From Polynucleobacter sp. AP-Melu-500A-A1 (GTDB lineage: Bacteria > Pseudomonadota > Gammaproteobacteria > Burkholderiales > Burkholderiaceae): a stretch of DNA of 64,000 bases. The position numbers and the translations under genes are program-made. The stretch lies in contig NZ_JACVOZ010000003.1 of NCBI RefSeq assembly GCF_018882125.1, positions 1 through 64,000 on the forward strand, read 5' to 3'. Below, one piece after another: positions 1 through 64,000 of the stretch (the first letter of the stretch is position 1; every line of letters begins with the position of its first letter). Under the pieces are notes generated by a model. It made no database searches, was not told where the DNA came from, and worked only from the letters and a program-made list of their open reading frames with translations.

Positions 1-3000
1 GTATTAGTTGCGTCATAGACTTTGTTGGCAACCGTAGTACCAGTCACCGTTAAGGCCTTCGGTGTAATGTTCGCTGTCAGACCGGTTGGCTGAGTTAAGG
101 TGTAGTTACCTGCGGCAGAGCCTCCAATAGTATTGGCAATAGTAACTACTAGGTTATTGCCAACATTAATTTGACTAAAGGTGGCAACCTGAGTGAGGGT
201 CAAGTTTGCGCTATCAGAACTCACTACGCCATTTAATGTTCCAGCACTAAAGCTTGCCACATTAGTACCGTCATATGCCTTATTAGCAATAGATGCTCCA
301 CTAATGGTGAGAGGAGCTTTAGTAATCACCCCATTAGTACCCGTCACGTTGCCAGCAAAGGCATAGTTAGCGCCAGCTGTGCCACTGATGGCGATACTGC
401 TAATCGTATAAGACAGGCCTGTGCCTGCATTGCTATTGGCATATGTACCTGTTCCACTAATAATGACCTGATCCCCTGCTTTTGCATTACTTGCAGTTAA
501 TGCATTACCAACAATCGCATTTGTCGCGTCATATACCTTGCTTGGGCTTGGCGCATTAATCGTTAGGGTTAATGGCGTAATGGTGATAGTGCCGGCAACT
601 GTTAATACTGGATAGCCAGTAGCATAGTTAGTGGCAAAGCCAGCATTGGTGGTTACGGTAGATGATGGCGTAAAGGCGTAGTTACCCACATTAAGATAAC
701 CACCAGTGCTGCTGTTAGCTGCTGTTAATGTAGGTGGAGTAATTGTTAAGGTGTATTTGCCTTGTGCTGCACCAACGTTACTATCGCTAGCAATCCAAGT
801 ATTGGCACTTAATCCAGCAACGACATTGAGAGCCACAATGGAGGTCGGTAAGGCACAGTTACTGCCAATCGAGCAATACGACGCAGATACTGCAGCTGAA
901 GCAGCTACGTTAGCACTGGTCAATGTGCCGTAGCTAGTCGAAGCATTACCCACAGTAATGAGTAACTGCCCTTGAGCAATGATGTTCAAGCTCGCAGTCA
1001 CTGGCGTAATGTTGTAGTTTGCTGCAGTCGCGCTTGGCGTTAAGGTGTAAGAAGCGCCTGCTATCTCACCAGCTGGACGAGTCACAGCTGCGCCAACTAA
1101 TACGCTAGAGGTATCCGCTCCTTTGAGGCCAGTTAAGGTATAGGTAAAGCTAGGGTCGGCCTGGCCTACAAACTTAGCAGCTGCATCAGCAGTCATGGTT
1201 AACGGAGCCGCTGTAATGGAACCAGTGCCGCTAATAGACAACGGTAAAGCGTAGTTCGAGAGATTAGTTGTGCCTAAAGCCACATAATTGCCTGTGCTTA
1301 AGGTGGTTGAAACGGTGGCGGCATCAGCAACGTTAGCGCTGTTATAAGTGGCGTTCGTTTGATTGATATAGGCACCCTGTCCTGCCACAAAGCCAGACAA
1401 GGTATAGCTACCAGCGTTACTTGAAGTACCAGCAGCTAAGGAAGCAGTATTGGTGCTGTCATACACCTTGGTCTGGGTAGCAATAGAGACGGTAATCGTT
1501 GCTGGTGTAATGTTCGCTGTAAAGCCTGTTGGCTGAGTTAAGGTGTAGTTACCCAGGCTGTTATTGGTCAAGCTATCGGCAATCGTGACTGCTAAGCCAG
1601 TGCCCACGTTAGATTGGCTAAAGGTGCCTGCTTGGGTCAGTGCGACAGTATCGCCAGCCACAACACCAACTAAAGTACCACCGCTTACAGTAGCCGTATT
1701 AGTTGCGTCATAGACTTTGTTGGCAACCGTAGTACCAGTCACCGTTAAGGCCTTCGGTGTAATGTTCGCTGTAAAGCCTGTTGGCTGAGTTAAGGTGTAG
1801 TTACCTGCGGCAGAGCCTCCAAGTACATCGTTAATATTGATCGCAATGCCATTACCTGAATTGGTAGAGCTAAATGTAGCAGTTGCGGTTAAGGTAACGT
1901 TTGCTGAATCAGCAGCAACAACACCGACCAAGCTGCCAGAAGTTACAGTTGCAGTGTTAGTGCCGTCATAGACTTTATTGGCAATCGCTGTGCCAGTAAC
2001 GGTTAAATTTTTAGGGGTGATGTTGGCACTTAATCCACTCAATTGAACTACTGTGTAATTCCCTGCGGCCACCCCACTAATTGTGTCATAGACAGTGACG
2101 GGAATGCTGTTACCAACATTGCCGCTAGAGAAGGTCGCACTTTGTGTGAGTGTGATATTTGCACTATCTGCACTGATTAAACCTACTAAGCTACCAAGGG
2201 TTGAGCTGGCAATAGTTGTGCCGTCATAAACCTTATTGGCAACACTAACTCCGCTAACAGTCAAGACCTTAGGAGTAATGTTCGCTGTCAGTCCAGTAGG
2301 CTGAATTAGGCTATAGTTTCCTGCGGCAGCGCCACTAATAGTATCTGCTGCAGTTACAGCTATTGAATTACCCACCGCACTCTGAGAGAAATTACCTGCC
2401 TGAGTTAAATTCACCACATCGGATCCAATAACGCCTATCAATGACCCACCAGTAATAGTTGCAGTAGAAGTACCATCGTAGACTTTATTGGCGGCAACAG
2501 AACTACTGCCTACTGTTAAAGCTTTAGCGGTGATAGTTGCCACATTTTTTGTATTTCCAGAGCTCGCGTTATATCCGGTATTTATGCTGTAGTTACTAAG
2601 CGATGCAGTACCACCACTACTTACCATAGATGTAACGTAATTACTGCCATTGCCAGAGACATTGGCATTGCTTACGGACACACTAGAAATTCCAGTGATA
2701 GTTTGGCCAGCCACTAATCCCGTAATTGTGTATGAGGCTGGAGCAAGCGTAGTTGTGCCGTTATATTCTCCAGATACGGTAATACCCAATGGTGCTGGGG
2801 TAATAATGGCCGTGATTCCAGAAGGCTGAACCAGAATGTAATTAGCAGCGGATGCGCCAGTAATCGAATCGCTGACGATCACTGAAGCACTTGAGCTTAC
2901 ATTAGGACTTAGTAAAGTAGCCGACTGAACTAAATTGACGGTATCACCAGAACTCACCCCTACTAAGGTGCCGCCGGTAATAGTAATAGCCGTTGTACCG

Positions 3001-5700
3001 TCATATACCTTAGAGACTGCAACAGTGCCAGTTACGGTCAATATCTTTTGATTCGCCGCAACCAAGGTTGCAATATTTTGGCCAATGCCAGATGTAGCGC
3101 TATAGGCCGGAGCAAAGGCGTAATTCGTAGCCAAAGCTGTTCCACCAGAAATAACAATACCGGTTACAAAATTACTGCCATTACTGCTGATGCTGGAGCT
3201 ATTAACGGTAACGCTACTTAAACCTGTAATCGTCTGGCCATTGATTAAGCCATTAATGGTGTAGGAAATCGGGGTGATGTTATTGGTGCCATTTGCAACG
3301 CCCACGACAGATATACCCAACATGGCTGGAGTGATATTGGCTGTAATGCCTGTTGGCTGAACTAGTCGATAGTTTGTTGATGCCACCCCTGTGATGGAGT
3401 CATTGACAATAATGATGATGCCGTTACTGACGTTGGGAGATGAGAAACTTCCGGCCTGCACTAAAGTAACCTTACCGGCATCTCCAGCAACCAAACCAAT
3501 TAATGAACCGCCAGTTAGGGTTGCGTTCGTTGTGCCATCATAAGTCTTGTGTGCTACGGTACCATCGCTGACAGTTAAAGTCTTAACGGTAATGGCTGCT
3601 GTTACACCGGTTGGTTGAATTAAGGTGTAATTGCTGCTAGATGCCCCAGAAATACTGTCATTGATGACTACGACAACTGCTGAGCCCACATTGGCACTAT
3701 TAAATGATCCCGCTTGTTTAAGCGATACCACATCGCCACCCACTACCCCAACCAATGATCCACCCCAAACGTTGACGCTGGTTGTGCCGTCATAGACTTT
3801 CGCATCAGCAAGCGTACCAGTTACGGTTAATGTTTTGGTAGACAGTGTGACGGTATTTAAGCTCGTACCCGCAGCAGTACAGGTAATAGTATTAAATGCG
3901 TAGTTGCTTGCTAGCGCTGTACCACTTCCAACAACGATAGAGCGAACAAAGTTACTGCTGTTAGCAGCGACATTGATATTAGCTACGTTAGCACTTGAGA
4001 TAGCGCTAATAGTTTCACCATTGACCAAGCCAGTCAGCGTGAATGATGTTGGAGTAACAGTGGTTGAGCCACTATAGACACCGGCTAGCGTGATGCCTAA
4101 TGGTGCTGGAGTGATATTGGCAATTACACCAGTGGGCTGAGTTAATGAGTAGTTTGCGCTTGCGCTACCGCTAATGCTATCTGAAATCGTGACGGCAATA
4201 CCAATGCCCGCATTGGCCGTAGTAAAGCTACCGGCCTTGATTAAAGTCACGTTCGCTGCATCAACACCCAGAACACCTACTAAGGTGCCGCCTGTAACGG
4301 TAGCTGCAGTTGAGCCGTCATAAACCTTATTTGCAACTGTTGTACCAGCAACTGTTAGAGCCTTTGGTGTGATATTAGCAGTCACATTAGCCGGTTGAGT
4401 CAGAATGTAATTCGCTGATGCAGGGCCACTGAGGCTATCGTTAATTGTGACGCTAATGGCATTAGCTACATTGCTTTGAGCAAAGCTGCCCGACTGAATT
4501 AAGTTCACGTTTGCAAGGTCGGCAGTGACGACACCAACCAAAGTTCCGCCCGTAATAGTTGCTGCAGTAGTGCCGTCATAGACTTTATTAGCAGCAACTG
4601 TAGTACCACCTACCGTGAGTACCTTCTGCGAGATATTGGCAGTAATACCTGTGGGCTGAGTTAAGGTGTAATTACCGCTAGCAGAACCTGAAATACTACC
4701 CACCATTACTAAGGCTACGTTATTAGCCACATTAGGTGAAACAAAAGTAGCGCTTTGCGCAAGAGTTACATTAGCTAGATCTACTGCTGAGACACCAACC
4801 AAGGAGCCACCGCTTACCGTAGCACTCTTCGTACCATCATAGGTCTTAGCGGCGATGGTGATGCCGGTTACTGTCAATGCTTTTGGAGTAAGCGTGACAG
4901 TGTTTTGAGTATTACTGCTGACCGTGTTGTATACAGGATTGATGAAATAGTTCCCGATCGATGCGGTACCTCCACCAAGAGTAATAGCCGTTACGTAGTT
5001 GCTAGTATTAGCAGATACATTAATTGCATTAATCGTTGCAGCACTAATACCAGTAATTGTTTGGCTATTAACTAAGCCAGTAATAGTAAAGGATGTTGGG
5101 GTAACTGACGTAGTGCCACTATAAACAGCATTAATAGTCACACCTAATGGCGCTGGAGTAATAGTGACCCTATTAGTTGCAGAGCTTTGTGATGTTTTAA
5201 CAGGTAAACCATTAGTCAAGGCGCTATTGAATGCGCCATTAATTAAGTAATTGAGGGATGAGAATGTATTGACACCAGTTGCAGTTCCAGCGACGGCAGT
5301 CACATAAGCATTTGCAGTATAAGCATTTGCAGAACTCACTGTGACATTAGTAATCGTGTCCCATGCTGCCAAACCTGTTGTAACGATGGTAGCGTTTTGG
5401 TTTGAATAAGAGGTTGTGCCGTTATAAACGCCACTAACGCTAATACCTAATACAGCCGGTGCAATTGAGTAAGTCCGTCCTGCTGGAACTAAAGTGACTG
5501 CTGAACCGTCTGTTGCTGATACGCTGGCAGCAGTCAGGGCAGTATTAGTCTGTACGGCATTAGCATTAGTGCCATTAGAACTTGTAGTGCCTCCCACTGT
5601 TGGACTGAACATCAGCACTGATTTAACGTAAGCCATTGTAGTCGTAGTCACACCAAAGCTTGCAGTAATAGAACCTGTATAACTCACTGTCGAGTTAGCC
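1..5700 (-). repeat. array of about 19 YDG/MBG-type protein repeats inside the giant adhesin
   Basis: On the minus strand the pattern NYTLTQPTG-x-TANITPKALTV followed by VANKVYDGT recurs roughly every 240-260 bases. About 14 units carry K(V/T/A)YD(G/A/S)T; about five carry a variant with APLGI and Y(N/S)GTT; one block near 1000-1250 looks like the related MBG domain (SYTLTPSATAANYNITPV). The stretch at 1-115 and that at 1696-1810 are almost identical, showing recent copying within the array. Such repeats form Ig-like or beta-rich stalks in bacterial exoproteins; their role here is inferred. Confidence 0.8.
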
Positions 5701-8700
5701 TGCAACCAAGTATTAGCCGAGGCTGAGTTGTAGCCTGTACCGTACTCCGCAGAATAGTTGGAATTGAGGGTGACAGAAATAGCCAGAGTATTAGTTAGTC
5801 TCTGACGATAGTTGATGAAGTTGCCACCTGTATAAGCGGATGCATTTACAAGAGCCCCTCCCAATATGCCGTAGGAGATATTTTTAGTCGCATCCGCATT
5901 AGCAGTGGTAATGCCGATAGCATTGGCAATCGTACAACCTGTAGTGCAAGCTGCATTCTCAGGCGCTGCCATAGAGATGCCTACAACTCCTCCAGTATTG
6001 GTAATGGTACCTACGGCTGTGACATTACCGCCTGTAATTGTGCCAGCCGCAATACCATCACCAGCAGTAATCCGAATGCCATTTACACCAGAATTAGTTA
6101 CGCCTGTAAGGCTGACATTACCAACAGCATCAACGATGACACCACCAGTAGCTCCCGAATTCTGAATGAGCGCGCCAGTAGTGATATTGCCACTAGAGCC
6201 CAGACCAGTTAAGTAAACGCCGGTAGCGCCAGTAATTGTTGCAGATGCTGAGGTATAAATAGCGTGACTTGAAGTTGCGCTTGAGTAGCCATTAAATGTA
6301 ATCGCACCGTTCATAGTGCTAGTTGCAGTCGCAATGCCTGCAGCACTACTGGCGTATATACCGTAATTTGCAGTTGAACTGCCTGTGATAGTAATTCCAC
6401 CACCAGTAGTTTTAATTGCTGCAGAATAATTGACGCCGGAAGAGTTGCTTGATACACCGCTAATTACGATATTGCCAGTAGCATAAATAGCATCATTTAT
6501 GCCAATTCCAACGTTGGAAGCTGTAGCCAGTGTGGACAAGTTATTAGTCGTTGTATTAATAAAGCCAGTAGCTGGTGTGCAGCCCGTACCAGAACAACCG
6601 AAGGTGTTATCAATCAATACATAACCAGGCAAGAATATTGTTGATGTACCAATGGCACCAGGATCAATAGAAGATCCTGCTGACTTGGCAATATAGTTAA
6701 TTACAGAACCTACTCCTGTAGTGAAAGTTAGTACTCCACTGGTAATATTGGAAGTCCTAGCGCCTCTAGTGGTGTCATAAATCACATTGGCTATTGGCGT
6801 ACCCGTATTCGCCACCAAACTGATCGCACCAGTTTGGTTGATGATGTTATTCGAAGTGAAGGTGATGTTGCTACCGACTGCGTTGTCAGTGATAGCACCA
6901 GTTTGGGTAATACCAGTATTGCCCCCTCCTGCGACATTATTAGCTGTCACTGTGAGGTTGCTACCGCCTGCATTAATCGTTACCGCACCGAGTGAGACGA
7001 TAGTCGATGCTGCGCCACCATTACCAGTGATCGTGACATTGTTAGCTGTGATAAGGCCAGTTACTGTTACGACCGTTGCCGTTGCGGTTGCAGTAGTTTG
7101 TGATCCGGTAATGGTCACTATCCCACCAGTGATGGCGCCAGTGTCATTAATAGCCGAACCTGTAGTGATAGTTGCGTTGATCGTGACCGCTTGGCCAGTG
7201 GCGGTAATGGCGCCTGAGCTGGTATACCCAGTGCCGGTTTGACCATTCGCAGTAATGGTAACGCCACCAGCACTAGAGGCGATGGCATTGGCGCCTTGCA
7301 CAAAGCCTACGCCTGTGCCATTCGCTACCGCATTAATCATGATACCAGTAGTGCCTGCTAAAGTTCCAGCAGATAATGCGCCACCTAAAGTAATCGCATT
7401 ACCGTTCACTGCAGCATTAGCCGGTGTTGTCGCTGTTGCACAGCCTAGGCAAGTGTTATCCAAAAGGATGTAGCCAGGAACACTAATGGCTGGTGGCGAG
7501 ATCGTGCCACCATTAGTCTTGATGATGTAGTTAATGGCTGAAGTCGATCCAGTAGCAATCGTTAAGGCAGCACTACTAATGGTCGAAGTCTTATTACCGG
7601 TGGTAGTGTCGTAGGTAATATTCGAGGCAGTGCCGCTAGTGTTTGCTGCTAAGCTGATTGCACCGTTCTGGCTAATATTGTTATTCGAGATAAAGCTAAT
7701 GTTGGTACCGCTGACCCCAGTAATCGCGCCAGACTGATAGATACCACCTGCAGTACCTGGGGTAGCAATCACATTACCGGCAATCGTGATGCTGCCACCG
7801 GTTGCGCCAGCATTAATGGTCAGAGCATTTAAGTAGGCATCATAAGAAGGTGCACCGGAGGAGGTACCAGTAATCGTGATGTTATTGGCGGTGATTAAAG
7901 CAGTACCATAGACGCCATAACTAGTTGTCGTGCCTCCAGTCAAGATGACATTACTACCCGTTGAAGTCATTGCTGCTGTGTAACCAATACCTTGATTGGC
8001 GCTAGCAACACCATTAGCAGTAATAGCGCCAGCGGCATAAATCGCGTTATTAATCGTTAAACCAACAGAAGTAGTTGCTAATGAGGCTAGATTATTAGTT
8101 GTCGTATTAATAAAGCCAGTAGCTGGTGTACAGCCTGTGCCAGTACAGCCAAAGGTGTTATCGATCAATACATAACCAGGCAATGTCAGGGTTGAACTAC
8201 CGATCGTGCCTGGATTAATAGCTGAACCAGCAGACTTCACAATGTAGTTAATACCTGAGGTATTGGTGCCAGCAGCAATCGTCAAGGCGCCAGTCGTGAT
8301 ATTGGAAGCTTTAGTACCAGAGGTCGTATCGTAGATGATGTTTGCTGCAGTACCGCCCGTATTCGCCACCAAACTGATCGCACCAGTTTGGTTGATGATG
8401 TTATTCGAAGTGAAGGTGATGTTGCTACCGACTGCGTTGTCAGTGATAGCACCAGTTTGGGTAATACCAGTATTGCCCCCTCCTGCGACATTATTAGCTG
8501 TCACTGTGAGGTTGCTACCGCCTGCATTAATCGTTACCGCACCGAGTGAGACGATAGTCGATGCTGCGCCACCATTACCAGTGATCGTGACATTGTTAGC
8601 TGTGATAAGGCCAGTTACTGTTACGACCGTTGCCGTTGCGGTTGCAGTAGTTTGTGATCCGGTAATGGTCACTATCCCACCAGTGATGGCGCCAGTGTCA

Positions 8701-11700
8701 TTAATAGCCGAACCTGTAGTGATAGTTGCGTTGATCGTGACCGCTTGGCCAGTGGCGGTAATGGCGCCTGAGCTGGTATACCCAGTGCCGGTTTGACCAT
8801 TCGCAGTAATGGTAACGCCACCAGCACTAGAGGCGATGGCATTGGCGCCTTGCACAAAGCCTACGCCTGTGCCATTCGCTACCGCATTAATCATGATACC
8901 AGTAGTGCCTGCTAAAGTTCCAGCAGATAATGCGCCACCTAAAGTAATCGCATTACCGTTCACTGCAGCATTAGCCGGTGTTGTCGCTGTTGCACAGCCT
9001 AGGCAAGTGTTATCCAAAAGGATGTAGCCAGGAACACTAATGGCTGGTGGCGAGATCGTGCCACCATTAGTCTTGATGATGTAGTTAATGGCTGAAGTCG
9101 ATCCAGTAGCAATCGTTAAGGCAGCACTACTAAGGGTCGAAGTCTTATTACCGGTGGTAGTGTCGTAGGTAATATTCGAGGCAGTGCCGCTAGTGTTTGC
9201 TGCTAAGCTGATTGCACCGTTCTGGCTAATATTGTTATTCGAGATAAAGCTAATGTTGGTACCGCTGACCCCAGTAATCGCGCCAGACTGATAGATACCA
9301 CCTGCAGTACCTGGGGTAGCAATCACATTACCGGCAATCGTGATGCTGCCACCGGTTGCGCCAGCATTAATGGTCAGAGCATTTAAGTAGGCATCATAAG
9401 AAGGTGCACCGGAGGAGGTACCAGTAATCGTGATGTTATTGGCGGTGATTAAAGCAGTACCATAGACGCCATAACTAGTTGTCGTGCCTCCAGTCAAGAT
9501 GACATTACTACCCGTTGAAGTCATTGCTGCTGTGTAACCAATACCTTGATTGGCGCTAGCAACACCATTAGCAGTAATAGCGCCAGCGGCATAAATCGCG
9601 TTATTAATCGTTAAACCAACAGAAGTAGTTGCTAATGAGGCTAGATTATTAGTTGTCGTATTAATAAAGCCAGTAGCTGGTGTACAGCCTGTGCCAGTAC
9701 AGCCAAAGGTGTTATCGATCAATACATAACCAGGCAATGTCAGGGTTGAACTACCGATCGTGCCTGGATTAATAGCTGAACCAGCAGACTTCACAATGTA
9801 GTTAATACCTGAGGTATTGGTGCCAGCAGCAATCGTCAAGGCGCCAGTCGTGATATTGGAAGCTTTAGTACCAGAGGTCGTATCGTAGATGATGTTTGCT
9901 GCAGTACCGCCCGTATTCGCCACCAAACTGATCGCACCAGTTTGGTTGATGATGCCGTTACTAATAAATCTGATATTGCCACCAACTGCATTATCGTTAA
10001 TGGCGCCAGCCTGATAGATACCAGTATCGGTATTGAGATTGACAGTGCCGGTGACGTTTAGATTCGTACCACCAGCCACGATCGTCATCGTGTTCAGATA
10101 AACGGCATAAGTACCACCGACTTCTGAACCAATAATCGTGATTGATTTGGCGCTGATGGAGTTATTGGGTCCTAGCTCTACACCGTTACCTGTAGCGGTG
10201 GATGTACCAGTGATATTAACTGCCCCATTATTGGCAACAATAGGGCTTAAACCCCAAGAGCCATTGAGGTTAGCAACCCCAATACCAGTCGTACTGGTAC
10301 CGGTGATATTAATATTGCCAGTAGTGGCTGTTAAGCCCGCCATCACCATGACACCGCCTCCACCTCCTGTAGTTCCACTGGCATTGATACCGTTAATAGT
10401 AATGGAGTTTGTTGCATAGATTGCAGTTGAAACCACAATACCGTTACTGGTTGTTACCAATGTAGCCCAGTTCGCAAGAGAACTATTTAGATATCCGCTC
10501 ACGGGGGTACATCCAGTACCAGCACATCCATAGGTGTTATCAAATAAAACATAGCCTGGCAAAGGAATGGTGCTGCTACCAATTGCTGAGGTAGTTAGAG
10601 CGGCACCAGATGCAATTTCAATATAGTTAATTGCAGAGGTTGATCCAGATGCAATGCTTAATATGCCGGTAGCCGAGATGGTTGATGTCTTATTACCTGT
10701 CGTCACATCATAGGTAATGTTTGCCGGAGTGCCGCTGGCATTCGCTGGCAAATTAATAGCGCCGTTCTGACTAATATTGTTATTAGAAATGAAGCTGATA
10801 CTTGAGCCGTTTGCGCCAGTGATTGCACCAGATTGATAAATACCGCCGTTAGCACCTGGAGTATTGATCACGTTACCGATAACGGTAATGCTACCTCCAA
10901 TTGCCGTGCTATTAATTGTTAAGGCAGAAAGTTGTACATCCCAGGTGGCAGCTGCGGAAGATGTGCCGGTAACCGTGATGCTATTAGCGGTGATCAAGGA
11001 TGACGGGTTGTAGACGCCATAACTATTTGTGGTTGAACCGGTCAGACTAACCGCTCCGCCGGTCGATGTGATCGCTGCAGAAATTCCGATCCCTTGATTG
11101 GCGTTTGCAGAGCCATTCATAGCAATTGTATTAGTGGCGTAAATTGCGTTATTCAATGTGATGCCAACTGAACCCGTAGCCAACGAAGCGATATTGTTGA
11201 TAGTTGGATTAATAAAGCCCGTTACTGGAGTGCAGTTTGTCCCAGTGCATCCATAAGTGTTATCGATTAACACATAACCAGGCAAAGCAACTGTGCTAGA
11301 ACCAATTGCACCCGGATTAATTGCCGACCCAGATGATTTTGCAATGTAGTTAATCGCTGAGGTATTGGCGCCTGCGGCAACTGTTAAAGCACCAGTAGTA
11401 ATGTTTGCACTCTTATTGCCGCTAGTAGTGTTGTAGGTAACACTTACTGCAGTAGATGCAGCATTAGCCACTAACGTAATCGCACCAGTTTGGTTGATGA
11501 TGCCATTAGAAATAAAGCTAATGTTTGAACCCGTCGCATTATCGTTAATGGCGCCAGCCTGATAGATACCATTATCGGTATTGAGATTGACAGTGCCGGT
11601 GACGTTTAGATTCGTACCGCCAGCGACGATCGTCATCGTATTGAGATAAACGGCATAAGTACCACCGACTTCTGAACCAATAATCGTGATTGATTTGGCG

Positions 11701-14700
11701 CTTATGGAATTATTGGGGCCTAGTTCTACGCCATTACCAGTAGCGGTGGATGTACCGGTGATATTAACTGCCCCATTATTGGCAACAATAGGGCTTAAAC
11801 CCCAAGATCCATTGAGGTTAGCAACGGCATTGCCGGTAGTACTTGTACCCGTAATATTAATGTTGCCAGTAGTAGCTGTTAAACCCGCCATAACCATGAC
11901 ACCGCCTCCACCTCCTGTAGTTCCACTGGCATTGATGCCGTTAATCGTAATTGCCGTGCCGCTCAGAGTGTTATTGATAACGATGCCGTTACTGGTAGTG
12001 GCTAAAGTAGCCCAACTAGCGAGATTCTTATTCAAGTAGCCCGATACAGGGGCGCATCCTGATCCTGAACAGCCAAAGGTGTTGTCTAAAGTAATTGATC
12101 CAGGGACGGCAACTGCACCACCGATGGTGATTGCACTACCTGCAGCCAATACAGAATAATTTATGCCTGAAGTAGACCCAGCAGAAATTGTTAAGGCGGC
12201 TGTATTAATAGTAGAAGTTTTATTACCTGCGGTTGTATCGTAAGTAATATTGGCTGCTGTACCGCTAGTATTCGCTACCAGACTGATAGCGCCATTCTGA
12301 CTAATGTTGTTGTTCGAGATGAAGGTGATATTTGAGCCATTGGTACCAGTAATCGCACCTGCTTGATAAATACCGCCATTGGCGCCCGGAGTATTAATGA
12401 TATTGCCAGTTACAGTAATACTGCCACCAGTAGCAGCGCTGTTAATAGTGAGAGTAGATAGCTGAACATCCCAAGCAGCGATTGCTGTAGATGTTCCAGT
12501 GATGGTGATGCTGTTGCCAGCAATTAAGGATGATGGGTTATAGACACCATAGCTATTTGTAGTACCACCATTCAGCGTAACCGCCCCACCAGTAGATGTA
12601 ATGATTGCCGAGATACCAATACCTTGGTTAGCGCTGGCTACACCATTAATCGTAATGGCGCCAGTAGCATAAATGACACCATTGATTGTGACGCCTATAG
12701 ATCCTGTTGCTAAAGTGCCCAAATTATTAGCGGTGGTATTAATAAAGCCAGAGGTTGACGCGCATCCAGTGCCGGTACAACCATAGGTATTGTCAATTAA
12801 TACGTAACCTGGAAGAGCAACCGAAGTGCTTCCAATAACACCTGGGTTAATCGCCCCGCCATCAGACTTCATTATGTAATTAATAGCTGATGTAGATCCT
12901 GAGGCAATGGTTAATGCACCAGAGAGAATAGTTGAACTTTTATTACCAGTAGTGGTGTCGTAAGTAATATTGGCTGCTGTACCGCTAGTATTCGCTACCA
13001 GACTGATAGCGCCATTCTGACTAATGTTGTTGTTCGAGATGAAGGTGATGTTTGAGCCATTGGTACCAGTAATCGCACCTGCTTGATAAATACCGCCATT
13101 GGCGCCCGGAGTATTAATGATATTGCCAGTTACAGTAATACTGCCACCAGTAGCAGCGCTGTTAATAGTGAGAGTAGATAGCTGAACATCCCAAGCAGCG
13201 ATTGCTGTAGATGTTCCAGTGATGGTGATGCTGTTGCCAGCAATTAAGGATGATGGGTTATAGACACCATAGCTATTTGTAGTACCACCATTCAGCGTAA
13301 CCGCCCCACCAGTAGATGTAATGATTGCCGAGATACCAATACCTTGGTTAGCGCTGGCTACACCATTAATCGTAATGGCGCCAGTAGCATAAATGACACC
13401 ATTGATTGTGACGCCTATAGATCCTGTTGCTAAAGTGCCCAAATTATTAGCGGTGGTATTAATAAAGCCAGAGGTTGACGCGCATCCAGTGCCGGTACAA
13501 CCATAGGTATTGTCAATTAATACGTAACCTGGAAGAGCAACCGAAGTGCTTCCAATAACACCTGGGTTAATCGCCCCGCCATCAGACTTCATTATGTAAT
13601 TAATAGCTGATGTAGATCCTGAGGCAATGGTTAATGCACCAGAGAGAATAGTTGAACTTTTATTACCAGTAGTGGTGTCGTAAGTAATATTGGCTGCTGT
13701 ACCGCTAGTATTCGCTACCAGACTGATAGCGCCATTCTGACTAATGTTGTTGTTCGAGATGAAGGTGATGTTTGAGCCACTGACATTATTAGTAATGGCG
13801 CCAGATTGGGTGATACCAGTATTACTACCAGCAGCAGTATTATTTGCCGTAACGGTGATATTTCCAGAGGGGTTATTACGAACGTATCCGACCCCACTTA
13901 AAACTAGATTAGCAGCGCCATAACCACCAGTGGTTGACGATGTTGCAAGAGTCATCGCTGTTGCAGTTCCAAGACCCCCTGCAGCAGAACCATTCCAAAG
14001 CGATAAAATATTAGTAGAGCCACCCAATAGATTAGATGCTCCACCTGTGGAAAGAAGAGTTGTGTTGTACTTGGCAGAACTCTCTGTTGCGTAAACAGAA
14101 CCACTACTAGACGTTAAAACGACTTGAACCATCTTGGAATAAGTTGCATCAGCATATCCAATAATATAAGTAGCGGTATTAGAGGTTGAGCTGAGTAAAG
14201 CAACTGCAGTAACTGGATTACCATAAGCAACACTCGTTCCAGCCACCAAAATACTTATTGCTGCAGAGCTAACAGTTGGCATTGTTGCGCCGCTTACTAA
14301 ACCAATTAAGCTACCTGAGGTACCTGCTGCGTTAGAAATAACTGTTGGACTTGATGAAGTTCCGGCTGCATATCCTATACCAAGCGTCATTGCACCTGCA
14401 GTCACAATGGTAGTTGCGGTAGTGCCTGTGCCATTGATTGTGATGCCGGTTTGGGTTGTAATGGCACCCGCTAATTGAACTGCCTGACCCGTAGTAGAAG
14501 TGCCGTTAATTGTTAATGAGCCTGTTGATGCAGTTAATGTTCCTGCGGCGGAACTATAAACGGAATAGTTAATACCTGAGCCTGTAACTGCGATTGAACC
14601 CATAGAAGTGGTGATTGCAGCAGTCATGGCAACAGAGTAATACCCTGTCTGAGAGGCGCCAATTAATGTAATGTTCTTAGTTGCAGTAATGGCTGAGTTA

Positions 14701-17700
14701 ACATTCACACCAATAATTGCGCCGGTTAATGTACCTGAGTTTGCATTCGTAATATAGCCAGACACAGGCGCTCCACTCGCAGCGCCGTATGTGTTATCTA
14801 ACAGCACATAGCCAGGTAAAGAAGCCGTGGAAGAGCCAATACTGCCCGGATTAATTCCGGAGCCAGCTGATTTGGCAATGTAATTAACATCACTAGTAGA
14901 TCCTGCCGCAATCGTTAATACTCCACCAGTAATATTGGCAGCTTTATTGCCACTCGTAGTGTCATAGGTAATAGCACTTGCTGTCCCAGAAGTATTAGCA
15001 GCTAAAGTGATTGCGCCAGTTTGATTAATGATGTTGTTAGAAATGAAACTAATATTGCCACCAGAAGCATTATTGGTAATGGCACCAGTTTGAGTAATTC
15101 CAGTGTTAGCTCCTGCAGCTGTATTGTTGGCTATTACAGACAAATCAGTACCGCCTGTGGCAATTGTGATTGCACCAAGTGAGACGATTGTTGAAGCAGT
15201 CGTTGCAGTACCGGTAATTGCAATACTTTTTGCGGAAATAGCTCCCGCAAGAACTACAGGGGAACTTACATAAGTATTACTATTAATGGTTATTGCGCCA
15301 GAATTAGCGGTAATTGTTCCTGTTGATAAGGAACTGACTCCAGGATTGGTGGCAATAGTTGTATTTGTTGAGCTTGCAGTTAAGTTGATATTGCCTGTAG
15401 TGGAAGTTAAAGCTGATGTTAGATAAATTAATCCGACTGAGTTTGCATTTACGCCGTTACTACTGATATCAATATTTCCATATACAGTCAATGGCGCTGT
15501 TGTTGCATAGTTATTGACTACAAAACCATAACTTGCGGTTGCAGTATTTTTTAACTGAATATTTGCATTTCCACCAATATTAAGACCAACTGAGTACTCA
15601 AACGACCCTACGACATTAGCAATAGAATCTGCACCAGCTACAGATAAATTTCCTCCTGCACTACTTGTTGTTAAGCCAGATGTAGTTGTATTAATTGCTG
15701 CAGCCAAATATATAGGCGCATTTGCAATCGTCCCCGGGGTAATGATTGTTCCTGAAATTGATCCGCCTGTTGCGTCAAGTACCACGTATCCACCCTTGGT
15801 GGTAATGCTTCCAGAGGCTCCGTTATAAATATTGGCACATACACCCGCTGAACAAGTGGCTATTGCATTGGCAGCATAAAAAGATTGGGCAAGTACATTT
15901 ACCTTTCCAGTGCTAGTTGAGTTAATCGCACCATTTATCGCAATTTGACCACTAGACAAGTAATTGAGCGTAAGATTTCCAGCCCCAGTATTGGTAGTTG
16001 TACCAGTAAGAGTAATAGATTGCGCTGTGCCGGTTCTATTGTCAAAGGTCAAGCCAACATTCACACTAGCTGCTGGAGCAAATGTTAAGTTAGCAGTTTG
16101 AGTGATGGTTCCATCAGCAATGATTTGAACGCTTGTTCCAGCATTAATTGCCGTTTGAATTTGAGTGGCACTAACATTTGTTTGATTTGTAAATAAGAGT
16201 GGATTGCTTCCAGATGAAGTGCCACTAGTAGTGCTGATAGTGACGTTCGTTGGATCCAATAACCACATCCCCCCTCTACCAGCATTAATACTCGATAGTA
16301 AGTTGATGGTTTGTCCAGAGGTTTCGATAAAACCACCGCCGGTAGTGTTCAGTAGATCGGTTTGATTTACGTTGATGATGCTATTGGCATCAAGATTAGT
16401 AAAGATGGAGAATGGGAGTGCGCTGTTGTTACCTGCGTTCTTCGCATCATTACCAATGAGGATGTGTCCACCTTGGATATATCCAGTTGCTTCTACTGTG
16501 GAAGACTCTAATGCAGTGTAATTCGTAGCGGCAATCCCAATTTGTCCACCACGGCCATTAGCGCCATTGGTTTGGATGATTGCACTTTGTAAATTGATAT
16601 CACCAGATGTGGTGATAAGTTGGATGTTGCCGCCATTACCTGAGCCATTGGCTTGGAGTTGGGCGTTATTAATAACTTGGTTATTAATGGTTTGAAGGGT
16701 AATGGCGCCGCCGGGGCCGTTATTACCATTTGCCTGGATTAAAGATCCAGATTGAAGATTGCTACTGTTTGTTACTGCTGTGATCGTACCGCCGGTGTTG
16801 CCGTTGGCTTGTACTGATCCTGCAATAGAAAGTTGTGTAGCTTGCAGATTGAAGTTGCCGCCAGGGCCATTATTGCCGTTAGCCTGCATGACAGAGCCCG
16901 ATTGGGTAATTACTTGTGGGGCGGCAATATTAATGGTGCCCCCTGCTGAACTAATGGCAGGTTGATCGGCTGTTGCTGGAGCGGCATTAGCGGTAATACT
17001 TGCTGTTGAGGTAGCTGTTACGCTATTGCTTGCAGTCATCGTAATCGTGCCGCCAGCAGTATTGGGGCTTGCTGTTGCTGCACTTGCTGCTTGTGTAACC
17101 TGGCTTGGCGTTTGCGCGGTAAAGGTCAAGCTCGCTAATGGAGCACTTGGTGCTGATGGAGTTGTTCCACTTGATGCGCTTGCCACATTAATAATGGTGG
17201 TCGTTCCCTGCCCTGCTGCTTGAGCAGCATTGGCGATATTGGTATTGAGGACTGCTGCTGTAGGCGCGGTCAGATTGACAACATTAACCGCTGGAGTAAT
17301 GACTGCTGAACCAGCATTAGCATTATTGGCTAGGTTGTTCACCACTGCTGGGATTGATACCTTTGCAGCATTGGCACTCACATTATTACTTGCTACTGTA
17401 GCTGCTACTGCAGTACTTGCTGCGGCTGCTTGTGCTTTAGCTGCTATTTGGGTAGTAGTTGTGTTGGCATTGGCTGTTGGTGCAGAAGGCGCCTGAGCAG
17501 CTAACTCCTCTTCTCTGGTTCTGGTGGTTGCCGTATTGCTTGTAGTAGCGCTACCGGTGGTAGATGAGCCATTGGAGCTCACCCTTCCTGCCACGATAAT
17601 CGCTCCGCCGGTGACATTAATCGATCCACTTGATCCACCAGTTGATGAGAGTGAGCCATTAACAGTGACTGCCTGGGCAGTTGCAGTGATCTGATTTGCA

Positions 17701-19271
17701 CTAGTTGTACTTCCAGCTGATAGGGATAGAGCAGCAGAGTTAGTAACCAAGCTACCAGTATTACTAGTGCTAATGGTGCCATTGTTCGTAATAGTGCCTG
17801 TAGCGTTGAGCGTTAAGGTGGTTGCCGCTCCGTTACTTGGGGCAATGGCTGCGCCTGCAGCTACCGTTAAATCACCCTTGACTTCAATAGTGACGTTAGA
17901 AGTTGCCAAGGCAGTGGAGATGGCTGATGCGGTTGACGCACTAATGGTCATAGATTCTGGGTCAAGCAGCCATGATCCGGCTTTGCCAAGTTTTGCGGTG
18001 ACATCGACTACCGTGGATTTAAGGATCTCTAAAACACCGGACGAACTGGTTTCTACAAAGCCGCCGTTACCGCCATTTATTCCGCCTTGGGCCTTGAAGG
18101 TGCCTGCAACGATGGTTTTGACTGCAGACCAAATGTTGATATCGCCTCCATTACCCTTACTGGTAGATGAGGCATCCACTGTGGCGCCGGCTTGTACTGT
18201 TGTGGTTTTAGCTAGATTCTCAGCTTGAACATTTGATCGGGTACCGTCTTGGTTCTGAGTAAAAGTGACTTTAGTAGTACCGACGTTAATCAGACCCCCA
18301 TTAGCTGTGCCTCTGGCATTGGTATTAGATCCGTCAGCCAAAGTGATGTCTTCACCTTGCAAAGTAATCTTGCCACCATCGCTATTAGATCCCTTGCCAT
18401 TGGCACTGATTTGTCCAGCTTGGGTGATGTTTGATGCAATGAACTCGATTACGCCACCATTGTTCACCGCAGAAGAAGCAGAGATGCGACCAGTGTTTTT
18501 GATCACGGAGTTCATCAGATTACTTGCTGCGCCTGCAGCAATGATGACTAGGCCACCTTCGACCTTAACAAGGCGCTTATTCTCGATCAGGGCGTTAACG
18601 GTCGATTCGTCTACTTTGACCGAAATGAGGTTATCCCCCCTAAAGTCCAGAGTGATTTGTTTGCCTGCTGCTAGAGCCACTGTTCCAGCTCCCATTTTGG
18701 CAACAAGGTAACCGTCATTACGAACTTCAGGAGCTAGTAATGCAATGTACCCATCTTTGGAATTGGTAGTGATTTTTCCTTCATTCAAAATCTTGCCAGT
18801 ACCGTCACCTTTATAGGTGGATTTTCCATCCATAAAATCTTTGTCTGAGATGTTCATCGTTGATGCCACAACTCCTGCTGCATCCACCTGTGCACCACGT
18901 CCAAAAGTGATGCCATTTGGGTTAACCAAAACAACTTGTCCATTGGCTTTTATTGCACCATCAATAACGCTTGGAGATGAACCTGTAACTCGGTTCAAAG
19001 TTACCGCTGAACTATTGGGTTGATTAAAGTTAACGGTCGCATCTTTTCCGACGTTAAAACTGTCCCAATTGACAACTGCTCTTTGACTACTCTGATTAAC
19101 GTTTGTTTGAAGACCAGACTGAGTAATGACTGCTGTTCCAGCGACGACTTTTCCGCCACCTGGGTTCATATTCACATTCACTGTTTGTGCGTGCGAAAAA
19201 TTGACGTGCAACAAGACCGCCAATGCGAGCAATAAAAAAATTGCTACACGTTTAGCGATTGGATTCTGCAA
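1..19271 (-). CDS. giant filamentous haemagglutinin-like (TpsA-type) exoprotein with YDG/MBG repeats, partial at left edge
   Basis: Secreted or surface-bound adhesin of the two-partner secretion type. One frame (codon left ends at coordinates divisible by 3) was checked at positions 3, 9716, 13869, 16266 and 19169 and read without a stop, giving at least 6,423 codons; the C terminus lies beyond the window. In order: signal peptide (residues 1-28, ending FSHA), TPS haemagglutination domain (about 33-150, with NPNGITFGRG near residue 117), a beta-helix stretch with two WLLDP motifs that follow GGFVETS, an Ala/Thr-rich linker (about 17180-17500), repeat units of about 240-260 residues (about 5900-15900), and YDG/MBG repeats (1-5700). 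There is no in-frame ATG before 19169, which would delete the signal peptide, so I chose TTG at 19271; TTG at 19319 is possible and neither has a clear ribosome binding site. No TpsB partner is visible. Function as adhesin is family knowledge. Confidence 0.9.
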   Translation of the reverse strand, partial: MQNPIAKRVAIFLLLALAVLLHVNFSHAQTVNVNMNPGGGKVVAGTAVITQSGLQTNVNQSSQRAVVNWDSFNVGKDATVNFNQPNSSAVTLNRVTGSSPSVIDGAIKANGQVVLVNPNGITFGRGAQVDAAGVVASTMNISDKDFMDGKSTYKGDGTGKILNEGKITTNSKDGYIALLAPEVRNDGYLVAKMGAGTVALAAGKQITLDFRGDNLISVKVDESTVNALIENKRLVKVEGGLVIIAAGAASNLMNSVIKNTGRISASSAVNNGGVIEFIASNITQAGQISANGKGSNSDGGKITLQGEDITLADGSNTNARGTANGGLINVGTTKVTFTQNQDGTRSNVQAENLAKTTTVQAGATVDASSTSKGNGGDINIWSAVKTIVAGTFKAQGGINGGNGGFVETSSSGVLEILKSTVVDVTAKLGKAGSWLLDPESMTISASTASAISTALATSNVTIEVKGDLTVAAGAAIAPSNGAATTLTLNATGTITNNGTISTSNTGSLVTNSAALSLSAGSTTSANQITATAQAVTVNGSLSSTGGSSGSINVTGGAIIVAGRVSSNGSSTTGSATTSNTATTRTREEELAAQAPSAPTANANTTTTQIAAKAQAAAASTAVAATVASNNVSANAAKVSIPAVVNNLANNANAGSAVITPAVNVVNLTAPTAAVLNTNIANAAQAAGQGTTTIINVASASSGTTPSAPSAPLASLTFTAQTPSQVTQAASAATASPNTAGGTITMTASNSVTATSTASITANAAPATADQPAISSAGGTINIAAPQVITQSGSVMQANGNNGPGGNFNLQATQLSIAGSVQANGNTGGTITAVTNSSNLQSGSLIQANGNNGPGGAITLQTINNQVINNAQLQANGSGNGGNIQLITTSGDINLQSAIIQTNGANGRGGQIGIAATNYTALESSTVEATGYIQGGHILIGNDAKNAGNNSALPFSIFTNLDANSIINVNQTDLLNTTGGGFIETSGQTINLLSSINAGRGGMWLLDPTNVTISTTSGTSSGSNPLLFTNQTNVSATQIQTAINAGTSVQIIADGTITQTANLTFAPAASVNVGLTFDNRTGTAQSITLTGTTTNTGAGNLTLNYLSSGQIAINGAINSTSTGKVNVLAQSFYAANAIATCSAGVCANIYNGASGSITTKGGYVVLDATGGSISGTIITPGTIANAPIYLAAAINTTTSGLTTSSAGGNLSVAGADSIANVVGSFEYSVGLNIGGNANIQLKNTATASYGFVVNNYATTAPLTVYGNIDISSNGVNANSVGLIYLTSALTSTTGNINLTASSTNTTIATNPGVSSLSTGTITANSGAITINSNTYVSSPVVLAGAISAKSIAITGTATTASTIVSLGAITIATGGTDLSVIANNTAAGANTGITQTGAITNNASGGNISFISNNIINQTGAITLAANTSGTASAITYDTTSGNKAANITGGVLTIAAGSTSDVNYIAKSAGSGINPGSIGSSTASLPGYVLLDNTYGAASGAPVSGYITNANSGTLTGAIIGVNVNSAITATKNITLIGASQTGYYSVAMTAAITTSMGSIAVTGSGINYSVYSSAAGTLTASTGSLTINGTSTTGQAVQLAGAITTQTGITINGTGTTATTIVTAGAMTLGIGYAAGTSSSPTVISNAAGTSGSLIGLVSGATMPTVSSAAISILVAGTSVAYGNPVTAVALLSSTSNTATYIIGYADATYSKMVQVVLTSSSGSVYATESSAKYNTTLLSTGGASNLLGGSTNILSLWNGSAAGGLGTATAMTLATSSTTGGYGAANLVLSGVGYVRNNPSGNITVTANNTAAGSNTGITQSGAITNNVSGSNITFISNNNISQNGAISLVANTSGTAANITYDTTTGNKSSTILSGALTIASGSTSAINYIMKSDGGAINPGVIGSTSVALPGYVLIDNTYGCTGTGCASTSGFINTTANNLGTLATGSIGVTINGVIYATGAITINGVASANQGIGISAIITSTGGAVTLNGGTTNSYGVYNPSSLIAGNSITITGTSTAIAAWDVQLSTLTINSAATGGSITVTGNIINTPGANGGIYQAGAITGTNGSNITFISNNNISQNGAISLVANTSGTAANITYDTTTGNKSSTILSGALTIASGSTSAINYIMKSDGGAINPGVIGSTSVALPGYVLIDNTYGCTGTGCASTSGFINTTANNLGTLATGSIGVTINGVIYATGAITINGVASANQGIGISAIITSTGGAVTLNGGTTNSYGVYNPSSLIAGNSITITGTSTAIAAWDVQLSTLTINSAATGGSITVTGNIINTPGANGGIYQAGAITGTNGSNITFISNNNISQNGAISLVANTSGTAANITYDTTAGNKTSTINTAALTISAGSTSGINYSVLAAGSAITIGGAVAVPGSITLDNTFGCSGSGCAPVSGYLNKNLASWATLATTSNGIVINNTLSGTAITINGINASGTTGGGGGVMVMAGLTATTGNINITGTSTTGNAVANLNGSWGLSPIVANNGAVNITGTSTATGNGVELGPNNSISAKSITIIGSEVGGTYAVYLNTMTIVAGGTNLNVTGTVNLNTDNGIYQAGAINDNATGSNISFISNGIINQTGAITLVANAASTAVSVTYNTTSGNKSANITTGALTVAAGANTSAINYIAKSSGSAINPGAIGSSTVALPGYVLIDNTYGCTGTNCTPVTGFINPTINNIASLATGSVGITLNNAIYATNTIAMNGSANANQGIGISAAITSTGGAVSLTGSTTNSYGVYNPSSLITANSITVTGTSSAAATWDVQLSALTINSTAIGGSITVIGNVINTPGANGGIYQSGAITGANGSSISFISNNNISQNGAINLPANASGTPANITYDVTTGNKTSTISATGILSIASGSTSAINYIEIASGAALTTSAIGSSTIPLPGYVLFDNTYGCAGTGCTPVSGYLNSSLANWATLVTTSNGIVVSTAIYATNSITINGINASGTTGGGGGVMVMAGLTATTGNINITGTSTTGIGVANLNGSWGLSPIVANNGAVNITGTSTATGNGVELGPNNSISAKSITIIGSEVGGTYAVYLNTMTIVAGGTNLNVTGTVNLNTDTGIYQAGAINDNAVGGNIRFISNGIINQTGAISLVANTGGTAANIIYDTTSGTKASNITTGALTIAAGTNTSGINYIVKSAGSAINPGTIGSSTLTLPGYVLIDNTFGCTGTGCTPATGFINTTTNNLASLATTSVGLTINNAIYAAGAITANGVASANQGIGYTAAMTSTGSNVILTGGTTTSYGVYGTALITANNITITGTSSGAPSYDAYLNALTINAGATGGSITIAGNVIATPGTAGGIYQSGAITGVSGTNISFISNNNISQNGAISLAANTSGTASNITYDTTTGNKTSTLSSAALTIATGSTSAINYIIKTNGGTISPPAISVPGYILLDNTCLGCATATTPANAAVNGNAITLGGALSAGTLAGTTGIMINAVANGTGVGFVQGANAIASSAGGVTITANGQTGTGYTSSGAITATGQAVTINATITTGSAINDTGAITGGIVTITGSQTTATATATVVTVTGLITANNVTITGNGGAASTIVSLGAVTINAGGSNLTVTANNVAGGGNTGITQTGAITDNAVGSNITFTSNNIINQTGAISLVANTGGTAANIIYDTTSGTKASNITTGALTIAAGTNTSGINYIVKSAGSAINPGTIGSSTLTLPGYVLIDNTFGCTGTGCTPATGFINTTTNNLASLATTSVGLTINNAIYAAGAITANGVASANQGIGYTAAMTSTGSNVILTGGTTTSYGVYGTALITANNITITGTSSGAPSYDAYLNALTINAGATGGSITIAGNVIATPGTAGGIYQSGAITGVSGTNISFISNNNISQNGAISLAANTSGTASNITYDTTTGNKTSTISSAALTIATGSTSAINYIIKTNGGTISPPAISVPGYILLDNTCLGCATATTPANAAVNGNAITLGGALSAGTLAGTTGIMINAVANGTGVGFVQGANAIASSAGGVTITANGQTGTGYTSSGAITATGQAVTINATITTGSAINDTGAITGGIVTITGSQTTATATATVVTVTGLITANNVTITGNGGAASTIVSLGAVTINAGGSNLTVTANNVAGGGNTGITQTGAITDNAVGSNITFTSNNIINQTGAISLVANTGTPIANVIYDTTRGARTSNITSGVLTFTTGVGSVINYIAKSAGSSIDPGAIGTSTIFLPGYVLIDNTFGCSGTGCTPATGFINTTTNNLSTLATASNVGIGINDAIYATGNIVISGVSSNSSGVNYSAAIKTTGGGITITGSSTANYGIYASSAAGIATATSTMNGAITFNGYSSATSSHAIYTSASATITGATGVYLTGLGSSGNITTGALIQNSGATGGVIVDAVGNVSLTGVTNSGVNGIRITAGDGIAAGTITGGNVTAVGTITNTGGVVGISMAAPENAACTTGCTIANAIGITTANADATKNISYGILGGALVNASAYTGGNFINYRQRLTNTLAISVTLNSNYSAEYGTGYNSASANTWLQANSTVSYTGSITASFGVTTTTMAYVKSVLMFSPTVGGTTSSNGTNANAVQTNTALTAASVSATDGSAVTLVPAGRTYSIAPAVLGISVSGVYNGTTSYSNQNATIVTTGLAAWDTITNVTVSSANAYTANAYVTAVAGTATGVNTFSSLNYLINGAFNSALTNGLPVKTSQSSATNRVTITPAPLGVTINAVYSGTTSVTPTSFTITGLVNSQTITGISAATINAINVSANTSNYVTAITLGGGTASIGNYFINPVYNTVSSNTQNTVTLTPKALTVTGITIAAKTYDGTKSATVSGGSLVGVSAVDLANVTLAQSATFVSPNVANNVALVMVGSISGSASGNYTLTQPTGITANISQKVLTVGGTTVAANKVYDGTTAATITGGTLVGVVTADLANVNLIQSGSFAQSNVANAISVTINDSLSGPASANYILTQPANVTANITPKALTVAGTTVANKVYDGSTAATVTGGTLVGVLGVDAANVTLIKAGSFTTANAGIGIAVTISDSISGSASANYSLTQPTGVIANITPAPLGITLAGVYSGSTTVTPTSFTLTGLVNGETISAISSANVANINVAANSSNFVRSIVVGSGTALASNYAFNTITCTAAGTSLNTVTLSTKTLTVTGTLADAKVYDGTTSVNVWGGSLVGVVGGDVVSLKQAGSFNSANVGSAVVVVINDSISGASSSNYTLIQPTGVTAAITVKTLTVSDGTVAHKTYDGTTNATLTGGSLIGLVAGDAGKVTLVQAGSFSSPNVSNGIIIIVNDSITGVASTNYRLVQPTGITANITPAMLGISVVGVANGTNNITPISYTINGLINGQTITGLSSVTVNSSSISSNGSNFVTGIVISGGTALATNYAFAPAYSATSGIGQNIATLVAANQKILTVTGTVAVSKVYDGTTAITITGGTLVGVSSGDTVNLVQSATLLSPNVSSSASVIVSDSITGASAANYILVQPSGITAIITPAPLGITVSGEYNGTTTLAPASYTITGLVAGQTITGISSVSVSNANVSGNGSNYVTSMVSSGGTASLSNYSINTGYNASSGNTKNVATITAKALTVGSSSVAANKVYDGTSTATITGGSLIGVIGSDVVNLTQAGNFSQSAVGNSIAVTAADTISGAAAGNYSLIQPTGLTANITPKVLTVSGVSVANKVYDGTTIASSTLGSLVGLISADSANITLTQSATFSSGNVGNSIPVTVYDTISGVAAGNYTVVQLSGLSANITPKNLTVTGTAIANKVYDGTNTATVTSGSLVGVVAADSANVTLTATATFSSTNSGNGIAININDVLGGSAAGNYTLTQPTGFTANITPKALTVTGTTVANKVYDATNTATVSGGTLVGVVAGDTVALTQAGTFSQSNVGTGLAVTIADSLTNNSLGNYTLTQPTGFTANITPATITVSIATQTKVYDSTNTASLAAGTSSNAGSYTLSGFVAGQGAYINQTNATYNSANVADAATVSTTLSTGNYVALGTTNLSNYALPLSISGTGSITAAPLTMTADAAAKFVGQADPSFTYTLTGLKGADTSSVLVGAAVTRPAGEIAGASYTLTPSATAANYNITPVTASLNIIAQGQLLITVGNASTSYGTLTSANVAASAAVSASYCSIGSNCALPTSIVALNVVAGLSANTWIASDSNVGAAQGKYTLTITPPTLTAANSSTGGYLNVGNYAFTPSSTVTTNAGFATNYATGYPVLTVAGTITITPLTLTINAPSPSKVYDATNAIVGNALTASNAKAGDQVIISGTGTYANSNAGTGLSYTISSIAISGTAGANYAFAGNVTGTNGVITKAPLTISGASIANKAYDGTNVASFSAGTLNGVVSSDSANLTLTQVATFSQINVGNNLVVTIANTIGGSAAGNYTLTQPTGLTANITPKALTVTGTTVANKVYDATN
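6803..9954. repeat. 1,554-bp in-frame tandem duplication (two copies plus about 44 bases)
   Basis: Sequence at p equals sequence at p+1554 from about 6803 to 8400; 1554 is 518 codons, so the adhesin frame is kept. Both copies appear identical apart from one difference I noticed, T7580 versus G9134. Homology ends where copy 1 continues TTATTCG at 8401 and the second continues CCGTTA at 9955. Each copy holds two of the adhesin's repeat units. Confidence 0.92.
9988..11952. repeat. diverged direct repeat pair, 9988-10404 and 11536-11952, offset 1,548 bp
   Basis: The two blocks of about 417 bases share long identical stretches with scattered substitutions, at an offset of 1548 bases (516 codons). 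The offset is close to the 1,554-bp duplication next door, so it looks like an older round of two-unit duplication in the same adhesin gene. Confidence 0.8.
12241..13779. repeat. 720-bp in-frame tandem duplication (two copies plus about 99 bases of a third)
   Basis: Period 720 bases (240 codons): 12241, 12961 and 13681 start the same sequence. The only difference I noticed between the two full copies is A12330 versus G13050; the partial third copy has G at 13770 like copy 2. Flanking sequence before 12241 and after 13779 diverges. Confidence 0.92.
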
Positions 19272-19488
19272 ATGCGAATCTAGAGAAGAATTTTTTACAG
19301 GGAGCGACCCTGTAAGCAAATCAAGGTACAAATCGTAGGTCTTTACTAGTAAAACGACAGATGAAATTTTCGCGTTTTAGAGGGTTTTTAAGAATTCACC
19401 CTAGGGGTAACAAATTGACCAAAATAGGGAAAAATTGGATGTTTTTTCCGCTTTATGAAATTTCCTAAGGAATAAATGGAGGGATGTT

Positions 19489-19557
19489 ATGCCACCCCCG
19501 TCTGTTTCATCTGAAACTCCAGACCCCAGAAATGAGCCAAATTTTGAGTGCAGTTGA
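19489..19557 (+). CDS. possible 22-residue small protein with strong Shine-Dalgarno
   Basis: ATG at 19489 is preceded by GGAGG at 19478-19482 with 6-base spacing, and the frame runs to TGA at 19555-19557. The peptide begins MPPPSVSSE and ends FECS; it has no membrane segment. An overlapping ATG at 19484 gives another short frame. The only support is the ribosome binding site, so it may be chance or a leader peptide. It points away from the adhesin gene. Confidence 0.2.
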   Translation: MPPPSVSSETPDPRNEPNFECS

Positions 19558-19646
19558 GACTGTTCATGAGTGATTTCGGATGTAATTCAGACGTGATATT
19601 CAATCAACGCATACACCATGGTTGCTTGTTGATGCAGCCATTCATC

Positions 19647-19674
19647 ATCATCAATCATGTAATAAATTGATGAT
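19647..19674. promoter_or_regulatory. 9-bp perfect inverted repeat upstream of the adhesin gene
   Basis: ATCATCAAT at 19647-19655 and ATTGATGAT at 19666-19674 are exact inverted copies with a 10-base spacer, centred about 390 bases upstream of the adhesin start. The layout suits a dimeric regulator; no family is recognised. Confidence 0.35.
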
Positions 19675-20050
19675 TATTTAGGGATATATTTTTAAAAAAA
19701 TATGCTAGAAATAGATTGTAGTTCTAGCGTAGATTTGACAAATCTACTCATCAAAATGACGACTCATTTTTACATGTTTATATTGCAAAAATGAACCTGT
19801 AATTTGGCTCTTATTCAATGCTAAATATTGAACTAAAAAATGTTTGTTTTTTTGATTATGGGATGACGATATTTTTTAAAAATAGGTGAGTCTTTTTTGT
19901 ACTTTTATTGCATAAGATTTACAGCTTTTTTGAGTCAATTTTTTACGTAAAAATGTTGCTCATTTTTCGATATTTATTAGTCAATTTTTGATTGAAAAAT
20001 TAGTCTGTTTTTTCATTATTTACTCGAGTATTTTGTCCTAAATAATAGAG

Positions 20051-20332
20051 TCATAAACCTAAATCGCTATGCGATCCAAGCCTAACTAACCTGAGTATTT
20101 CAAAGTCCGGTTTTTCGTAAATGAGGATTAAATCTGGCTTGATATGACAATCCCTAAAATCCTTCCATTGGCCAATTAGTGGATGATCAAAACAACGCGC
20201 TGGGAGGTCGTCATCAAACACCAATAAATCAATAATTTCGACTAGGACACCTTCCAACTCATCTTTATATCTACCCTTCTTTTGCCGCTTGTAATCTCGT
20301 TTAAATTGAGTTGTTCGCTCAATTCTTCGCAT
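20051..20332 (-). CDS. yafQ: YafQ-family mRNA interferase toxin
   Basis: Toxin of a type II toxin-antitoxin pair; YafQ proteins cleave mRNA on the ribosome. The 93-residue protein has the family pattern: basic N terminus (QFKRDYKRQKKGRY), FDHPLIGQW, RDCHIKPDLILIY, and the C-terminal LGSHSDL carrying the catalytic His of the E. coli protein. The antitoxin gene lies directly upstream and the two overlap by 14 bases. It is the last gene before the AT-rich gap upstream of the giant adhesin. Confidence 0.92.
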   Translation of the reverse strand: MRRIERTTQFKRDYKRQKKGRYKDELEGVLVEIIDLLVFDDDLPARCFDHPLIGQWKDFRDCHIKPDLILIYEKPDFEILRLVRLGSHSDLGL

Positions 20333-20582
20333 TCAGATCCTTCATCAGGGCTTTAGTTGATCCAAATGACTTTAGCTGTCTATCCCGAGCTTCGCGCATA
20401 GTTGAAATTGTTTTAGCGTTAGGTACCAGGAGCTCAAATGGAAGTGACTTTTCTTTAGCAATGCGCACCATCATCATTCTTAATGCATCGGATACGGTAA
20501 GGCCCATTGCCTCTAGCACTAGTGTTGCTTCATTCTTAATATCTTCGTCAATGCGCGCTCTCACTACAGCATTTGCAGCCAT
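20319..20582 (-). CDS. dinJ: DinJ/RelB-family antitoxin
   Basis: Antitoxin partner of the YafQ-type toxin downstream. The 87-residue protein has a ribbon-helix-helix N terminus (VVRARIDEDIKNEA, then LEAMGLTVSDALRMMM) typical of DinJ, and a basic C-terminal part that would wrap the toxin. A strong ribosome binding site (GAGGAAGGAG on the minus strand, at 20591-20600) precedes the ATG. Like other DinJ proteins it should repress its own promoter, and two adjacent palindromes lie at 20632-20652. Confidence 0.92.
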   Translation of the reverse strand: MAANAVVRARIDEDIKNEATLVLEAMGLTVSDALRMMMVRIAKEKSLPFELLVPNAKTISTMREARDRQLKSFGSTKALMKDLNAKN

Positions 20583-20631
20583 TTTTATTTCTCCTTCCTC
20601 AGTTGATGCACTTCTTTGAGGTGCTTTATTA

Positions 20632-20652
20632 TGTAGCTACATTGTAGCTACA
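20632..20652. promoter_or_regulatory. paired TGTAGCTACA palindromes, probable dinJ-yafQ operator
   Basis: Two perfect 10-bp palindromes, TGTAGCTACA at 20632-20641 and again at 20643-20652, are separated by one base, so their centres are 11 bp (one helical turn) apart. They lie 50-70 bases upstream of dinJ, where a ribbon-helix-helix autorepressor would bind, and also 56-76 bases upstream of the divergent nadA gene. Confidence 0.7.
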
Positions 20653-20707
20653 AATGAATTATTAAGCAAGCCTTCTTCCTTCATTCGCAACAAGGATAAA
20701 ATTGCTC

Positions 20708-21835
20708 ATGAACTCAACTGTTAGCACACCGATTTCCTTTGATTACCCGCAGCAAAATGCTGCTGGCGCAACATGTACTGCCCAGGCTTGGGCCAAGACT
20801 CCACCCTACTTATCTGGCACTGATAAAGCATCTGTGATTGCTCGAATTAAGCAGCTATTAGTAGAGAAAGATGCGGCTTTGGTTGCCCACTACTATGTCG
20901 ATGGCGATATTCAAGACCTAGCATTGGAGACTGGTGGTTTTGTGGCCGATTCATTGGAAATGGCCCGCTTTGGTAAGAATCATCCTGCCAAGAATTTGAT
21001 CGTAGCGGGGGTCCGGTTTATGGGTGAGACTGCCAAGATTCTGAGTCCAGAGAAGCGGATATTCATGCCCGATCTCGAGGCTACCTGCTCTCTGGATCTG
21101 GGTTGTGATGCTGCTGAGTTTGCTGCTTTTCGGGCCGCTCATCCAGATCGTGAAGTTGTGGTCTATGCCAATACCAGTGCTGCCGTTAAAGCTCAAGCCG
21201 ACTGGATGGTCACTAGTTCTTGTGCCCTAGCCATTGTTCATCAACTCAAAGTTGAGGGTAAAAAGATCCTTTGGGCACCCGATCGCCATCTTGGCAGATA
21301 TATACAGGAACAGACTGGTGCAGACATGTTGCTCTGGAATGGTGCCTGCATTGTTCATGATGAATTTAAGGCTGTAGAGCTTGAAATACTAAAAGCAGCC
21401 CATCCCAATGCCATGGTTTTGGTTCATCCTGAATCGCCACAAGCAGTAGTGGACTTGGCAGATGTTGTGGGCTCCACCTCGGCCATGATTAAAGCTGTAG
21501 TTGAAGGCACTGCTACTGAATATATCGTAGCAACAGATAAAGGCATTCTGCATCGGATGCGTCAACTAGCACCTAACAAGATTCTCATCGAAGCCCCCAC
21601 CGCTGGTAATAGCGCCACTTGCAAAAGCTGTGCTCACTGCCCTTGGATGGCCATGAATGGTTTGCAAGGAATCTTGGATTGTCTCGAGAATGCTTCTGGT
21701 GAGATCTTTGTTCCCGAGTCCACGCGTTCTGATGCTTTAGTGTGCATCGAGCGTATGCTGGACTTCACGAAGAATCATCCCGACCTGCTCGCTAAAGCTC
21801 AACATGGCTTTGTGAAAAATATCGGCGCTGCTTGA
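20708..21835 (+). CDS. nadA: quinolinate synthase
   Basis: Condenses iminoaspartate with dihydroxyacetone phosphate to quinolinate, the second step of de novo NAD synthesis, using an oxygen-sensitive 4Fe-4S cluster. The 375-residue protein shows [13 protein letters not shown], the cysteine regions [10 protein letters not shown] and NGACIVHD, and [10 protein letters not shown] near the C terminus, which fits the long proteobacterial form. ATG at 20708 was chosen; TTG at 20702 sits 5 bases from AAGGA (20692-20696) and is also possible. nadC follows 46 bases downstream, and nadB supplies the substrate from the opposite strand. Confidence 0.96.
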
Positions 21836-21881
21836 TTCCATTTTATTTTCTTTTCTTTGTATTATTTTTTGATTGATTTTT

Positions 21882-22736
21882 ATGTTTGAATACAACGAGA
21901 CCTTAGAGCAAGCGCGGCAACGCAATATTGCTGATGCGCTCCTGGAAGATATTGGAACTGGTGACTGGACAGCTAAATTAGTTCCCAGTAAAACGGTTAA
22001 GGCACAGTTGATTGTGCGTCAGTCTGCCGTTCTTTGCGGTGTTGATTGGTTTGAAGGCACTCTTAAGAAATTAGATCCTTCTGCCAAAGTTATCTGGCAT
22101 TACATTGAAGGTGATTTAATGAAACCAGATACGAAGGTTTGCGACATTGAGGCAGACTCTCGCGCATTACTTTCTGCTGAGCGTCCTTGCATTAACTTCT
22201 TGCAAACACTTTCATGGACAGCCTCTATTGCTCGTGATCATGTCGATGCCGTTGCAGGGGTTAGCCCAAATCCGAAGGGTTGCGCAGTGCTAGATACTCG
22301 TAAAACAATACCTGGATTACGCCAAGCACAGAAGTACGCTGTTCGTGTAGGTGGAGGACAAAATCAACGCCTAGCGCTTTGGCATGGAATTCTGATTAAG
22401 GAAAATCATATTGCCGCAGCAGGTGGCGTTGCTGCTGCAGTCAAAGCAGCTCAAGCCCTCAATTCTGGTGTTGATATACAGGTAGAAGTAGAGAATATGA
22501 CAGAACTTAAACAGGCTATTGAAGCTGGGGCTAAAAGCATCTTGATTGATAACTTCACTACCGACCAAATGCGTGAAGCTGTTGCCTTTACCGCAGGTCG
22601 TGCCCTTTTAGAAGCATCTGGCGGTATTGATTTAGATCAGATGCGCTCTATTGCTGCCACTGGAGTAGACCGCATTTCTCTGGGCAAGCTCACTAAGGAT
22701 ATTCATGCGGTGGACTTTTCAATGCGGATTTTATAA
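21882..22736 (+). CDS. nadC: nicotinate-nucleotide pyrophosphorylase (carboxylating)
   Basis: Quinolinate phosphoribosyltransferase, converting quinolinate and PRPP into nicotinate mononucleotide. The 284-residue protein has the family signature DTRKTIPGLR followed by KYAVRVGGG and HGILIKENH, and a C-terminal phosphate-binding region (EASGGIDLDQMR, then GVDRISLGKLT). ATG at 21882 was preferred to TTG at 21873, which only adds three residues. It lies just after nadA and probably shares its transcript. A toxin-antitoxin pair follows downstream. Confidence 0.96.
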   Translation: MFEYNETLEQARQRNIADALLEDIGTGDWTAKLVPSKTVKAQLIVRQSAVLCGVDWFEGTLKKLDPSAKVIWHYIEGDLMKPDTKVCDIEADSRALLSAERPCINFLQTLSWTASIARDHVDAVAGVSPNPKGCAVLDTRKTIPGLRQAQKYAVRVGGGQNQRLALWHGILIKENHIAAAGGVAAAVKAAQALNSGVDIQVEVENMTELKQAIEAGAKSILIDNFTTDQMREAVAFTAGRALLEASGGIDLDQMRSIAATGVDRISLGKLTKDIHAVDFSMRIL

Positions 22737-22779
22737 ACACGTCTTAGCCCCACAACATCATCGGTTTTAAGGCTTTTAT

Positions 22780-22806
22780 TTGACTTAGTGTATCCTTATG
22801 GATACA
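22780..22806 (+). promoter_or_regulatory. promoter and palindromic operator of the higBA-like module
   Basis: TTGACT at 22780-22785 resembles a -35 box and is followed by the perfect inverted repeat TGTATCC-TTAT-GGATACA (22789-22806), only 7 bases before the toxin start at 22814. This is the expected place for autorepression by the helix-turn-helix antitoxin. Confidence 0.6.
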
Positions 22807-22813
22807 GTGGTGA

Positions 22814-23104
22814 ATGATTGAAATTAGGAAAACTGAAGAATTTATAGTGTGGCTTGATAACCTTTTTGATTTAATCGCTAGGGCAAAGATACAGGCAAGA
22901 ATTCAAAGATTACTGGAGGGAAATCCAGGCAAGGTGAAATCGGTTGGAGAAAAAGTATTTGAAATGAAAATTGACTTCGGCCCAGGTTACCGTATTTATT
23001 ACTCTAAGCATGGTCAGCAAATTGTGATTCTCTTAATTGGGGGTGACAAAAGTACACAAAGTAGAGATATCAAGTTAGCCCAGCGTTTGGCCAGAAATCT
23101 ATAG
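22814..23104 (+). CDS. RelE/ParE-family toxin (HigB-2/Gp49-like addiction module killer)
   Basis: The 96-residue protein has the compact RelE/ParE-like fold signature of 'addiction module killer' proteins: EEFIVWLDNL at the start, a helical RIQRLLEGNPGKVKSV segment, then FEMKIDFGPGYRIYY and IVILLIGGDKSTQ. It is followed 9 bases later by a helix-turn-helix antitoxin, so the order is toxin first, as in higBA. In this family the toxin is usually an mRNA interferase; that activity is inferred. It was inserted, or has persisted, between nadC and nadB. Confidence 0.88.
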   Translation: MIEIRKTEEFIVWLDNLFDLIARAKIQARIQRLLEGNPGKVKSVGEKVFEMKIDFGPGYRIYYSKHGQQIVILLIGGDKSTQSRDIKLAQRLARNL

Positions 23105-23113
23105 AAAACCATC

Positions 23114-23416
23114 ATGAAAAAAACAATTACAACCCGCTATGACGTAGCTGAACATCTGCGTACACCTAAAGAAATGGCTGCTTACTTGGATGCTTGTATT
23201 GAAGAATCAGATGGTGATGCTTCATTCATCGCCAAGGCGCTGGGCGACATTGCCAGAGCAAAAGGAATGAGTCAAGTTGCAAAAGACTCGGGGCTTTCGA
23301 GAGAAAGTTTATATAAATCACTCTCTGGCGATCGAAGTCCAGGATTTGATACCATTCTCAAGGTTATTGCAGCTCTAGGCTTAAGCCTTCATGCTCAGCC
23401 TGCTAGCAAAAAATAA
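23114..23416 (+). CDS. helix-turn-helix antitoxin of a higBA-like module
   Basis: The 100-residue protein matches the 'putative addiction module antidote' family. It has an N-terminal toxin-binding region (YDVAEHLRTPKEMAAYLDAC) and a C-terminal XRE-type helix-turn-helix (IARAKGMSQVAKDSGLSRES, then PGFDTILKVIAALGL). It lies directly after the toxin gene and is probably cotranscribed. It should repress the promoter at 22780-22806. The stop is 20 bases from the convergent end of nadB. Confidence 0.9.
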   Translation: MKKTITTRYDVAEHLRTPKEMAAYLDACIEESDGDASFIAKALGDIARAKGMSQVAKDSGLSRESLYKSLSGDRSPGFDTILKVIAALGLSLHAQPASKK

Positions 23417-23436
23417 GGTCTGAAAGTTCTTCAGGA

Positions 23437-25098
23437 TTACGTTTTAGAGCTTTCTGAATTGCCCTCTGCTTGTGGCGTCAGAATAGTTGGGTAAGAAACA
23501 GCCCATGTGCCTGGGTAATCACGACTGTAATGCAAGCCTCTGCTTTCTCTACGCATGAGTGCAGATCTCACAATCAACTCGGCACACTCAAGCAAGTTGC
23601 GCAACTCGATCAAATCTCTTGTGACTTTAAAATTAGCGTAGTACTCCTGTACTTCGTATCTTAATAACTTTATTCGGTGCAATGCACGCTCTAATCTTCG
23701 GTTAGTTCTCACGATGCCAACATAATTCCACATAAGAGAACGTAATTCATCCCAGTTATGGGCAATCACCACTTGTTCGTCTGCATCTTCTACTTGGCTC
23801 TCGTCCCATAAGGGAAGAGTTGGTAAGCTTGGGGTTTTGAGTTCTGAAATATCGTGTGCTGCTGCTTTACCAATAACCACGCACTCCAAAAGGGAGTTGC
23901 TTGCTAAACGGTTAGCGCCATGTAAGCCTGTATAGGTGGCCTCACCCACTGCATATAGTCCCGGCAAGTCTGTGCGGCCCTTAAGATCGGTCACGACCCC
24001 ACCACAGGTATAGTGGGCAGCAGGCACTACCGGAATCGGTTCTTTAGTAATGTCGAGTCCAAGAGTTAAGCAGCGCGCATAAATCATCGGGAAGTGCTCT
24101 TTGACAAAAGTTTCGCCTAAGTGGGTTGCATCCAGATGCACATAATCCAGACCGTGCTTTTTCATTTCAAAGTCGATAGCTCTTGCAACAATATCTCGTG
24201 GAGCTAGCTCTTTACGGTCATCATGCTCGGACATAAAGTGAGTGCCATCAGGCAATTTTAAGATTCCACCCTCACCTCGCATGGCTTCAGTGATCAAGAA
24301 AGTGCGGTCACTCGGGTGATACAAACAAGTTGGATGAAATTGGATAAACTCCATATTACCCACGCGGCAACCTGCACGCCAGGCCATCGCAATACCATCA
24401 CCAGTGGCAGTATCAGGATTACTGGTGTATCGGTAGACCTTGCCAACACCACCAGTAGCTAATACAACTGACTTAGCCGCAATCGTTTCTACATGATTAT
24501 TTTTAATATCGAGCGCATAGACCCCATAACAGCGATTGGGTTTTTTACGAGTCGTCTTAGCATCTAAATGTCGATTGGTAATTAAATCTAGAGCAATCCA
24601 ATGCTCTAATAATTGAATATTTTTGTGAGCCCGTGCCTTATCTAAGAGCACTTCATGAATGGCCTTACCCGTGGCATCGGCAGCGTGAGCAATACGGCGA
24701 TGACTATGTCCGCCTTCACGAGTGAGATGCAATCCCATTGGCCCAGTTTCATCAGCGGTAAAGGGAACGCCTTGATCTACCAACCAACGAAGTGCTTCTG
24801 CGCTCTCTTCTGCAATATATCGTGCGGTTGATTCAACCACGAGCCCTGCACCTGCATCTAAAGTATCTGCCACATGAGAGTCAATGCTGTCATGCTCCTT
24901 ATCGACCACTCCAACAATGCCGCCTTGGGCCCAGGCAGTTGCTGCTTCCCCCAGCCCCCTTTTGGCCATCACAATGACTGGCTGGGTCTCGGCCATATGC
25001 AGGGCAACCGTTAAGCCAGCAAGTCCAGCTCCAATAATCAGGACTGGTAGGTCTGCTTTAGCCTCTAGTGTGCTTGGTGAGGGTTTTGAACTAGCCAT
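23437..25098 (-). CDS. nadB: L-aspartate oxidase
   Basis: FAD enzyme that oxidises L-aspartate to iminoaspartate, the first step of de novo NAD synthesis, feeding NadA. The 553-residue protein begins with the FAD-binding [14 protein letters not shown] (about residues 23-36). It has [10 protein letters not shown], the substrate-binding [27 protein letters not shown], and [15 protein letters not shown] near residue 400, and then a helical C-terminal domain. It faces nadA-nadC tail to tail, with the higBA-like pair between. It is somewhat longer than the E. coli protein because of extra residues near 180 and at the C terminus. Confidence 0.96.
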
Positions 25099-25143
25099 AA
25101 GAGCTTCATTCTAAAGGGCAATTGATTTTGACGATTCAAAGAT

Positions 25144-25167
25144 AAAAGACCCTTATTAGGGTCTTTT
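25144..25167 (-). terminator. hairpin terminator after the formate dehydrogenase operon or before nadB
   Basis: AAAAGACCC and GGGTCTTTT are exact inverted copies around TTATTA. It has T-runs on both strands and lies between the fdsA stop at 25193 and the nadB start at 25098, so on the minus strand it ends the formate dehydrogenase transcript. Confidence 0.8.
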
Positions 25168-25192
25168 AGTTTTTACTATGTGGTGTATTGAG

Positions 25193-28087
25193 TTAGGAGG
25201 CTTCGATAACTCTCTGCCTCTGAGGATCATTCGTTCCATAACCTATTGCTAGCGCAGCTTTTCCACCTTTAGTCAGCTTGACCGCGCAATACTTAAATTC
25301 AGGAATCTTGCCAAATGGGTCTAAGGCAGAATTAGTGATGAGGTTTGCTGCTGCCTCGTAGTAAGCAAAAGGAATGAAAATAACGCCTCTTGGTGTGCCA
25401 TCATCTCTACGCACGTGAATAGGCACCTCACCACGACGAGATTGCACGGTGATTACATCACCAGCAACAACACCCATTTGCGTCATATCTTCACCATGCA
25501 TCGATACGGTTGCCATGGGTTCAATGGCATCCAGTATGGTTGATCTTCTCGTCATACTGCCGGTATGCCAATGCTCTAACTGACGTCCAGTGATTAATAC
25601 GAATGGATACTCAGCATCTGGCCTTTCATTTGCAGGAATGATATCTGCTGGTACCAATTTCACTTTGCCATCAATAGTGGCGAAGTGATCATCAAATACG
25701 ATTGGGCGGCCTGGGTCCTCTTCAGTTAAGCATGGGTAGGTAACACTGGATTCTCTTTCAAGACGGTCCCAAGTAATACCCTTGATAGCGGCATGCATTG
25801 CAAGTCGCATTTCATCATAGACTTCTGCCACACCATCATCAGGTCCTTGGTAGTTCCAATCTAAGCCCATCCGTTTTGCAATTTGCTGAATGATCCATAG
25901 GTCTGGCTTGGCATCCCCTGGAGGATTAATGCCCTTCTTGCCCATCTGTACCATACGGTCAGTATTGCTGACGGTGCCAACCTTTTCAGGCCAAGCGCTG
26001 GCTGGCAATACCACATCAGCCAAGAGGGCTGTTTCTGTCATGAAGATATCTTGAACAACTAAGTGCTCTAAGGATGCGAGCGCATGACGAGCATGGTTTA
26101 AATCGGGATCACTCATTGCTGGGTTCTCACCTTCGATATACATGCCACGAATCTTGTCGGGGTCGCTATCAGGTGCTGTGATCTTGTGCATGATCTCAAC
26201 TACGGTAAAGCCAGGCTTCTTATCGAGCTTGGTATCCCAGAAGTTTTCAAACCAGGCATGTGCAGCATCATGGTCTACCCGTTGGTAATTAGGGAACATC
26301 ATGGGTATCAATCCTGCATCACTAGCACCCTGAACATTATTCTGTCCACGCAGAGGGTGCAAACCGGATCCTGGTTTACCAATTTGACCGGTGATACTCG
26401 CTAAGGCTATTAAGCATCGAGCGTTATCAGTTCCATGCACGTGCTGACTCACCCCCATGCCCCACAAGATCATCGCAGACTTGGTAGTAGCAAACGCTCT
26501 TGCCACCTCACGTAAATTCTCTGGCGGAATGCCACAAATGGGCGCCATCGCCTCGGGACTATAGCCTTTGATATTTTCTTTTAAGGCTTCGTAGTTATTT
26601 GCACGATCTTGAATAAAGTCTTTATTTACCAGACCCTCTTCAATGATCGTATAAATCATGGCATTGAGCATTGCTACGTCAGTATCGGGCTTAAACTGCA
26701 AGACACGCCAAGCATGAGTACTAATTTCTGTGAGCCTTGGGTCGCAATGGACAATCTTGGTGCCACGCTTAGCAGCATTCTTAAACCATGTTGCTGCTAC
26801 TGGATGATTGGCAGTTGGATTAGAGCCAATCAAGAAAATCATCGTGGAATGCATAACGTCATTGACCTGATTACTCACTGCGCCAGAGCCCACTCCTTCG
26901 AGTAAGGCGGCAACAGAAGAGGCGTGACAAAGTCGGGTGCAGTGGTCAACGTTGTTGTTACCAAAACCTACGCGTACTAATTTTTGAAATAAATAAGCCT
27001 CTTCATTACTTCCCTTAGCAGAACCAAATCCAGCCAGCACTTTTAAGCCATGCTGATCTTTCAGTTCTTTGAACTTTCCACCAGCTAGATCTAAAGCCTC
27101 TTCCCAAGTTGCTTCACGGAAGATATTGCTCCAATCTTGAGGATTTTGCGCAGCAGTTTCATCTTTAGGTACGCCTACTTTACGAATCAATGGCTTAGTC
27201 AAGCGCTGCGGGCTATGAATATAGTCCATGCCAAAACGACCCTTAACGCAAAGACGGTTGTGATTTGCAGGGCCGTCGCGGCCATCAACACTCACAATCT
27301 TTTCATCTTTTACGTTGTAAGTAATTTGACAACCTACTCCGCAAAATGGGCAAACAGAATCGACTTTACGATCGACAGTTTGCGAGCCAATTAAGCCCTT
27401 AGGCATTAAAGCACCGGTTGGGCAAGCTTGAACACACTCACCACAGCCCACACAAGTAGAGCTACCCATAGGATCGTTCAAGTCGAAAACAATTTCGCTA
27501 TGAGAGCCGCGCATGGCGTAACCAATCACATCATTGACCTGCTCTTCACGACAGGCGCGGACGCAACGATTACATTGAATACAAGCATCTAAATTTACTG
27601 CCATCGCTGGATGAGAATAATCAGAGGGAACTGTATGACGACGTATGGCTTTCAGTGCCGGGCGGACCGTGACGTCCATTCGGGTGGCCCAAGTACTTAA
27701 TTCACCATGCTGTTGTTCTTGCTCTTGGGCGGGGGTATCTCCAACCCATTTAAAGCCCTCATCGGGCATGTCTGATAACAGCATTTCTAAAACAAGTTTC
27801 TGGCTTTTTACGGCGCGTTCACTATTGGCTTTTACTTCCATGCCAGGTGTAGCGCTACGGCAGCAGCTAGGTGCCAAAGTCCTCTCACCATTAATTTCTA
27901 CAACGCAAGCACGGCAATTGCCATCGGGACGATAGCCATCTTTAAAACATAGATGAGGAATATCGATACCATGACGTTTAGCTGCTTTAAGTATCGTCTC
28001 GCCTTCATAGGAAACGATGGTTTGACCATCTAATTTAAACTCGACAGTTTGTAGTTCAAGCTCTTGGGGATTGGTTGGTGCGTTCAT
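25193..28087 (-). CDS. fdsA: NAD-dependent formate dehydrogenase alpha subunit (FdsA-type)
   Basis: Molybdopterin catalytic subunit of a soluble NAD-linked formate dehydrogenase that oxidises formate to carbon dioxide. The 964-residue protein starts with a 2Fe-2S ferredoxin-like domain (Cys47, Cys58, Cys61, Cys75). Next come two 4Fe-4S motifs (CIQCNRCVRAC and CVGCGECVQAC), the molybdopterin-domain cluster CPFCGVGC, the catalytic cysteine in CTRLCHASS (Cys rather than selenocysteine), and a C-terminal molydopterin dinucleotide-binding domain (GRQLEHWHTGSMTRRS). It follows the fused beta subunit by 21 bases in one operon. No fdhD/fdsC or fdsD gene follows; nadB does. Confidence 0.95.
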   Translation of the reverse strand: MNAPTNPQELELQTVEFKLDGQTIVSYEGETILKAAKRHGIDIPHLCFKDGYRPDGNCRACVVEINGERTLAPSCCRSATPGMEVKANSERAVKSQKLVLEMLLSDMPDEGFKWVGDTPAQEQEQQHGELSTWATRMDVTVRPALKAIRRHTVPSDYSHPAMAVNLDACIQCNRCVRACREEQVNDVIGYAMRGSHSEIVFDLNDPMGSSTCVGCGECVQACPTGALMPKGLIGSQTVDRKVDSVCPFCGVGCQITYNVKDEKIVSVDGRDGPANHNRLCVKGRFGMDYIHSPQRLTKPLIRKVGVPKDETAAQNPQDWSNIFREATWEEALDLAGGKFKELKDQHGLKVLAGFGSAKGSNEEAYLFQKLVRVGFGNNNVDHCTRLCHASSVAALLEGVGSGAVSNQVNDVMHSTMIFLIGSNPTANHPVAATWFKNAAKRGTKIVHCDPRLTEISTHAWRVLQFKPDTDVAMLNAMIYTIIEEGLVNKDFIQDRANNYEALKENIKGYSPEAMAPICGIPPENLREVARAFATTKSAMILWGMGVSQHVHGTDNARCLIALASITGQIGKPGSGLHPLRGQNNVQGASDAGLIPMMFPNYQRVDHDAAHAWFENFWDTKLDKKPGFTVVEIMHKITAPDSDPDKIRGMYIEGENPAMSDPDLNHARHALASLEHLVVQDIFMTETALLADVVLPASAWPEKVGTVSNTDRMVQMGKKGINPPGDAKPDLWIIQQIAKRMGLDWNYQGPDDGVAEVYDEMRLAMHAAIKGITWDRLERESSVTYPCLTEEDPGRPIVFDDHFATIDGKVKLVPADIIPANERPDAEYPFVLITGRQLEHWHTGSMTRRSTILDAIEPMATVSMHGEDMTQMGVVAGDVITVQSRRGEVPIHVRRDDGTPRGVIFIPFAYYEAAANLITNSALDPFGKIPEFKYCAVKLTKGGKAALAIGYGTNDPQRQRVIEAS

Positions 28088-28108
28088 GTTCTTTTTATCT
28101 TCCCTAGT

Positions 28109-29911
28109 TTAGGCAACTTCTTGCGGGAAATATTTGGCAATACAACGAATTGGGTTTGGTGCAGCCTGCCCTAAGCCACAAATAGAAGCATCTATCATCA
28201 CAGTGGCCAGATCTTCTAAAGTAGCTTGATCCCAAGATTTGGCTTGCATCAATTGCGCTGATTTACTAGTGCCTACTCGACAAGGAGTGCACTGCCCACA
28301 ACTCTCATGCTCAAAGAAGCGCATGACATTTAAAGCAACATCACGTGCTCTATCTTTATCACTAAATACGACTACTGCAGCTGAGCCAATAAAACAGCCA
28401 TAGGGTTGCAAAGTATCAAAATCTAGAGGAATGTCGTTCATTGTGGCGGGCAATATGCCACCAGAGGCCCCGCCTGGTAAATAGCCATAGAACTGATGAC
28501 CTTCTTGCATACCGCCACAATAATCATCAATTAACTGTTGAATCGTAATCCCAGCAGGAGCCAGCTTCACGCCTGGTTGATTTACGCGACCGCTGACACT
28601 GAAACTGCGCAGCCCTTTGCGCCCATTTAATCCATAAGAACTAAACCACTCTGGCCCACGTTGCACGATATCGCGCACCCAATATAAGGTTTCCATATTG
28701 TGCTCAAGGGTTGGCCTGCCGAATAAACCAACTTGTGCGATATAGGGAGGACGCATGCGCGGCTCGCCCCGCTTGCCCTCGATACTTTCAATCATGGCAG
28801 ACTCTTCGCCACAAATATAGGCACCTGCACCACGGCGTAACTCAATGAGGGGTAATTTGACTGGTGGATTTGCTTTTAATTTATCCAGCTCTACTTGCAG
28901 TAATTCACGGCAACCATGATATTCATCCCGCAAATAAATGTAACAGGCATCAATCCCAACTACTTGAGCAGCAATCAACATACCTTCTAAGAAGCGATGA
29001 GGGTCACGCTCTAAATAAGTGCGATCTTTAAAGGTTCCAGGTTCACCCTCATCAATGTTGACAGCCATCAGTTTGGGTGCGGGCTGATCTTTGACAATGC
29101 GCCACTTGCGACCAGCAGGGAAACCTGCACCACCTAGTCCACGTAAGCCAGAGTTCTCCATCGCCAAAATAACACTCTCGATACTATGCTTGCCATCAGC
29201 AATCTCTTTAGCCAGGGCATATCCACCCTGAGATTTATAGGCATCAAATCCAACGTAATCAGGCGAAATGAATTGATTGGGCCCCACGGGAGAAATACTC
29301 TTTTCTGCCATAGCCGCTGGGTCAAAATGCGCATCATCTCGTGCTAAGGCCTGAGTCGTCATGTCATTTTTGACTGCAGCAGCCACATTATCAGTCGTAG
29401 CAAATATCACTGGATGCTGTTGTACTACTACTATAGGAGCTTGTTCGCAACGTCCCACACAGGGAGCTGGAATGACTTTTACCTTTGGGTTGTCTAAGAT
29501 AGAGGGCAACTTTTCTAAAAGACTTTTTGCCCCAGCAAGTTCACAAGAAACACCATCACAAATACGCACTGTAATATCAGCTACTGGATCAGCCCCTCGC
29601 ACCACTTCAAAGTGATGATAGAAAGTAGCCACTTCATAAACCTCAGCCATGGGCAAATTCATTTCTTTAGCTAAAGCTACTAAATGACGATCATGAAGTG
29701 CGCGGTACTCATCATTGATCTTATGAAGATTTTCAATTAATAGATCGCGACGTGAAGCATCAAAGCCAATTAAGCGATGTACTTCAGCCAAAGATGAATC
29801 GTCAGGCTGACGACCCTTAAGCTTACTTTTACGGCGAATGGTCTCCCGCAGATCATCAGCTGTAGCTACAGCAACAGCTTTGACTTCTCCAGAAGGCTTG
29901 GGGTGATTCAT
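28109..29911 (-). CDS. fdsB: formate dehydrogenase beta subunit with fused gamma (FdsG-FdsB / NuoE-NuoF) domains
   Basis: Passes electrons from the formate dehydrogenase alpha subunit to NAD. The 600-residue protein is a fusion. Residues about 1-170 are a NuoE/FdsG thioredoxin-like 2Fe-2S domain (CDGVSC and CVGRC); the rest is a NuoF/FdsB flavoprotein, with the FMN/NADH region GLGGAGFPAGRKW, DEGEPGTFKDR and the 4Fe-4S motif SCGQCTPCR plus a later Cys in CGLGQ. In Cupriavidus-type fds operons the two parts are separate genes. It is the first gene of the operon with fdsA. Confidence 0.94.
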   Translation of the reverse strand: MNHPKPSGEVKAVAVATADDLRETIRRKSKLKGRQPDDSSLAEVHRLIGFDASRRDLLIENLHKINDEYRALHDRHLVALAKEMNLPMAEVYEVATFYHHFEVVRGADPVADITVRICDGVSCELAGAKSLLEKLPSILDNPKVKVIPAPCVGRCEQAPIVVVQQHPVIFATTDNVAAAVKNDMTTQALARDDAHFDPAAMAEKSISPVGPNQFISPDYVGFDAYKSQGGYALAKEIADGKHSIESVILAMENSGLRGLGGAGFPAGRKWRIVKDQPAPKLMAVNIDEGEPGTFKDRTYLERDPHRFLEGMLIAAQVVGIDACYIYLRDEYHGCRELLQVELDKLKANPPVKLPLIELRRGAGAYICGEESAMIESIEGKRGEPRMRPPYIAQVGLFGRPTLEHNMETLYWVRDIVQRGPEWFSSYGLNGRKGLRSFSVSGRVNQPGVKLAPAGITIQQLIDDYCGGMQEGHQFYGYLPGGASGGILPATMNDIPLDFDTLQPYGCFIGSAAVVVFSDKDRARDVALNVMRFFEHESCGQCTPCRVGTSKSAQLMQAKSWDQATLEDLATVMIDASICGLGQAAPNPIRCIAKYFPQEVA

Positions 29912-30024
29912 AACTTGTAGCCTCTAATGATTTACTTGCCGCATCAGGCGACTAGCTTTTTATTCAGTGTTCTTATTCGAAAATCGACCTTAACAAACCA
30001 TCCTGTTGACTAAAGCAGAAGTTC

Positions 30025-30048
30025 AATAACACCCAATTTTGGGTTATT
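30025..30048 (-). terminator. hairpin after the small lipoprotein gene
   Basis: AATAAC-A-CCCAA and TTGGGTTATT form a stem with one bulge about 57 bases downstream of the minus-strand gene ending at 30105. The stem is A/T-rich, so termination is plausible rather than certain. Confidence 0.45.
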
Positions 30049-30104
30049 TCATCCCCCAAGTCCTTGACGGCGCTCAAGGGATTCAAATAAGGGTAAACCC
30101 TAGA

Positions 30105-30326
30105 CTAAATCAATGAGGGTCTAGGTCTATCGCCGGGTGGCAAAGAGTAATCTAATTGACGCTCATAGAGACGTGCCCGGTAGCAATCGTTGTATCCAGG
30201 CGTACCGATCTGCCACCCAATAGAGGTGCAATCTTCTTGAGCCGCAGACTCCATCGACCCACAGGCCGAGAGCAGCAAAAGAGTTAGGGAAGAAACCAAT
30301 AGAATGCGCATTTTTGATGAATTCAT
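30105..30326 (-). CDS. small lipoprotein of unknown function
   Basis: The 73-residue protein has a lipoprotein signal peptide: MRILLVSS, a leucine-rich core and the lipobox LSAC, with the lipidated Cys near residue 21. The mature part has a QEDCTSIGW...NDCYRARLYER pattern with two Cys and a proline-rich tail. Similar short lipoproteins are annotated as hypothetical; I recognise no function. ATG at 30326 is used; ATG at 30311 would also keep the signal peptide, and GAGGA abuts the first ATG. It stands alone between divergent genes. Confidence 0.7.
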   Translation of the reverse strand: MNSSKMRILLVSSLTLLLLSACGSMESAAQEDCTSIGWQIGTPGYNDCYRARLYERQLDYSLPPGDRPRPSLI

Positions 30327-30454
30327 TCCTCAAGTCTACTGGATTCTGCGTGTGAGGTTAAGGGAAAGCGTTTACTTGTCTTATTTGCACAAACTCAGCA
30401 ACAATAGAGGCGAGCAGCAAATACATAATAAAAATACTTTGTCTGGAGAATCCT

Positions 30455-31048
30455 ATGAAATCAATCCATCGTCGCATTATGGCAATGATCTTTTCAATTG
30501 TCACCGCCCTCTTATCTGCAGGCAGTGTGAACGCCCAATCTCAAGATGGCTATACCCCAATGATCGATGGTCTAAGCCTAAATGGCTGGAACATTATTGG
30601 CAATGCCAGTTGGGTCATTGGCAATGGGATCGTCGAAGGAAATAAACCCTCCGGATTTTTAGTTAGCACAAAGAGCTATAAAAACTTCATTATTCGTGCT
30701 GAATTTTGGGCTGAATCGGACACCAATAGTGGCATTTTTATTCGCTGCCAAGACCCAGCAAAGGTCGGCGCTGCTAATTCATATGAAGTCAATATTTGGG
30801 ATACCCGTCCCGGCCAAGAATATTCAACTGGGGCAATTGTGGATTTTGCTAAAGTCAATCCTATTCACAAAGCTGGTGGGCGTTGGAACACAATGGAAAT
30901 TGTGGCAAACGGCTCACAGTTAAAAGTATCCATGAATGGGGTCGTTACTGCTGAAGCAAATGACAGTAAGTTTCCTGAGGGTCCTATCGCCCTCCAATCT
31001 GCTGGTGGCACTATCAAATTTAGAAAGTTAGAGATCAAGCCGATCTAA
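30455..31048 (+). CDS. secreted DUF1080 (3-keto-disaccharide hydrolase-like) protein
   Basis: The 197-residue protein has a signal peptide ending near SVNAQ (residue 28) and then a concanavalin-like beta-sandwich of the DUF1080 family: LSLNGWNIIG, NFIIRAEFW, NSGIFIRC, SYEVNIWDTRPGQ and RWNTMEIVANGSQLKVSMNG. Members of the family are often annotated as 3-keto-disaccharide hydrolase; the substrate here cannot be told from sequence. It is transcribed alone and followed by a strong terminator. Confidence 0.85.
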   Translation: MKSIHRRIMAMIFSIVTALLSAGSVNAQSQDGYTPMIDGLSLNGWNIIGNASWVIGNGIVEGNKPSGFLVSTKSYKNFIIRAEFWAESDTNSGIFIRCQDPAKVGAANSYEVNIWDTRPGQEYSTGAIVDFAKVNPIHKAGGRWNTMEIVANGSQLKVSMNGVVTAEANDSKFPEGPIALQSAGGTIKFRKLEIKPI

Positions 31049-31068
31049 TAATGATTCTGTAGAAAATC

Positions 31069-31095
31069 AAAAGCCACTTAAACAGTGGCTTTTTT
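31069..31095 (+). terminator. Rho-independent terminator after the DUF1080 gene
   Basis: AAAAGCCACT and AGTGGCTTTTTT form a 10-bp stem with a 5-base loop and a T-tract, 20 bases after the stop codon. It can also act on the opposite strand for the YciI-like gene ending at 31124. Confidence 0.92.
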
Positions 31096-31123
31096 AATGA
31101 AGATTGAGGAAAGCTGCAAGATC

Positions 31124-31426
31124 TTATGCCGGCGGGAATCCCATCATTTGAGCCCACATATTATTAAAAGGATGGATCACTGGTTTTTCATAAAGTCCCG
31201 CTAAGGTGTAAGGCTCATTCTGTAGCCAAGTTTCTACATCTGCCCTGCTGTCAAAATCAATCGCTAATAAACTACCAATCGGCGTCTTACCATCATCTGA
31301 CATTAGGGGTCCAGCAAAGGCCATGCGATCTGATAATTGCGCAAGATAAGCGCGATGCTCCGGCCTGACTTGAACACGTAAATCCAAGGTTCCTGGACGA
31401 TCCATTAGCAAAATAGCAAATATCAT
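31124..31426 (-). CDS. YciI-family protein
   Basis: The 100-residue protein matches the YCII-related dimeric ferredoxin-like fold: MIFAILLMDRPG at the start, then RPEHRAYLAQL with the conserved His, AFAGPLMSDDG, SLLAIDFDSRADVETWLQNEPY and a hydrophobic aromatic C terminus. The family's biochemical role is poorly known; a conserved His/Asp pair suggests an enzyme. It stands alone upstream (in minus orientation) of the terminator at 31069-31095. Confidence 0.85.
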   Translation of the reverse strand: MIFAILLMDRPGTLDLRVQVRPEHRAYLAQLSDRMAFAGPLMSDDGKTPIGSLLAIDFDSRADVETWLQNEPYTLAGLYEKPVIHPFNNMWAQMMGFPPA

Positions 31427-31482
31427 TTTGTCTCCAATTATTAGTTAAGTCCTAACAGAATATTACGGGATTTAAATAATAA

Positions 31483-31504
31483 AAAACCACCCGAAGGTGG
31501 TTTT
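31483..31504 (-). terminator. terminator of the tRNA-Ser gene
   Basis: AAAACCACC and GGTGGTTTT form a 9-bp stem with loop CGAA and a T-run on the minus strand, 9 bases downstream of the tRNA 3' end. Confidence 0.85.
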
Positions 31505-31513
31505 GATAACTGC

Positions 31514-31604
31514 TGGCGGAAGGGGCGGGATTCGAACCCGCGGTAGGCTATTAACCTACGCACGCTTTCCAGGCGTGTGACTTAAACCGCTCATCCACCC
31601 TTCC
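31514..31604 (-). tRNA. tRNA-Ser (anticodon GGA)
   Basis: On the minus strand the acceptor arm GGAAGGG pairs with CCCTTCC, the anticodon loop is CTGGAAA, there is a long variable arm (GTAGGTTAATAGCCTAC) and the T arm GCGGGTTCGAATCCCGC. CCA is encoded at 31514-31516. The 91-base length and the long variable arm fit class II serine tRNA. Confidence 0.96.
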
Positions 31605-31664
31605 GGTAACCCATGATTATACGATTGCCGAAAGGGTTTTGCCTTAAAAGCCAATAAAGACGTC

Positions 31665-33638
31665 TTACAGTGACTCTTTAAGCTGATCCAAGATATGTGG
31701 ATTTTCTAAAGTAGAAGTGTCTTGAGTAACCTCTTCACCTTTAGCGATCACGCGAAGTAAGCGACGCATGATCTTGCCAGAACGAGTCTTAGGTAAATTA
31801 TCACCAAAGCGCACATCTTTTGGTTTGGCAATTGGGCCGATTTCCTTACCAACCCAGTTACGCAATTCAGTTGCAAGCCTCTTGGCCTCATCACCTGTTG
31901 GGCGACCGCCTTTGAGAACCACGAATACGCATATAGCTTCACCAGTTATATCATCAGGACGACCAACTACGGCAGCTTCAGCAACCAATGGATTAGCCAC
32001 TAAGCAAGATTCGATTTCCATCGTGCCCATCCGGTGACCAGAAACGTTTAAGACGTCATCGATACGCCCAGTAATAGTGAAGTAACCAGTATCTTTATTT
32101 CGGATTGCACCATCACCCGCCAGATATAAAGTGCCACCCAACTCTTCTGGGAAGTAAGACTTCACAAAACGATCGGCATCATTCCAAATCGTACGAATCA
32201 TTGAAGGCCAAGGACGCTTGACGACCAAAATACCGCCATGGCCATTTGGCACATCGACACCTGCTTCGTCAACAATTGCCGCTTGAATACCAGGTAATGG
32301 CAAAGTGCATGAACCTGGAATCATTGGTGTTGCACCAGGCAATGGTGAAATCATGTGACCGCCAGTTTCGGTTTGCCAGAAAGTATCGGCAATCGGGCAA
32401 CGTGTGCCGCCAACGTTTTCGTAGTACCACATCCAAGCCTCGGGATTGATTGGCTCGCCTACAGAACCCAAGAGTCGTAATGAAGATAAATCATAGCTCT
32501 TTGGATGCACTGCCTCATCATTACTAGATGCTTTAATCAAAGAACGAATAGCCGTTGGTGCTGTATAGAAAATACTGGCCTTATGTTTTTGAATCATGTG
32601 CCAAAAACGGCCGGCATTTGGATAGGTAGGTACGCCTTCAAACACAATCTCAGTAGCGCCAACTGCAAGTGGGCCATAAGTAATGTAGGAGTGACCTGTT
32701 ACCCAGCCAATATCTGCAGTACACCAGAACACATCCTGGGGCTTAATATCAAAAGTCCACTTCATGGTGAGAATAGCCCACAAGAGATATCCACCAGTTG
32801 AGTGCTGCACGCCCTTAGGCTTACCAGTTGAACCAGAGGTATACAGAATAAATAAAGGATGTTCCGCGCTTACCCATTCCGGCTCGCAAGTAGCAGCTTC
32901 ATTAGCCACAATCTCTTGCATCCAAACATCACGACCAGGTGTCATGGTTACATCGATACCTGTACGTTTACTAACGATGACATGCTTGACATTGGCGCAT
33001 TCACCAGTTGAAAGGGCTTCATCACAAATTGCTTTTAATGGCAATGATTTGCCGCCACGAAATTGTCCGTCAGCAGTAATGACTGCAACTGCACCAACGT
33101 CAACGATTCGATCACGCAAGGCTTGAGCAGAAAATCCACCAAACACCACAGAGTGAATTGCACCGATACGAGCACAAGCTTGCATTGCCACAATACCTTC
33201 AATGGTCATTGCCATGTAAATAATGACGCGATCACCAGACTTGATACCCATCCTGCGCAATGCATTTGACATTTTGCAAACGCGCTCAAGCAGCTCTTTG
33301 TATGTGACATTGGTTACTGTGCCATCATCAGCTTCAAAAATAATGGCGGTCTTGTCACCTAAACCATTTTGAACTTGGAGATCTAAACAGTTATATGAAG
33401 CATTAGTTGTGCCATCTTCAAACCACTTATAAAAAGGTGCCTTGGACTCATCTAAAATTTTTGTAAAGGGCTTCTTCCAATAAATATTCTCTTTAGCAAG
33501 ACGACCCCAGAAAGCGTCATAATCCTTATTAGCTTCATCACAGAGCTTGTTATAGGCGTCCATACCCGGAATAGCGGCACTTTTCACAAAGTCTGCTGGT
33601 GGGTGAAAGACGCGGTTTTCTTGTTTTAATGGTTCCAT
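31665..33638 (-). CDS. acs: acetyl-CoA synthetase
   Basis: Activates acetate with ATP and CoA to acetyl-CoA in the cytoplasm. The 657-residue protein is full length for the family. It has an N-terminal helical cap ([15 protein letters not shown]), the AMP-binding motif [11 protein letters not shown] (about residues 265-275), FWQTETGG, the hinge region [18 protein letters not shown] and the C-terminal [10 protein letters not shown], whose last lysine is the acetylation site in known Acs. It is divergent from fumarase, with a 162-base shared upstream region. Confidence 0.97.
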
Positions 33639-33800
33639 GCTTCACAGCCCTCAATCAAATAATCAGTAATTTTTTTGCCAAAATGTCGCAAAATGATGGG
33701 ATTAGACCCTCAGAACCTTAGAAGATAAGTGAAAACACTCGGGATTTGCTCTATGGCAAACCCTTAAAATAGGGCAAACCTTACAAATTAACCAAAATCT

Positions 33801-35324
33801 ATGACAAATATCAAACAAAACGACCTTATTCAAAGTGTTGCAGACGCCTTTCAGTTCATTTCTTACTACCACCCTAAGGACTTTGTTCAGGCCATGGGAA
33901 AAGCATATTCCTTAGAAAAAGGTGAAGCGGCTAAAGATGCTATTGCCCAAATTCTGACTAACAGCCGAATGTGTGCCGAAGGCCATCGTCCAATCTGTCA
34001 GGACACTGGGATTTCAGTTGTTTTTCTCAAGATTGGTATGGATGTTCATTGGTCAGATGCCACCATGAGTGTTAGTGATATGGTAAATGAAGGGGTACGT
34101 CGTGCTTATTTGAATCCCGATAACATGTTGCGCGCCTCTGTCTTATCGGACCCAGCAGGAAAACGTAAAAATACTGGCGATAACACCCCTGCTGTGATTC
34201 ATTATGAAATCGTTCCTGGTGATGATGTTGAAGTGATTTGTGCTGCTAAAGGTGGCGGCTCAGAAAATAAAGCCAAGATGGTGATGCTCAACCCATCTGA
34301 CTCTGTTGTGGATTGGGTTCTCAAAACTGTTCCTACGATGGGCGCAGGTTGGTGCCCTCCTGGCATTTTGGGTATTGGCATTGGTGGAACCCCAGAAAAA
34401 GCCATGTTGATGGCTAAAGAATCTTTAATGGGGCCCGTGGACATTCAAGATCTAATTGCTCGCGGCCCAAAGACACGTGCTGAAGAATTACGCTTGGAGA
34501 TCTATGACAAAGTAAATAGATTGGGTATTGGCGCACAAGGTTTAGGTGGCCTCACAACCGTGTTGGACGTCAAGATCATGGAATATCCAACTCACGCTGC
34601 CTCCCTACCCGTTGCCATGATTCCAAATTGCGCAGCGACCCGTCATATTCACTTTCACTTGCATGGTGATGGCCCAGCTAAATTAGAGGCACCTTCCTTA
34701 TCTGATTGGCCAGACGTTACTTGGACTGCGGATGTCAATAAGTCCAAACGCGTCAACTTAGATGCCCTTACGCCAGAGGAAGTAGCGAGCTGGAAACCTG
34801 GTGAGACACTGCTACTCAATGGAAAAATCTTGACTGGTCGTGATGCTGCTCATAAGCGTATTGCCGATATGCTCGCCAAAGGTGAAGCGTTACCAGTGAG
34901 CTTTAAAAATCGTGTCATCTATTACGTTGGACCAGTCGATCCAGTTCGTGATGAGGTTGTAGGTCCTGCAGGTCCTACGACATCGACACGCATGGATAAG
35001 TTCACAGAAATGATGCTATCAAAGACCGGCTTGATAGCAATGATTGGCAAAGCAGAGCGTGGCCCAGAAGCAATCGAAGCAATCAAAAAACATAAGTCAG
35101 CTTACCTCATGGCAGTCGGTGGTGCAGCTTACCTCGTATCTAAGGCAATTCAGTCATCCAAAGTAGTTGGCTTTGCAGACTTAGGAATGGAAGCCATTTA
35201 TGAGTTTGATGTGAAAGATATGCCCGTGACAGTCGCAGTCAACTCTCAAGGTATCTCGATGCATCATGAAGGGCCTCGTGATTGGCAAGCCAAGATTGCT
35301 GGCATTCCCGTTGTGATTGCCTAA
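33801..35324 (+). CDS. fumA: class I fumarate hydratase (iron-sulfur)
   Basis: Interconverts fumarate and malate in the citric acid cycle using a 4Fe-4S cluster. The 507-residue single-chain protein has an N-terminal alpha domain (GHRPICQDTGISV with a cluster Cys, AKGGGSENKAK, GIGGTPEKAM, IPNCAATRHIHFHL with another Cys) and a C-terminal beta domain (GRDAAHKRI, GPTTSTRMDKF, and PVTVAVNSQGISMH at the end). It is divergent from acs; murI follows after 23 bases, so they may share a transcript. There is no clear Shine-Dalgarno. Confidence 0.95.
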   Translation: MTNIKQNDLIQSVADAFQFISYYHPKDFVQAMGKAYSLEKGEAAKDAIAQILTNSRMCAEGHRPICQDTGISVVFLKIGMDVHWSDATMSVSDMVNEGVRRAYLNPDNMLRASVLSDPAGKRKNTGDNTPAVIHYEIVPGDDVEVICAAKGGGSENKAKMVMLNPSDSVVDWVLKTVPTMGAGWCPPGILGIGIGGTPEKAMLMAKESLMGPVDIQDLIARGPKTRAEELRLEIYDKVNRLGIGAQGLGGLTTVLDVKIMEYPTHAASLPVAMIPNCAATRHIHFHLHGDGPAKLEAPSLSDWPDVTWTADVNKSKRVNLDALTPEEVASWKPGETLLLNGKILTGRDAAHKRIADMLAKGEALPVSFKNRVIYYVGPVDPVRDEVVGPAGPTTSTRMDKFTEMMLSKTGLIAMIGKAERGPEAIEAIKKHKSAYLMAVGGAAYLVSKAIQSSKVVGFADLGMEAIYEFDVKDMPVTVAVNSQGISMHHEGPRDWQAKIAGIPVVIA

Positions 35325-35347
35325 CTCATCTATAAACAAAGTTTACA

Positions 35348-36154
35348 TTGGCACTTATTGGCGTATTTGATTCTGGTGTTGGGGGCTTATCCATTCTGGA
35401 TGAAGCTCTGCGCCAGCTTCCCCAAAACGACTTCATCTACCTCGCTGATTCAGCAAATGCGCCCTATGGCGAAAAATCTAGCGAGTGGATCGCCGCTCGC
35501 AGTCTTGCCTTATGTACCCAGTTGTTAAATCAGGGTTGTGATGCCATCGTGGTGGCTTGCAATACTGCAACGGCAGAAGCAATCCAAAAGATACGAGAAT
35601 CTTTAGCCATAAGCGTGATTGGGGTAGAACCCGGGATTAAACCTGCAGCAATGCAAACGAAAAATGGTATCGTAGGCGTCTTAGCAACAGAGGCAACTTT
35701 AAAGAGTGACAAGTTCAATGCACTTTTAGCAACGCTTCCGAGCCACTGCCAATTCATCAAGCAAGCTGGGGCTGGATTAGTGCCATTAATTGAGGCAGGT
35801 AAAGCCGATAGTCCAGAAGCTCTGGAATTGCTCGCTCAACACCTTGAGCTTATTCAAGATGCAGGGGCTGATACCCTAGTTTTGGGTTGCACGCACTATC
35901 CTTTTTTACGCAATGCGATTCGCAAACTCCTTGGTGAGTCTATTAACCTGATCGATACCAGTGAAGCAGTTGTTCGACAACTCAAGAGTCAGCTAGAGTC
36001 ACAGGAGAAATCTTCACAGGGCAGATCGTCTTTTACCCTCACCTTTATTAGCAGCAAAGATGAGCTCAGCCTCCTGTGTATGGCCACTGAATTAATGGCT
36101 AGTGATATGTCCTCGCATCAAGTCCAAACAAAACGCTTGAGCAGCATTCGATGA
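35348..36154 (+). CDS. murI: glutamate racemase
   Basis: Makes D-glutamate for peptidoglycan by racemising L-glutamate. The 268-residue protein starts at TTG 35348 (no ATG fits, since GVFDSGVGGLS must lie near the N terminus). The two catalytic cysteines lie in VVACNTATA and VLGCTHYPF, and the glycine/serine loop APYGEKS is present. Its stop overlaps the tonB start by 4 bases (ATGA), so murI and tonB-exbB-exbD are translationally linked. Confidence 0.95.
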   Translation: MALIGVFDSGVGGLSILDEALRQLPQNDFIYLADSANAPYGEKSSEWIAARSLALCTQLLNQGCDAIVVACNTATAEAIQKIRESLAISVIGVEPGIKPAAMQTKNGIVGVLATEATLKSDKFNALLATLPSHCQFIKQAGAGLVPLIEAGKADSPEALELLAQHLELIQDAGADTLVLGCTHYPFLRNAIRKLLGESINLIDTSEAVVRQLKSQLESQEKSSQGRSSFTLTFISSKDELSLLCMATELMASDMSSHQVQTKRLSSIR

Positions 36155-36843
36155 GCACTTTCTTGCAAAAGCTAGACGCCCATCTTCCGTTTAATAAAAC
36201 AGAGCGGATTATTATTGTCATTGTCGTACTCTTACATGCATTACCTGCACTCGAATTTTTACACTGGGATTCTAGACCAGCAAAAACAGATGATGACGCG
36301 CGCGTCATGGCAAATCTTGTCAGTCCTGATACTGCTAACAAAAGCCAGCAGCCCCCTGCTCCACCCCCACCTAAACCCAAGCCAGAGCAAAAACAGAAAA
36401 CAGTCGATGAAAAAACTGCTGAGAAGCCAGCTCCCGTCCAACCGCAGCAACAAACCCAATCCCCACAATCCAGTCCACAAAATAAGAGTGAATCCACCCT
36501 TCCTAATGCTAGTGTCGCCCCTGCCACTACTGGCGGCGCAAGCGGCACCCCTATTCAGACCGACATTGGTAAACTAATTGTTGTCTATCAGCCTGATGCA
36601 GATGCCTATTACCCCTCGTTTTCAAAACGGTCAGGAGAGCAAGGTGAAGTGGTTGTGAAATTGATTATTGATGAAACTGGTGTCGTTGAAGAGGTGGCTA
36701 TGCTCAGATCGAGTGCTTACCCTAGATTAGATCGCGCCGCCACTGAGATTGGCAAACGTTATCGCTTTAAACCGTTCTTGGTAAATGGGTCTCCCGCCAG
36801 AATTTCTACTAACCTTGCAATTCGATTTAATTTAAAGAGTTAA
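36151..36843 (+). CDS. tonB: TonB-family energy transducer
   Basis: Couples the proton motive force, through ExbB-ExbD, to outer-membrane TonB-dependent receptors. The 230-residue protein has an N-terminal membrane segment (IIIVIVVLLHALPALEF, about residues 20-36) and a proline/lysine/glutamine-rich periplasmic spacer (about 68-115). A C-terminal TonB domain follows (YYPSFSKRSGEQGEVVVKLI, then RFKPFLVNG). It lies directly upstream of exbB (5-base gap). No receptor gene is in the window, so the imported substrate is unknown. Confidence 0.93.
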   Translation: MSTFLQKLDAHLPFNKTERIIIVIVVLLHALPALEFLHWDSRPAKTDDDARVMANLVSPDTANKSQQPPAPPPPKPKPEQKQKTVDEKTAEKPAPVQPQQQTQSPQSSPQNKSESTLPNASVAPATTGGASGTPIQTDIGKLIVVYQPDADAYYPSFSKRSGEQGEVVVKLIIDETGVVEEVAMLRSSAYPRLDRAATEIGKRYRFKPFLVNGSPARISTNLAIRFNLKS

Positions 36844-36848
36844 TTATT

Positions 36849-37541
36849 ATGAATACACCATTTGGCTTAGCAAATCTTTGGCTTGAAGGCGATGCCATTA
36901 CCCGTTTTGTTGCGCTTGCTCTAGTCGCTAGTTCGATAGTGACCTGGGTGATCTTGCTCACCCGTTTTTGGGACTTACGTCATTTGCGCAAACTAAGCCC
37001 AGAACTCGAAAAATTTTGGCATGCCACTTCTTTTGAGCAAGGCATTCAAAGTTTTAGCGATATCTCCAATAATCCTTACTATCAAATAGCCAAGGCCTCT
37101 ATGGAGTCATCACATCATCACCAGAGCCAAGCCACTAACCATCGTGAACTACTGCAAACACTCAATTATTCCGAGTGGATGGCCAGAAGCATTAAAAATA
37201 GCATCGATGGTGTCGCTGCTAAGCTTCAAAAGGGGCTTACCTTTTTAGGCTCAACCGGTGCTACTGCTCCCTTTATTGGATTGTTTGGAACTGTATGGGG
37301 TATTTACCATGCGCTCATTGCCATCAGCACCTCTGGCAGCGCCCAAATTGATCAAGTGGCTGGCCCCATTGGTGAAGCCCTCATCATGACTGCCTTGGGT
37401 CTCGCAGTAGCGATTCCTGCAGTGCTTGGTTTTAATGCTATTAATCGCGCTAATAAATTACTCGTTACTGATCTCAATCGTTTTGGCAATGATCTATTGG
37501 CCTATTTTGTCACTGGTGCACGTGTTCATTCTGGAGAATAA
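36849..37541 (+). CDS. exbB: ExbB/TolQ-family proton channel protein
   Basis: Inner-membrane motor subunit that works with ExbD and TonB. The 230-residue protein shows three hydrophobic segments: FVALALVASSIVTWVILLT near the N terminus, then GLTFLGSTGATAPFIGLFGT and ALIMTALGLAVAIPAVLGFN. The last two are the conserved MotA/TolQ/ExbB channel helices. It lies between tonB and exbD with gaps of 5 and 2 bases. The ExbB rather than TolQ call rests on that context. Confidence 0.93.
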   Translation: MNTPFGLANLWLEGDAITRFVALALVASSIVTWVILLTRFWDLRHLRKLSPELEKFWHATSFEQGIQSFSDISNNPYYQIAKASMESSHHHQSQATNHRELLQTLNYSEWMARSIKNSIDGVAAKLQKGLTFLGSTGATAPFIGLFGTVWGIYHALIAISTSGSAQIDQVAGPIGEALIMTALGLAVAIPAVLGFNAINRANKLLVTDLNRFGNDLLAYFVTGARVHSGE

Positions 37542-37543
37542 GT

Positions 37544-37957
37544 ATGTCTTTTAATCTACCGAATGATCAGAACGAAGATAGCATCATGGCTGAAATTAAC
37601 ATGACGCCAATGGTGGATGTCATGTTGGTGCTCTTGATTATTTTCATCATTACCTTGCCCGTGATTCAGCAAGCAGTCAAAGTGGAACTCCCTAAGGCTA
37701 ATAGTGTTCGTAACGAAGTAAAGCCTGAGTCAGTTCAACTATCAATTGATGCCACGGGTCAAATTTTCTGGAATAGCGCAGCAATTGATCTCAAGACGTT
37801 TGATGGTTATGCAGAAAAAGCGGCTCAAAAAGAACCGCAACCTGAAATCAATTTACGAGCAGACAAATCCGTTAAATATGAATATGTTGCCCAAGTACTT
37901 GCTGCTTCTCGTCGTGCGGGCTTAACAAAGCTCGGGTTTGTTACTGAACCCAATTAA
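37544..37957 (+). CDS. exbD: ExbD/TolR-family biopolymer transport protein
   Basis: Partner of ExbB in the TonB energising complex. The 137-residue protein has the usual cytoplasmic N terminus ending AEINMTPMVDV. A single membrane helix with the essential Asp follows (VDVMLVLLIIFIITLP, about residues 26-41), then a periplasmic domain (INLRADKSVKYEYVAQVLAASRRAG). Last gene of the murI-tonB-exbB-exbD run; its stop is 7 bases from a convergent gene. Confidence 0.94.
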   Translation: MSFNLPNDQNEDSIMAEINMTPMVDVMLVLLIIFIITLPVIQQAVKVELPKANSVRNEVKPESVQLSIDATGQIFWNSAAIDLKTFDGYAEKAAQKEPQPEINLRADKSVKYEYVAQVLAASRRAGLTKLGFVTEPN

Positions 37958-37964
37958 TCTATAG

Positions 37965-38444
37965 TTATTTGCTATCTTTAAGGGGAGCGCACTGCTCCTC
38001 ATAAGATTTCGTTCCCTCGCCTAAGCTTGCGGCAAGAATCCCACCCACTATCGTATCCACCCTTCGTAGCCTGCCGCTTGCTCTATCAATGGTAACTATT
38101 GAAGTAACAGATCCTGGCAGATAAGATACGCCCTCTAATAATTCTGCTTCAAATCGGGTATCGCTTAAATACGAAATCCGCTCTTTGGTAATTAGGATGT
38201 TCTTAATGGTCTGATTACCATCGGCGCCTACTCGATCTAAGTCACGTCCATCCAAGTACACCTTTCCTTTTTGGCTTGGAAGGCTGCCGGTAGCGGATTT
38301 AATCTGCAACTCATAAGTCTCCGTAAGATCACCTTCCACCCTGGTGCACTGAAATGCAAGGCTTTGGGCAAACACTGAGGTAGCAAAGAGTAACTGCATT
38401 AAAAGCAGGCCGCTCAGACCAAACATACGGGCATGGAGTTTCAT
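37965..38444 (-). CDS. exported protein of unknown function
   Basis: The 159-residue protein has a clear signal peptide (LSGLLLMQLLFATSVFAQ, cleavage after about residue 24) and then a beta-rich region with Cys near each end (FQCTRVEG and YEEQCAPLK). This would fit a disulfide-stabilised periplasmic domain. I do not recognise a family. ATG at 38444 was chosen because the upstream in-frame codon at 38453 is TTG and adds only three residues. It is convergent with exbD and divergent from the Bug gene. Confidence 0.75.
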   Translation of the reverse strand: MKLHARMFGLSGLLLMQLLFATSVFAQSLAFQCTRVEGDLTETYELQIKSATGSLPSQKGKVYLDGRDLDRVGADGNQTIKNILITKERISYLSDTRFEAELLEGVSYLPGSVTSIVTIDRASGRLRRVDTIVGGILAASLGEGTKSYEEQCAPLKDSK

Positions 38445-38594
38445 ATCTACCAATCTACTACATGGCTAAAAATGTCATTATCTCAATCTATTGCCGCGCC
38501 GGCTATGAATTTGGACTTCACTCACAAAGCACAATTTACCTATAAACTCTCACAGTAGCTTCCTATAAAACTAAAAGATTTTGAGACAATTCAC

Positions 38595-39587
38595 ATGATT
38601 CTATTTGCGCGGCAAGGTGCCCGCCTGCTTGCACTGGGACTTCTAATAAGCATCAGCCCTTTTTGTGCTGCCCAAGATGCTGCAGCAACTTATCCGAATA
38701 GACCGATCAAGATCATTAGCCCATTTGCTCCTGGGGGTGCAACTGACATCCTAGCCCGTCTCCTTGCTCAAAAACTGGGTGAAGCCTGGAAGCAAACCAT
38801 TGTGGTTGATAACAAGTCTGGCGGCGGTGGCGTGATTGCAGCTAGCGAGGTTGCAAGAGCTGATAAAGATGGCTATACCCTACTGCTGGGATCCGTTGGT
38901 CCGGTAGAAGTCTTGCCAAGTGTCATGAAAAAGGTAGGCTACGATTCAGAAAAAGATTTTGCTGGGGTTGATATCTTAGTCAACGTTGAAAATGTAGTCG
39001 TAGTTAATAACCAGCTCCCCGTCAAGAATATCCAGGAGCTCATTGCCTATGCCAAAGCCAATCCCGGAAAACTGCACTCGGGATCATCAGGCATTGCAAC
39101 AACTGGCCACCTCTCCTTAGAGGTCTTTAACCAATTAACGGGGGTTGATATTACGCATATCCCCTATCGTGGAGGCGCACCTGTTACAACTGCGCTGCTA
39201 GCGGGCGATATTCAGATGAGTTTTTCAACGGTTCCTGCAGCGATTCAATACATTAAATCGGGAAAACTCCGCGCAATTGCGGTAACGGGCGATAAACCTC
39301 TCGAAACACTACCCGGAATAAAGCCAATTAAAGATCAGGGTGTTCCAGGCTTTAAAGTCAGTTCTTGGTATGGAATTCTTGCGCCTAGTGGTACTCCCCC
39401 TGCAGTAATCAATAAGATTAATCTAGAACTGGGGAAAATTATTGCCATGCCTGATGTCAAGGCTAAACTCCTTGAACAAGGCTGGACCACCGTACATACC
39501 ACTCCAGCACTCATGAATAAACAAATTCAATCAGAGATTGCTGATTGGAAAGTAGTGATTAGTAAATCTGGCATTACTCTAGACTAG
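38595..39587 (+). CDS. Bug-family (TctC-like) periplasmic solute-binding protein
   Basis: Periplasmic receptor of the tripartite tricarboxylate transporter type, a family greatly expanded in Burkholderiales. The 330-residue protein has a signal peptide ending near FCAAQ, then YPNRPIKIISPFAPGGATDI, typical of the mature N terminus. GGGGVIAASEVARA, SGIATTGHLSLEVF and PYRGGAPVTTALLAGDIQM follow. Ligands of such orphan receptors are often carboxylates; the exact one is unknown. No tctA/tctB membrane genes are nearby. A flavin reductase-like gene follows after 22 bases and is probably cotranscribed. Confidence 0.93.
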   Translation: MILFARQGARLLALGLLISISPFCAAQDAAATYPNRPIKIISPFAPGGATDILARLLAQKLGEAWKQTIVVDNKSGGGGVIAASEVARADKDGYTLLLGSVGPVEVLPSVMKKVGYDSEKDFAGVDILVNVENVVVVNNQLPVKNIQELIAYAKANPGKLHSGSSGIATTGHLSLEVFNQLTGVDITHIPYRGGAPVTTALLAGDIQMSFSTVPAAIQYIKSGKLRAIAVTGDKPLETLPGIKPIKDQGVPGFKVSSWYGILAPSGTPPAVINKINLELGKIIAMPDVKAKLLEQGWTTVHTTPALMNKQIQSEIADWKVVISKSGITLD

Positions 39588-39609
39588 AAAAGATAAGCCC
39601 AAAATACCT

Positions 39610-40233
39610 ATGCATATAGATTTAAATTCTATCGATAAAAAAGAGCGCTACAAGCTGTTACTGAGTAGTATTCTCCCCCGTCCAATCGCTTTAGTGACTA
39701 CCCAAGATGAGGAAGGCAGAATCAACGCAGCGCCATTTAGCTTTTTCAATATTATGGCGAGCACTCCAGCCATTGTTGTTTTAGGGATAGATTCAAAAAG
39801 TCCAGGTATTCCAAAAGATACTGTGCGTAATATGCAACTCACCAAAGAATTTGTAGTCAATATGGTCTCTGAAGATATTGTCGAAAAAATGAGTCTCTGT
39901 GCAAGCGCGCTCCCGGCTGGCGAAGATGAGTTGCAATATTCTGGCCTCACTGCTGCGCCATCGATACAAGTAAAGCCCCCAAGAATTGCAGAGTCCCCCA
40001 TCAATATGGAATGCCGGATCGTTGAAATTATGGATATAGGGCACGATAGGAATATCGTGATTGGTAATGTGATTCATTACCATATTGATGATCAATTTTA
40101 TGATGCAGAAAATGGCTACGTCTTAGTGGAAAAGCTAGGGCTTGTCGCAAGAATGCACGGCAAATCGTTTTACTTGCGTAGCAGCGATATTTTTGAAGTA
40201 GAAAGGCCGGTCGGCTCTTCATCTATTCGTTAA
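39610..40233 (+). CDS. flavin reductase-like FMN-binding split-barrel protein
   Basis: The 207-residue protein belongs to the flavin-reductase-like family: the N-terminal LLSSILPRPIALVTTQDEEG is followed by NAAPFSFFNIMASTPAIVV, the usual FMN-binding strand-turn-strand, then EFVVNMVSEDI. A dedicated reductase role (supplying reduced flavin to an oxygenase) is common in the family, but no partner oxygenase lies here. Its neighbour is the Bug protein upstream, so it may act on the same imported compound; that is inference. Confidence 0.88.
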   Translation: MHIDLNSIDKKERYKLLLSSILPRPIALVTTQDEEGRINAAPFSFFNIMASTPAIVVLGIDSKSPGIPKDTVRNMQLTKEFVVNMVSEDIVEKMSLCASALPAGEDELQYSGLTAAPSIQVKPPRIAESPINMECRIVEIMDIGHDRNIVIGNVIHYHIDDQFYDAENGYVLVEKLGLVARMHGKSFYLRSSDIFEVERPVGSSSIR

Positions 40234-40253
40234 AAATGTCCTCTGTTGTCGAT

Positions 40254-40342
40254 TGGTGCCCGAGGCCGGAATCGAACCGGCACGACTTTTTTGAGTCGGC
40301 AGATTTTAAATCTGCTGTGTCTACCGATTTCACCACTCGGGC
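40254..40342 (-). tRNA. tRNA-Leu (anticodon TAA)
   Basis: On the minus strand GCCCGAG pairs with CTCGGGC. The anticodon stem GCAGA/TCTGC encloses TTTAAAA (anticodon TAA), the variable arm is long (GACTCAAAAAAGTC), and the T arm GCCGGTTCGATTCCGGC is complete. CCA is encoded. The 89-base class II form fits leucine. Confidence 0.96.
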
Positions 40343-40424
40343 TCGCACTAACAGTAACTGCCGTGCTATATAAATCAAGACAATCGAAATTTTAGCATGC
40401 AAGACCCTAGTGACTCGGGAAGTC

Positions 40425-40449
40425 CTAAGCCCCTTGGGCAAAGGCTTAG
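40425..40449. terminator. strong hairpin between tRNA-Leu and the acylase gene
   Basis: CTAAGCC at 40425-40431 pairs with GGCTTAG at 40443-40449, with further CCTT/AAGG pairing inside, and TTT follows on the plus strand. It lies 28 bases upstream of the acylase start, so it is either a terminator for upstream plus-strand transcription or a hairpin in the acylase leader. Confidence 0.45.
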
Positions 40450-40476
40450 TTTAAGCAAAACCACTAAACTATTCCC

Positions 40477-42933
40477 ATGAAAACCCATGGCAAGACTGCA
40501 CTCCGTAGGCGCTTAAGGCTAGTCATCTGGTTAATCGTTGCACTGCTGATTGCCCTCGTGACTGCCATCTTCACCTATCTTTTCTCAGCTCAGACCGCTA
40601 TCTCTGGAAAACGCAATATTAAAAACTTGGGCGACTCCGTTGTGATCTCATTTGATACCAGCGACATCCCTCACATCAAAGCTAGCTCTTCAGCCGATGC
40701 CCTCTTTGCACTCGGCTACTTACATGCCACTGAACGTTCATGGCAAATGGAAATGAATCGTCGCATTGGGAGTGGGCGCCTTTCTGAAATTCTAGGCAAA
40801 GATACTGTTTCTATTGATCGCTTTATTCGTACCTTAGGAATCAAGCGTGCCGCAGAGCATCAGTATGATCGCTACCCCGCCGCCTCTAAACACTTGCTTC
40901 AGTCTTATGCTGACGGTGTTAATGCTGGCAATGCAAGTCTAGGTTGGGCTCTGCCAATTGAATATTTTTTAACTGGCTCCAAACCTGGACATTGGTCACC
41001 GACAGATAGCGTTGCATGGATGCTAATGATGGCCTATGACCTGGGAGGTAATTGGCAAAAAGAATTGCAACGTCTTGAATTGGCGCAATTTTTAACTACT
41101 AAGCAAGTTTGGGAGGTAGTGCCACCACATAATCAAGATGACATTCTCAGCAATCTTGATTTTTCAAAGATGTACCGGGACTTAAATATTTTCAATCCCA
41201 CCTCTGGTCCGGCCGAAGAAAAATCCAAGAAACTTCCAGCCACTGAACTGGCTTTATTTGACTTGCCTGGTGGTAAAGATGGCATTGGCTCGAATAACTG
41301 GGCACTCGCTGGAAAACTCACCTCTAGTGGAAAGCCTTTACTGGCTAATGATCCTCATCTTGGCTTATCAGCACCCGCTATTTGGTACTTCGCTCACTTT
41401 GATGTCCCCGGCATGAATGTGATTGGCGCAACCCTCCCTGGAATTCCTGGGGTTGTCTTGGGAAGAACCGATAAATTTGCGTGGAGTTTCACCAATACTG
41501 GGCCTGATGTTCAAGACTTATACATCGAACAAATTGACCCCAAGAATCCGGGAATGTATCGCGGTCCGGAAGGACCTTTACCTTTTAAAGTTCGCCAAGA
41601 AATCATCGACATCAAAGGTTCGTCACCCTTAAGTTTCATAGTAAAAGAGACAAGGCATGGACCCGTAATCTCTGATGCCTATGCACGGGCTAAGCGCACC
41701 ATCAATACTGAACAATATGCCTTAGCTTTGCGCTGGACTGCTTTAGATATTGAAAATCAATCAGTTGCTGGTTTGCTAGAGCTCAATCATGCAAGCAATA
41801 TGGAATCTTTTAAACAGTCCTTACGGAAAAATTATGCCCCCATGCAAAACGTTGTGATGGCCGATGTTGATGGAAACATTGCGTATCAAGCGGCTGGGGT
41901 TGCTCCCAAAAGAACTTTGCATCAAGGCCTTTATGGCGTTGCCCCAGCGCTTGGTTGGGATAAGCAATATGACTGGACTGGCTATGTGCCGTTTGACCAA
42001 TTACCAGCCAGTAATAATCCCGAGCAAGGCTGGCTAGCAACCGCTAACCAAAAGATCGTCGCTGCAAACGATCCAAACCCTCTCACCGGTGACTGGGACC
42101 TACCTACGCGCTATGACCGTATTGTTGACCTCATTCAATCTAAAAATAGTCATAACTTTGATTCGATGAAAGTAATGCAAGCGGATACGCTCTCATTAGG
42201 TGCTACCCCGCTATTGTCTTTATTTAAATCGAGTACACCTACTCATCCTCTCGGGGCTCAAGCTCGTGAGATTAGTAAAAGCTTTAATGGAGATATGAAA
42301 GCAGATAGCGCTGCTGCACTCATATTTAATGCTTGGGCTGACCAACTTACCCGTAATCTCTTTTCAAGATTGGGCTACCTCTTCACCGAAAACTATGGAG
42401 CACGTCACTTTCGACTATCCTTGATAGTGCAATTGCAAAACCCGAATAGCCCTTGGTGTGATGATCCGAAAACACCAGCGGTGGAAACCTGTATGGAGTC
42501 ATCGAATCATGCCTTTGATAAGGCCCTGGCGTATCTCAGCAAAGAGTATGGCAATGATCCAAAAACATGGTCCTGGGGTAAGGCCCATACAGCGATATCT
42601 GAGCATCGCCCACTCACCAAGGTGCCTTTTTTGGGTTCATTATTTAATATTCAAACACCCTTTGCAGGGGATAGCTTCTCAGTGAATGTGGGTCGTTTAC
42701 AACTTTTGAGATCAAGTAATCCCTATGAAACCTTCCAAGCACCGAGCTTAAGAACCATATATGACCTGGCAGATCTTGAGCAATCTGTTTTCATCTTTCA
42801 AACAGGTCAGTCTGGCTGGATACAAAGCAAGCTTTATCGAAATATGAGCCCTCTTTGGGCTAAAAATGAATATTTACCATTGCAAATGAAGCCTGCTAAT
42901 ATCACCCGTGAATTAGAGCTAAAAGCTAAATAA
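40477..42933 (+). CDS. penicillin acylase-family N-terminal nucleophile amidohydrolase
   Basis: Periplasmic or membrane-tethered amidohydrolase that matures by self-cleavage. The 818-residue protein has an N-terminal membrane segment (LVIWLIVALLIALVTAIFTY, about residues 15-34). An alpha-chain region follows (FALGYLHATERSWQMEMNRR, typical of the family), then the cleavage site GIGSNNW with the probable nucleophile Ser272. The beta chain has PLLANDPHL, IPGVVLGRTDKFAWSFTN and, later, SNHAFDKALAYL. Substrates of the family include penicillins and acyl-homoserine lactones; which applies here cannot be told. It is transcribed alone, 65 bases before the next gene. Confidence 0.93.
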   Translation: MKTHGKTALRRRLRLVIWLIVALLIALVTAIFTYLFSAQTAISGKRNIKNLGDSVVISFDTSDIPHIKASSSADALFALGYLHATERSWQMEMNRRIGSGRLSEILGKDTVSIDRFIRTLGIKRAAEHQYDRYPAASKHLLQSYADGVNAGNASLGWALPIEYFLTGSKPGHWSPTDSVAWMLMMAYDLGGNWQKELQRLELAQFLTTKQVWEVVPPHNQDDILSNLDFSKMYRDLNIFNPTSGPAEEKSKKLPATELALFDLPGGKDGIGSNNWALAGKLTSSGKPLLANDPHLGLSAPAIWYFAHFDVPGMNVIGATLPGIPGVVLGRTDKFAWSFTNTGPDVQDLYIEQIDPKNPGMYRGPEGPLPFKVRQEIIDIKGSSPLSFIVKETRHGPVISDAYARAKRTINTEQYALALRWTALDIENQSVAGLLELNHASNMESFKQSLRKNYAPMQNVVMADVDGNIAYQAAGVAPKRTLHQGLYGVAPALGWDKQYDWTGYVPFDQLPASNNPEQGWLATANQKIVAANDPNPLTGDWDLPTRYDRIVDLIQSKNSHNFDSMKVMQADTLSLGATPLLSLFKSSTPTHPLGAQAREISKSFNGDMKADSAAALIFNAWADQLTRNLFSRLGYLFTENYGARHFRLSLIVQLQNPNSPWCDDPKTPAVETCMESSNHAFDKALAYLSKEYGNDPKTWSWGKAHTAISEHRPLTKVPFLGSLFNIQTPFAGDSFSVNVGRLQLLRSSNPYETFQAPSLRTIYDLADLEQSVFIFQTGQSGWIQSKLYRNMSPLWAKNEYLPLQMKPANITRELELKAK

Positions 42934-42998
42934 ACTATGTCCAAGGGTGCTGGGCGTTTAGAATACTAGGGTAACAGCCATTACAGGAAATTTGTTTC

Positions 42999-43439
42999 AT
43001 GAAAAGATATTTCAAAAAACTTTCAACCGCAGCAATCGCCCTCTTTTTTACAAGCAGTGCATTCGCAGCATGGCAAGAAATTGGTCAAAATGAACAGGCC
43101 ATTGTTTTAGTAGATACCGCTACTTTGAAGCTTGAAGGTGATAAGGCGCAAATAATGTCGATGCTCAGCTTTAAGAAAACAGGTAAAGATCCGAAAACTG
43201 GTGAATTTGTAAACTCCATTGTTGGCTTGAATGAATACGATTGCAGTACAGTAATGTATCGCCCTTTAGAAGTAAAAATGTTTCCCAGTAGGGATGGAAA
43301 AGATATCAAAGTGCCGCCTACAGTTGTTCAAAAACCCTATGTTTTTGAAGCTCTCCTAACTCCTGACAGCACTTTTGAACCCATCGAAAATGGCTCTTGG
43401 CCTGCAGGCGTGTTCAACGTTGCTTGTCGTAGCAAGTAA
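42999..43439 (+). CDS. exported protein similar to surface-adhesin protein E family
   Basis: The 146-residue protein has a signal peptide ending SSAFAAW (about residue 24) and then the pattern of the adhesin E-like family: WQEIGQNEQAIVLVDTATLK, a beta strand pair and two Cys (NEYDCSTVMYRP and FNVACRSK). Family resemblance is judged from this overall pattern, so the name is provisional. The next gene overlaps its 3' end. Confidence 0.65.
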   Translation: MKRYFKKLSTAAIALFFTSSAFAAWQEIGQNEQAIVLVDTATLKLEGDKAQIMSMLSFKKTGKDPKTGEFVNSIVGLNEYDCSTVMYRPLEVKMFPSRDGKDIKVPPTVVQKPYVFEALLTPDSTFEPIENGSWPAGVFNVACRSK

Positions 43440-43809
43440 CTTCCAGCGTACTGGCGTTCGAGCGTTTGGGCTCGCTAGCTTTCTGATTAGCGCTTCACTC
43501 TTGATTGGGTGTGCTGCACCCTTAGCAGCCCTTGGTAGTGCAAGCACTGCATCTGCCAGTACTGCGGGAACAGCGGCGACTACTGCTGCAGTTGCTAATC
43601 CTGCCACTGCAACTAGCGTTGTATCAACAATTACTACCGGAAAATCTCCCCTTGAGCATGCTACTTCAGCTGCCACTAAAAAGGATTGCAGCTTATTTAA
43701 TCTCGTTGGTGGAAAAGCAATCTGCATTGACGTTGCCATGCCTGGCATCACTGATAAAAGCGAGGCCTACCTGGGGCCCGCTGATCTACCCCCATCTAGC
43801 TCGAAGTAA
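43420..43809 (+). CDS. putative Ala/Thr-rich lipoprotein of unknown function
   Basis: Start TTG at 43420 gives 129 residues and overlaps the upstream gene by 20 bases; the only in-frame ATG upstream, at 43375, would overlap by 65. The N-terminal part carries a lipobox (LLIGCA, Cys near residue 31) after a hydrophobic stretch. The next 40 residues are almost only Ala, Ser, Thr, Gly and Val (low complexity), and the C-terminal part has two Cys (KKDCSLFNLVGGKAICIDV). No family recognised. The frame is open and coding-like, but the start is uncertain. Confidence 0.6.
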   Translation: MLVVASNFQRTGVRAFGLASFLISASLLIGCAAPLAALGSASTASASTAGTAATTAAVANPATATSVVSTITTGKSPLEHATSAATKKDCSLFNLVGGKAICIDVAMPGITDKSEAYLGPADLPPSSSK

Positions 43810-43889
43810 GCTACTAGGTCTCATTTAGCTAGTCTTAACCGAACGGACTAAAATCACCCTTTATTAGAAATTATTTGAATATAGAAGTC

Positions 43890-44744
43890 ATGGCCATAGA
43901 AAACTACTACCTCACACTGACTTGCCCGAATAAGCCTGGCATCGTAGCAGCAGTGTCTACCTACATTTTTAATGCGGGGGGCGATATTGAGGAGGCTCAA
44001 CAATTTGATGACAAAGCCTCAAAGCGCTTTTTTATGCGCGTTAGCTTTAGCTGCCCTACAGATGGGACAACTCTGAAAAAAGGGTTTATTGAGATAGCCA
44101 AACAATTTGAATTGACCTGGGATTTGCGGGCAGTTAAAGACCTTAAGCGCGTCCTCATCATGGCATCAAAGCTTGATCATTGCTTGGTGGATCTTTTATA
44201 TCGCTGGCGCATTGGTGAATTACCGATGATTATTTGCGGAATTGTATCGAATCATCCTCGTGATGTTTACTCTAGCATTGATTTTGCTGATATTCCGTTT
44301 TATCACCTACCGGTTACTGCAGAAACAAAGCCCATGCAAGAAGCCAAGCTTCTCGAGATCATTTCTGAAAATAAAGTAGATATGGTGATCTTAGCGCGTT
44401 ACATGCAAATTTTGTCTGATAACTTATCTGCCGAGCTTTCTGGTCGATGCATTAATGTGCACCACTCATTCTTACCAAGCTTTAAAGGTGCAAAGCCCTA
44501 TCATCAAGCGCATGCGCGCGGAATTAAGCTCATTGGCGCAACTGCCCACTTCGTTACCAGCGACTTAGATGAAGGTCCGATCATAGAACAAGATGTCACC
44601 CGCGTTACTCATGGTGATACTCCAGATGATTTGGTGCGTAAAGGGCGAGACTTAGAGCGGACGGTACTATCACGTGCCTTACGTTATTACTTACATGATC
44701 GAGTCTTGATCAATGGAGCCACTTCGGTAGTCTTCTCTGACTAA
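43890..44744 (+). CDS. purU: formyltetrahydrofolate deformylase
   Basis: Hydrolyses 10-formyltetrahydrofolate to tetrahydrofolate and formate, balancing one-carbon pools. The 284-residue protein has an N-terminal ACT domain (LTCPNKPGIVAAVSTYIFNA) and a C-terminal formyltransferase-like domain with LARYMQILSDNL, the catalytic-loop INVHHSFLPSFKGAKPYHQA and DLDEGPIIEQDV. ATG at 43890 is used; an in-frame TTG at 43875 adds five residues. The formate released could be a substrate for the formate dehydrogenase 14 kb away. It is convergent with soxA. Confidence 0.95.
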   Translation: MAIENYYLTLTCPNKPGIVAAVSTYIFNAGGDIEEAQQFDDKASKRFFMRVSFSCPTDGTTLKKGFIEIAKQFELTWDLRAVKDLKRVLIMASKLDHCLVDLLYRWRIGELPMIICGIVSNHPRDVYSSIDFADIPFYHLPVTAETKPMQEAKLLEIISENKVDMVILARYMQILSDNLSAELSGRCINVHHSFLPSFKGAKPYHQAHARGIKLIGATAHFVTSDLDEGPIIEQDVTRVTHGDTPDDLVRKGRDLERTVLSRALRYYLHDRVLINGATSVVFSD

Positions 44745-44754
44745 TGAAGCGTGA

Positions 44755-45537
44755 TTAGGGCCTGACCCCTGGAGACTCCATGGGCATACCTCGGGCGCGC
44801 CACATCAGATACAGCTCAATCTGAGCCATTTCTGAAGACCCGTATTCAAACTGCTGAGCCCTGACTCCGCTCATACAATTGCGAAGTCTACGCTGCACCG
44901 ATCCAAGGGTTTGCCATTCCAAACGATAGATTGGATAAGCATTGGGATGACCTTGCGGAATAAGACTTCCACCCAACCTTAAACCTGCTCGCTCCTCATG
45001 ACATTGAGCGCAAGATAGATTGAGCTGCCCCATTCTTTGATTAAAAAATTCTTGCCCTTGTTTTAGATCAATTCTATTAGCAGGAGTCTCTTTTACAGAA
45101 ATCGGCATACCTTTTGATTGAATAGCGATGAGCGCTGTCAGCGCCAAAAGATCTTTACTTTCGTAAGCCAGCTTAGGAGCTCCTTGCCTTGCTTCTTTAC
45201 ACTGATTAATCTGCCCCTCAAGAGTCTGTAACTTCCCCTTAATCACTTTAGGAAATTGGGTTGCTACACCTCGCATTGATTTTTTGACATCGCCATGGCA
45301 ACTGGCACAGCTCTTAGTATTAGAACTGCCCTTTGCTTGCCATAGACTCTCGCCATCACCCACCCAAAACATCGCAGGATTTAGGCTTGCATCATCTTGC
45401 ATTGCCTTATTTTCAGCAGACATTAATTCATAGCTTGACTGCTGTTGATGAGATGTCATTGGATTGGCAGCAATGCACGGTGCCGTCAGCAAAGCACACA
45501 GAAAAAATAATGGAGAAAGAGCTGCCTTCTTTTTCAC
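44755..45537 (-). CDS. soxA: sulfur oxidation c-type cytochrome SoxA
   Basis: With SoxX it forms the heme thiol-disulfide cytochrome that attaches thiosulfate to SoxY. The 260-residue protein has a signal peptide (FFLCALLTAPCIAA) and two CxxCH heme sites (CASCHGDV near 77-84 and CAQCHEERAG near 173-182), so it is the diheme form. NCMSGVRAQ carries the Cys that ligates the active heme as persulfide, and the C terminus is LYLMWRARGMPMESPGVRP. Start is GTG at 45537, overlapping the soxZ stop by 4 bases. Last gene of the X-Y-Z-A operon. Confidence 0.94.
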   Translation of the reverse strand: MKKKAALSPLFFLCALLTAPCIAANPMTSHQQQSSYELMSAENKAMQDDASLNPAMFWVGDGESLWQAKGSSNTKSCASCHGDVKKSMRGVATQFPKVIKGKLQTLEGQINQCKEARQGAPKLAYESKDLLALTALIAIQSKGMPISVKETPANRIDLKQGQEFFNQRMGQLNLSCAQCHEERAGLRLGGSLIPQGHPNAYPIYRLEWQTLGSVQRRLRNCMSGVRAQQFEYGSSEMAQIELYLMWRARGMPMESPGVRP

Positions 45538-45863
45538 GTAACTGTAATACGGGCCTGATTGCTTGCCTCATATCCATCATCACCCGCCCACTTAAACTCA
45601 AGCGTTCCGCTCTCTGTTGCAATGGTAGTAAAAATGATCAATGGATTTGCGCCAATGCCTGGATAAAAATCCGCCTTAAATATCTCAGTATTGTTATAGG
45701 AACAGGTAAAGATGCGAATAATATCGCGCGGGATACTCTTTCCACCCTCCGTATATCGAAATCCAGATTCCATATCATGCTGAGCAATTGCCCGAATTTC
45801 AATGATGGTGCCTTTTTTTGCTTGAGCTGGCATCGTAATGGAGGTTCGAGAAGTTTTACTCAT
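45534..45863 (-). CDS. soxZ: thiosulfate oxidation carrier complex protein SoxZ
   Basis: Partner of SoxY in the periplasmic sulfur carrier. The 109-residue protein is full length for SoxZ: PAQAKKGTIIEIRAIAQHDM and ESGFRY, then the beta-sandwich ADFYPGIGANPLIIFTT and LEFKWAGDDG near the end. Start is ATG at 45863, overlapping the soxY stop by 4 bases (ATGA) with GGAG just upstream. The frame extends further upstream inside soxY, but that part does not resemble SoxZ. Confidence 0.94.
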   Translation of the reverse strand: MSKTSRTSITMPAQAKKGTIIEIRAIAQHDMESGFRYTEGGKSIPRDIIRIFTCSYNNTEIFKADFYPGIGANPLIIFTTIATESGTLEFKWAGDDGYEASNQARITVT

Positions 45864-46336
45864 ACCATCTCCGTACAGGCCGAAAGCGTTACCAAAGTCT
45901 CGGCATAACCCTGCCAAAAACTACCATCACTCATTTGTGCTATGGCCCATACACGTTGACTATCCGCTAAACGAACACGAGTAGTAATGTTTGCAGTGCC
46001 AGAACGCGGGCTGAGATAGGCTGCAAATATATGAGGTAAAGGGTTACCTTCTGCAATCACATGAATCACTTTGACATAATTGTTTGCCGTCATTGGACTG
46101 TCGACACTGACATTTAAAACTACCAAATTACCGTTCTCAACTAGGGGTGGTATGACCAATGTGACACGACCATCGCCAATTGGTGCTCCTCCAGTAATTT
46201 CTTTAATGGCGCTATCGGCCTCTTCTTTTTTGGCAAATACTGTCAGAGGACTCAAACATACTCCAACAGCAATGATGCCAATCTGCTGTATGCGTAAAAG
46301 CCATTGACGGCGATTAATTTTTTTGGATAGATTCAT
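45860..46336 (-). CDS. soxY: thiosulfate oxidation carrier protein SoxY, atypical C terminus
   Basis: Carries sulfur intermediates covalently during thiosulfate oxidation. The 158-residue protein has a twin-arginine-like N terminus (NRRQWLLRI) and a hydrophobic signal segment, then the SoxY Ig-like fold (VTLVIPPLVENGNLVVLNVS, TANNYVKVIHVIAEGNPLP). Classical SoxY ends in a flexible GGCGG arm; here the end is TLSACTEMV, with one Cys (Cys154) but no glycines. The reading frame at the end is confirmed by the ATGA overlap with soxZ and the GGAG site inside it, so a frameshift is unlikely. It follows soxX by 13 bases. Confidence 0.88.
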   Translation of the reverse strand: MNLSKKINRRQWLLRIQQIGIIAVGVCLSPLTVFAKKEEADSAIKEITGGAPIGDGRVTLVIPPLVENGNLVVLNVSVDSPMTANNYVKVIHVIAEGNPLPHIFAAYLSPRSGTANITTRVRLADSQRVWAIAQMSDGSFWQGYAETLVTLSACTEMV

Positions 46337-46349
46337 ATATTGCTATATT

Positions 46350-46796
46350 TTATTGCTGTTTCGTATTGTTTAAACTAACCAAAAACGCCACCACATCTTC
46401 AATCTCTTGTTCGTTTAAGATGGGCTGACCTACAAATTTAGGTGCAACCCGCACTAAGTGATCTGCCTTGTAATACGTTGGCATGATAGTGCCAGGATTA
46501 AAACGGCTTGCATTCACAATGCGTGCTCTTAGCTGAGGAGCACTTAAGAGGCCCGCGCTCACAGTAAGCTCTGGTGCCAAGTTTCCTTGAAAGCGCTCTT
46601 CAGGAAAAGGCCCGCTATGACATAGAAGGCAGAGTCCTGTTTGACGACTGGCAACAATAACCCTTCCTCTTAACGCATCACCCGGTGATCCAGAAAGAGA
46701 CTCCGAAATAGAATCCCCTTGAAAGGTTTGAGCTACTGCAAAGCCATGAGAGAGGATGCCTAGTAAGAGCAGTGCTAGTGCAAACCACTTTCTCAT
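46350..46796 (-). CDS. soxX: sulfur oxidation c-type cytochrome SoxX
   Basis: Monoheme partner of SoxA. The 148-residue protein has a signal peptide ending AVAQ (about residue 23), one CxxCH heme site (GLCLLCHSGPF, near residues 54-64) and a distal Met in PGTIMPTYY. The C-terminal helix LNEQEIEDVVAFLVSLN is typical of cytochrome c. It is the first gene of the soxXYZA operon. No soxB, soxCD or soxV lies on either side within the window: upstream is a 2Fe-2S gene remnant and lrgAB, downstream purU. Confidence 0.93.
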   Translation of the reverse strand: MRKWFALALLLLGILSHGFAVAQTFQGDSISESLSGSPGDALRGRVIVASRQTGLCLLCHSGPFPEERFQGNLAPELTVSAGLLSAPQLRARIVNASRFNPGTIMPTYYKADHLVRVAPKFVGQPILNEQEIEDVVAFLVSLNNTKQQ

Positions 46797-46830
46797 TGCA
46801 GTAGTTTCACAGTACTAATGACTAAACAAG

Positions 46831-46935
46831 CTAAAAGCCACTGTTATTCAAAGGCACAGTAATGACCCACATCAAAGGGATAGTTGGATCTACGTCTATC
46901 TTGTACTTCTTGCCATTGACATTTAACTCAGCCAT
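46831..46935 (-). pseudogene. 5' remnant of a xanthine dehydrogenase-family 2Fe-2S subunit gene
   Basis: ATG at 46935 has GGGAG 7 bases upstream and opens a 34-codon frame, MAELNVNGKKYKIDVDPTIP, continuing LMWVI and then unrelated VPLNNSGF to a stop. The first 25 residues match the start of (2Fe-2S)-binding subunits of the IorA/CoxS type, in which LWVI is followed by the cluster-binding FGCGxGxCGAC region. That region is missing, so the gene is cut off just before its first cysteine. It lies between soxX and lrgA and probably marks a deletion. Confidence 0.65.
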
Positions 46936-47061
46936 GAGTGGACTCCCATTTATTTTGTAATTGAGGTTCATTTAATATACCCCCTGCTTTTTTGTTAGTT
47001 ATCTTAACCAAGAATTAAATTATTGCTTTGCAATATAAATAGACGGCTGTAAGATCAAAGC

Positions 47062-47409
47062 ATGATTTTCGGCCTCGTTCAAATACTGCTATTTCAATGT
47101 CTCGGTGAGCTAGTATCCAAATTTTTGTTACCCACCCTGCCAGGACCAGTCATCGGCTTAATACTATTAGTACTTTGGCTGGCGCTACGTAAGGGGGTAA
47201 ATGCTGAACTAGCGATGGTGGCAGATGGCTTTAGCCAATATCTAGGCCTACTCTTTGTTCCCGCTGCAGTGGGGGTTGTTCTTTTTTTACCGCAATTAAA
47301 GGCCAATGCTTTGGCTATTATTAGCGCCTTAATTGGTAGCGTTGTTTTGACCATTGCTTCTAGCGCTCTTGTAGCGCGTTTTCTGAGTAAGAAAGAAGCA
47401 CATGAGTGA
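47062..47409 (+). CDS. lrgA: CidA/LrgA-family membrane protein
   Basis: Small holin-like membrane protein; in other bacteria CidA/LrgA with LrgB affects murein hydrolase export, autolysis or export of small acids. The 115-residue protein has about four membrane segments and the family motif LPGPVIGLILLVLWLAL, then FVPAAVGVVLFLPQL. Its stop overlaps the lrgB start by 8 bases, so the pair is translated together. The physiological role here is inferred from family only. Confidence 0.9.
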   Translation: MIFGLVQILLFQCLGELVSKFLLPTLPGPVIGLILLVLWLALRKGVNAELAMVADGFSQYLGLLFVPAAVGVVLFLPQLKANALAIISALIGSVVLTIASSALVARFLSKKEAHE

Positions 47410-48130
47410 AAAACACTCGATTGTGGAGATTTGGGTCTATCTCTCTGGCAGCCCCCTCTTTGCTTTATTTATTACATTAGCCGCCTATCAAATTGGCCTA
47501 TCAATCTATAAGGCTAGCAGGCAGAATCCTTTAGCAAATCCTGTGGCGATTGCAATTTTGATTGTTGCCACCACGATTCAACTGATTGAAATGCCTTATT
47601 CAAACTACTTTGAGGGTGCTCAGTTTATCCATTTCTTATTGGGATCAGCTACCGTATCTTTGGCAATCCCCATCTACCGTGGTCTCAATAGTTTGAAGGG
47701 TCGCTCTATTCCACTAATTTTTTCTTTAAGCACTGGCGGACTCATTTCTATTTTTAGTGCAGTAGGTATTGCGACTCTTTTGGGTGCTGACTCTAGCATT
47801 ACTGGTGCAATGTATCCTAAATCAGTCACTGCGCCAATAGCCATGGGTATCGCTGAGCGTATTGGCGTCTCACCCACATTAACCGCCATTTTTGCGGTTT
47901 GCACTGGAATCATGGGCGCTGTTTTGGCCCCCTTTGTTCTCAATGCCTTGGGAATGAAAGCTTGGTGGCAACGGGGCTTTGCCATTGGCATTGGAGCCCA
48001 TGGGATTGGCACCTCCAGGGCCTTTAGTATTCATCCTGAAGCGGGGACCTATGCTAGCCTCGCGATGGGAATGAACGGCGTGATTAGCGCTATTGCGATT
48101 CCCATCATCTACCACTTATTTAACAAGTAA
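47402..48130 (+). CDS. lrgB: LrgB-family membrane protein
   Basis: Partner of LrgA. The 242-residue protein has about six to seven hydrophobic segments and the LrgB signature: NPVAIAILIV, LLGSATVSLAIPIYRGL, YPKSVTAPIAMGIAERIG and GIGAHGIGTSRAF near residues 199-211. Located directly after and overlapping lrgA. It is convergent with a Bug-family gene 13 bases away, and no two-component lytSR genes are present. Confidence 0.92.
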   Translation: MSEKHSIVEIWVYLSGSPLFALFITLAAYQIGLSIYKASRQNPLANPVAIAILIVATTIQLIEMPYSNYFEGAQFIHFLLGSATVSLAIPIYRGLNSLKGRSIPLIFSLSTGGLISIFSAVGIATLLGADSSITGAMYPKSVTAPIAMGIAERIGVSPTLTAIFAVCTGIMGAVLAPFVLNALGMKAWWQRGFAIGIGAHGIGTSRAFSIHPEAGTYASLAMGMNGVISAIAIPIIYHLFNK

Positions 48131-48143
48131 AAATTGCTTTGCT

Positions 48144-49121
48144 TTACTCAGATTTAATTTGCATACCCTTAACAATCGGCGAAAATCGTAATAAGTCAGA
48201 CTTGATTTGCTCGCCAAATTTTTCAGGAGTGCCTGGTGTTGGTGTGATTCCCATTCCCAGAAGTTTTGCCTTACCTTCGGGTGAATTTAAAATCTCATTT
48301 AAGGCTTGATTTAATTTCATCACAATCGGTTTAGGTGTTTTTGCTGGAGCCAATAAGCCAACCCAATCATCTATCTCAAAATCCTTGACACCACTTTCGA
48401 TGAAGGTTGGAACATCCGGTAAGCCTGGACTTCTCTTGGCACTAGACACAGCAATAGCCTTAATGCGCCCAGACTTCACATATTGATTTGCTCCAGCTAC
48501 AGCGGTATAGACCAAAGGGATATTACCGCCCAATAAATCAATGAGAGCTTGACCTCCGCCCTTATAAGGAACGTGAACTAAATTAGCACCCGTTTTTTGC
48601 TTTAAAAGTTCCCCTGCAATATGCGGCGTTCCACCAGAGCCTGAAGTTCCGTAAGAAAGGCCATTGGGATCCTTCTTAGAAATAGCAAGCACCTCAGCCC
48701 ATGTTTTGCCAGGAAAATCATTATTCGCCACCAATATCAAAATGGCATCACCAATTTTTCCTATGGGGGCAAAGTCTTTCATGCTATCAAAGGGAACCTT
48801 ATCAAATAGCGATGGGTTAATCGATAAAGTACCTGCATAACCCAGCAATAAGATATATCCATCTGGCTCTGCAGAAGCAACCATTTGAGCACCAATATTG
48901 CCAGAAGCTCCAGGGCGGTTATCGGCAATGACTTGCTGCCCTAGTTTTAATGTCAGTTGTTCAGCAATATAACGACCTGAAGTATCAGTAACACCTCCGG
49001 GTGTAAACGGAATAATTAAACGAATGGGTCGATTAGGATAGGTCGACTGTGCGCTAACATTGAAAGAAAAAATACTGGCCAATAGAAATGCTAGAGACAA
49101 CCCAATATGATGCAATCTCAT
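48144..49121 (-). CDS. Bug-family (TctC-like) periplasmic solute-binding protein
   Basis: The 325-residue protein has a signal peptide ending NVSAQ, then YPNRPIRLIIPFTPGGVTDT, GASGNIGAQMVASAEPDGY, GTSGSGGTPHIAGELL and PYKGGGQALIDLLGGNIP, all typical of the family. A good ribosome binding site (AAGGATTGAG) precedes the ATG. It is the last gene of a four-gene minus-strand run, 10 bases after an isocitrate lyase/PEP mutase-family gene, so it may bind that enzyme's substrate or a precursor. Sequence differs clearly from the Bug protein at 38595. Confidence 0.94.
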   Translation of the reverse strand: MRLHHIGLSLAFLLASIFSFNVSAQSTYPNRPIRLIIPFTPGGVTDTSGRYIAEQLTLKLGQQVIADNRPGASGNIGAQMVASAEPDGYILLLGYAGTLSINPSLFDKVPFDSMKDFAPIGKIGDAILILVANNDFPGKTWAEVLAISKKDPNGLSYGTSGSGGTPHIAGELLKQKTGANLVHVPYKGGGQALIDLLGGNIPLVYTAVAGANQYVKSGRIKAIAVSSAKRSPGLPDVPTFIESGVKDFEIDDWVGLLAPAKTPKPIVMKLNQALNEILNSPEGKAKLLGMGITPTPGTPEKFGEQIKSDLLRFSPIVKGMQIKSE

Positions 49122-49131
49122 CTCAATCCTT

Positions 49132-50007
49132 TTATTTAGTTTCTACAAACTTCTTCTCAAACTCCCAAACATCCTCAAAGCCCATTAACTTGGATAACTC
49201 TGCAAAGTCATACAAATCTACCGCTTGATCAACTGAAGAACCCGTACTCTTAAATTGCTCGTATACCTTCGTCATCGCCTGTACCGAAGCAAGTAAGGCT
49301 GTCACTGGGAAGATTACAATTTTGTAACCTAGTTTTTCAAGCTCCTCTTTTGATAAAACGGGAGTACGCCCTTTTTCCACCATATTGGCGACCAAAGGTA
49401 TCCCACGAAATGTCTGACAGATTCTTTGCATTTCATCTACCGATTCTGGGGACTCAATAAATAAAATATCTGCCCCAGCTTTTGCATAGGCTTCACCGCG
49501 CCTTAAGGCCTCATCTAATCCCAAAGTAGTTCGTGCATCAGTTCTAGCAATAATTTGAAAGTTGGGGTCTGTGCGAGAGTTGACTGCCACTTCAATTTTT
49601 TTCACCATATCTTCCATTGGAATCACTCGTCTTCCTGGAGTATGGCCACATTTTTTAGGAAACTCTTGATCTTCCAGTTGTATAGCTACGGCTCCCGCTG
49701 CCTCATACCCTCTAATGGTATGCCTCACATTTAATAAGCCGCCATATCCGGTATCACCATCAGCAATTAATGGGGTTTTAGCCATACCAGCCATAGAAGT
49801 CACCCTGCCAACCATATCCGTGTAGGTTGCTACTCCAGCATCCGGAAGCCCTAATAAAGAAGCAACTGTTCCATACCCCGTCATATAAAGCGCTTCAAAA
49901 TTCATGCGATCAGCAAGTCGCAAAGAAACCATCTCAAATACCCCTGGTGCAACTACCAGCCCAGGTTGCGCTAAGCGCTTTTTAAACTCTGCTCTAAATG
50001 AAGTCAT
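49132..50007 (-). CDS. isocitrate lyase/PEP mutase superfamily protein
   Basis: Cytoplasmic enzyme of the superfamily that cleaves or rearranges C-C or C-P bonds of small 2-hydroxy or 2-oxo acids. The 291-residue protein has the metal-binding ADGDTGYGG, AIQLEDQEFPKKCGH with the superfamily KKCGH loop, IARTDAR and FIESPES. Length and motifs fit 2,3-dimethylmalate lyase, 2-methylisocitrate lyase or oxaloacetate decarboxylase-like members; I cannot tell which. AGGA precedes ATG at 50007. The Bug gene 10 bases downstream suggests import of a related carboxylate. Confidence 0.88.
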   Translation of the reverse strand: MTSFRAEFKKRLAQPGLVVAPGVFEMVSLRLADRMNFEALYMTGYGTVASLLGLPDAGVATYTDMVGRVTSMAGMAKTPLIADGDTGYGGLLNVRHTIRGYEAAGAVAIQLEDQEFPKKCGHTPGRRVIPMEDMVKKIEVAVNSRTDPNFQIIARTDARTTLGLDEALRRGEAYAKAGADILFIESPESVDEMQRICQTFRGIPLVANMVEKGRTPVLSKEELEKLGYKIVIFPVTALLASVQAMTKVYEQFKSTGSSVDQAVDLYDFAELSKLMGFEDVWEFEKKFVETK

Positions 50008-50014
50008 ATCAATC

Positions 50015-51367
50015 CTAATTTTTCATGGCCACATCAATGACCTCAGTTGGTACATTGTTAAGATAAAAGCGTTTGATTTCCAGATCACAACTGACATCTT
50101 TAGGTTCAATGGGTCTTTGCAGTGATATGCCCTCGATCGTTTTGCAACGACTCAGTGCCACATAGACCTGCCCTGATGCAAAGGTACCAGATGAGAGGTC
50201 AACTTTGACTTTATCTAGCGTCTTTCCTTGGCTCTTATGAATCGTCACAGCCCAAGCAAGCATGAGGGGTATCTGCACGTAAGTTCCAATGATTTGCGGT
50301 GAAATCTTTCCGGACATCATGTCATGATCGTAGCGATAGGATTCCCATTGATGACCAATCACCTCGACGGTGTTGGAGTATGGTCCATTTTTTACCATTA
50401 CCTTGACCTTATCTGGCAATAGTTCACGTACCACCCCTATAGTGCCATTTACCCAGCGCTTAGGAAAACCGCTATCGGTAGCTGTAAACATCACTTTGGC
50501 GCCAACCTTAAGCGCTAGAGTATTCGGTGATGGCAAATTACGCTCATCCACATTGAACTTACCTGTAGTTTTACCTGCATACACTTTGACATCATTTTCA
50601 ATAGCGCGCAGACCTGCGCCATTAATTTGGTCAGCCCTGGCGTTGGTAGTGGTTAAGGTAATGGTTTCTTCGTCTAGCACTTGATCTTGGCGGTAGCACT
50701 GAGCATTAAGTGTATCGATTGCATCATCAACATCTTGATTAATGCGAATACGATTTAAGAGGCTCGCAAAGTGCTCATCTTTTTGACGGAAAATTTTAGA
50801 TAGTTCTACCATCGTCACTTCTTTGCGGTGCAAAGCCATAGCGCAGAAGAAGTAAGGGCCTTCATAGCCACGCTCAGAGAGTACTTGCATATCAGCACTT
50901 GACACTACCGGTGGTAATTGAAACAAATCCCCCACAAACATGACCTGAATCCCGCCAAAGGGTTTGCCCTTCTGAGGACCATTCTCGCGCAAGAACAAAT
51001 CCATCGCATCAACCACATCAGCACGCACCATCGATATCTCGTCAATGATGAGCAGGCGAATGTCTTTATATAAGCGCTTATCGCGCAGCGGCTTAATATC
51101 TTCTTCGGGGAAGATTAAACGCGGGGGTAATCTAAAGAAGGAATGAATCGTCACTCCTTTCACCTGAAGTGCGGCGACTCCCGTTGGTGCCACGACAACC
51201 ACGTTACCAGGAATAGTCTCTCGAAGATAACCAATCAGCGTGGTTTTACCGGTGCCAGCTTTACCACTGACAAAGATATAAGGATCGCGGCGTTCAATGG
51301 CATCAATGACGGCCTGGTAATCAGGGGTTACTTCAATTTCAGAAGATTCAATAGTGGGGTTTGACAT
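50015..51367 (-). CDS. PIF1-like helicase (AAA/RecD-fold, superfamily 1B)
   Basis: ATP-driven 5'-3' DNA helicase by family. The 450-residue protein has Walker A GKAGTGKTTL (about residues 33-42) and VVVVAPTGVAALQVKGVTIHSFF (motif Ia; first half read as the conserved APTGVAA). The DExx box LLIIDEISMVRADVVDAMD and MFVGDLFQLPPV follow, and the C-terminal motifs TIHKSQGKTLDKV and YVALSRCKT. GTG at 51370 is an alternative start; ATG at 51367 is used. The start almost touches the stop of the SUMF1-domain gene upstream, so they are coupled. Bacterial PIF1 proteins work in replication or recombination; no partner is seen. Confidence 0.92.
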   Translation of the reverse strand: MSNPTIESSEIEVTPDYQAVIDAIERRDPYIFVSGKAGTGKTTLIGYLRETIPGNVVVVAPTGVAALQVKGVTIHSFFRLPPRLIFPEEDIKPLRDKRLYKDIRLLIIDEISMVRADVVDAMDLFLRENGPQKGKPFGGIQVMFVGDLFQLPPVVSSADMQVLSERGYEGPYFFCAMALHRKEVTMVELSKIFRQKDEHFASLLNRIRINQDVDDAIDTLNAQCYRQDQVLDEETITLTTTNARADQINGAGLRAIENDVKVYAGKTTGKFNVDERNLPSPNTLALKVGAKVMFTATDSGFPKRWVNGTIGVVRELLPDKVKVMVKNGPYSNTVEVIGHQWESYRYDHDMMSGKISPQIIGTYVQIPLMLAWAVTIHKSQGKTLDKVKVDLSSGTFASGQVYVALSRCKTIEGISLQRPIEPKDVSCDLEIKRFYLNNVPTEVIDVAMKN

Positions 51368-51370
51368 CAC

Positions 51371-52156
51371 TTATTGTTTCACGGCATCAGCGACGCATCG
51401 AAAACCAATGTAAACCACGGCGATATCCCCTGGTTTGGATTCCACATCCGATTCTTGCTGCCTATCTGGTCCATACCACCAAGAAGCGCCACGAGTAATA
51501 TACCCACCATTTTGTTCCGTAGCCGTCCATTCCCAAACATTACCGCCCATATCGAATAATCCATTGACGCCAGGCTTAGTTGAACCTGTTACAACATGAC
51601 CTGTACCTCGATTGAGAGCCCCTGCAGGCGCTAAACCTTTGTAATCACCACACCCACTTAAACAATGAGATACCAATGGGGTACTACCTCCGGGATAAGG
51701 GTAACGCTGATCTTTAACGTACCCAGTTGCTGGGGTGGCACGCTGCTCTAAGAATGCAGCTGATATCCACTCATCATTACTTGGCAAGCGTTTTCCATAA
51801 TAGCGGCACACAGACTCTGCCTCTTTTTGATTGAGATGCACTGCTGGCTCTAAGTCTTTAGCGGCAACACCATAAGGAGTCTTCCAAGTCCAGCCTGGTT
51901 TTTTAACGAATCCTGATTCATAAGAAAGGCCGCCGCCATTTTTTTCGGCGTTACTCATAAAACCAGTGGCTGATGCAAAACCTTTGACATCCCCGATAGT
52001 CATCTCGGTTTGATCCCAGATCAGTTTGCCAATCTGTACTGTGGGAATTGAAGCGCTTGGAGCTGCTTGACCACTAGAGGGCCTCAGCATGAAATATAGC
52101 GCTATCACTGAAAGGACTAGTCCAAAAAGGACTTGGTAGATATCAAACTTTTTCAT
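51371..52156 (-). CDS. membrane-anchored SUMF1/FGE-sulfatase-domain protein
   Basis: The 261-residue protein has an N-terminal membrane anchor (YQVLFGLVLSVIALYFMLRP) and then a formylglycine-generating-enzyme-like fold: MTIGDVKGFASATGF, PAVHLNQKEAESVCRYYGKRLPS, GLFDMGGNVWEWTAT and the ending YIGFRCVADAV. The two catalytic cysteines of true FGE near GSW...RC are not both present, so it is probably a non-enzymatic or differently acting member. Part of a minus-strand run with the helicase, PEP mutase-family and Bug genes. Confidence 0.87.
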   Translation of the reverse strand: MKKFDIYQVLFGLVLSVIALYFMLRPSSGQAAPSASIPTVQIGKLIWDQTEMTIGDVKGFASATGFMSNAEKNGGGLSYESGFVKKPGWTWKTPYGVAAKDLEPAVHLNQKEAESVCRYYGKRLPSNDEWISAAFLEQRATPATGYVKDQRYPYPGGSTPLVSHCLSGCGDYKGLAPAGALNRGTGHVVTGSTKPGVNGLFDMGGNVWEWTATEQNGGYITRGASWWYGPDRQQESDVESKPGDIAVVYIGFRCVADAVKQ

Positions 52157-52175
52157 AGTTAATTACTCTAATAGA

Positions 52176-52198
52176 AAAAGCCCCAAAAAGGAGCTTTT
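52176..52198 (-). terminator. terminator of the tRNA-His gene
   Basis: AAAAGC-C-CC and GG-A-GCTTTT pair around an AAAAA loop with one internal mismatch, with a T-run on the minus strand 13 bases after the tRNA 3' end. Confidence 0.75.
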
Positions 52199-52210
52199 AT
52201 CGAAGTTTGG

Positions 52211-52287
52211 TGGGGCGAACGACGGGGCTCGAACCCGCGACAACCAGAATCACAATCTGGGACTCTACCAACTGAGCTACGTCCGCC
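52211..52287 (-). tRNA. tRNA-His (anticodon GTG)
   Basis: On the minus strand the extra G-1 pairs with C73, as expected for histidine. The acceptor GCGGACG pairs with CGTTCGC, the anticodon loop is TTGTGAT and the T arm is GCGGGTTCGAGCCCCGT. CCA is encoded at 52211-52213; total length 77 bases. Confidence 0.96.
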
Positions 52288-52354
52288 GTTGTAGAGGAGA
52301 CATTATAGCTTTTTGCTCAAAAACCTGTCAAAAACGCTGGCTTTTGCCGTTTAG

Positions 52355-53437
52355 TTAAGCACTTTCAAATTCAAAAGCAGCCCAATCGCCAAGGGTTAAG
52401 CTGGCATCTATGAAAAAGTCGGCAATCGCTGCTTTACTCTGAACCTTGGCCAAAGCATGATGGTCTGAAAGTCTTTGACGCCAATAGCGTGCTCCTGCCC
52501 TACCATGCGCTAGACCCAAAATATGCCTTGTGAAAGCGCCGATATAAAACGGCTTACCTTTTGCTTTGCACTCATCAAACCAGGATTGCACTTGTTTGAC
52601 TAATGCAATCTGAATACGATGCCATTCAGTTTCGCTAAAGAGATAACCTGCAGCATCGCCATCAGTATTGATTAAATCATCCCAACCGAGAAGCATGGCT
52701 GGAAAATGATATGCCGCTCTACCAACCATAAAACCATCGAAGTCATTCCAATGACCAGCAATTTGTTCATTCGATTCTAGGCCACCATTGAGAAGAACCT
52801 TTAAATTGGGGAATTGTTCTTGCGCGTCTACCCTAAGTCTAGCGGCCACCTCATAACGCAAAGGCGGCTTACTACGATTTTCTTTGGGAGATAAACCCTT
52901 GAGAACTGCATTTCGCGCATGAATAGTCACTTGACTTGCGCCAGCATGTGCCACTGCCAAGATAAAGTTGAGAGCAAATTGATAATCATGCTCCGAACTA
53001 GCAGCATCCATTGAATCTAGGCCAAGCCGATGCTTTACTGAAATAGGAATATCGACTGCAGCCTTCATTGCTTTTACACAATCAGCAACTAAATTGGGCT
53101 CTGCCATCAGACATGCGCCAAAAGCGCCTCGCTGAACCCGCTCCGATGGGCAGCCACAATTTAAATCTATCTCATCGTAACCCCACTGCTGGGCGAGTTC
53201 TGCAGCTTTAGCTAAATCACTAGGTTCAGAACCACCTAATTGCAATACGACTGGATGTTGGTCTTGTGAGTAATCTAAATGACGAGATACATCACCATGA
53301 ATCAATGCACCCGTAGTCACCATCTCGCTATAAAGGACCGCCTCTTTCGTTAGCGTGCGATGAAAAGATCGACAGTGTCTATCCGTCCACTCCATCATGG
53401 GAGCAACCGCTAATCTTTTCTTTTTTATATTCTCCAT
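52355..53437 (-). CDS. dusA: tRNA-dihydrouridine(20/20a) synthase
   Basis: FMN enzyme that reduces uridine to dihydrouridine in the D loop of tRNA. The 360-residue protein has the DusA-type N terminus LAVAPMMEWTDRHCRSFHR, then VLQLGGSEP, DEIDLNCGCPSERVQRGAFG with the catalytic Cys, SVKHRLGLD, IHARNA and GRAAYHFP, with the family's helical C-terminal domain. ATG at 53437 is used; GTG at 53449 adds four residues. It overlaps or abuts the RelE-type toxin gene upstream and may be cotranscribed with that toxin-antitoxin pair. Confidence 0.94.
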   Translation of the reverse strand: MENIKKKRLAVAPMMEWTDRHCRSFHRTLTKEAVLYSEMVTTGALIHGDVSRHLDYSQDQHPVVLQLGGSEPSDLAKAAELAQQWGYDEIDLNCGCPSERVQRGAFGACLMAEPNLVADCVKAMKAAVDIPISVKHRLGLDSMDAASSEHDYQFALNFILAVAHAGASQVTIHARNAVLKGLSPKENRSKPPLRYEVAARLRVDAQEQFPNLKVLLNGGLESNEQIAGHWNDFDGFMVGRAAYHFPAMLLGWDDLINTDGDAAGYLFSETEWHRIQIALVKQVQSWFDECKAKGKPFYIGAFTRHILGLAHGRAGARYWRQRLSDHHALAKVQSKAAIADFFIDASLTLGDWAAFEFESA

Positions 53438-53441
53438 GCCC

Positions 53442-53720
53442 TCATTCACCCTGGCGCTTTAAGTCACGATAGAAATTCTCATGAGGCCCAAAGGTCAATA
53501 GCTTGATGCTCTCTTCATCCAAAATACGATAGGCTAGCAAGCATAGTTGCTGCGATAGTTTAAATTTATAAACCCGAACTCCAAGCAAATCTCCGGCCTT
53601 AGACTCTCCAATAGATGGGCTTGAACTGATCATCCTTACTGCAGCATCTAGTTCTGTTTTATGTGAAGGGTGAAGTTTTTTTGTAGCCTTAACAAACGAG
53701 TTGGTAACAAGTAAACGCAT
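53442..53720 (-). CDS. RelE/ParE-family toxin
   Basis: The 92-residue protein is a compact RelE/ParE-type toxin: it starts MRLLVTNSFVKATKKLHPSH, has SIGESKAGDLLGVRVYKFK and CLLAYRIL, and ends SIKLLTFGPHENFYRDLKR, the usual HENFYRDL motif of this group. Its ATG overlaps the antitoxin stop by one base (TGATG), and its stop falls at the start of dusA. Activity as an mRNA interferase or gyrase inhibitor is not distinguishable here. Confidence 0.9.
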   Translation of the reverse strand: MRLLVTNSFVKATKKLHPSHKTELDAAVRMISSSPSIGESKAGDLLGVRVYKFKLSQQLCLLAYRILDEESIKLLTFGPHENFYRDLKRQGE

Positions 53721-53929
53721 CAGTTAAATACGTATTCGCCGATGACACTCTCTTGGTCTGCAATCAAGATCTCACGAATCATGGAAAAAGGTAAGTCCGG
53801 ATTTTCTTGGGCAATCTTACCGATCTGTGACCAGTACTCAATCTGCTTAGGCACTGAGCGATGCTCAATATGGCCATAGACCTTGGCTTGCTCTACTAAA
53901 GCTTCAGACAGCTTGACGTTGATAGACAT
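53720..53929 (-). CDS. ParD-like antitoxin
   Basis: The 69-residue protein begins MSINVKLSEALVEQAKVYG and continues EHRSVPKQIEYWSQIGKIA, matching the ParD-like antitoxin family with a ribbon-helix-helix start. ATG at 53929 is chosen because GGAGG sits 4 bases upstream; the longer open frame to 54076 has no such site and runs through the operator. It is cotranscribed with the toxin and probably dusA, and should bind the palindrome at 53965-53995. Confidence 0.88.
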   Translation of the reverse strand: MSINVKLSEALVEQAKVYGHIEHRSVPKQIEYWSQIGKIAQENPDLPFSMIREILIADQESVIGEYVFN

Positions 53930-53964
53930 ATTGCCTCCTATTGATGAACTTAGGTCCATTATAG

Positions 53965-53995
53965 CATAATAGGTTCCATAAAGGAACCTATTATG
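53965..53995. promoter_or_regulatory. 13-bp perfect palindrome, probable operator of the ParD-like/RelE module
   Basis: CATAATAGGTTCC (53965-53977) and GGAACCTATTATG (53983-53995) are exact inverted copies with a 5-base spacer, 36 bases upstream of the antitoxin start. Both arms include a CATAAT/TATTATG element that may double as a -10 box. Autorepression by the antitoxin is inferred. Confidence 0.72.
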
Positions 53996-54013
53996 AGGAA
54001 AAAATAGAGCAGG

Positions 54014-54043
54014 CAAAAAAGAGGCAAGTAAGGATGCCTCTCT
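54014..54043 (-). terminator. terminator after the 84-residue gene
   Basis: AGAGGCA (54020-54026) pairs with TGCCTCT (54035-54041), followed on the minus strand by TTTTTT. It lies about 40 bases beyond the stop of the minus-strand gene at 54080 and upstream of the toxin-antitoxin operator. Confidence 0.85.
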
Positions 54044-54079
54044 CTGAAATACTAGCTGATGCCCATAATTAGCCAACTA

Positions 54080-54334
54080 CTAGCGTAATTTAGTAAGCTT
54101 TGCCTCCAACTCAACTGCAAGATCCAGAGCCCCCATGTAGCCTGATTTGAGATGCGCTGGCAGATCTGGGTCCCCTACCATCGATCCGAGAGTTTCTACC
54201 AAACTATAAACAATCCCTTTTGCAGCACTTGCTGGAATCGTACTAGCTGAGACTGCTTGATCAATGTGATTTACAGCATCTAAGAAATAATCGTGGCCAG
54301 GTAGGCCGTCAGAATCTAAGGGCTCCATACTCAT
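54080..54334 (-). CDS. small cytoplasmic protein of unknown function
   Basis: The 84-residue protein is acidic and mostly helical by composition (LDAVNHIDQAVSASTIPASA, then GALDLAVELEAKLTKL), with no membrane segment or Cys. I recognise no family. Its ATG overlaps the stop of the upstream gene by 4 bases (ATGA), so the two are translationally coupled and probably act together. A terminator follows. Confidence 0.75.
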   Translation of the reverse strand: MSMEPLDSDGLPGHDYFLDAVNHIDQAVSASTIPASAAKGIVYSLVETLGSMVGDPDLPAHLKSGYMGALDLAVELEAKLTKLR

Positions 54335-54714
54335 AGCATTTGATCCGCTTTATAAAAAAACTTACGTGCATAGGCAAGTATTTCTTTATCACTTGGATGA
54401 TCCACAGTTTCAACACCAACAATATTTGCTGCAATCTTAGGGTCATGGTGATGCGCATGCTTAATTAATTCTAGCTTGGCTGATCCGGGTCCAATCACCA
54501 AAATCTCCTTAGTTTCATTGACAGCATTAATCACGGAATGTAGATATTTCTCATCCAACTGGAGTCTACCGCTCCCTACTTCACCACCCTTGTGATGTAA
54601 GTGAGTATGTGTAGATTTGGAGCGAATAACTTCAGCTTCGCTAGCTGCTTCACTCAAAAACATCACATGTGCTTCTTGATGGTCAATCCAAATAACTGCG
54701 TGATTTAATGACAT
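54331..54714 (-). CDS. 'translational machinery protein' family, eRF1 domain-like
   Basis: The 127-residue protein begins SLNHAVIWIDHQEAHVMFL and has a His-rich stretch STHTHLHHKGG near residues 35-45, then EILVIGPGSAKLELIKHAHH and VETVDHPSDKEILAYARKFF. Proteins of this pattern are annotated as translational machinery protein, related to the N-terminal eRF1/Pelota-like fold; the true function is not established. First gene of a two-gene unit with the 84-residue protein. Confidence 0.75.
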   Translation of the reverse strand: MSLNHAVIWIDHQEAHVMFLSEAASEAEVIRSKSTHTHLHHKGGEVGSGRLQLDEKYLHSVINAVNETKEILVIGPGSAKLELIKHAHHHDPKIAANIVGVETVDHPSDKEILAYARKFFYKADQML

Positions 54715-54914
54715 TACTATCCTTATGATGGTTATATACTGGGATCACAATACACCCAGAATACAGTTTGGTCACCTAAAGAATTGGGGCAGGTCAAAGT
54801 CCTCTTTACGGATAGCTTATAAATGGCCAAATTGGACTAAAAGACCCCAGTCATCTGAAATATAGGGTAAATATTAAATGCTTATACTAAGGTGGCACAT
54901 TTAATTTGAACACC

Positions 54915-56546
54915 ATGTCTAAACCACCCTTCCGCCTTCTCCCCATTCGTTTATTTACTTTTGCGATTTGCATCGTTGCTACTATTGCTAGCGCTATTGC
55001 ATTGGCTATGGGAATTCATATTTGGTACCTCTTTGAGATTTTCGGCTTCCTCACCATCGTTGGTATACACGACTGCATACAAAAGAAGCATGCTGTTTTG
55101 CGCAACTATCCTGTTTTAGGTCATATGCGCTTTATGCTTGAATTTATCCGCCCTGAAATCAGGCAATACTTTATTGAGGGAGATAACGATAAGACCCCTT
55201 TTTCTAGAAGTCAGCGGACTTTAGTCTACTCTCGCTCGAAAGCAGTTTCTGATAAACGCCCGTTCGGCACACAACTCGATGTCATGGCGCCAGGCTACCA
55301 ATGGATCAATCAATCACTTGCACCCACTCAAATAGCAAGTCATGACTTCAGAATTGAAATCGGAGGAAAAGACTGCACCCAAAAATACTCTTCCAGTATT
55401 TTTAATATTTCAGCAATGAGTTTTGGCTCTTTAAGCGCTAATGCAGTCAAGGCGCTTAATTTGGGAGCCAAAAAAGGGAATTTTGCGCACGATACCGGTG
55501 AAGGATCTATCTCACGCCACCATCTACATCATGGTGGTGACATTATCTGGGAGATTGGCTCTGGCTATTTTGGTTGTCGTAATGAAGATGGAAGCTTTAA
55601 TCCAAAAAAATATGCTGAGAGTGCTTTAGATCCGCAAGTAAAAATGATTGAGATCAAGCTTAGTCAAGGCGCTAAGCCTGGCCATGGGGGAATATTACCT
55701 GGCCCCAAAGTTACTGCAGAAATTGCAGAAGCGCGTGGGGTCAAAGTTGGAGAGTCCTGCATCTCACCCTCTTCCCATAGCGCCTTTAGTACGCCCATCG
55801 AGATGATGTATTTCGTTAAGCAATTACGCGACCTTTCTGGTGGTAAACCAGTAGGCTTTAAATTATGTATTGGCCATCCTTGGGAATGGTTCGCCATTGT
55901 TAAGGCAATGCTTGAGACCCAAATTTATCCAGACTTCATTGTGGTCGATGGTACCGAGGGTGGAACTGGAGCATCGCCAGTAGAATTTACCAATCACGTT
56001 GGAACGCCATTACAAGAAGGTCTACGCTTAGTCCACAATACTTTAGTTGGAGTGAATCTGCGAGATCAAATCAAGATTGGATGCTCTGGAAAAATTATTA
56101 GTGCATTTGATATGGCTGTTGCCTTTGCATTAGGTACAGACTGGTGCAATAGTGCACGTGGATTTATGTTTGCAATTGGCTGTATTCAGGCCCAAATTTG
56201 CGATACCGGCTTTTGTCCCACTGGTGTGACCACTCAAGATCCAGATCGACAAAAAGCCCTAGTAGTTACTGATAAATCGGAACGAGTCTACAATTTTCAT
56301 AATGAAACACTAAAGGCTCTAAAAGAAATTGTAGAGGCTGCTGGACTTACCCACCCAATACAAATAGATACCAGCCATATAGTAAGACGTCTTAATGCAA
56401 ATGAAGTTCGTCTTTTATCAGAGCTTTTACCAGCCATACCAGCTGGCAGCCTTTTACGCAATGAGGAAGGTAGCAATTTACCTCGTCTTTATCAAACCTA
56501 CTGGGATCTTGCTCAGGCAAATAGCTTTGCACCACTCAAAACTTGA
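54915..56546 (+). CDS. membrane-anchored FMN-binding glutamate synthase-family protein
   Basis: The 543-residue protein has two N-terminal hydrophobic segments (LFTFAICIVATIASAIALAM, then WYLFEIFGFLTIVGI). A glutamate-synthase central/FMN domain follows: SAMSFGSLSANAVKALNLGA, DTGEGSISRHH, KPGHGGILPGPKV, IVVDGTEGGTGASP and GCIQAQICDTGFCPTGVTTQ with the Fe-S cysteines. Glutaminase and FAD parts are absent, so it is not a full GOGAT subunit; its substrate is unknown. ATG at 54915 is used; TTG at 54906 adds three residues. Convergent with the next gene. Confidence 0.9.
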   Translation: MSKPPFRLLPIRLFTFAICIVATIASAIALAMGIHIWYLFEIFGFLTIVGIHDCIQKKHAVLRNYPVLGHMRFMLEFIRPEIRQYFIEGDNDKTPFSRSQRTLVYSRSKAVSDKRPFGTQLDVMAPGYQWINQSLAPTQIASHDFRIEIGGKDCTQKYSSSIFNISAMSFGSLSANAVKALNLGAKKGNFAHDTGEGSISRHHLHHGGDIIWEIGSGYFGCRNEDGSFNPKKYAESALDPQVKMIEIKLSQGAKPGHGGILPGPKVTAEIAEARGVKVGESCISPSSHSAFSTPIEMMYFVKQLRDLSGGKPVGFKLCIGHPWEWFAIVKAMLETQIYPDFIVVDGTEGGTGASPVEFTNHVGTPLQEGLRLVHNTLVGVNLRDQIKIGCSGKIISAFDMAVAFALGTDWCNSARGFMFAIGCIQAQICDTGFCPTGVTTQDPDRQKALVVTDKSERVYNFHNETLKALKEIVEAAGLTHPIQIDTSHIVRRLNANEVRLLSELLPAIPAGSLLRNEEGSNLPRLYQTYWDLAQANSFAPLKT

Positions 56547-56550
56547 GTAC

Positions 56551-57450
56551 TTAAAGCTTCATTAATTGCATTTGACTGATAAATACCCTTTCTTGGGATG
56601 TCATGGGATCTAGAAAGGAAATTTCTTTTGCTAACAATTGCAAGGGCTTGGTGAGATCCAGATCGTAGCGCTGGTATGGTGTCAGTTCTGGATAAATCTG
56701 ATCATTCAAAATCGGAATACCCAAGGCATTGAGATGACAGCGTAACTGGTGTTTCTTACCGCTACCAGGTCTTAATCGATATTTTGCCCAGGGCTTCATT
56801 TCTTGGATAAGCTCAATGTGGGTATCTGTATTGGGCTCGCCATCTATTTCTTGCATTTGCAAGAAATGCTCAGATTCTTGTAATCGACTTTGATATGTCA
56901 ATGGAAGTTTGATACTCAGATTTTCTGAATAAGGTGCAATTGCTTCATAAATCTTATTAACCAGTCGATCTCTAAAAAGGTTTTGATAAGAAGCCCTTTC
57001 AGTAGGCTTCACTGAAAAGATCACGAGACCAGCAGTATCACGATCAATTCGATGAATTGGACTAAGAGTCTGAATCCCCGTTTTACGCTTTACGCGATTC
57101 AATAAAGTTTGATGTAAGTAAAGCCCGCCTGGAGTTACTGGCAAAAAGTGAGGCTTATCGGCAACCAGAATATGTTCATCCTGATAAAGAATATGTTCTT
57201 TAAAGGGAATCTCAGGCTCACGCTCTAAGCGACGGAAATAAATTAAGTGAGAATTTCCTTGATATACATCGCCAGCTGCAAGCACTTGACCATCCGTAGT
57301 CATAATCAGCCCCTCACTAAAGCGAGCGGACCATTCACTACTATCGATATGGGGGAAGTTACTTACGAAGAAATCCAGTAAGTTGATATAAATTTGATTT
57401 GCAGGCAAATACACGCGCGATGAAGAAACGCCCTCTGAATTCACTTTCAT
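56551..57450 (-). CDS. RluA-family 23S rRNA/tRNA pseudouridine synthase
   Basis: Isomerises specific uridines in RNA. The 299-residue protein has an N-terminal part resembling an S4-like domain, then HILVADKPHFLPVTPGG and the catalytic HRIDRDTAGLVIFS with the essential Asp. The RluA-type ending follows: RPGSGKKHQLRCHLNALGIP and LLAKEISFLDP. The exact target is not clear. ATG at 57450 is used; an in-frame TTG at 57462 adds four residues. Upstream is a terminator and typA. Confidence 0.92.
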   Translation of the reverse strand: MKVNSEGVSSSRVYLPANQIYINLLDFFVSNFPHIDSSEWSARFSEGLIMTTDGQVLAAGDVYQGNSHLIYFRRLEREPEIPFKEHILYQDEHILVADKPHFLPVTPGGLYLHQTLLNRVKRKTGIQTLSPIHRIDRDTAGLVIFSVKPTERASYQNLFRDRLVNKIYEAIAPYSENLSIKLPLTYQSRLQESEHFLQMQEIDGEPNTDTHIELIQEMKPWAKYRLRPGSGKKHQLRCHLNALGIPILNDQIYPELTPYQRYDLDLTKPLQLLAKEISFLDPMTSQERVFISQMQLMKL

Positions 57451-57500
57451 AACAGCTGCCAAATTTATATCGGAATTGATGACTTCATTTTACTAGAAAG

Positions 57501-57528
57501 ACAAAAGCCACCCTGAGGTAGCTTTTGT
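57501..57528 (-). terminator. terminator after typA
   Basis: ACAAAAGC-C-ACC and GGT-A-GCTTTTGT form a 12-bp stem with one mismatch and loop CTGA, 23 bases beyond the typA stop on the minus strand. Confidence 0.85.
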
Positions 57529-57551
57529 TATATGCAAAGTATTACAAGAAA

Positions 57552-59369
57552 TTACTCGCGTGATGCCTTCTTGCGATCATGCTCTTTCAGATGACGCTTA
57601 CGGACGCGCACACTCTTCGGTGTTACTTCGACCAATTCATCGTCGCTAATAAATTCAACCGCGTACTCCAAGGTCAAATCAATTGGGGTTACCAAACGCA
57701 CTGCTTCGTCAGTACCAGAAGATCGCACGTTAGTTAATTGCTTACCTTTAATGGGGTTAACAACTAAATCGTTATCACGACTATGGATACCAATCACCAT
57801 ACCTTCGTAAACGGGATCACCATGTTTAACGAACATGCGACCACGATCTTGTAATTTCCAAATAGCGTACGCAACTGCTTCGCCATCGTCTTGGCTAATC
57901 AAGACACCGTTGTGGCGCTCACCCAAAATACCATCTTTAGCAGGTGCATAAGAATCAAAGGTATGACTCATTAAACCGTTTCCGCGGGTCATGGTCATAA
58001 AGTCACCTTGGAAACCAATCAAGCCACGCGCAGGAATACGGTATTCAAGACGGGTACGCCCTTTTCCATCGCTCACCATGTCTTGGAGTTCACCCTTACG
58101 CTTACCTAAGTCTTCCATCACGGCGCCTTGAGTAGCATCTTCCACATCTACTGTTAAATTCTCATACGGCTCCATCTTCACGCCGTCTTCTTCATGAAAC
58201 ACTACGCGTGGACGAGAAACTGCCATCTCATAACCTTCGCGACGCATTGTTTCAACCAAGATGGTCAAATGCAGCTCACCACGACCAGATACTTCAAACA
58301 CAGTATCGTCATCTGTTTCTTTTACACGTAAGGCCATGTTCGACTTCAGTTCACGATCAAGACGTTCACGAATTTGACGGCTAGTAACAAACTTACCTTC
58401 ACGTCCAGCAAATGGACTGGTGTTCACCATAAAGTTCATGGTCAAGGTTGGTTCATCAATTTTGAGCATTGGCAACGCGTCTGGCTTATCCACTGCACAA
58501 ACCGTTGTTCCAATCGCCAATTCTTCAATACCATTAATCAAGGCAATATCTCCAGCAATCGCTTCGTCAACGATTTCACGCTCAAGACCTTTGAATTTCA
58601 ATACTTGGTTGATACGTCCTTTGAATGGCACGCCATCTGGACCATTTAAACAAATCACTTCCATACCGGATTTAACACGCCCACGGTTTATACGGCCAAT
58701 ACCAATCTTGCCAACATAACTGTTGTAATCAATGGAGGAGATTTGGAACTGCAAAGGGCCATCTGGATCGTCATCACGGACAGGAACATGTTCCAAGACA
58801 GCATCAAACAAAGGACGCATATCACCCTCACGAACATCTTCAGTCAAACCTGCATAGCCGTTTAAGCCTGATGCATAAATGATTGGGAAGTCGAGCTGCT
58901 CTTCGGTAGCGCCGAGTTTATCGAATAATTCAAAAGTAGCATTAATTACGTAATCACAACGTGCGCCGGGACGGTCCACTTTGTTAATCACAACAATCGG
59001 CTTTAAACCAAGCGCTAATGCTTTTTTAGTCACAAAGCGAGTTTGCGGCATTGGGCCTTCTACCGCATCTACCAGCAGCAATACACCGTCAACCATCGAG
59101 AGTACGCGCTCTACTTCGCCGCCGAAGTCAGCATGTCCTGGGGTGTCCACAATATTGATATGTGTACCGTCATATTCAACCGCACAATTCTTGGACAAAA
59201 TAGTAATACCACGCTCTTTTTCCAAATCGTTTGAGTCCATGACGCGTTCAGTCATTTTTTCATTAGAGCGGAATGTGCCAGATTGACGCAAGAGTTGATC
59301 AACCAAGGTAGTTTTACCGTGGTCAACGTGGGCGATGATAGCGATATTACGAAGTGCGCGTTTAGTCAT
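57552..59369 (-). CDS. typA: translational GTPase TypA/BipA
   Basis: Ribosome-binding GTPase involved in 50S assembly and stress adaptation. The 605-residue protein has G1 [10 protein letters not shown] (about residues 13-22), G2 ERGITI, G3 [17 protein letters not shown]4 NKVDRPGAR, then EF-G-like domains II, III and V and the BipA-specific C-terminal domain ending [20 protein letters not shown]. It is full length. It follows truB by 63 bases on the same strand. Confidence 0.97.
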
Positions 59370-59432
59370 GTGAAGCTTCTAAAGTTAAGAATAGGGTTGG
59401 TTAAGATTAATGAATTAATAAGTCAAAATGAT

Positions 59433-60344
59433 TTAATGGGCTGAGGAAATCAAACGCTTGGGATGTAAAACACCTGAGCGCCAGTCAGCAGTGCCAATAA
59501 AGTTATGGGGTGCAGCTGTAGCTCGATAAATACGAACTAATGCTTCAATGGAGGGCAAATTGAGTGGAACACGTTGCCCCATTTCAAGACGTTTAGCCTG
59601 ATGCTCATCTACCGTCAAATGCGGCAATGTTTGGAGGAGTGCATCAATCGGCAATATATAAGTTGAACTATCTTTTAAGCTCTGTTGAATCGATTCCATC
59701 GTAAAAGACTGCTCTAAGGTCAGATGGCCTACTTCAGTGCGGCGTAACCCTGTTAAGTGAGCGCCACAAGCTAATGCCTTACCAAGATCTTCAGCCAAAA
59801 CGCGAATGTAAGTACCTTTGCTACAGCTAACTTCTAATGTTGCTTCGGGCCACTGAATGTCAGTCCAACGAATCTGATGAATAGTGATCTCGCGCGGCGT
59901 ACGCTCAAGCTCAACTCCGGCACGAGCATACTCATAGAGTGGTTTACCATCACGCTTTAGCGCTGAATACATCGGTGGTATCTGCAAAATGGGGCCAGTA
60001 AATTTTGGTAACAATCCATCCAGTGCCGATCTAAGAGTCGCCTCATCAGAAAATTGAGGTAAAGCAAACTCTTCAATAATTTGGCCTTCAGCATCACCAG
60101 TATCAGTACGAGCGCCAAACTTGACTCTAGCAATATAAGATTTGTTCGCCTCCAATAAATCTTGGGAGTACTTGGTTGCCTCGCCAAGACATATTGGCAG
60201 TAGGCCAGTAGCCATGGGATCTAAAGTACCTGTATGCCCTGCTTTTTCTGCATTAAAAGCTCGCTTGACAGCAGTAACCGCACCCTGCGAACTCATACCA
60301 GCAGGTTTATCTAACAGAACTACTCCATCGATGCGAATAGACAT
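59433..60344 (-). CDS. truB: tRNA pseudouridine(55) synthase
   Basis: Makes pseudouridine 55 in the T arm of tRNA. The 303-residue protein has DKPAGMSSQGAV, GHTGTLDPMATGLLPIC with the catalytic Asp (about residue 42), SKGTYIRVLAEDLG and a C-terminal PUA-like part. It follows rbfA after 5 bases in the conserved nusA-infB-rbfA-truB order. Confidence 0.96.
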   Translation of the reverse strand: MSIRIDGVVLLDKPAGMSSQGAVTAVKRAFNAEKAGHTGTLDPMATGLLPICLGEATKYSQDLLEANKSYIARVKFGARTDTGDAEGQIIEEFALPQFSDEATLRSALDGLLPKFTGPILQIPPMYSALKRDGKPLYEYARAGVELERTPREITIHQIRWTDIQWPEATLEVSCSKGTYIRVLAEDLGKALACGAHLTGLRRTEVGHLTLEQSFTMESIQQSLKDSSTYILPIDALLQTLPHLTVDEHQAKRLEMGQRVPLNLPSIEALVRIYRATAAPHNFIGTADWRSGVLHPKRLISSAH

Positions 60345-60349
60345 GAGAA

Positions 60350-60718
60350 TTATTTACTCTCGTCTTTATGATCGCTCTCTACCGCTTGATCGATCAATCG
60401 AGACATTTCTATGCCATGCTCTACTGAGCTGTCATAGTGAAAATGCAAAGTGGGCACAGTGTGAATATGCAAACGCTTAAAAAGCAAAGAATGTAAATAG
60501 CCAGCTTTTTCCTGAAGTGCTTTTAATGCATGTTCAGGCTCAGCGCCTAAGACTGTAAAAAAGACTTTAGCATGCGCTAAGTCTGGCGTGAGCTCAATAC
60601 TTTGTAGGGTAATTAAACCTAAACTTGGACTACGCAACTCACGAGGAATAAGTTCGGCCAGATCTCGCTGAATTTGATCGGCGAGACGCTGGTTACGATG
60701 CGGGCTAGTTTTATGCAT
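60350..60718 (-). CDS. rbfA: ribosome-binding factor A
   Basis: Helps 30S maturation near helix 1 of 16S rRNA. The 122-residue protein is full length. It begins [20 protein letters not shown], has the KH-like core ([40 protein letters not shown]) and the family's C-terminal [18 protein letters not shown]. It lies between infB (11 bases) and truB (5 bases). Confidence 0.96.
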
Positions 60719-60729
60719 ATTGCTCGAAA

Positions 60730-63480
60730 TTACAGTGAACGCGCAACTTCAGTTACTTCAAATACTTCAAGTTGATCGCCCTCTTTGATGTCGTTATAAC
60801 CTTTTAATGAAAGGCCACACTCAACACCGGCACGAACTTCTTTCGCATCATCTTTAAAGCGCTTGAGTGAATCCAATTCACCGGTCCACACAACTACGTT
60901 TTCACGCAAGAGGCGAACGCTAGAGGTGCGCTTCACAACGCCATCCACTACTAAGCAACCTGCAATAGCGCCAACTTTGGAAACCAAGAAGACTTGGCGG
61001 ATTTCAACCAGTCCAGTGATCTCTTCTTTCTTATCGGGAGTGAGCATGCCACTGAGGGCTAATTTCACTTCATCTACAGCGTCATAAATAATGTTGTGAT
61101 ATCGAATATCTACACCATTGTTCTCTGCCAATTTTCGTGCAGCAGCATCAGCGCGAGAGTTAAAGCCGAAGATCACCGCTTTAGAAGCAACTGCCAAATT
61201 CACGTCAGTCTCAGTAATACCGCCCACAGCTGCATGAACGATTTGTACTTTGACTTCTGGTGTAGAGAGCTTCATTAAAGATTGAGCCAATGCTTCTTGA
61301 GAGCCCTGAACGTCTGCCTTGATGATGACTGGCAGCAGTTTCGCTTCAACCGCACCCTCTTCCATATTCTCCATCATGGTTTCGAGCTTGAATGCCTGCT
61401 GTTTTGCCAACTTCACATCGCGGAATTTACCTTGACGGAATAATGCAATCTCACGAGCCTTACGTTCGTCCGGTACGACTTGAACTGACTCACCTGCAGC
61501 AGGTACTTCTGCCAAACCCTGAATCTCCACTGGAATAGATGGGCCAGCCTCATTACATGGCTTGCCATTCTCATCCATCATGGCACGAACGCGTCCAAAT
61601 GTAGATCCAGCTAAGAGCATATCGCCACGTTTGAGTGTTCCAGATTGAACTAAAACCGTTGCAACTGGACCCTTACCCTTATCCAAGCGTGCTTCAATCA
61701 CTAAACCTTGTGCAGGAGCATCTTTGGGTGCTTTAAGCTCCAGGATCTCCGCTTGCAAGAGTACGTTTTCTAGCAAAGTATCAATACCTTCACCTGTTTT
61801 TGCAGATACGGAAATAAAGGGCACATCACCACCGTATTCCTCAGGTACCACTTGCTCTGCCACTAACTCGGTCTTCACACGATCCGAATTGGCTTCTGGC
61901 TTATCAATCTTATTAATTGCAACCACTATTGGAACTCCACCAGCTACAGCATGGTGAATCGCTTCTTTCGTTTGCGGCATGACACCATCGTCTGCTGCAA
62001 CAACCAAGATCACGATATCGGTTGCCTTAGCGCCACGTGCTCGCATTGCCGTAAAGGCTTCGTGACCAGGGGTATCTAAAAAGGTAATCATGCCACGGGG
62101 CGTTTCGACGTGATAGGCGCCGATATGTTGGGTAATACCACCCGCTTCACCTGTAGCCACTTTTGCCGCACGAATCTTATCGAGCAAAGAAGTCTTACCA
62201 TGGTCCACGTGACCCATCACCGTAACTACTGGTGGACGTGGTAATAACTCTGCATCATGCCCATCAGTGCCAAGATCTAAATCCGGATCATCTAATTTAG
62301 CAGCATGCGCTTTATGGCCCATTTCTTCAACGATGATCATTGCGGTATCTTGATCAAGCACTTGGTTGATGGTAACCATCTGACCCATACCCATCAACAA
62401 TTTAATAACTTCTGCACTCTTCACCGCCATTGCATGCGCTAACTCCGCAACAGTAATGGTTTCAGGAACATGTACTTCATGAATCACTGGCTCTGTTGGA
62501 ACTTGGAAGTTGGTATCTACGTTGGCCTCAGCGATTTGGCGTTGCTTTTTACGACCACCACCTGAACGCCAGCCACCCACACCACCAGATGAATCACCAC
62601 GAGTCTTCAGACCTCCAGGCTTCTTGGCGCCCTCTTCTTGCCAAGTGGAAGATGTTTCAGAAGACTTAATCGTTTTGCCGCCAACTTTAGCTGGGGATTT
62701 TTTCTTATCATCTGCACCTTCAGCCTTAGCAGGTTTATGCAGAGTTCCTTTTTTGGCTTCATCAGCAGCAACTTCACTAGGAGCCTTCAGAACTCGAGCT
62801 GGAGTACTCATCATGTCACGAATGGCTAAAGCTTCTGCTTCAGCAGCAGCGCGACGAACACGAATATCTGCTAATTCTTTTTCTTTTGTTACCGCTAAGT
62901 CCTTAGCAGCTTTTTCAGACTTGGCTTTTTTCTCTGCAGCTTGAGCATCATTTGAAATCTCAGATGCTTTATCAGCAACTACTGAAGCAGCCTCTTTTTG
63001 ACGAATCTCTGCTTCTGCTCTCATTTCCGCTTCTTGACGCGCCAATAACTCAGCTTGTCGCGTTGCTTCTGCTGCACGCTTTTCTAACTCATCTTCTGAA
63101 AGAATGGGTTTCACTGGAGCAGCAGGAGTAGCAGTTTTTGCTGGCTTTTCTACTGGCGCATCAGCAACTGCAGCTTCCTCACCGCGTTTAACTAAAACAC
63201 GCTTCTTGCGCACCTCAACCTGAACGGTACGTGTACGTCCAGCAGAATCTGCCTGGCGTATCTCGGAGTTCTCACGCTTGATTAATGTAATCTTTTTGCG
63301 AGCCCCAGTATCAGCATTGCCATGCGCTTTTTGCAAATGCTCAAGCAGGACTGTTTTGTCCTTTTCGGTAATGCTATCGTCCTCAGAACCTTTATCGATC
63401 CCAGCTGCCTTTAACTGATCTAAAAGATCAACTGAAGTTCGTTTGAGCTCTTTAGCGAGTACTTTTACTGTTGTTGCCAT
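60730..63480 (-). CDS. infB: translation initiation factor IF-2
   Basis: GTPase that brings initiator tRNA to the 30S subunit. The 916-residue protein has an IF2 N-terminal domain ([20 protein letters not shown]) and a long Lys/Glu/Ala-rich linker (about 95-330, coiled-coil-like). A second IF2_N segment follows ([20 protein letters not shown]), then G1 [10 protein letters not shown] (about 423), G3 DTPGHEAF and G4 NKID, then domains II-IV ending [12 protein letters not shown]. It follows nusA after 13 bases, as in most proteobacteria. Confidence 0.97.
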
Positions 63481-63493
63481 GCACTACTTCCTC

Positions 63494-64000
63494 TCATGAA
63501 GTAAACCAGTGTTCGCGCGCTTTCATGATGAGCGTTTTCGCAGTTTCTTCGTCAATTTGTGTCGCCTCAACCAGCTCATCAACAGCCAGTTCAGCAAGGT
63601 CGTCACGGGTATGAACTTGATTTTCAGCAAGCTTTGCAATCAGTTCACTTGTCATTCCTTCTAAGGAAAGCAAGTCCTGTGAAACTTCACCGATGCGCTC
63701 TTCTTTTGCTAACTCCATCGTTAACAATGAATCGCGAGCACGATTACGCAGTTCATTTACAGTGTCTTCGTCAAAAGAGTCAATCTCTAACATCTCTGAA
63801 AGCGGAACGTAAGCAACCTCTTCCAGGGTGTTAAAGCCCTCTTCGATCAAGATATCAGCTACTTCTTGGTCAACATCCAATTTGTCCATGAATAATTGAC
63901 GCACTGAAGAAGCTTCTTTTTCTGTTTTCTCAGCAGACTCTTCTGGAGTCATGATATTGATTTGCCAACCAGTCAAGTCGCTAGCTAAGCGAACATTTTG
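63494..64000 (-). CDS. nusA: transcription termination/antitermination protein NusA, C-terminal part (cut by right edge)
   Basis: The frame is open to the window edge; its first visible residues QNVRLASDLTGWQINIM are the end of the NusA KH2 domain (known members read NVRLAS-LTGW-INIMT). The rest is the C-terminal region with two helix-hairpin-helix-like repeats (DQEVADILIEEGFNTLEEVA and LAENQVHTRDDLAELAVDEL) that bind RNA polymerase alpha. 168 residues are visible. infB follows after 13 bases. Confidence 0.95.
   Translation of the reverse strand, partial: QNVRLASDLTGWQINIMTPEESAEKTEKEASSVRQLFMDKLDVDQEVADILIEEGFNTLEEVAYVPLSEMLEIDSFDEDTVNELRNRARDSLLTMELAKEERIGEVSQDLLSLEGMTSELIAKLAENQVHTRDDLAELAVDELVEATQIDEETAKTLIMKAREHWFTS

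What the first reader, a model, noticed from the sequence alone, without database searches (positions are those of the whole stretch)
1..19271. Single reading frame of at least 6,423 codons encoding a giant exoprotein without an ATG start
The minus-strand frame stays in register at five places checked across 19 kb and never stops in what I read, so this would be one of the larger bacterial proteins. The signal peptide lies upstream of the first in-frame ATG (19169), so translation must use TTG (19271 or 19319), without a clear ribosome binding site, or the start region is damaged. A protein of this size with a weak start suggests tight or phase-like control.
Basis: partly seen in the sequence, partly recalled or inferred. 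Interest (0 to 1): 0.65.

Follow-up and report, generated by a model that had tools for sequence, protein, structure and literature searches.

The report
Giant surface protein, conserved TTG start
A freshwater bacterium encodes a surface protein of about 8,400 amino acids whose gene, like those of some relatives, appears to start at a weak non-ATG codon with a conserved RNA hairpin a fixed distance behind it, which may be a built-in brake or gate on making a very costly protein.

Summary
The minus-strand frame 3..19331 has no stop in 6,443 codons, the signal peptide lies upstream of the first in-frame ATG (19169), and the frame runs off the contig end. The organism is an unnamed Polynucleobacter. 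The gene is a giant two-partner-secretion exoprotein (TpsA) with an HMW1/EtpA-type TPS domain, long repeats and a YDG/MBG tail. The missing 3' part is very probably on contig C7, giving about 8,427 codons; a close relative carries the same layout as one 7,853-codon frame. Giant TpsA frames are common in the genus, up to 17,033 codons here; a 'giant gene region' of the genus is in print. What looks new is the start. The missing ATG is not damage. In 18 of 186 Polynucleobacter genomes one tpsA start shares TTG (14) or GTG (4), never ATG, and an RNA hairpin with a nearly constant UCGCU loop beginning exactly 24 nt downstream. The stem covaries; Rfam and an order-wide sample gave no other match. 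This favours TTG 19331 over 19271 or 19319. The hairpin is well supported by sequence; a gating role is inference. No phase-variation tract was found.

The parts
3..19331 (-). giant tpsA reading frame, 6,443 codons, 3' end cut by the contig end
19329..19331 (-). best candidate start codon, TTG (position 1 of the start element)
   Evidence: NTG 24 nt before the hairpin loop in 18 of 18 members (14 aligned by hand-picked in-frame NTG, 4 found by the model)
19295..19315 (-). RNA hairpin UUACAGGG-UCGCU-CCCUGUAA inside the 5' end of the frame
   Evidence: the 9-pair model helix spans 19294-19316
19285..19331 (-). whole start element as matched by covariance model R1 (52.2 bits; the only hit in the own genome at E<=5, with 150 of 1,024 first-look candidates scored)
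   Evidence: our sequence was one of the 14 the model was built from
19188..19331 (-). extended signal peptide, 48 residues if translation starts at 19331 (cleavage SHA/QT by inspection)
18405..19145 (-). TPS secretion domain (PF05860, E 1.1e-40) with NPNG motif
19399..19410 (-). leader block TTACCCCTAGGG, similar in groups B and C (role unknown)
6802..15288 (-). long internal direct repeats of the passenger (families D1-D3; spacings of about 1,554 and 720 nt; some copies 100% identical over 300 nt)
84..4889 (-). array of 13 YDG-domain matches (PF18657); MBG_2 (PF18676) at about 987-1202

Best explanation
The frame is the 5' three quarters of an intact giant TpsA adhesin gene of a Polynucleobacter species. 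The product is made with an extended Sec signal peptide, its TPS domain is handed to the outer-membrane partner TpsB, and a very long repetitive passenger is threaded to the cell surface. Translation starts at TTG 19331 with no clear Shine-Dalgarno sequence, on a start module shared by one tpsA gene in each of 18 Polynucleobacter genomes: NTG (T or G, never A), about 15 nt of spacer, then a hairpin with a UCGCU loop. With the start codon in the ribosomal P site, the hairpin base lies about where mRNA enters the 30S subunit (recalled). I propose that it positions or gates initiation at a deliberately weak start and so keeps synthesis of a costly, secretion-limited protein low or regulated. Shown by computation: the open frame, domains, partner gene, conserved non-ATG start region and covarying hairpin. 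Inferred: the exact start codon, the join to contig C7, surface export, and the function of the hairpin.
For: TPS domain over its cut-off; solved relatives EtpA, HxuA and HMW1-type adhesin. tpsB with POTRA_2 + ShlB on C7. C7's right end continues the frame in the same YDG repeat register, with 65 bp missing. Start: model R1, built from 14 starts, finds 18 of 186 genus genomes at E<=0.001, one hit each. The 4 not used in training all have TTG at position 1, a frame open from there into a tpsA signal peptide and TPS domain, and no in-frame ATG upstream. Outside stem and loop the only invariant columns are T2 and G3 of the start codon and A40. Covariation score 0.467 against 0.165 shuffled, 0/500 as high. 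Between start and signal peptide the other two frames have stops in 13 and 11 of 14, frame 0 in 0 of 14 (frame 0 was chosen as the open one, so the 0 is partly by construction). Anti-SD pairing median -0.9 kcal/mol, equal to shuffled leaders, against -2.4 for 25 ATG ORFs of the window (one-sided P 0.02). L024, L028 and L037 have no ATG/GTG/TTG between hairpin and signal peptide. Pairs L037/L038 and L024/L028 show third-position excess in the first 51 nt ([2,3,6] and [1,2,6]). L189 keeps TTG + hairpin with an unrelated leader.
Against: In the closest trio (L016-L018) the first 60 nt show no third-position excess, while the stretch from 19271 on does in two of three pairs; three group B pairs show none in their first 51 nt; over the 14 starts, positions +3..+37 show no codon-position bias. 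That fits RNA-level constraint but also an untranslated leader with a start farther down. Our own hairpin is only modestly more stable than synonymous recodings of its peptide (109 of 2,000 as stable). Stem pair 16-38 forms in only 7 of 18, and the number of pairs with two-sided change (7) is reached by 35 of 500 shuffles. The model contains the start codon, which favours finding NTG. Genus searches scored only 33-40 candidates a genome with strict filters, so weaker members, perhaps with ATG, may be missed. SD-like stretches cannot be excluded in some leaders (L037 -3.9, L038 -3.6). No expression evidence was available; PMC7522526 has none of the six terms tried. The join C5-C7 rests on repeat register and synteny, not on reads.
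Confidence: 0.68

Rival explanations
1. The hairpin lies in the untranslated leader and translation starts downstream of it, here at TTG 19271; the hairpin is then a 5'-UTR element (target of an RNA-binding protein or small RNA, or a stability element).
For: Codon-position signature in our trio begins only at about 19271; no codon-position bias in +3..+37 over 14 rows; TTG 19271 gives a compact signal peptide; L030, L036, L047 and L050 have a second in-frame TTG after the hairpin.
Against: L024, L028 and L037 have no ATG/GTG/TTG between hairpin and signal peptide. T/G alternation with invariant TG exactly 24 nt before the loop in 18 of 18 looks like a start codon. Third-position excess in the first 51 nt of two pairs.
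Confidence: 0.22
2. The conserved dyad is a DNA operator or promoter element for a regulator, not an RNA element.
For: A leader block with the near-palindrome CCCTAGGG lies upstream in several members; a two-component system lies beside the second tpsB on C7.
Against: The arms change by compensatory substitutions while the non-palindromic loop is kept; a protein-binding dyad would be expected to keep its half-sites. L189 keeps the hairpin without the upstream block.
Confidence: 0.08
3. The start region is decayed and the gene is not expressed, or is phase-variable.
For: A different tpsA copy, L076 in G107, has one A fewer than L026 in the A run after the TTG and an in-frame TGA; tracts of this sort could slip.
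Against: ATG-less starts are the rule in the near clade: 30 of 40 tpsA loci at >=64% identity lack an in-frame ATG within 70 codons before the signal-peptide core, against 8 of 30 tpsB (P 9e-5, not corrected for relatedness). No tandem repeats at the start. The frame is intact for thousands of codons in three species.
Confidence: 0.04

Closest known systems
TpsA exoproteins of two-partner (type Vb) secretion: EtpA, HMW1, HxuA, FHA
   Same: N-terminal TPS domain with NPNG motif, signal peptide, repetitive passenger, partner TpsB with POTRA and ShlB-type barrel
   Different: several times longer (recalled lengths); YDG/MBG tail; non-ATG start with hairpin; our last 30 residues lack the cysteine pair of the anchor described for HMW1/HxuA
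Polynucleobacter asymbioticus 'giant gene region' (GGR), gene up to 42 kbp (PMC5644125, passages seen)
   Same: same genus, giant gene in a variable island
   Different: the passages name no family, partner or start; stop-to-stop frames here reach 17,033 codons (about 51 kb). Not shown to be the same gene.
odc1 RNA motif (PMC8632094, passages seen)
   Same: conserved UUG starts tied to a conserved RNA structure
   Different: conserved structure largely upstream of the starts, with sequestered RBS, pseudoknot and uORF; ours is a simple hairpin downstream of the start
UUG/GUG start replacement with stronger SD (Belinky et al. 2017, PMC5622118, abstract seen)
   Same: weak start codons
   Different: there weak starts are selected against and tend to be compensated by a stronger SD; here weak starts persist with no clear SD

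Membership tests
TpsA exoprotein (two-partner secretion) | TPS domain over the curated cut-off | tested here: met
   PF05860 140.1 bits against cut-off 33.5; TIGR01901 85.2 against 29.1
TpsA exoprotein (two-partner secretion) | NPNG motif in the TPS domain | tested here: met
   VNPNGITF in the translation; motif named in PMC5422565 (passages)
TpsA exoprotein (two-partner secretion) | Sec signal peptide | tested here: inconclusive
   clear by inspection and by a hydrophobicity window; no predictor run
TpsA exoprotein (two-partner secretion) | linked TpsB (POTRA + ShlB barrel) | tested here: met
   C7 23652-25568, linked to C5 by register and by synteny in G147
TpsA exoprotein (two-partner secretion) | beta-helical passenger | not tested
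   no structure prediction was made
HMW1/HxuA-type anchored TpsA | C-terminal cysteine pair | tested here: not met
   last 30 residues on C7 end ...QILEESPPILIDTK, no Cys; a pair is seen in 18 of 22 giant TpsA ends examined
CdiA contact-dependent inhibition exoprotein | C-terminal toxin domain with immunity gene | tested here: inconclusive
   no Pfam or NCBIfam match in the last 977 aa; next gene is a PPIase
Phase-variable gene by simple repeats | tandem repeat array at start or promoter | tested here: not met
   no array in 19000-19900 at score 30
Known RNA family (Rfam 15) | match to a covariance model at the start region | tested here: not met
   19 tpsA loci: one match up to E 1, below its gathering score and elsewhere in L040; window: three tRNAs only at gathering

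The most novel reading that the evidence does not exclude
A previously undescribed class of bacterial translation-initiation element: an obligatory non-AUG start codon without Shine-Dalgarno sequence, coupled to a hairpin with a conserved UCGCU loop whose base sits at the 30S mRNA entry. The hairpin replaces the SD for start selection, or is the docking site of a regulator, and meters synthesis of giant surface proteins in Polynucleobacter.
Probability: 0.3. Interest if true: 0.68.

Novelty: new variant of a known kind. Interest (0 to 1): 0.52.

Why it matters
Freshwater bacteria with genomes near 2 Mb devote up to about 51 kb to a single surface protein (G062). How such a protein is initiated, paced and exported is open. 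A conserved weak start tied to a hairpin is a concrete, easily tested handle on initiation without ATG and without a clear Shine-Dalgarno sequence, and it shows that annotating these genes from the first ATG would remove the signal peptide.

Tried and rejected
Assembly or sequence damage at the start: rejected, same start region in two other species and a wider pattern. Phase variation by repeats: no array. Known RNA family: none. Promoter/terminator scan of 19250-19950: one promoter-like site, on the opposite strand, against 3.4 in shuffles; two terminator-like sites on the gene's strand (19499-19480 and 19810-19793) against 0.4 in shuffles, not followed up. 'Size requires a TTG start': rejected, frames of 12,083 and 10,154 codons have ATG (L055, L056). 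Consensus folds of other start groups: group J (3 rows) folds strongly, the rest weakly or not; too few sequences to claim. The model hit in G132 (E 0.0068) shows no tpsA frame, was judged chance and is not among the 18.

Limits of the ATG count. One search listed 99 matched places; 88 loci were used, 11 fragments were not, and two refetched repeats (L104, L105) were dropped. The measure is mechanical: in-frame ATG within 70 codons before the most hydrophobic 11-mer. Chance ATGs far upstream count as 'ATG' (L030 and L031, whose inferred starts are TTG and GTG). In the tpsB control at least L108 is scored without ATG only because a wrong hydrophobic stretch was picked, so 8 of 30 is if anything too high. 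The non-ATG label is clustered but changed many times on the tree (20 changes against 29.4 shuffled), and over all 88 tpsA loci the excess over tpsB is weaker (47 of 88 against 8 of 30, P 0.012). Rows are related, so these P values are too optimistic.

Recalled and not from a call: position of the 30S mRNA entry; lengths of classical TpsA proteins; the names MutT-like, phosphomannomutase-like, ESPR-like and GNRA loop.

Full report
Observation. The minus strand of window 3..19331 reads as one frame of 6,443 codons without a stop. The window is base 1-64000 of contig C5 (594,552 bp) of a 2.29 Mb, 10-contig genome, so the frame is cut by the contig end. The first in-frame ATG is 19169, after the signal peptide. 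In-frame TTG codons before the signal-peptide core lie at 19331, 19319 and 19271.

Identity. Named relatives place the organism in Polynucleobacter: the nearest are sp. AP-Latsch-80-C2 and sp. 15G-AUS-farblos, both 92% over the first 359 residues. The N terminus is a TPS secretion domain (PF05860, E 1.1e-40; TIGR01901); the five matches among solved structures are two EtpA, two heme/hemopexin-binding protein and one 'Adhesin' sequence, 2odl, which PMC5422565 names as HMW1 (passages). The far part carries 13 YDG matches and an MBG_2 domain. The middle has long direct repeats, some copies identical over 300 nt at 1,554 nt spacing.

The rest of the gene. A YDG search of the own genome hit contigs C5, C7 and C10 only (18 matches). 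C7 (33,654 bp) has at its right end a 5'-open minus-strand frame of 1,961 codons (27770-33652) that ends in a stop. The end of C5 matches window 1696-1772 and the end of C7 matches window 1504-1630, two parts of one YDG unit with 65 bp between them, in the same reading frame. If the join is right and the gap is that remainder, the protein has 6,443 + 23 + 1,961 = 8,427 codons from TTG 19331. Downstream on C7 lie a PpiC-type prolyl isomerase, an M48 metalloprotease and a convergent tpsB with POTRA_2 and ShlB domains.

The genus. With the N-terminal 359 residues, 58 of 151 Polynucleobacter genomes have a match; stop-to-stop frames reach 17,033 (G062), 15,362 (G037), 15,344 (G124) and 14,866 (G120) codons, all in single-contig genomes; the two largest were read whole and end in stops. 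Giant genes in this genus are in print: PMC5644125 (passages seen) describes a 'giant gene region' with a gene up to 42 kbp as a replacement island. Of 22 C-terminal ends examined (ours; G147, G062, G037 and G047; 17 with a stop among 20 stretches, where I took the longest 5'-open frame as the giant's), 18 carry a cysteine pair close to the end; ours, G147, L196 and L208 do not, and the first three share an ending of the form ESPPI-ID. PMC5422565 (passages) describes a disulfide-closed C-terminal anchor for HMW1 and HxuA.

Missing ATG. One search listed 99 matched places; I used start regions of 88 distinct loci. 47 of 88 have no in-frame ATG within 70 codons before the hydrophobic core of the signal peptide; among the 40 loci at >=64% identity it is 30 of 40. 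The same measure on 30 tpsB genes of the genus gives 8 of 30, at least one of them by a misplaced core. Fisher P is 9e-5 for the near clade and 0.012 for all; rows are related, so both are too optimistic.

The start element. In 14 loci (groups B, C and ours, D) the start regions align without gaps from an NTG codon: TTG or GTG, then a hairpin whose loop begins exactly 24 nt after the first base of the start codon. The loop is UCGCU in 15 of the final 18 and UCACU, UCACC or UUACC in L037, L024 and L040. The stems differ and compensate, for example ACAGGG/CCCUGU here, GAAAGG/CCUUUC in group B and UUCAGG/CCUGAA in L051. On the 14 rows, 26 cells change on both sides against 9.3 in shuffles (0 of 500 as high), and sliding the partner by 1-3 columns lowers every measure. 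A covariance model found 16 of 151 genomes at E<=0.05, one of them judged a chance hit, and 18 of 186 at E<=0.001 when all held genomes of the genus were searched, one per genome; only 33-40 candidates per genome were scored, with strict filters. Four of the 18 (L171, L187, L188, L189) were not in the training set; all four have TTG at model position 1, an open frame into a tpsA signal peptide and TPS region, and no in-frame ATG upstream. L171, L187, L188 and L189 form 9, 8, 6 and 6 of the 9 model pairs; L188 and L189 pair further with a bulge. Start codons of the 18: TTG 14, GTG 4 (L031, L037, L038, L051), ATG 0. With 18 rows the covariation score is 0.467 against 0.165 shuffled, 0 of 500, though the number of pairs with two-sided change alone (7) is reached by 35 of 500. 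In an order-wide sample of 300 genomes from 134 genera only two matched, both Polynucleobacter. Rfam has no match at these starts.

Which codon starts. For TTG 19331: NTG with T/G alternation and invariant TG; the other two frames have stops between start and signal peptide in 13 and 11 of 14 while frame 0 has none (partly by construction, as I chose the open frame), and the four untrained members are open from model position 1 too; three loci (L024, L028, L037) have no ATG/GTG/TTG between hairpin and signal peptide; pairs L037/L038 and L024/L028 show third-position excess in the first 51 nt. Against: the first 60 nt in our trio lack it, as do three group B pairs, and columns +3..+37 over 14 rows show none. 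RNA-level constraint explains this, but so would an untranslated leader. I put about 0.7 on 19331 and 0.2 on 19271. Anti-SD pairing of the 14 leaders is no better than shuffled (-0.9 kcal/mol) and weaker than for 25 ATG ORFs of the window (-2.4, one-sided P 0.02); those control starts are first-ATG guesses, and L037 and L038 reach -3.9 and -3.6.

Mechanism. Belinky et al. (PMC5622118, abstract) report that AUG to UUG switches are selected against and that weak starts tend to be compensated by a stronger SD. Here the weak start is kept without clear SD and with a hairpin at fixed distance. The most likely reading is a metering or gating element of initiation. The hairpin base, about 15 nt after the start codon, would lie near the 30S mRNA entry (recalled). 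It could hold the start codon in place, keep the initiation region unpaired, or bind a regulator through its loop. None of these was tested. A precedent for conserved UUG starts tied to RNA structure is the odc1 motif (PMC8632094, passages), otherwise different. Listings of my paper searches showed no account of this element or of TpsA in Polynucleobacter, but most lists were capped (for example 8 of 2,640 papers) and the library holds open-licence papers only.

Synonymous recoding. Against 2,000 recodings of the same peptide, 8 of 15 hairpins are matched in at most 14 recodings and the other 7 in 43 to 120; ours is matched in 109, so its own stability is weak evidence; the covariation carries the case.

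Noticed in passing
own genome, contig C7:2-9700 (-) and contig C10:1-6912: A second giant tpsA: a TPS frame of 3,233 codons runs off C7's left end, and C10 is one open frame of 2,303 codons with PATR and weak YDG matches and a similar repeat, so C10 is probably its inside. Its start has about 200 stop-free, ATG-free codons before the signal peptide.
   Followed up: partly
own genome, contig C7:10581-12386 (+), 12403-17461 (-): A second tpsB beside the second tpsA, followed by a LuxR-type response regulator and two sensor kinases, a candidate local regulatory system.
   Followed up: partly
window 20051-20582 (-): A RelE/RelB-type toxin-antitoxin pair lies between nadA and the giant tpsA, directly upstream of it.
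   Followed up: no
window 19480-19499 and 19793-19810 (-): Two terminator-like stem-loops on the gene's strand between the RelBE pair and the tpsA start (2 against 0.4 in shuffles): ends of relBE or part of the tpsA leader.
   Followed up: no
window 22814-23416 (+): A second type II toxin-antitoxin-like pair (TIGR02683 toxin at 22814-23104, small ORF after it).
   Followed up: no
L190, L192-L195, L197-L203, L205-L207; G062, G037, G047: Most giant TpsA ends examined (18 of 22) have a cysteine pair, as in HMW1-type anchoring; a minority, ours included, has a different ending.
   Followed up: partly
G047 (15G-AUS-farblos) C10:87693-102293: A tpsA of 4,867 codons in a genome not among those with a tpsB match; only about 630 bp separate it from the phosphomannomutase-like gene, so the PPIase, M48 and tpsB genes of relatives are missing there.
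   Followed up: partly
L076 (G107:C1 near 562748): A second-copy tpsA with one base fewer than L026 in the A run after the TTG, and an in-frame TGA: a probable pseudogene.
   Followed up: no
L086, L089, L092: Three TpsA with an ESPR-like extended signal peptide also lack ATG at the expected start (TTG in two, no ATG/GTG/TTG in L086).
   Followed up: no
L021, L022, L025, L026, L054: By eye, another start group may hold a hairpin with a GNRA-type loop about 48-50 nt after its conserved TTG; the consensus fold did not settle it.
   Followed up: partly
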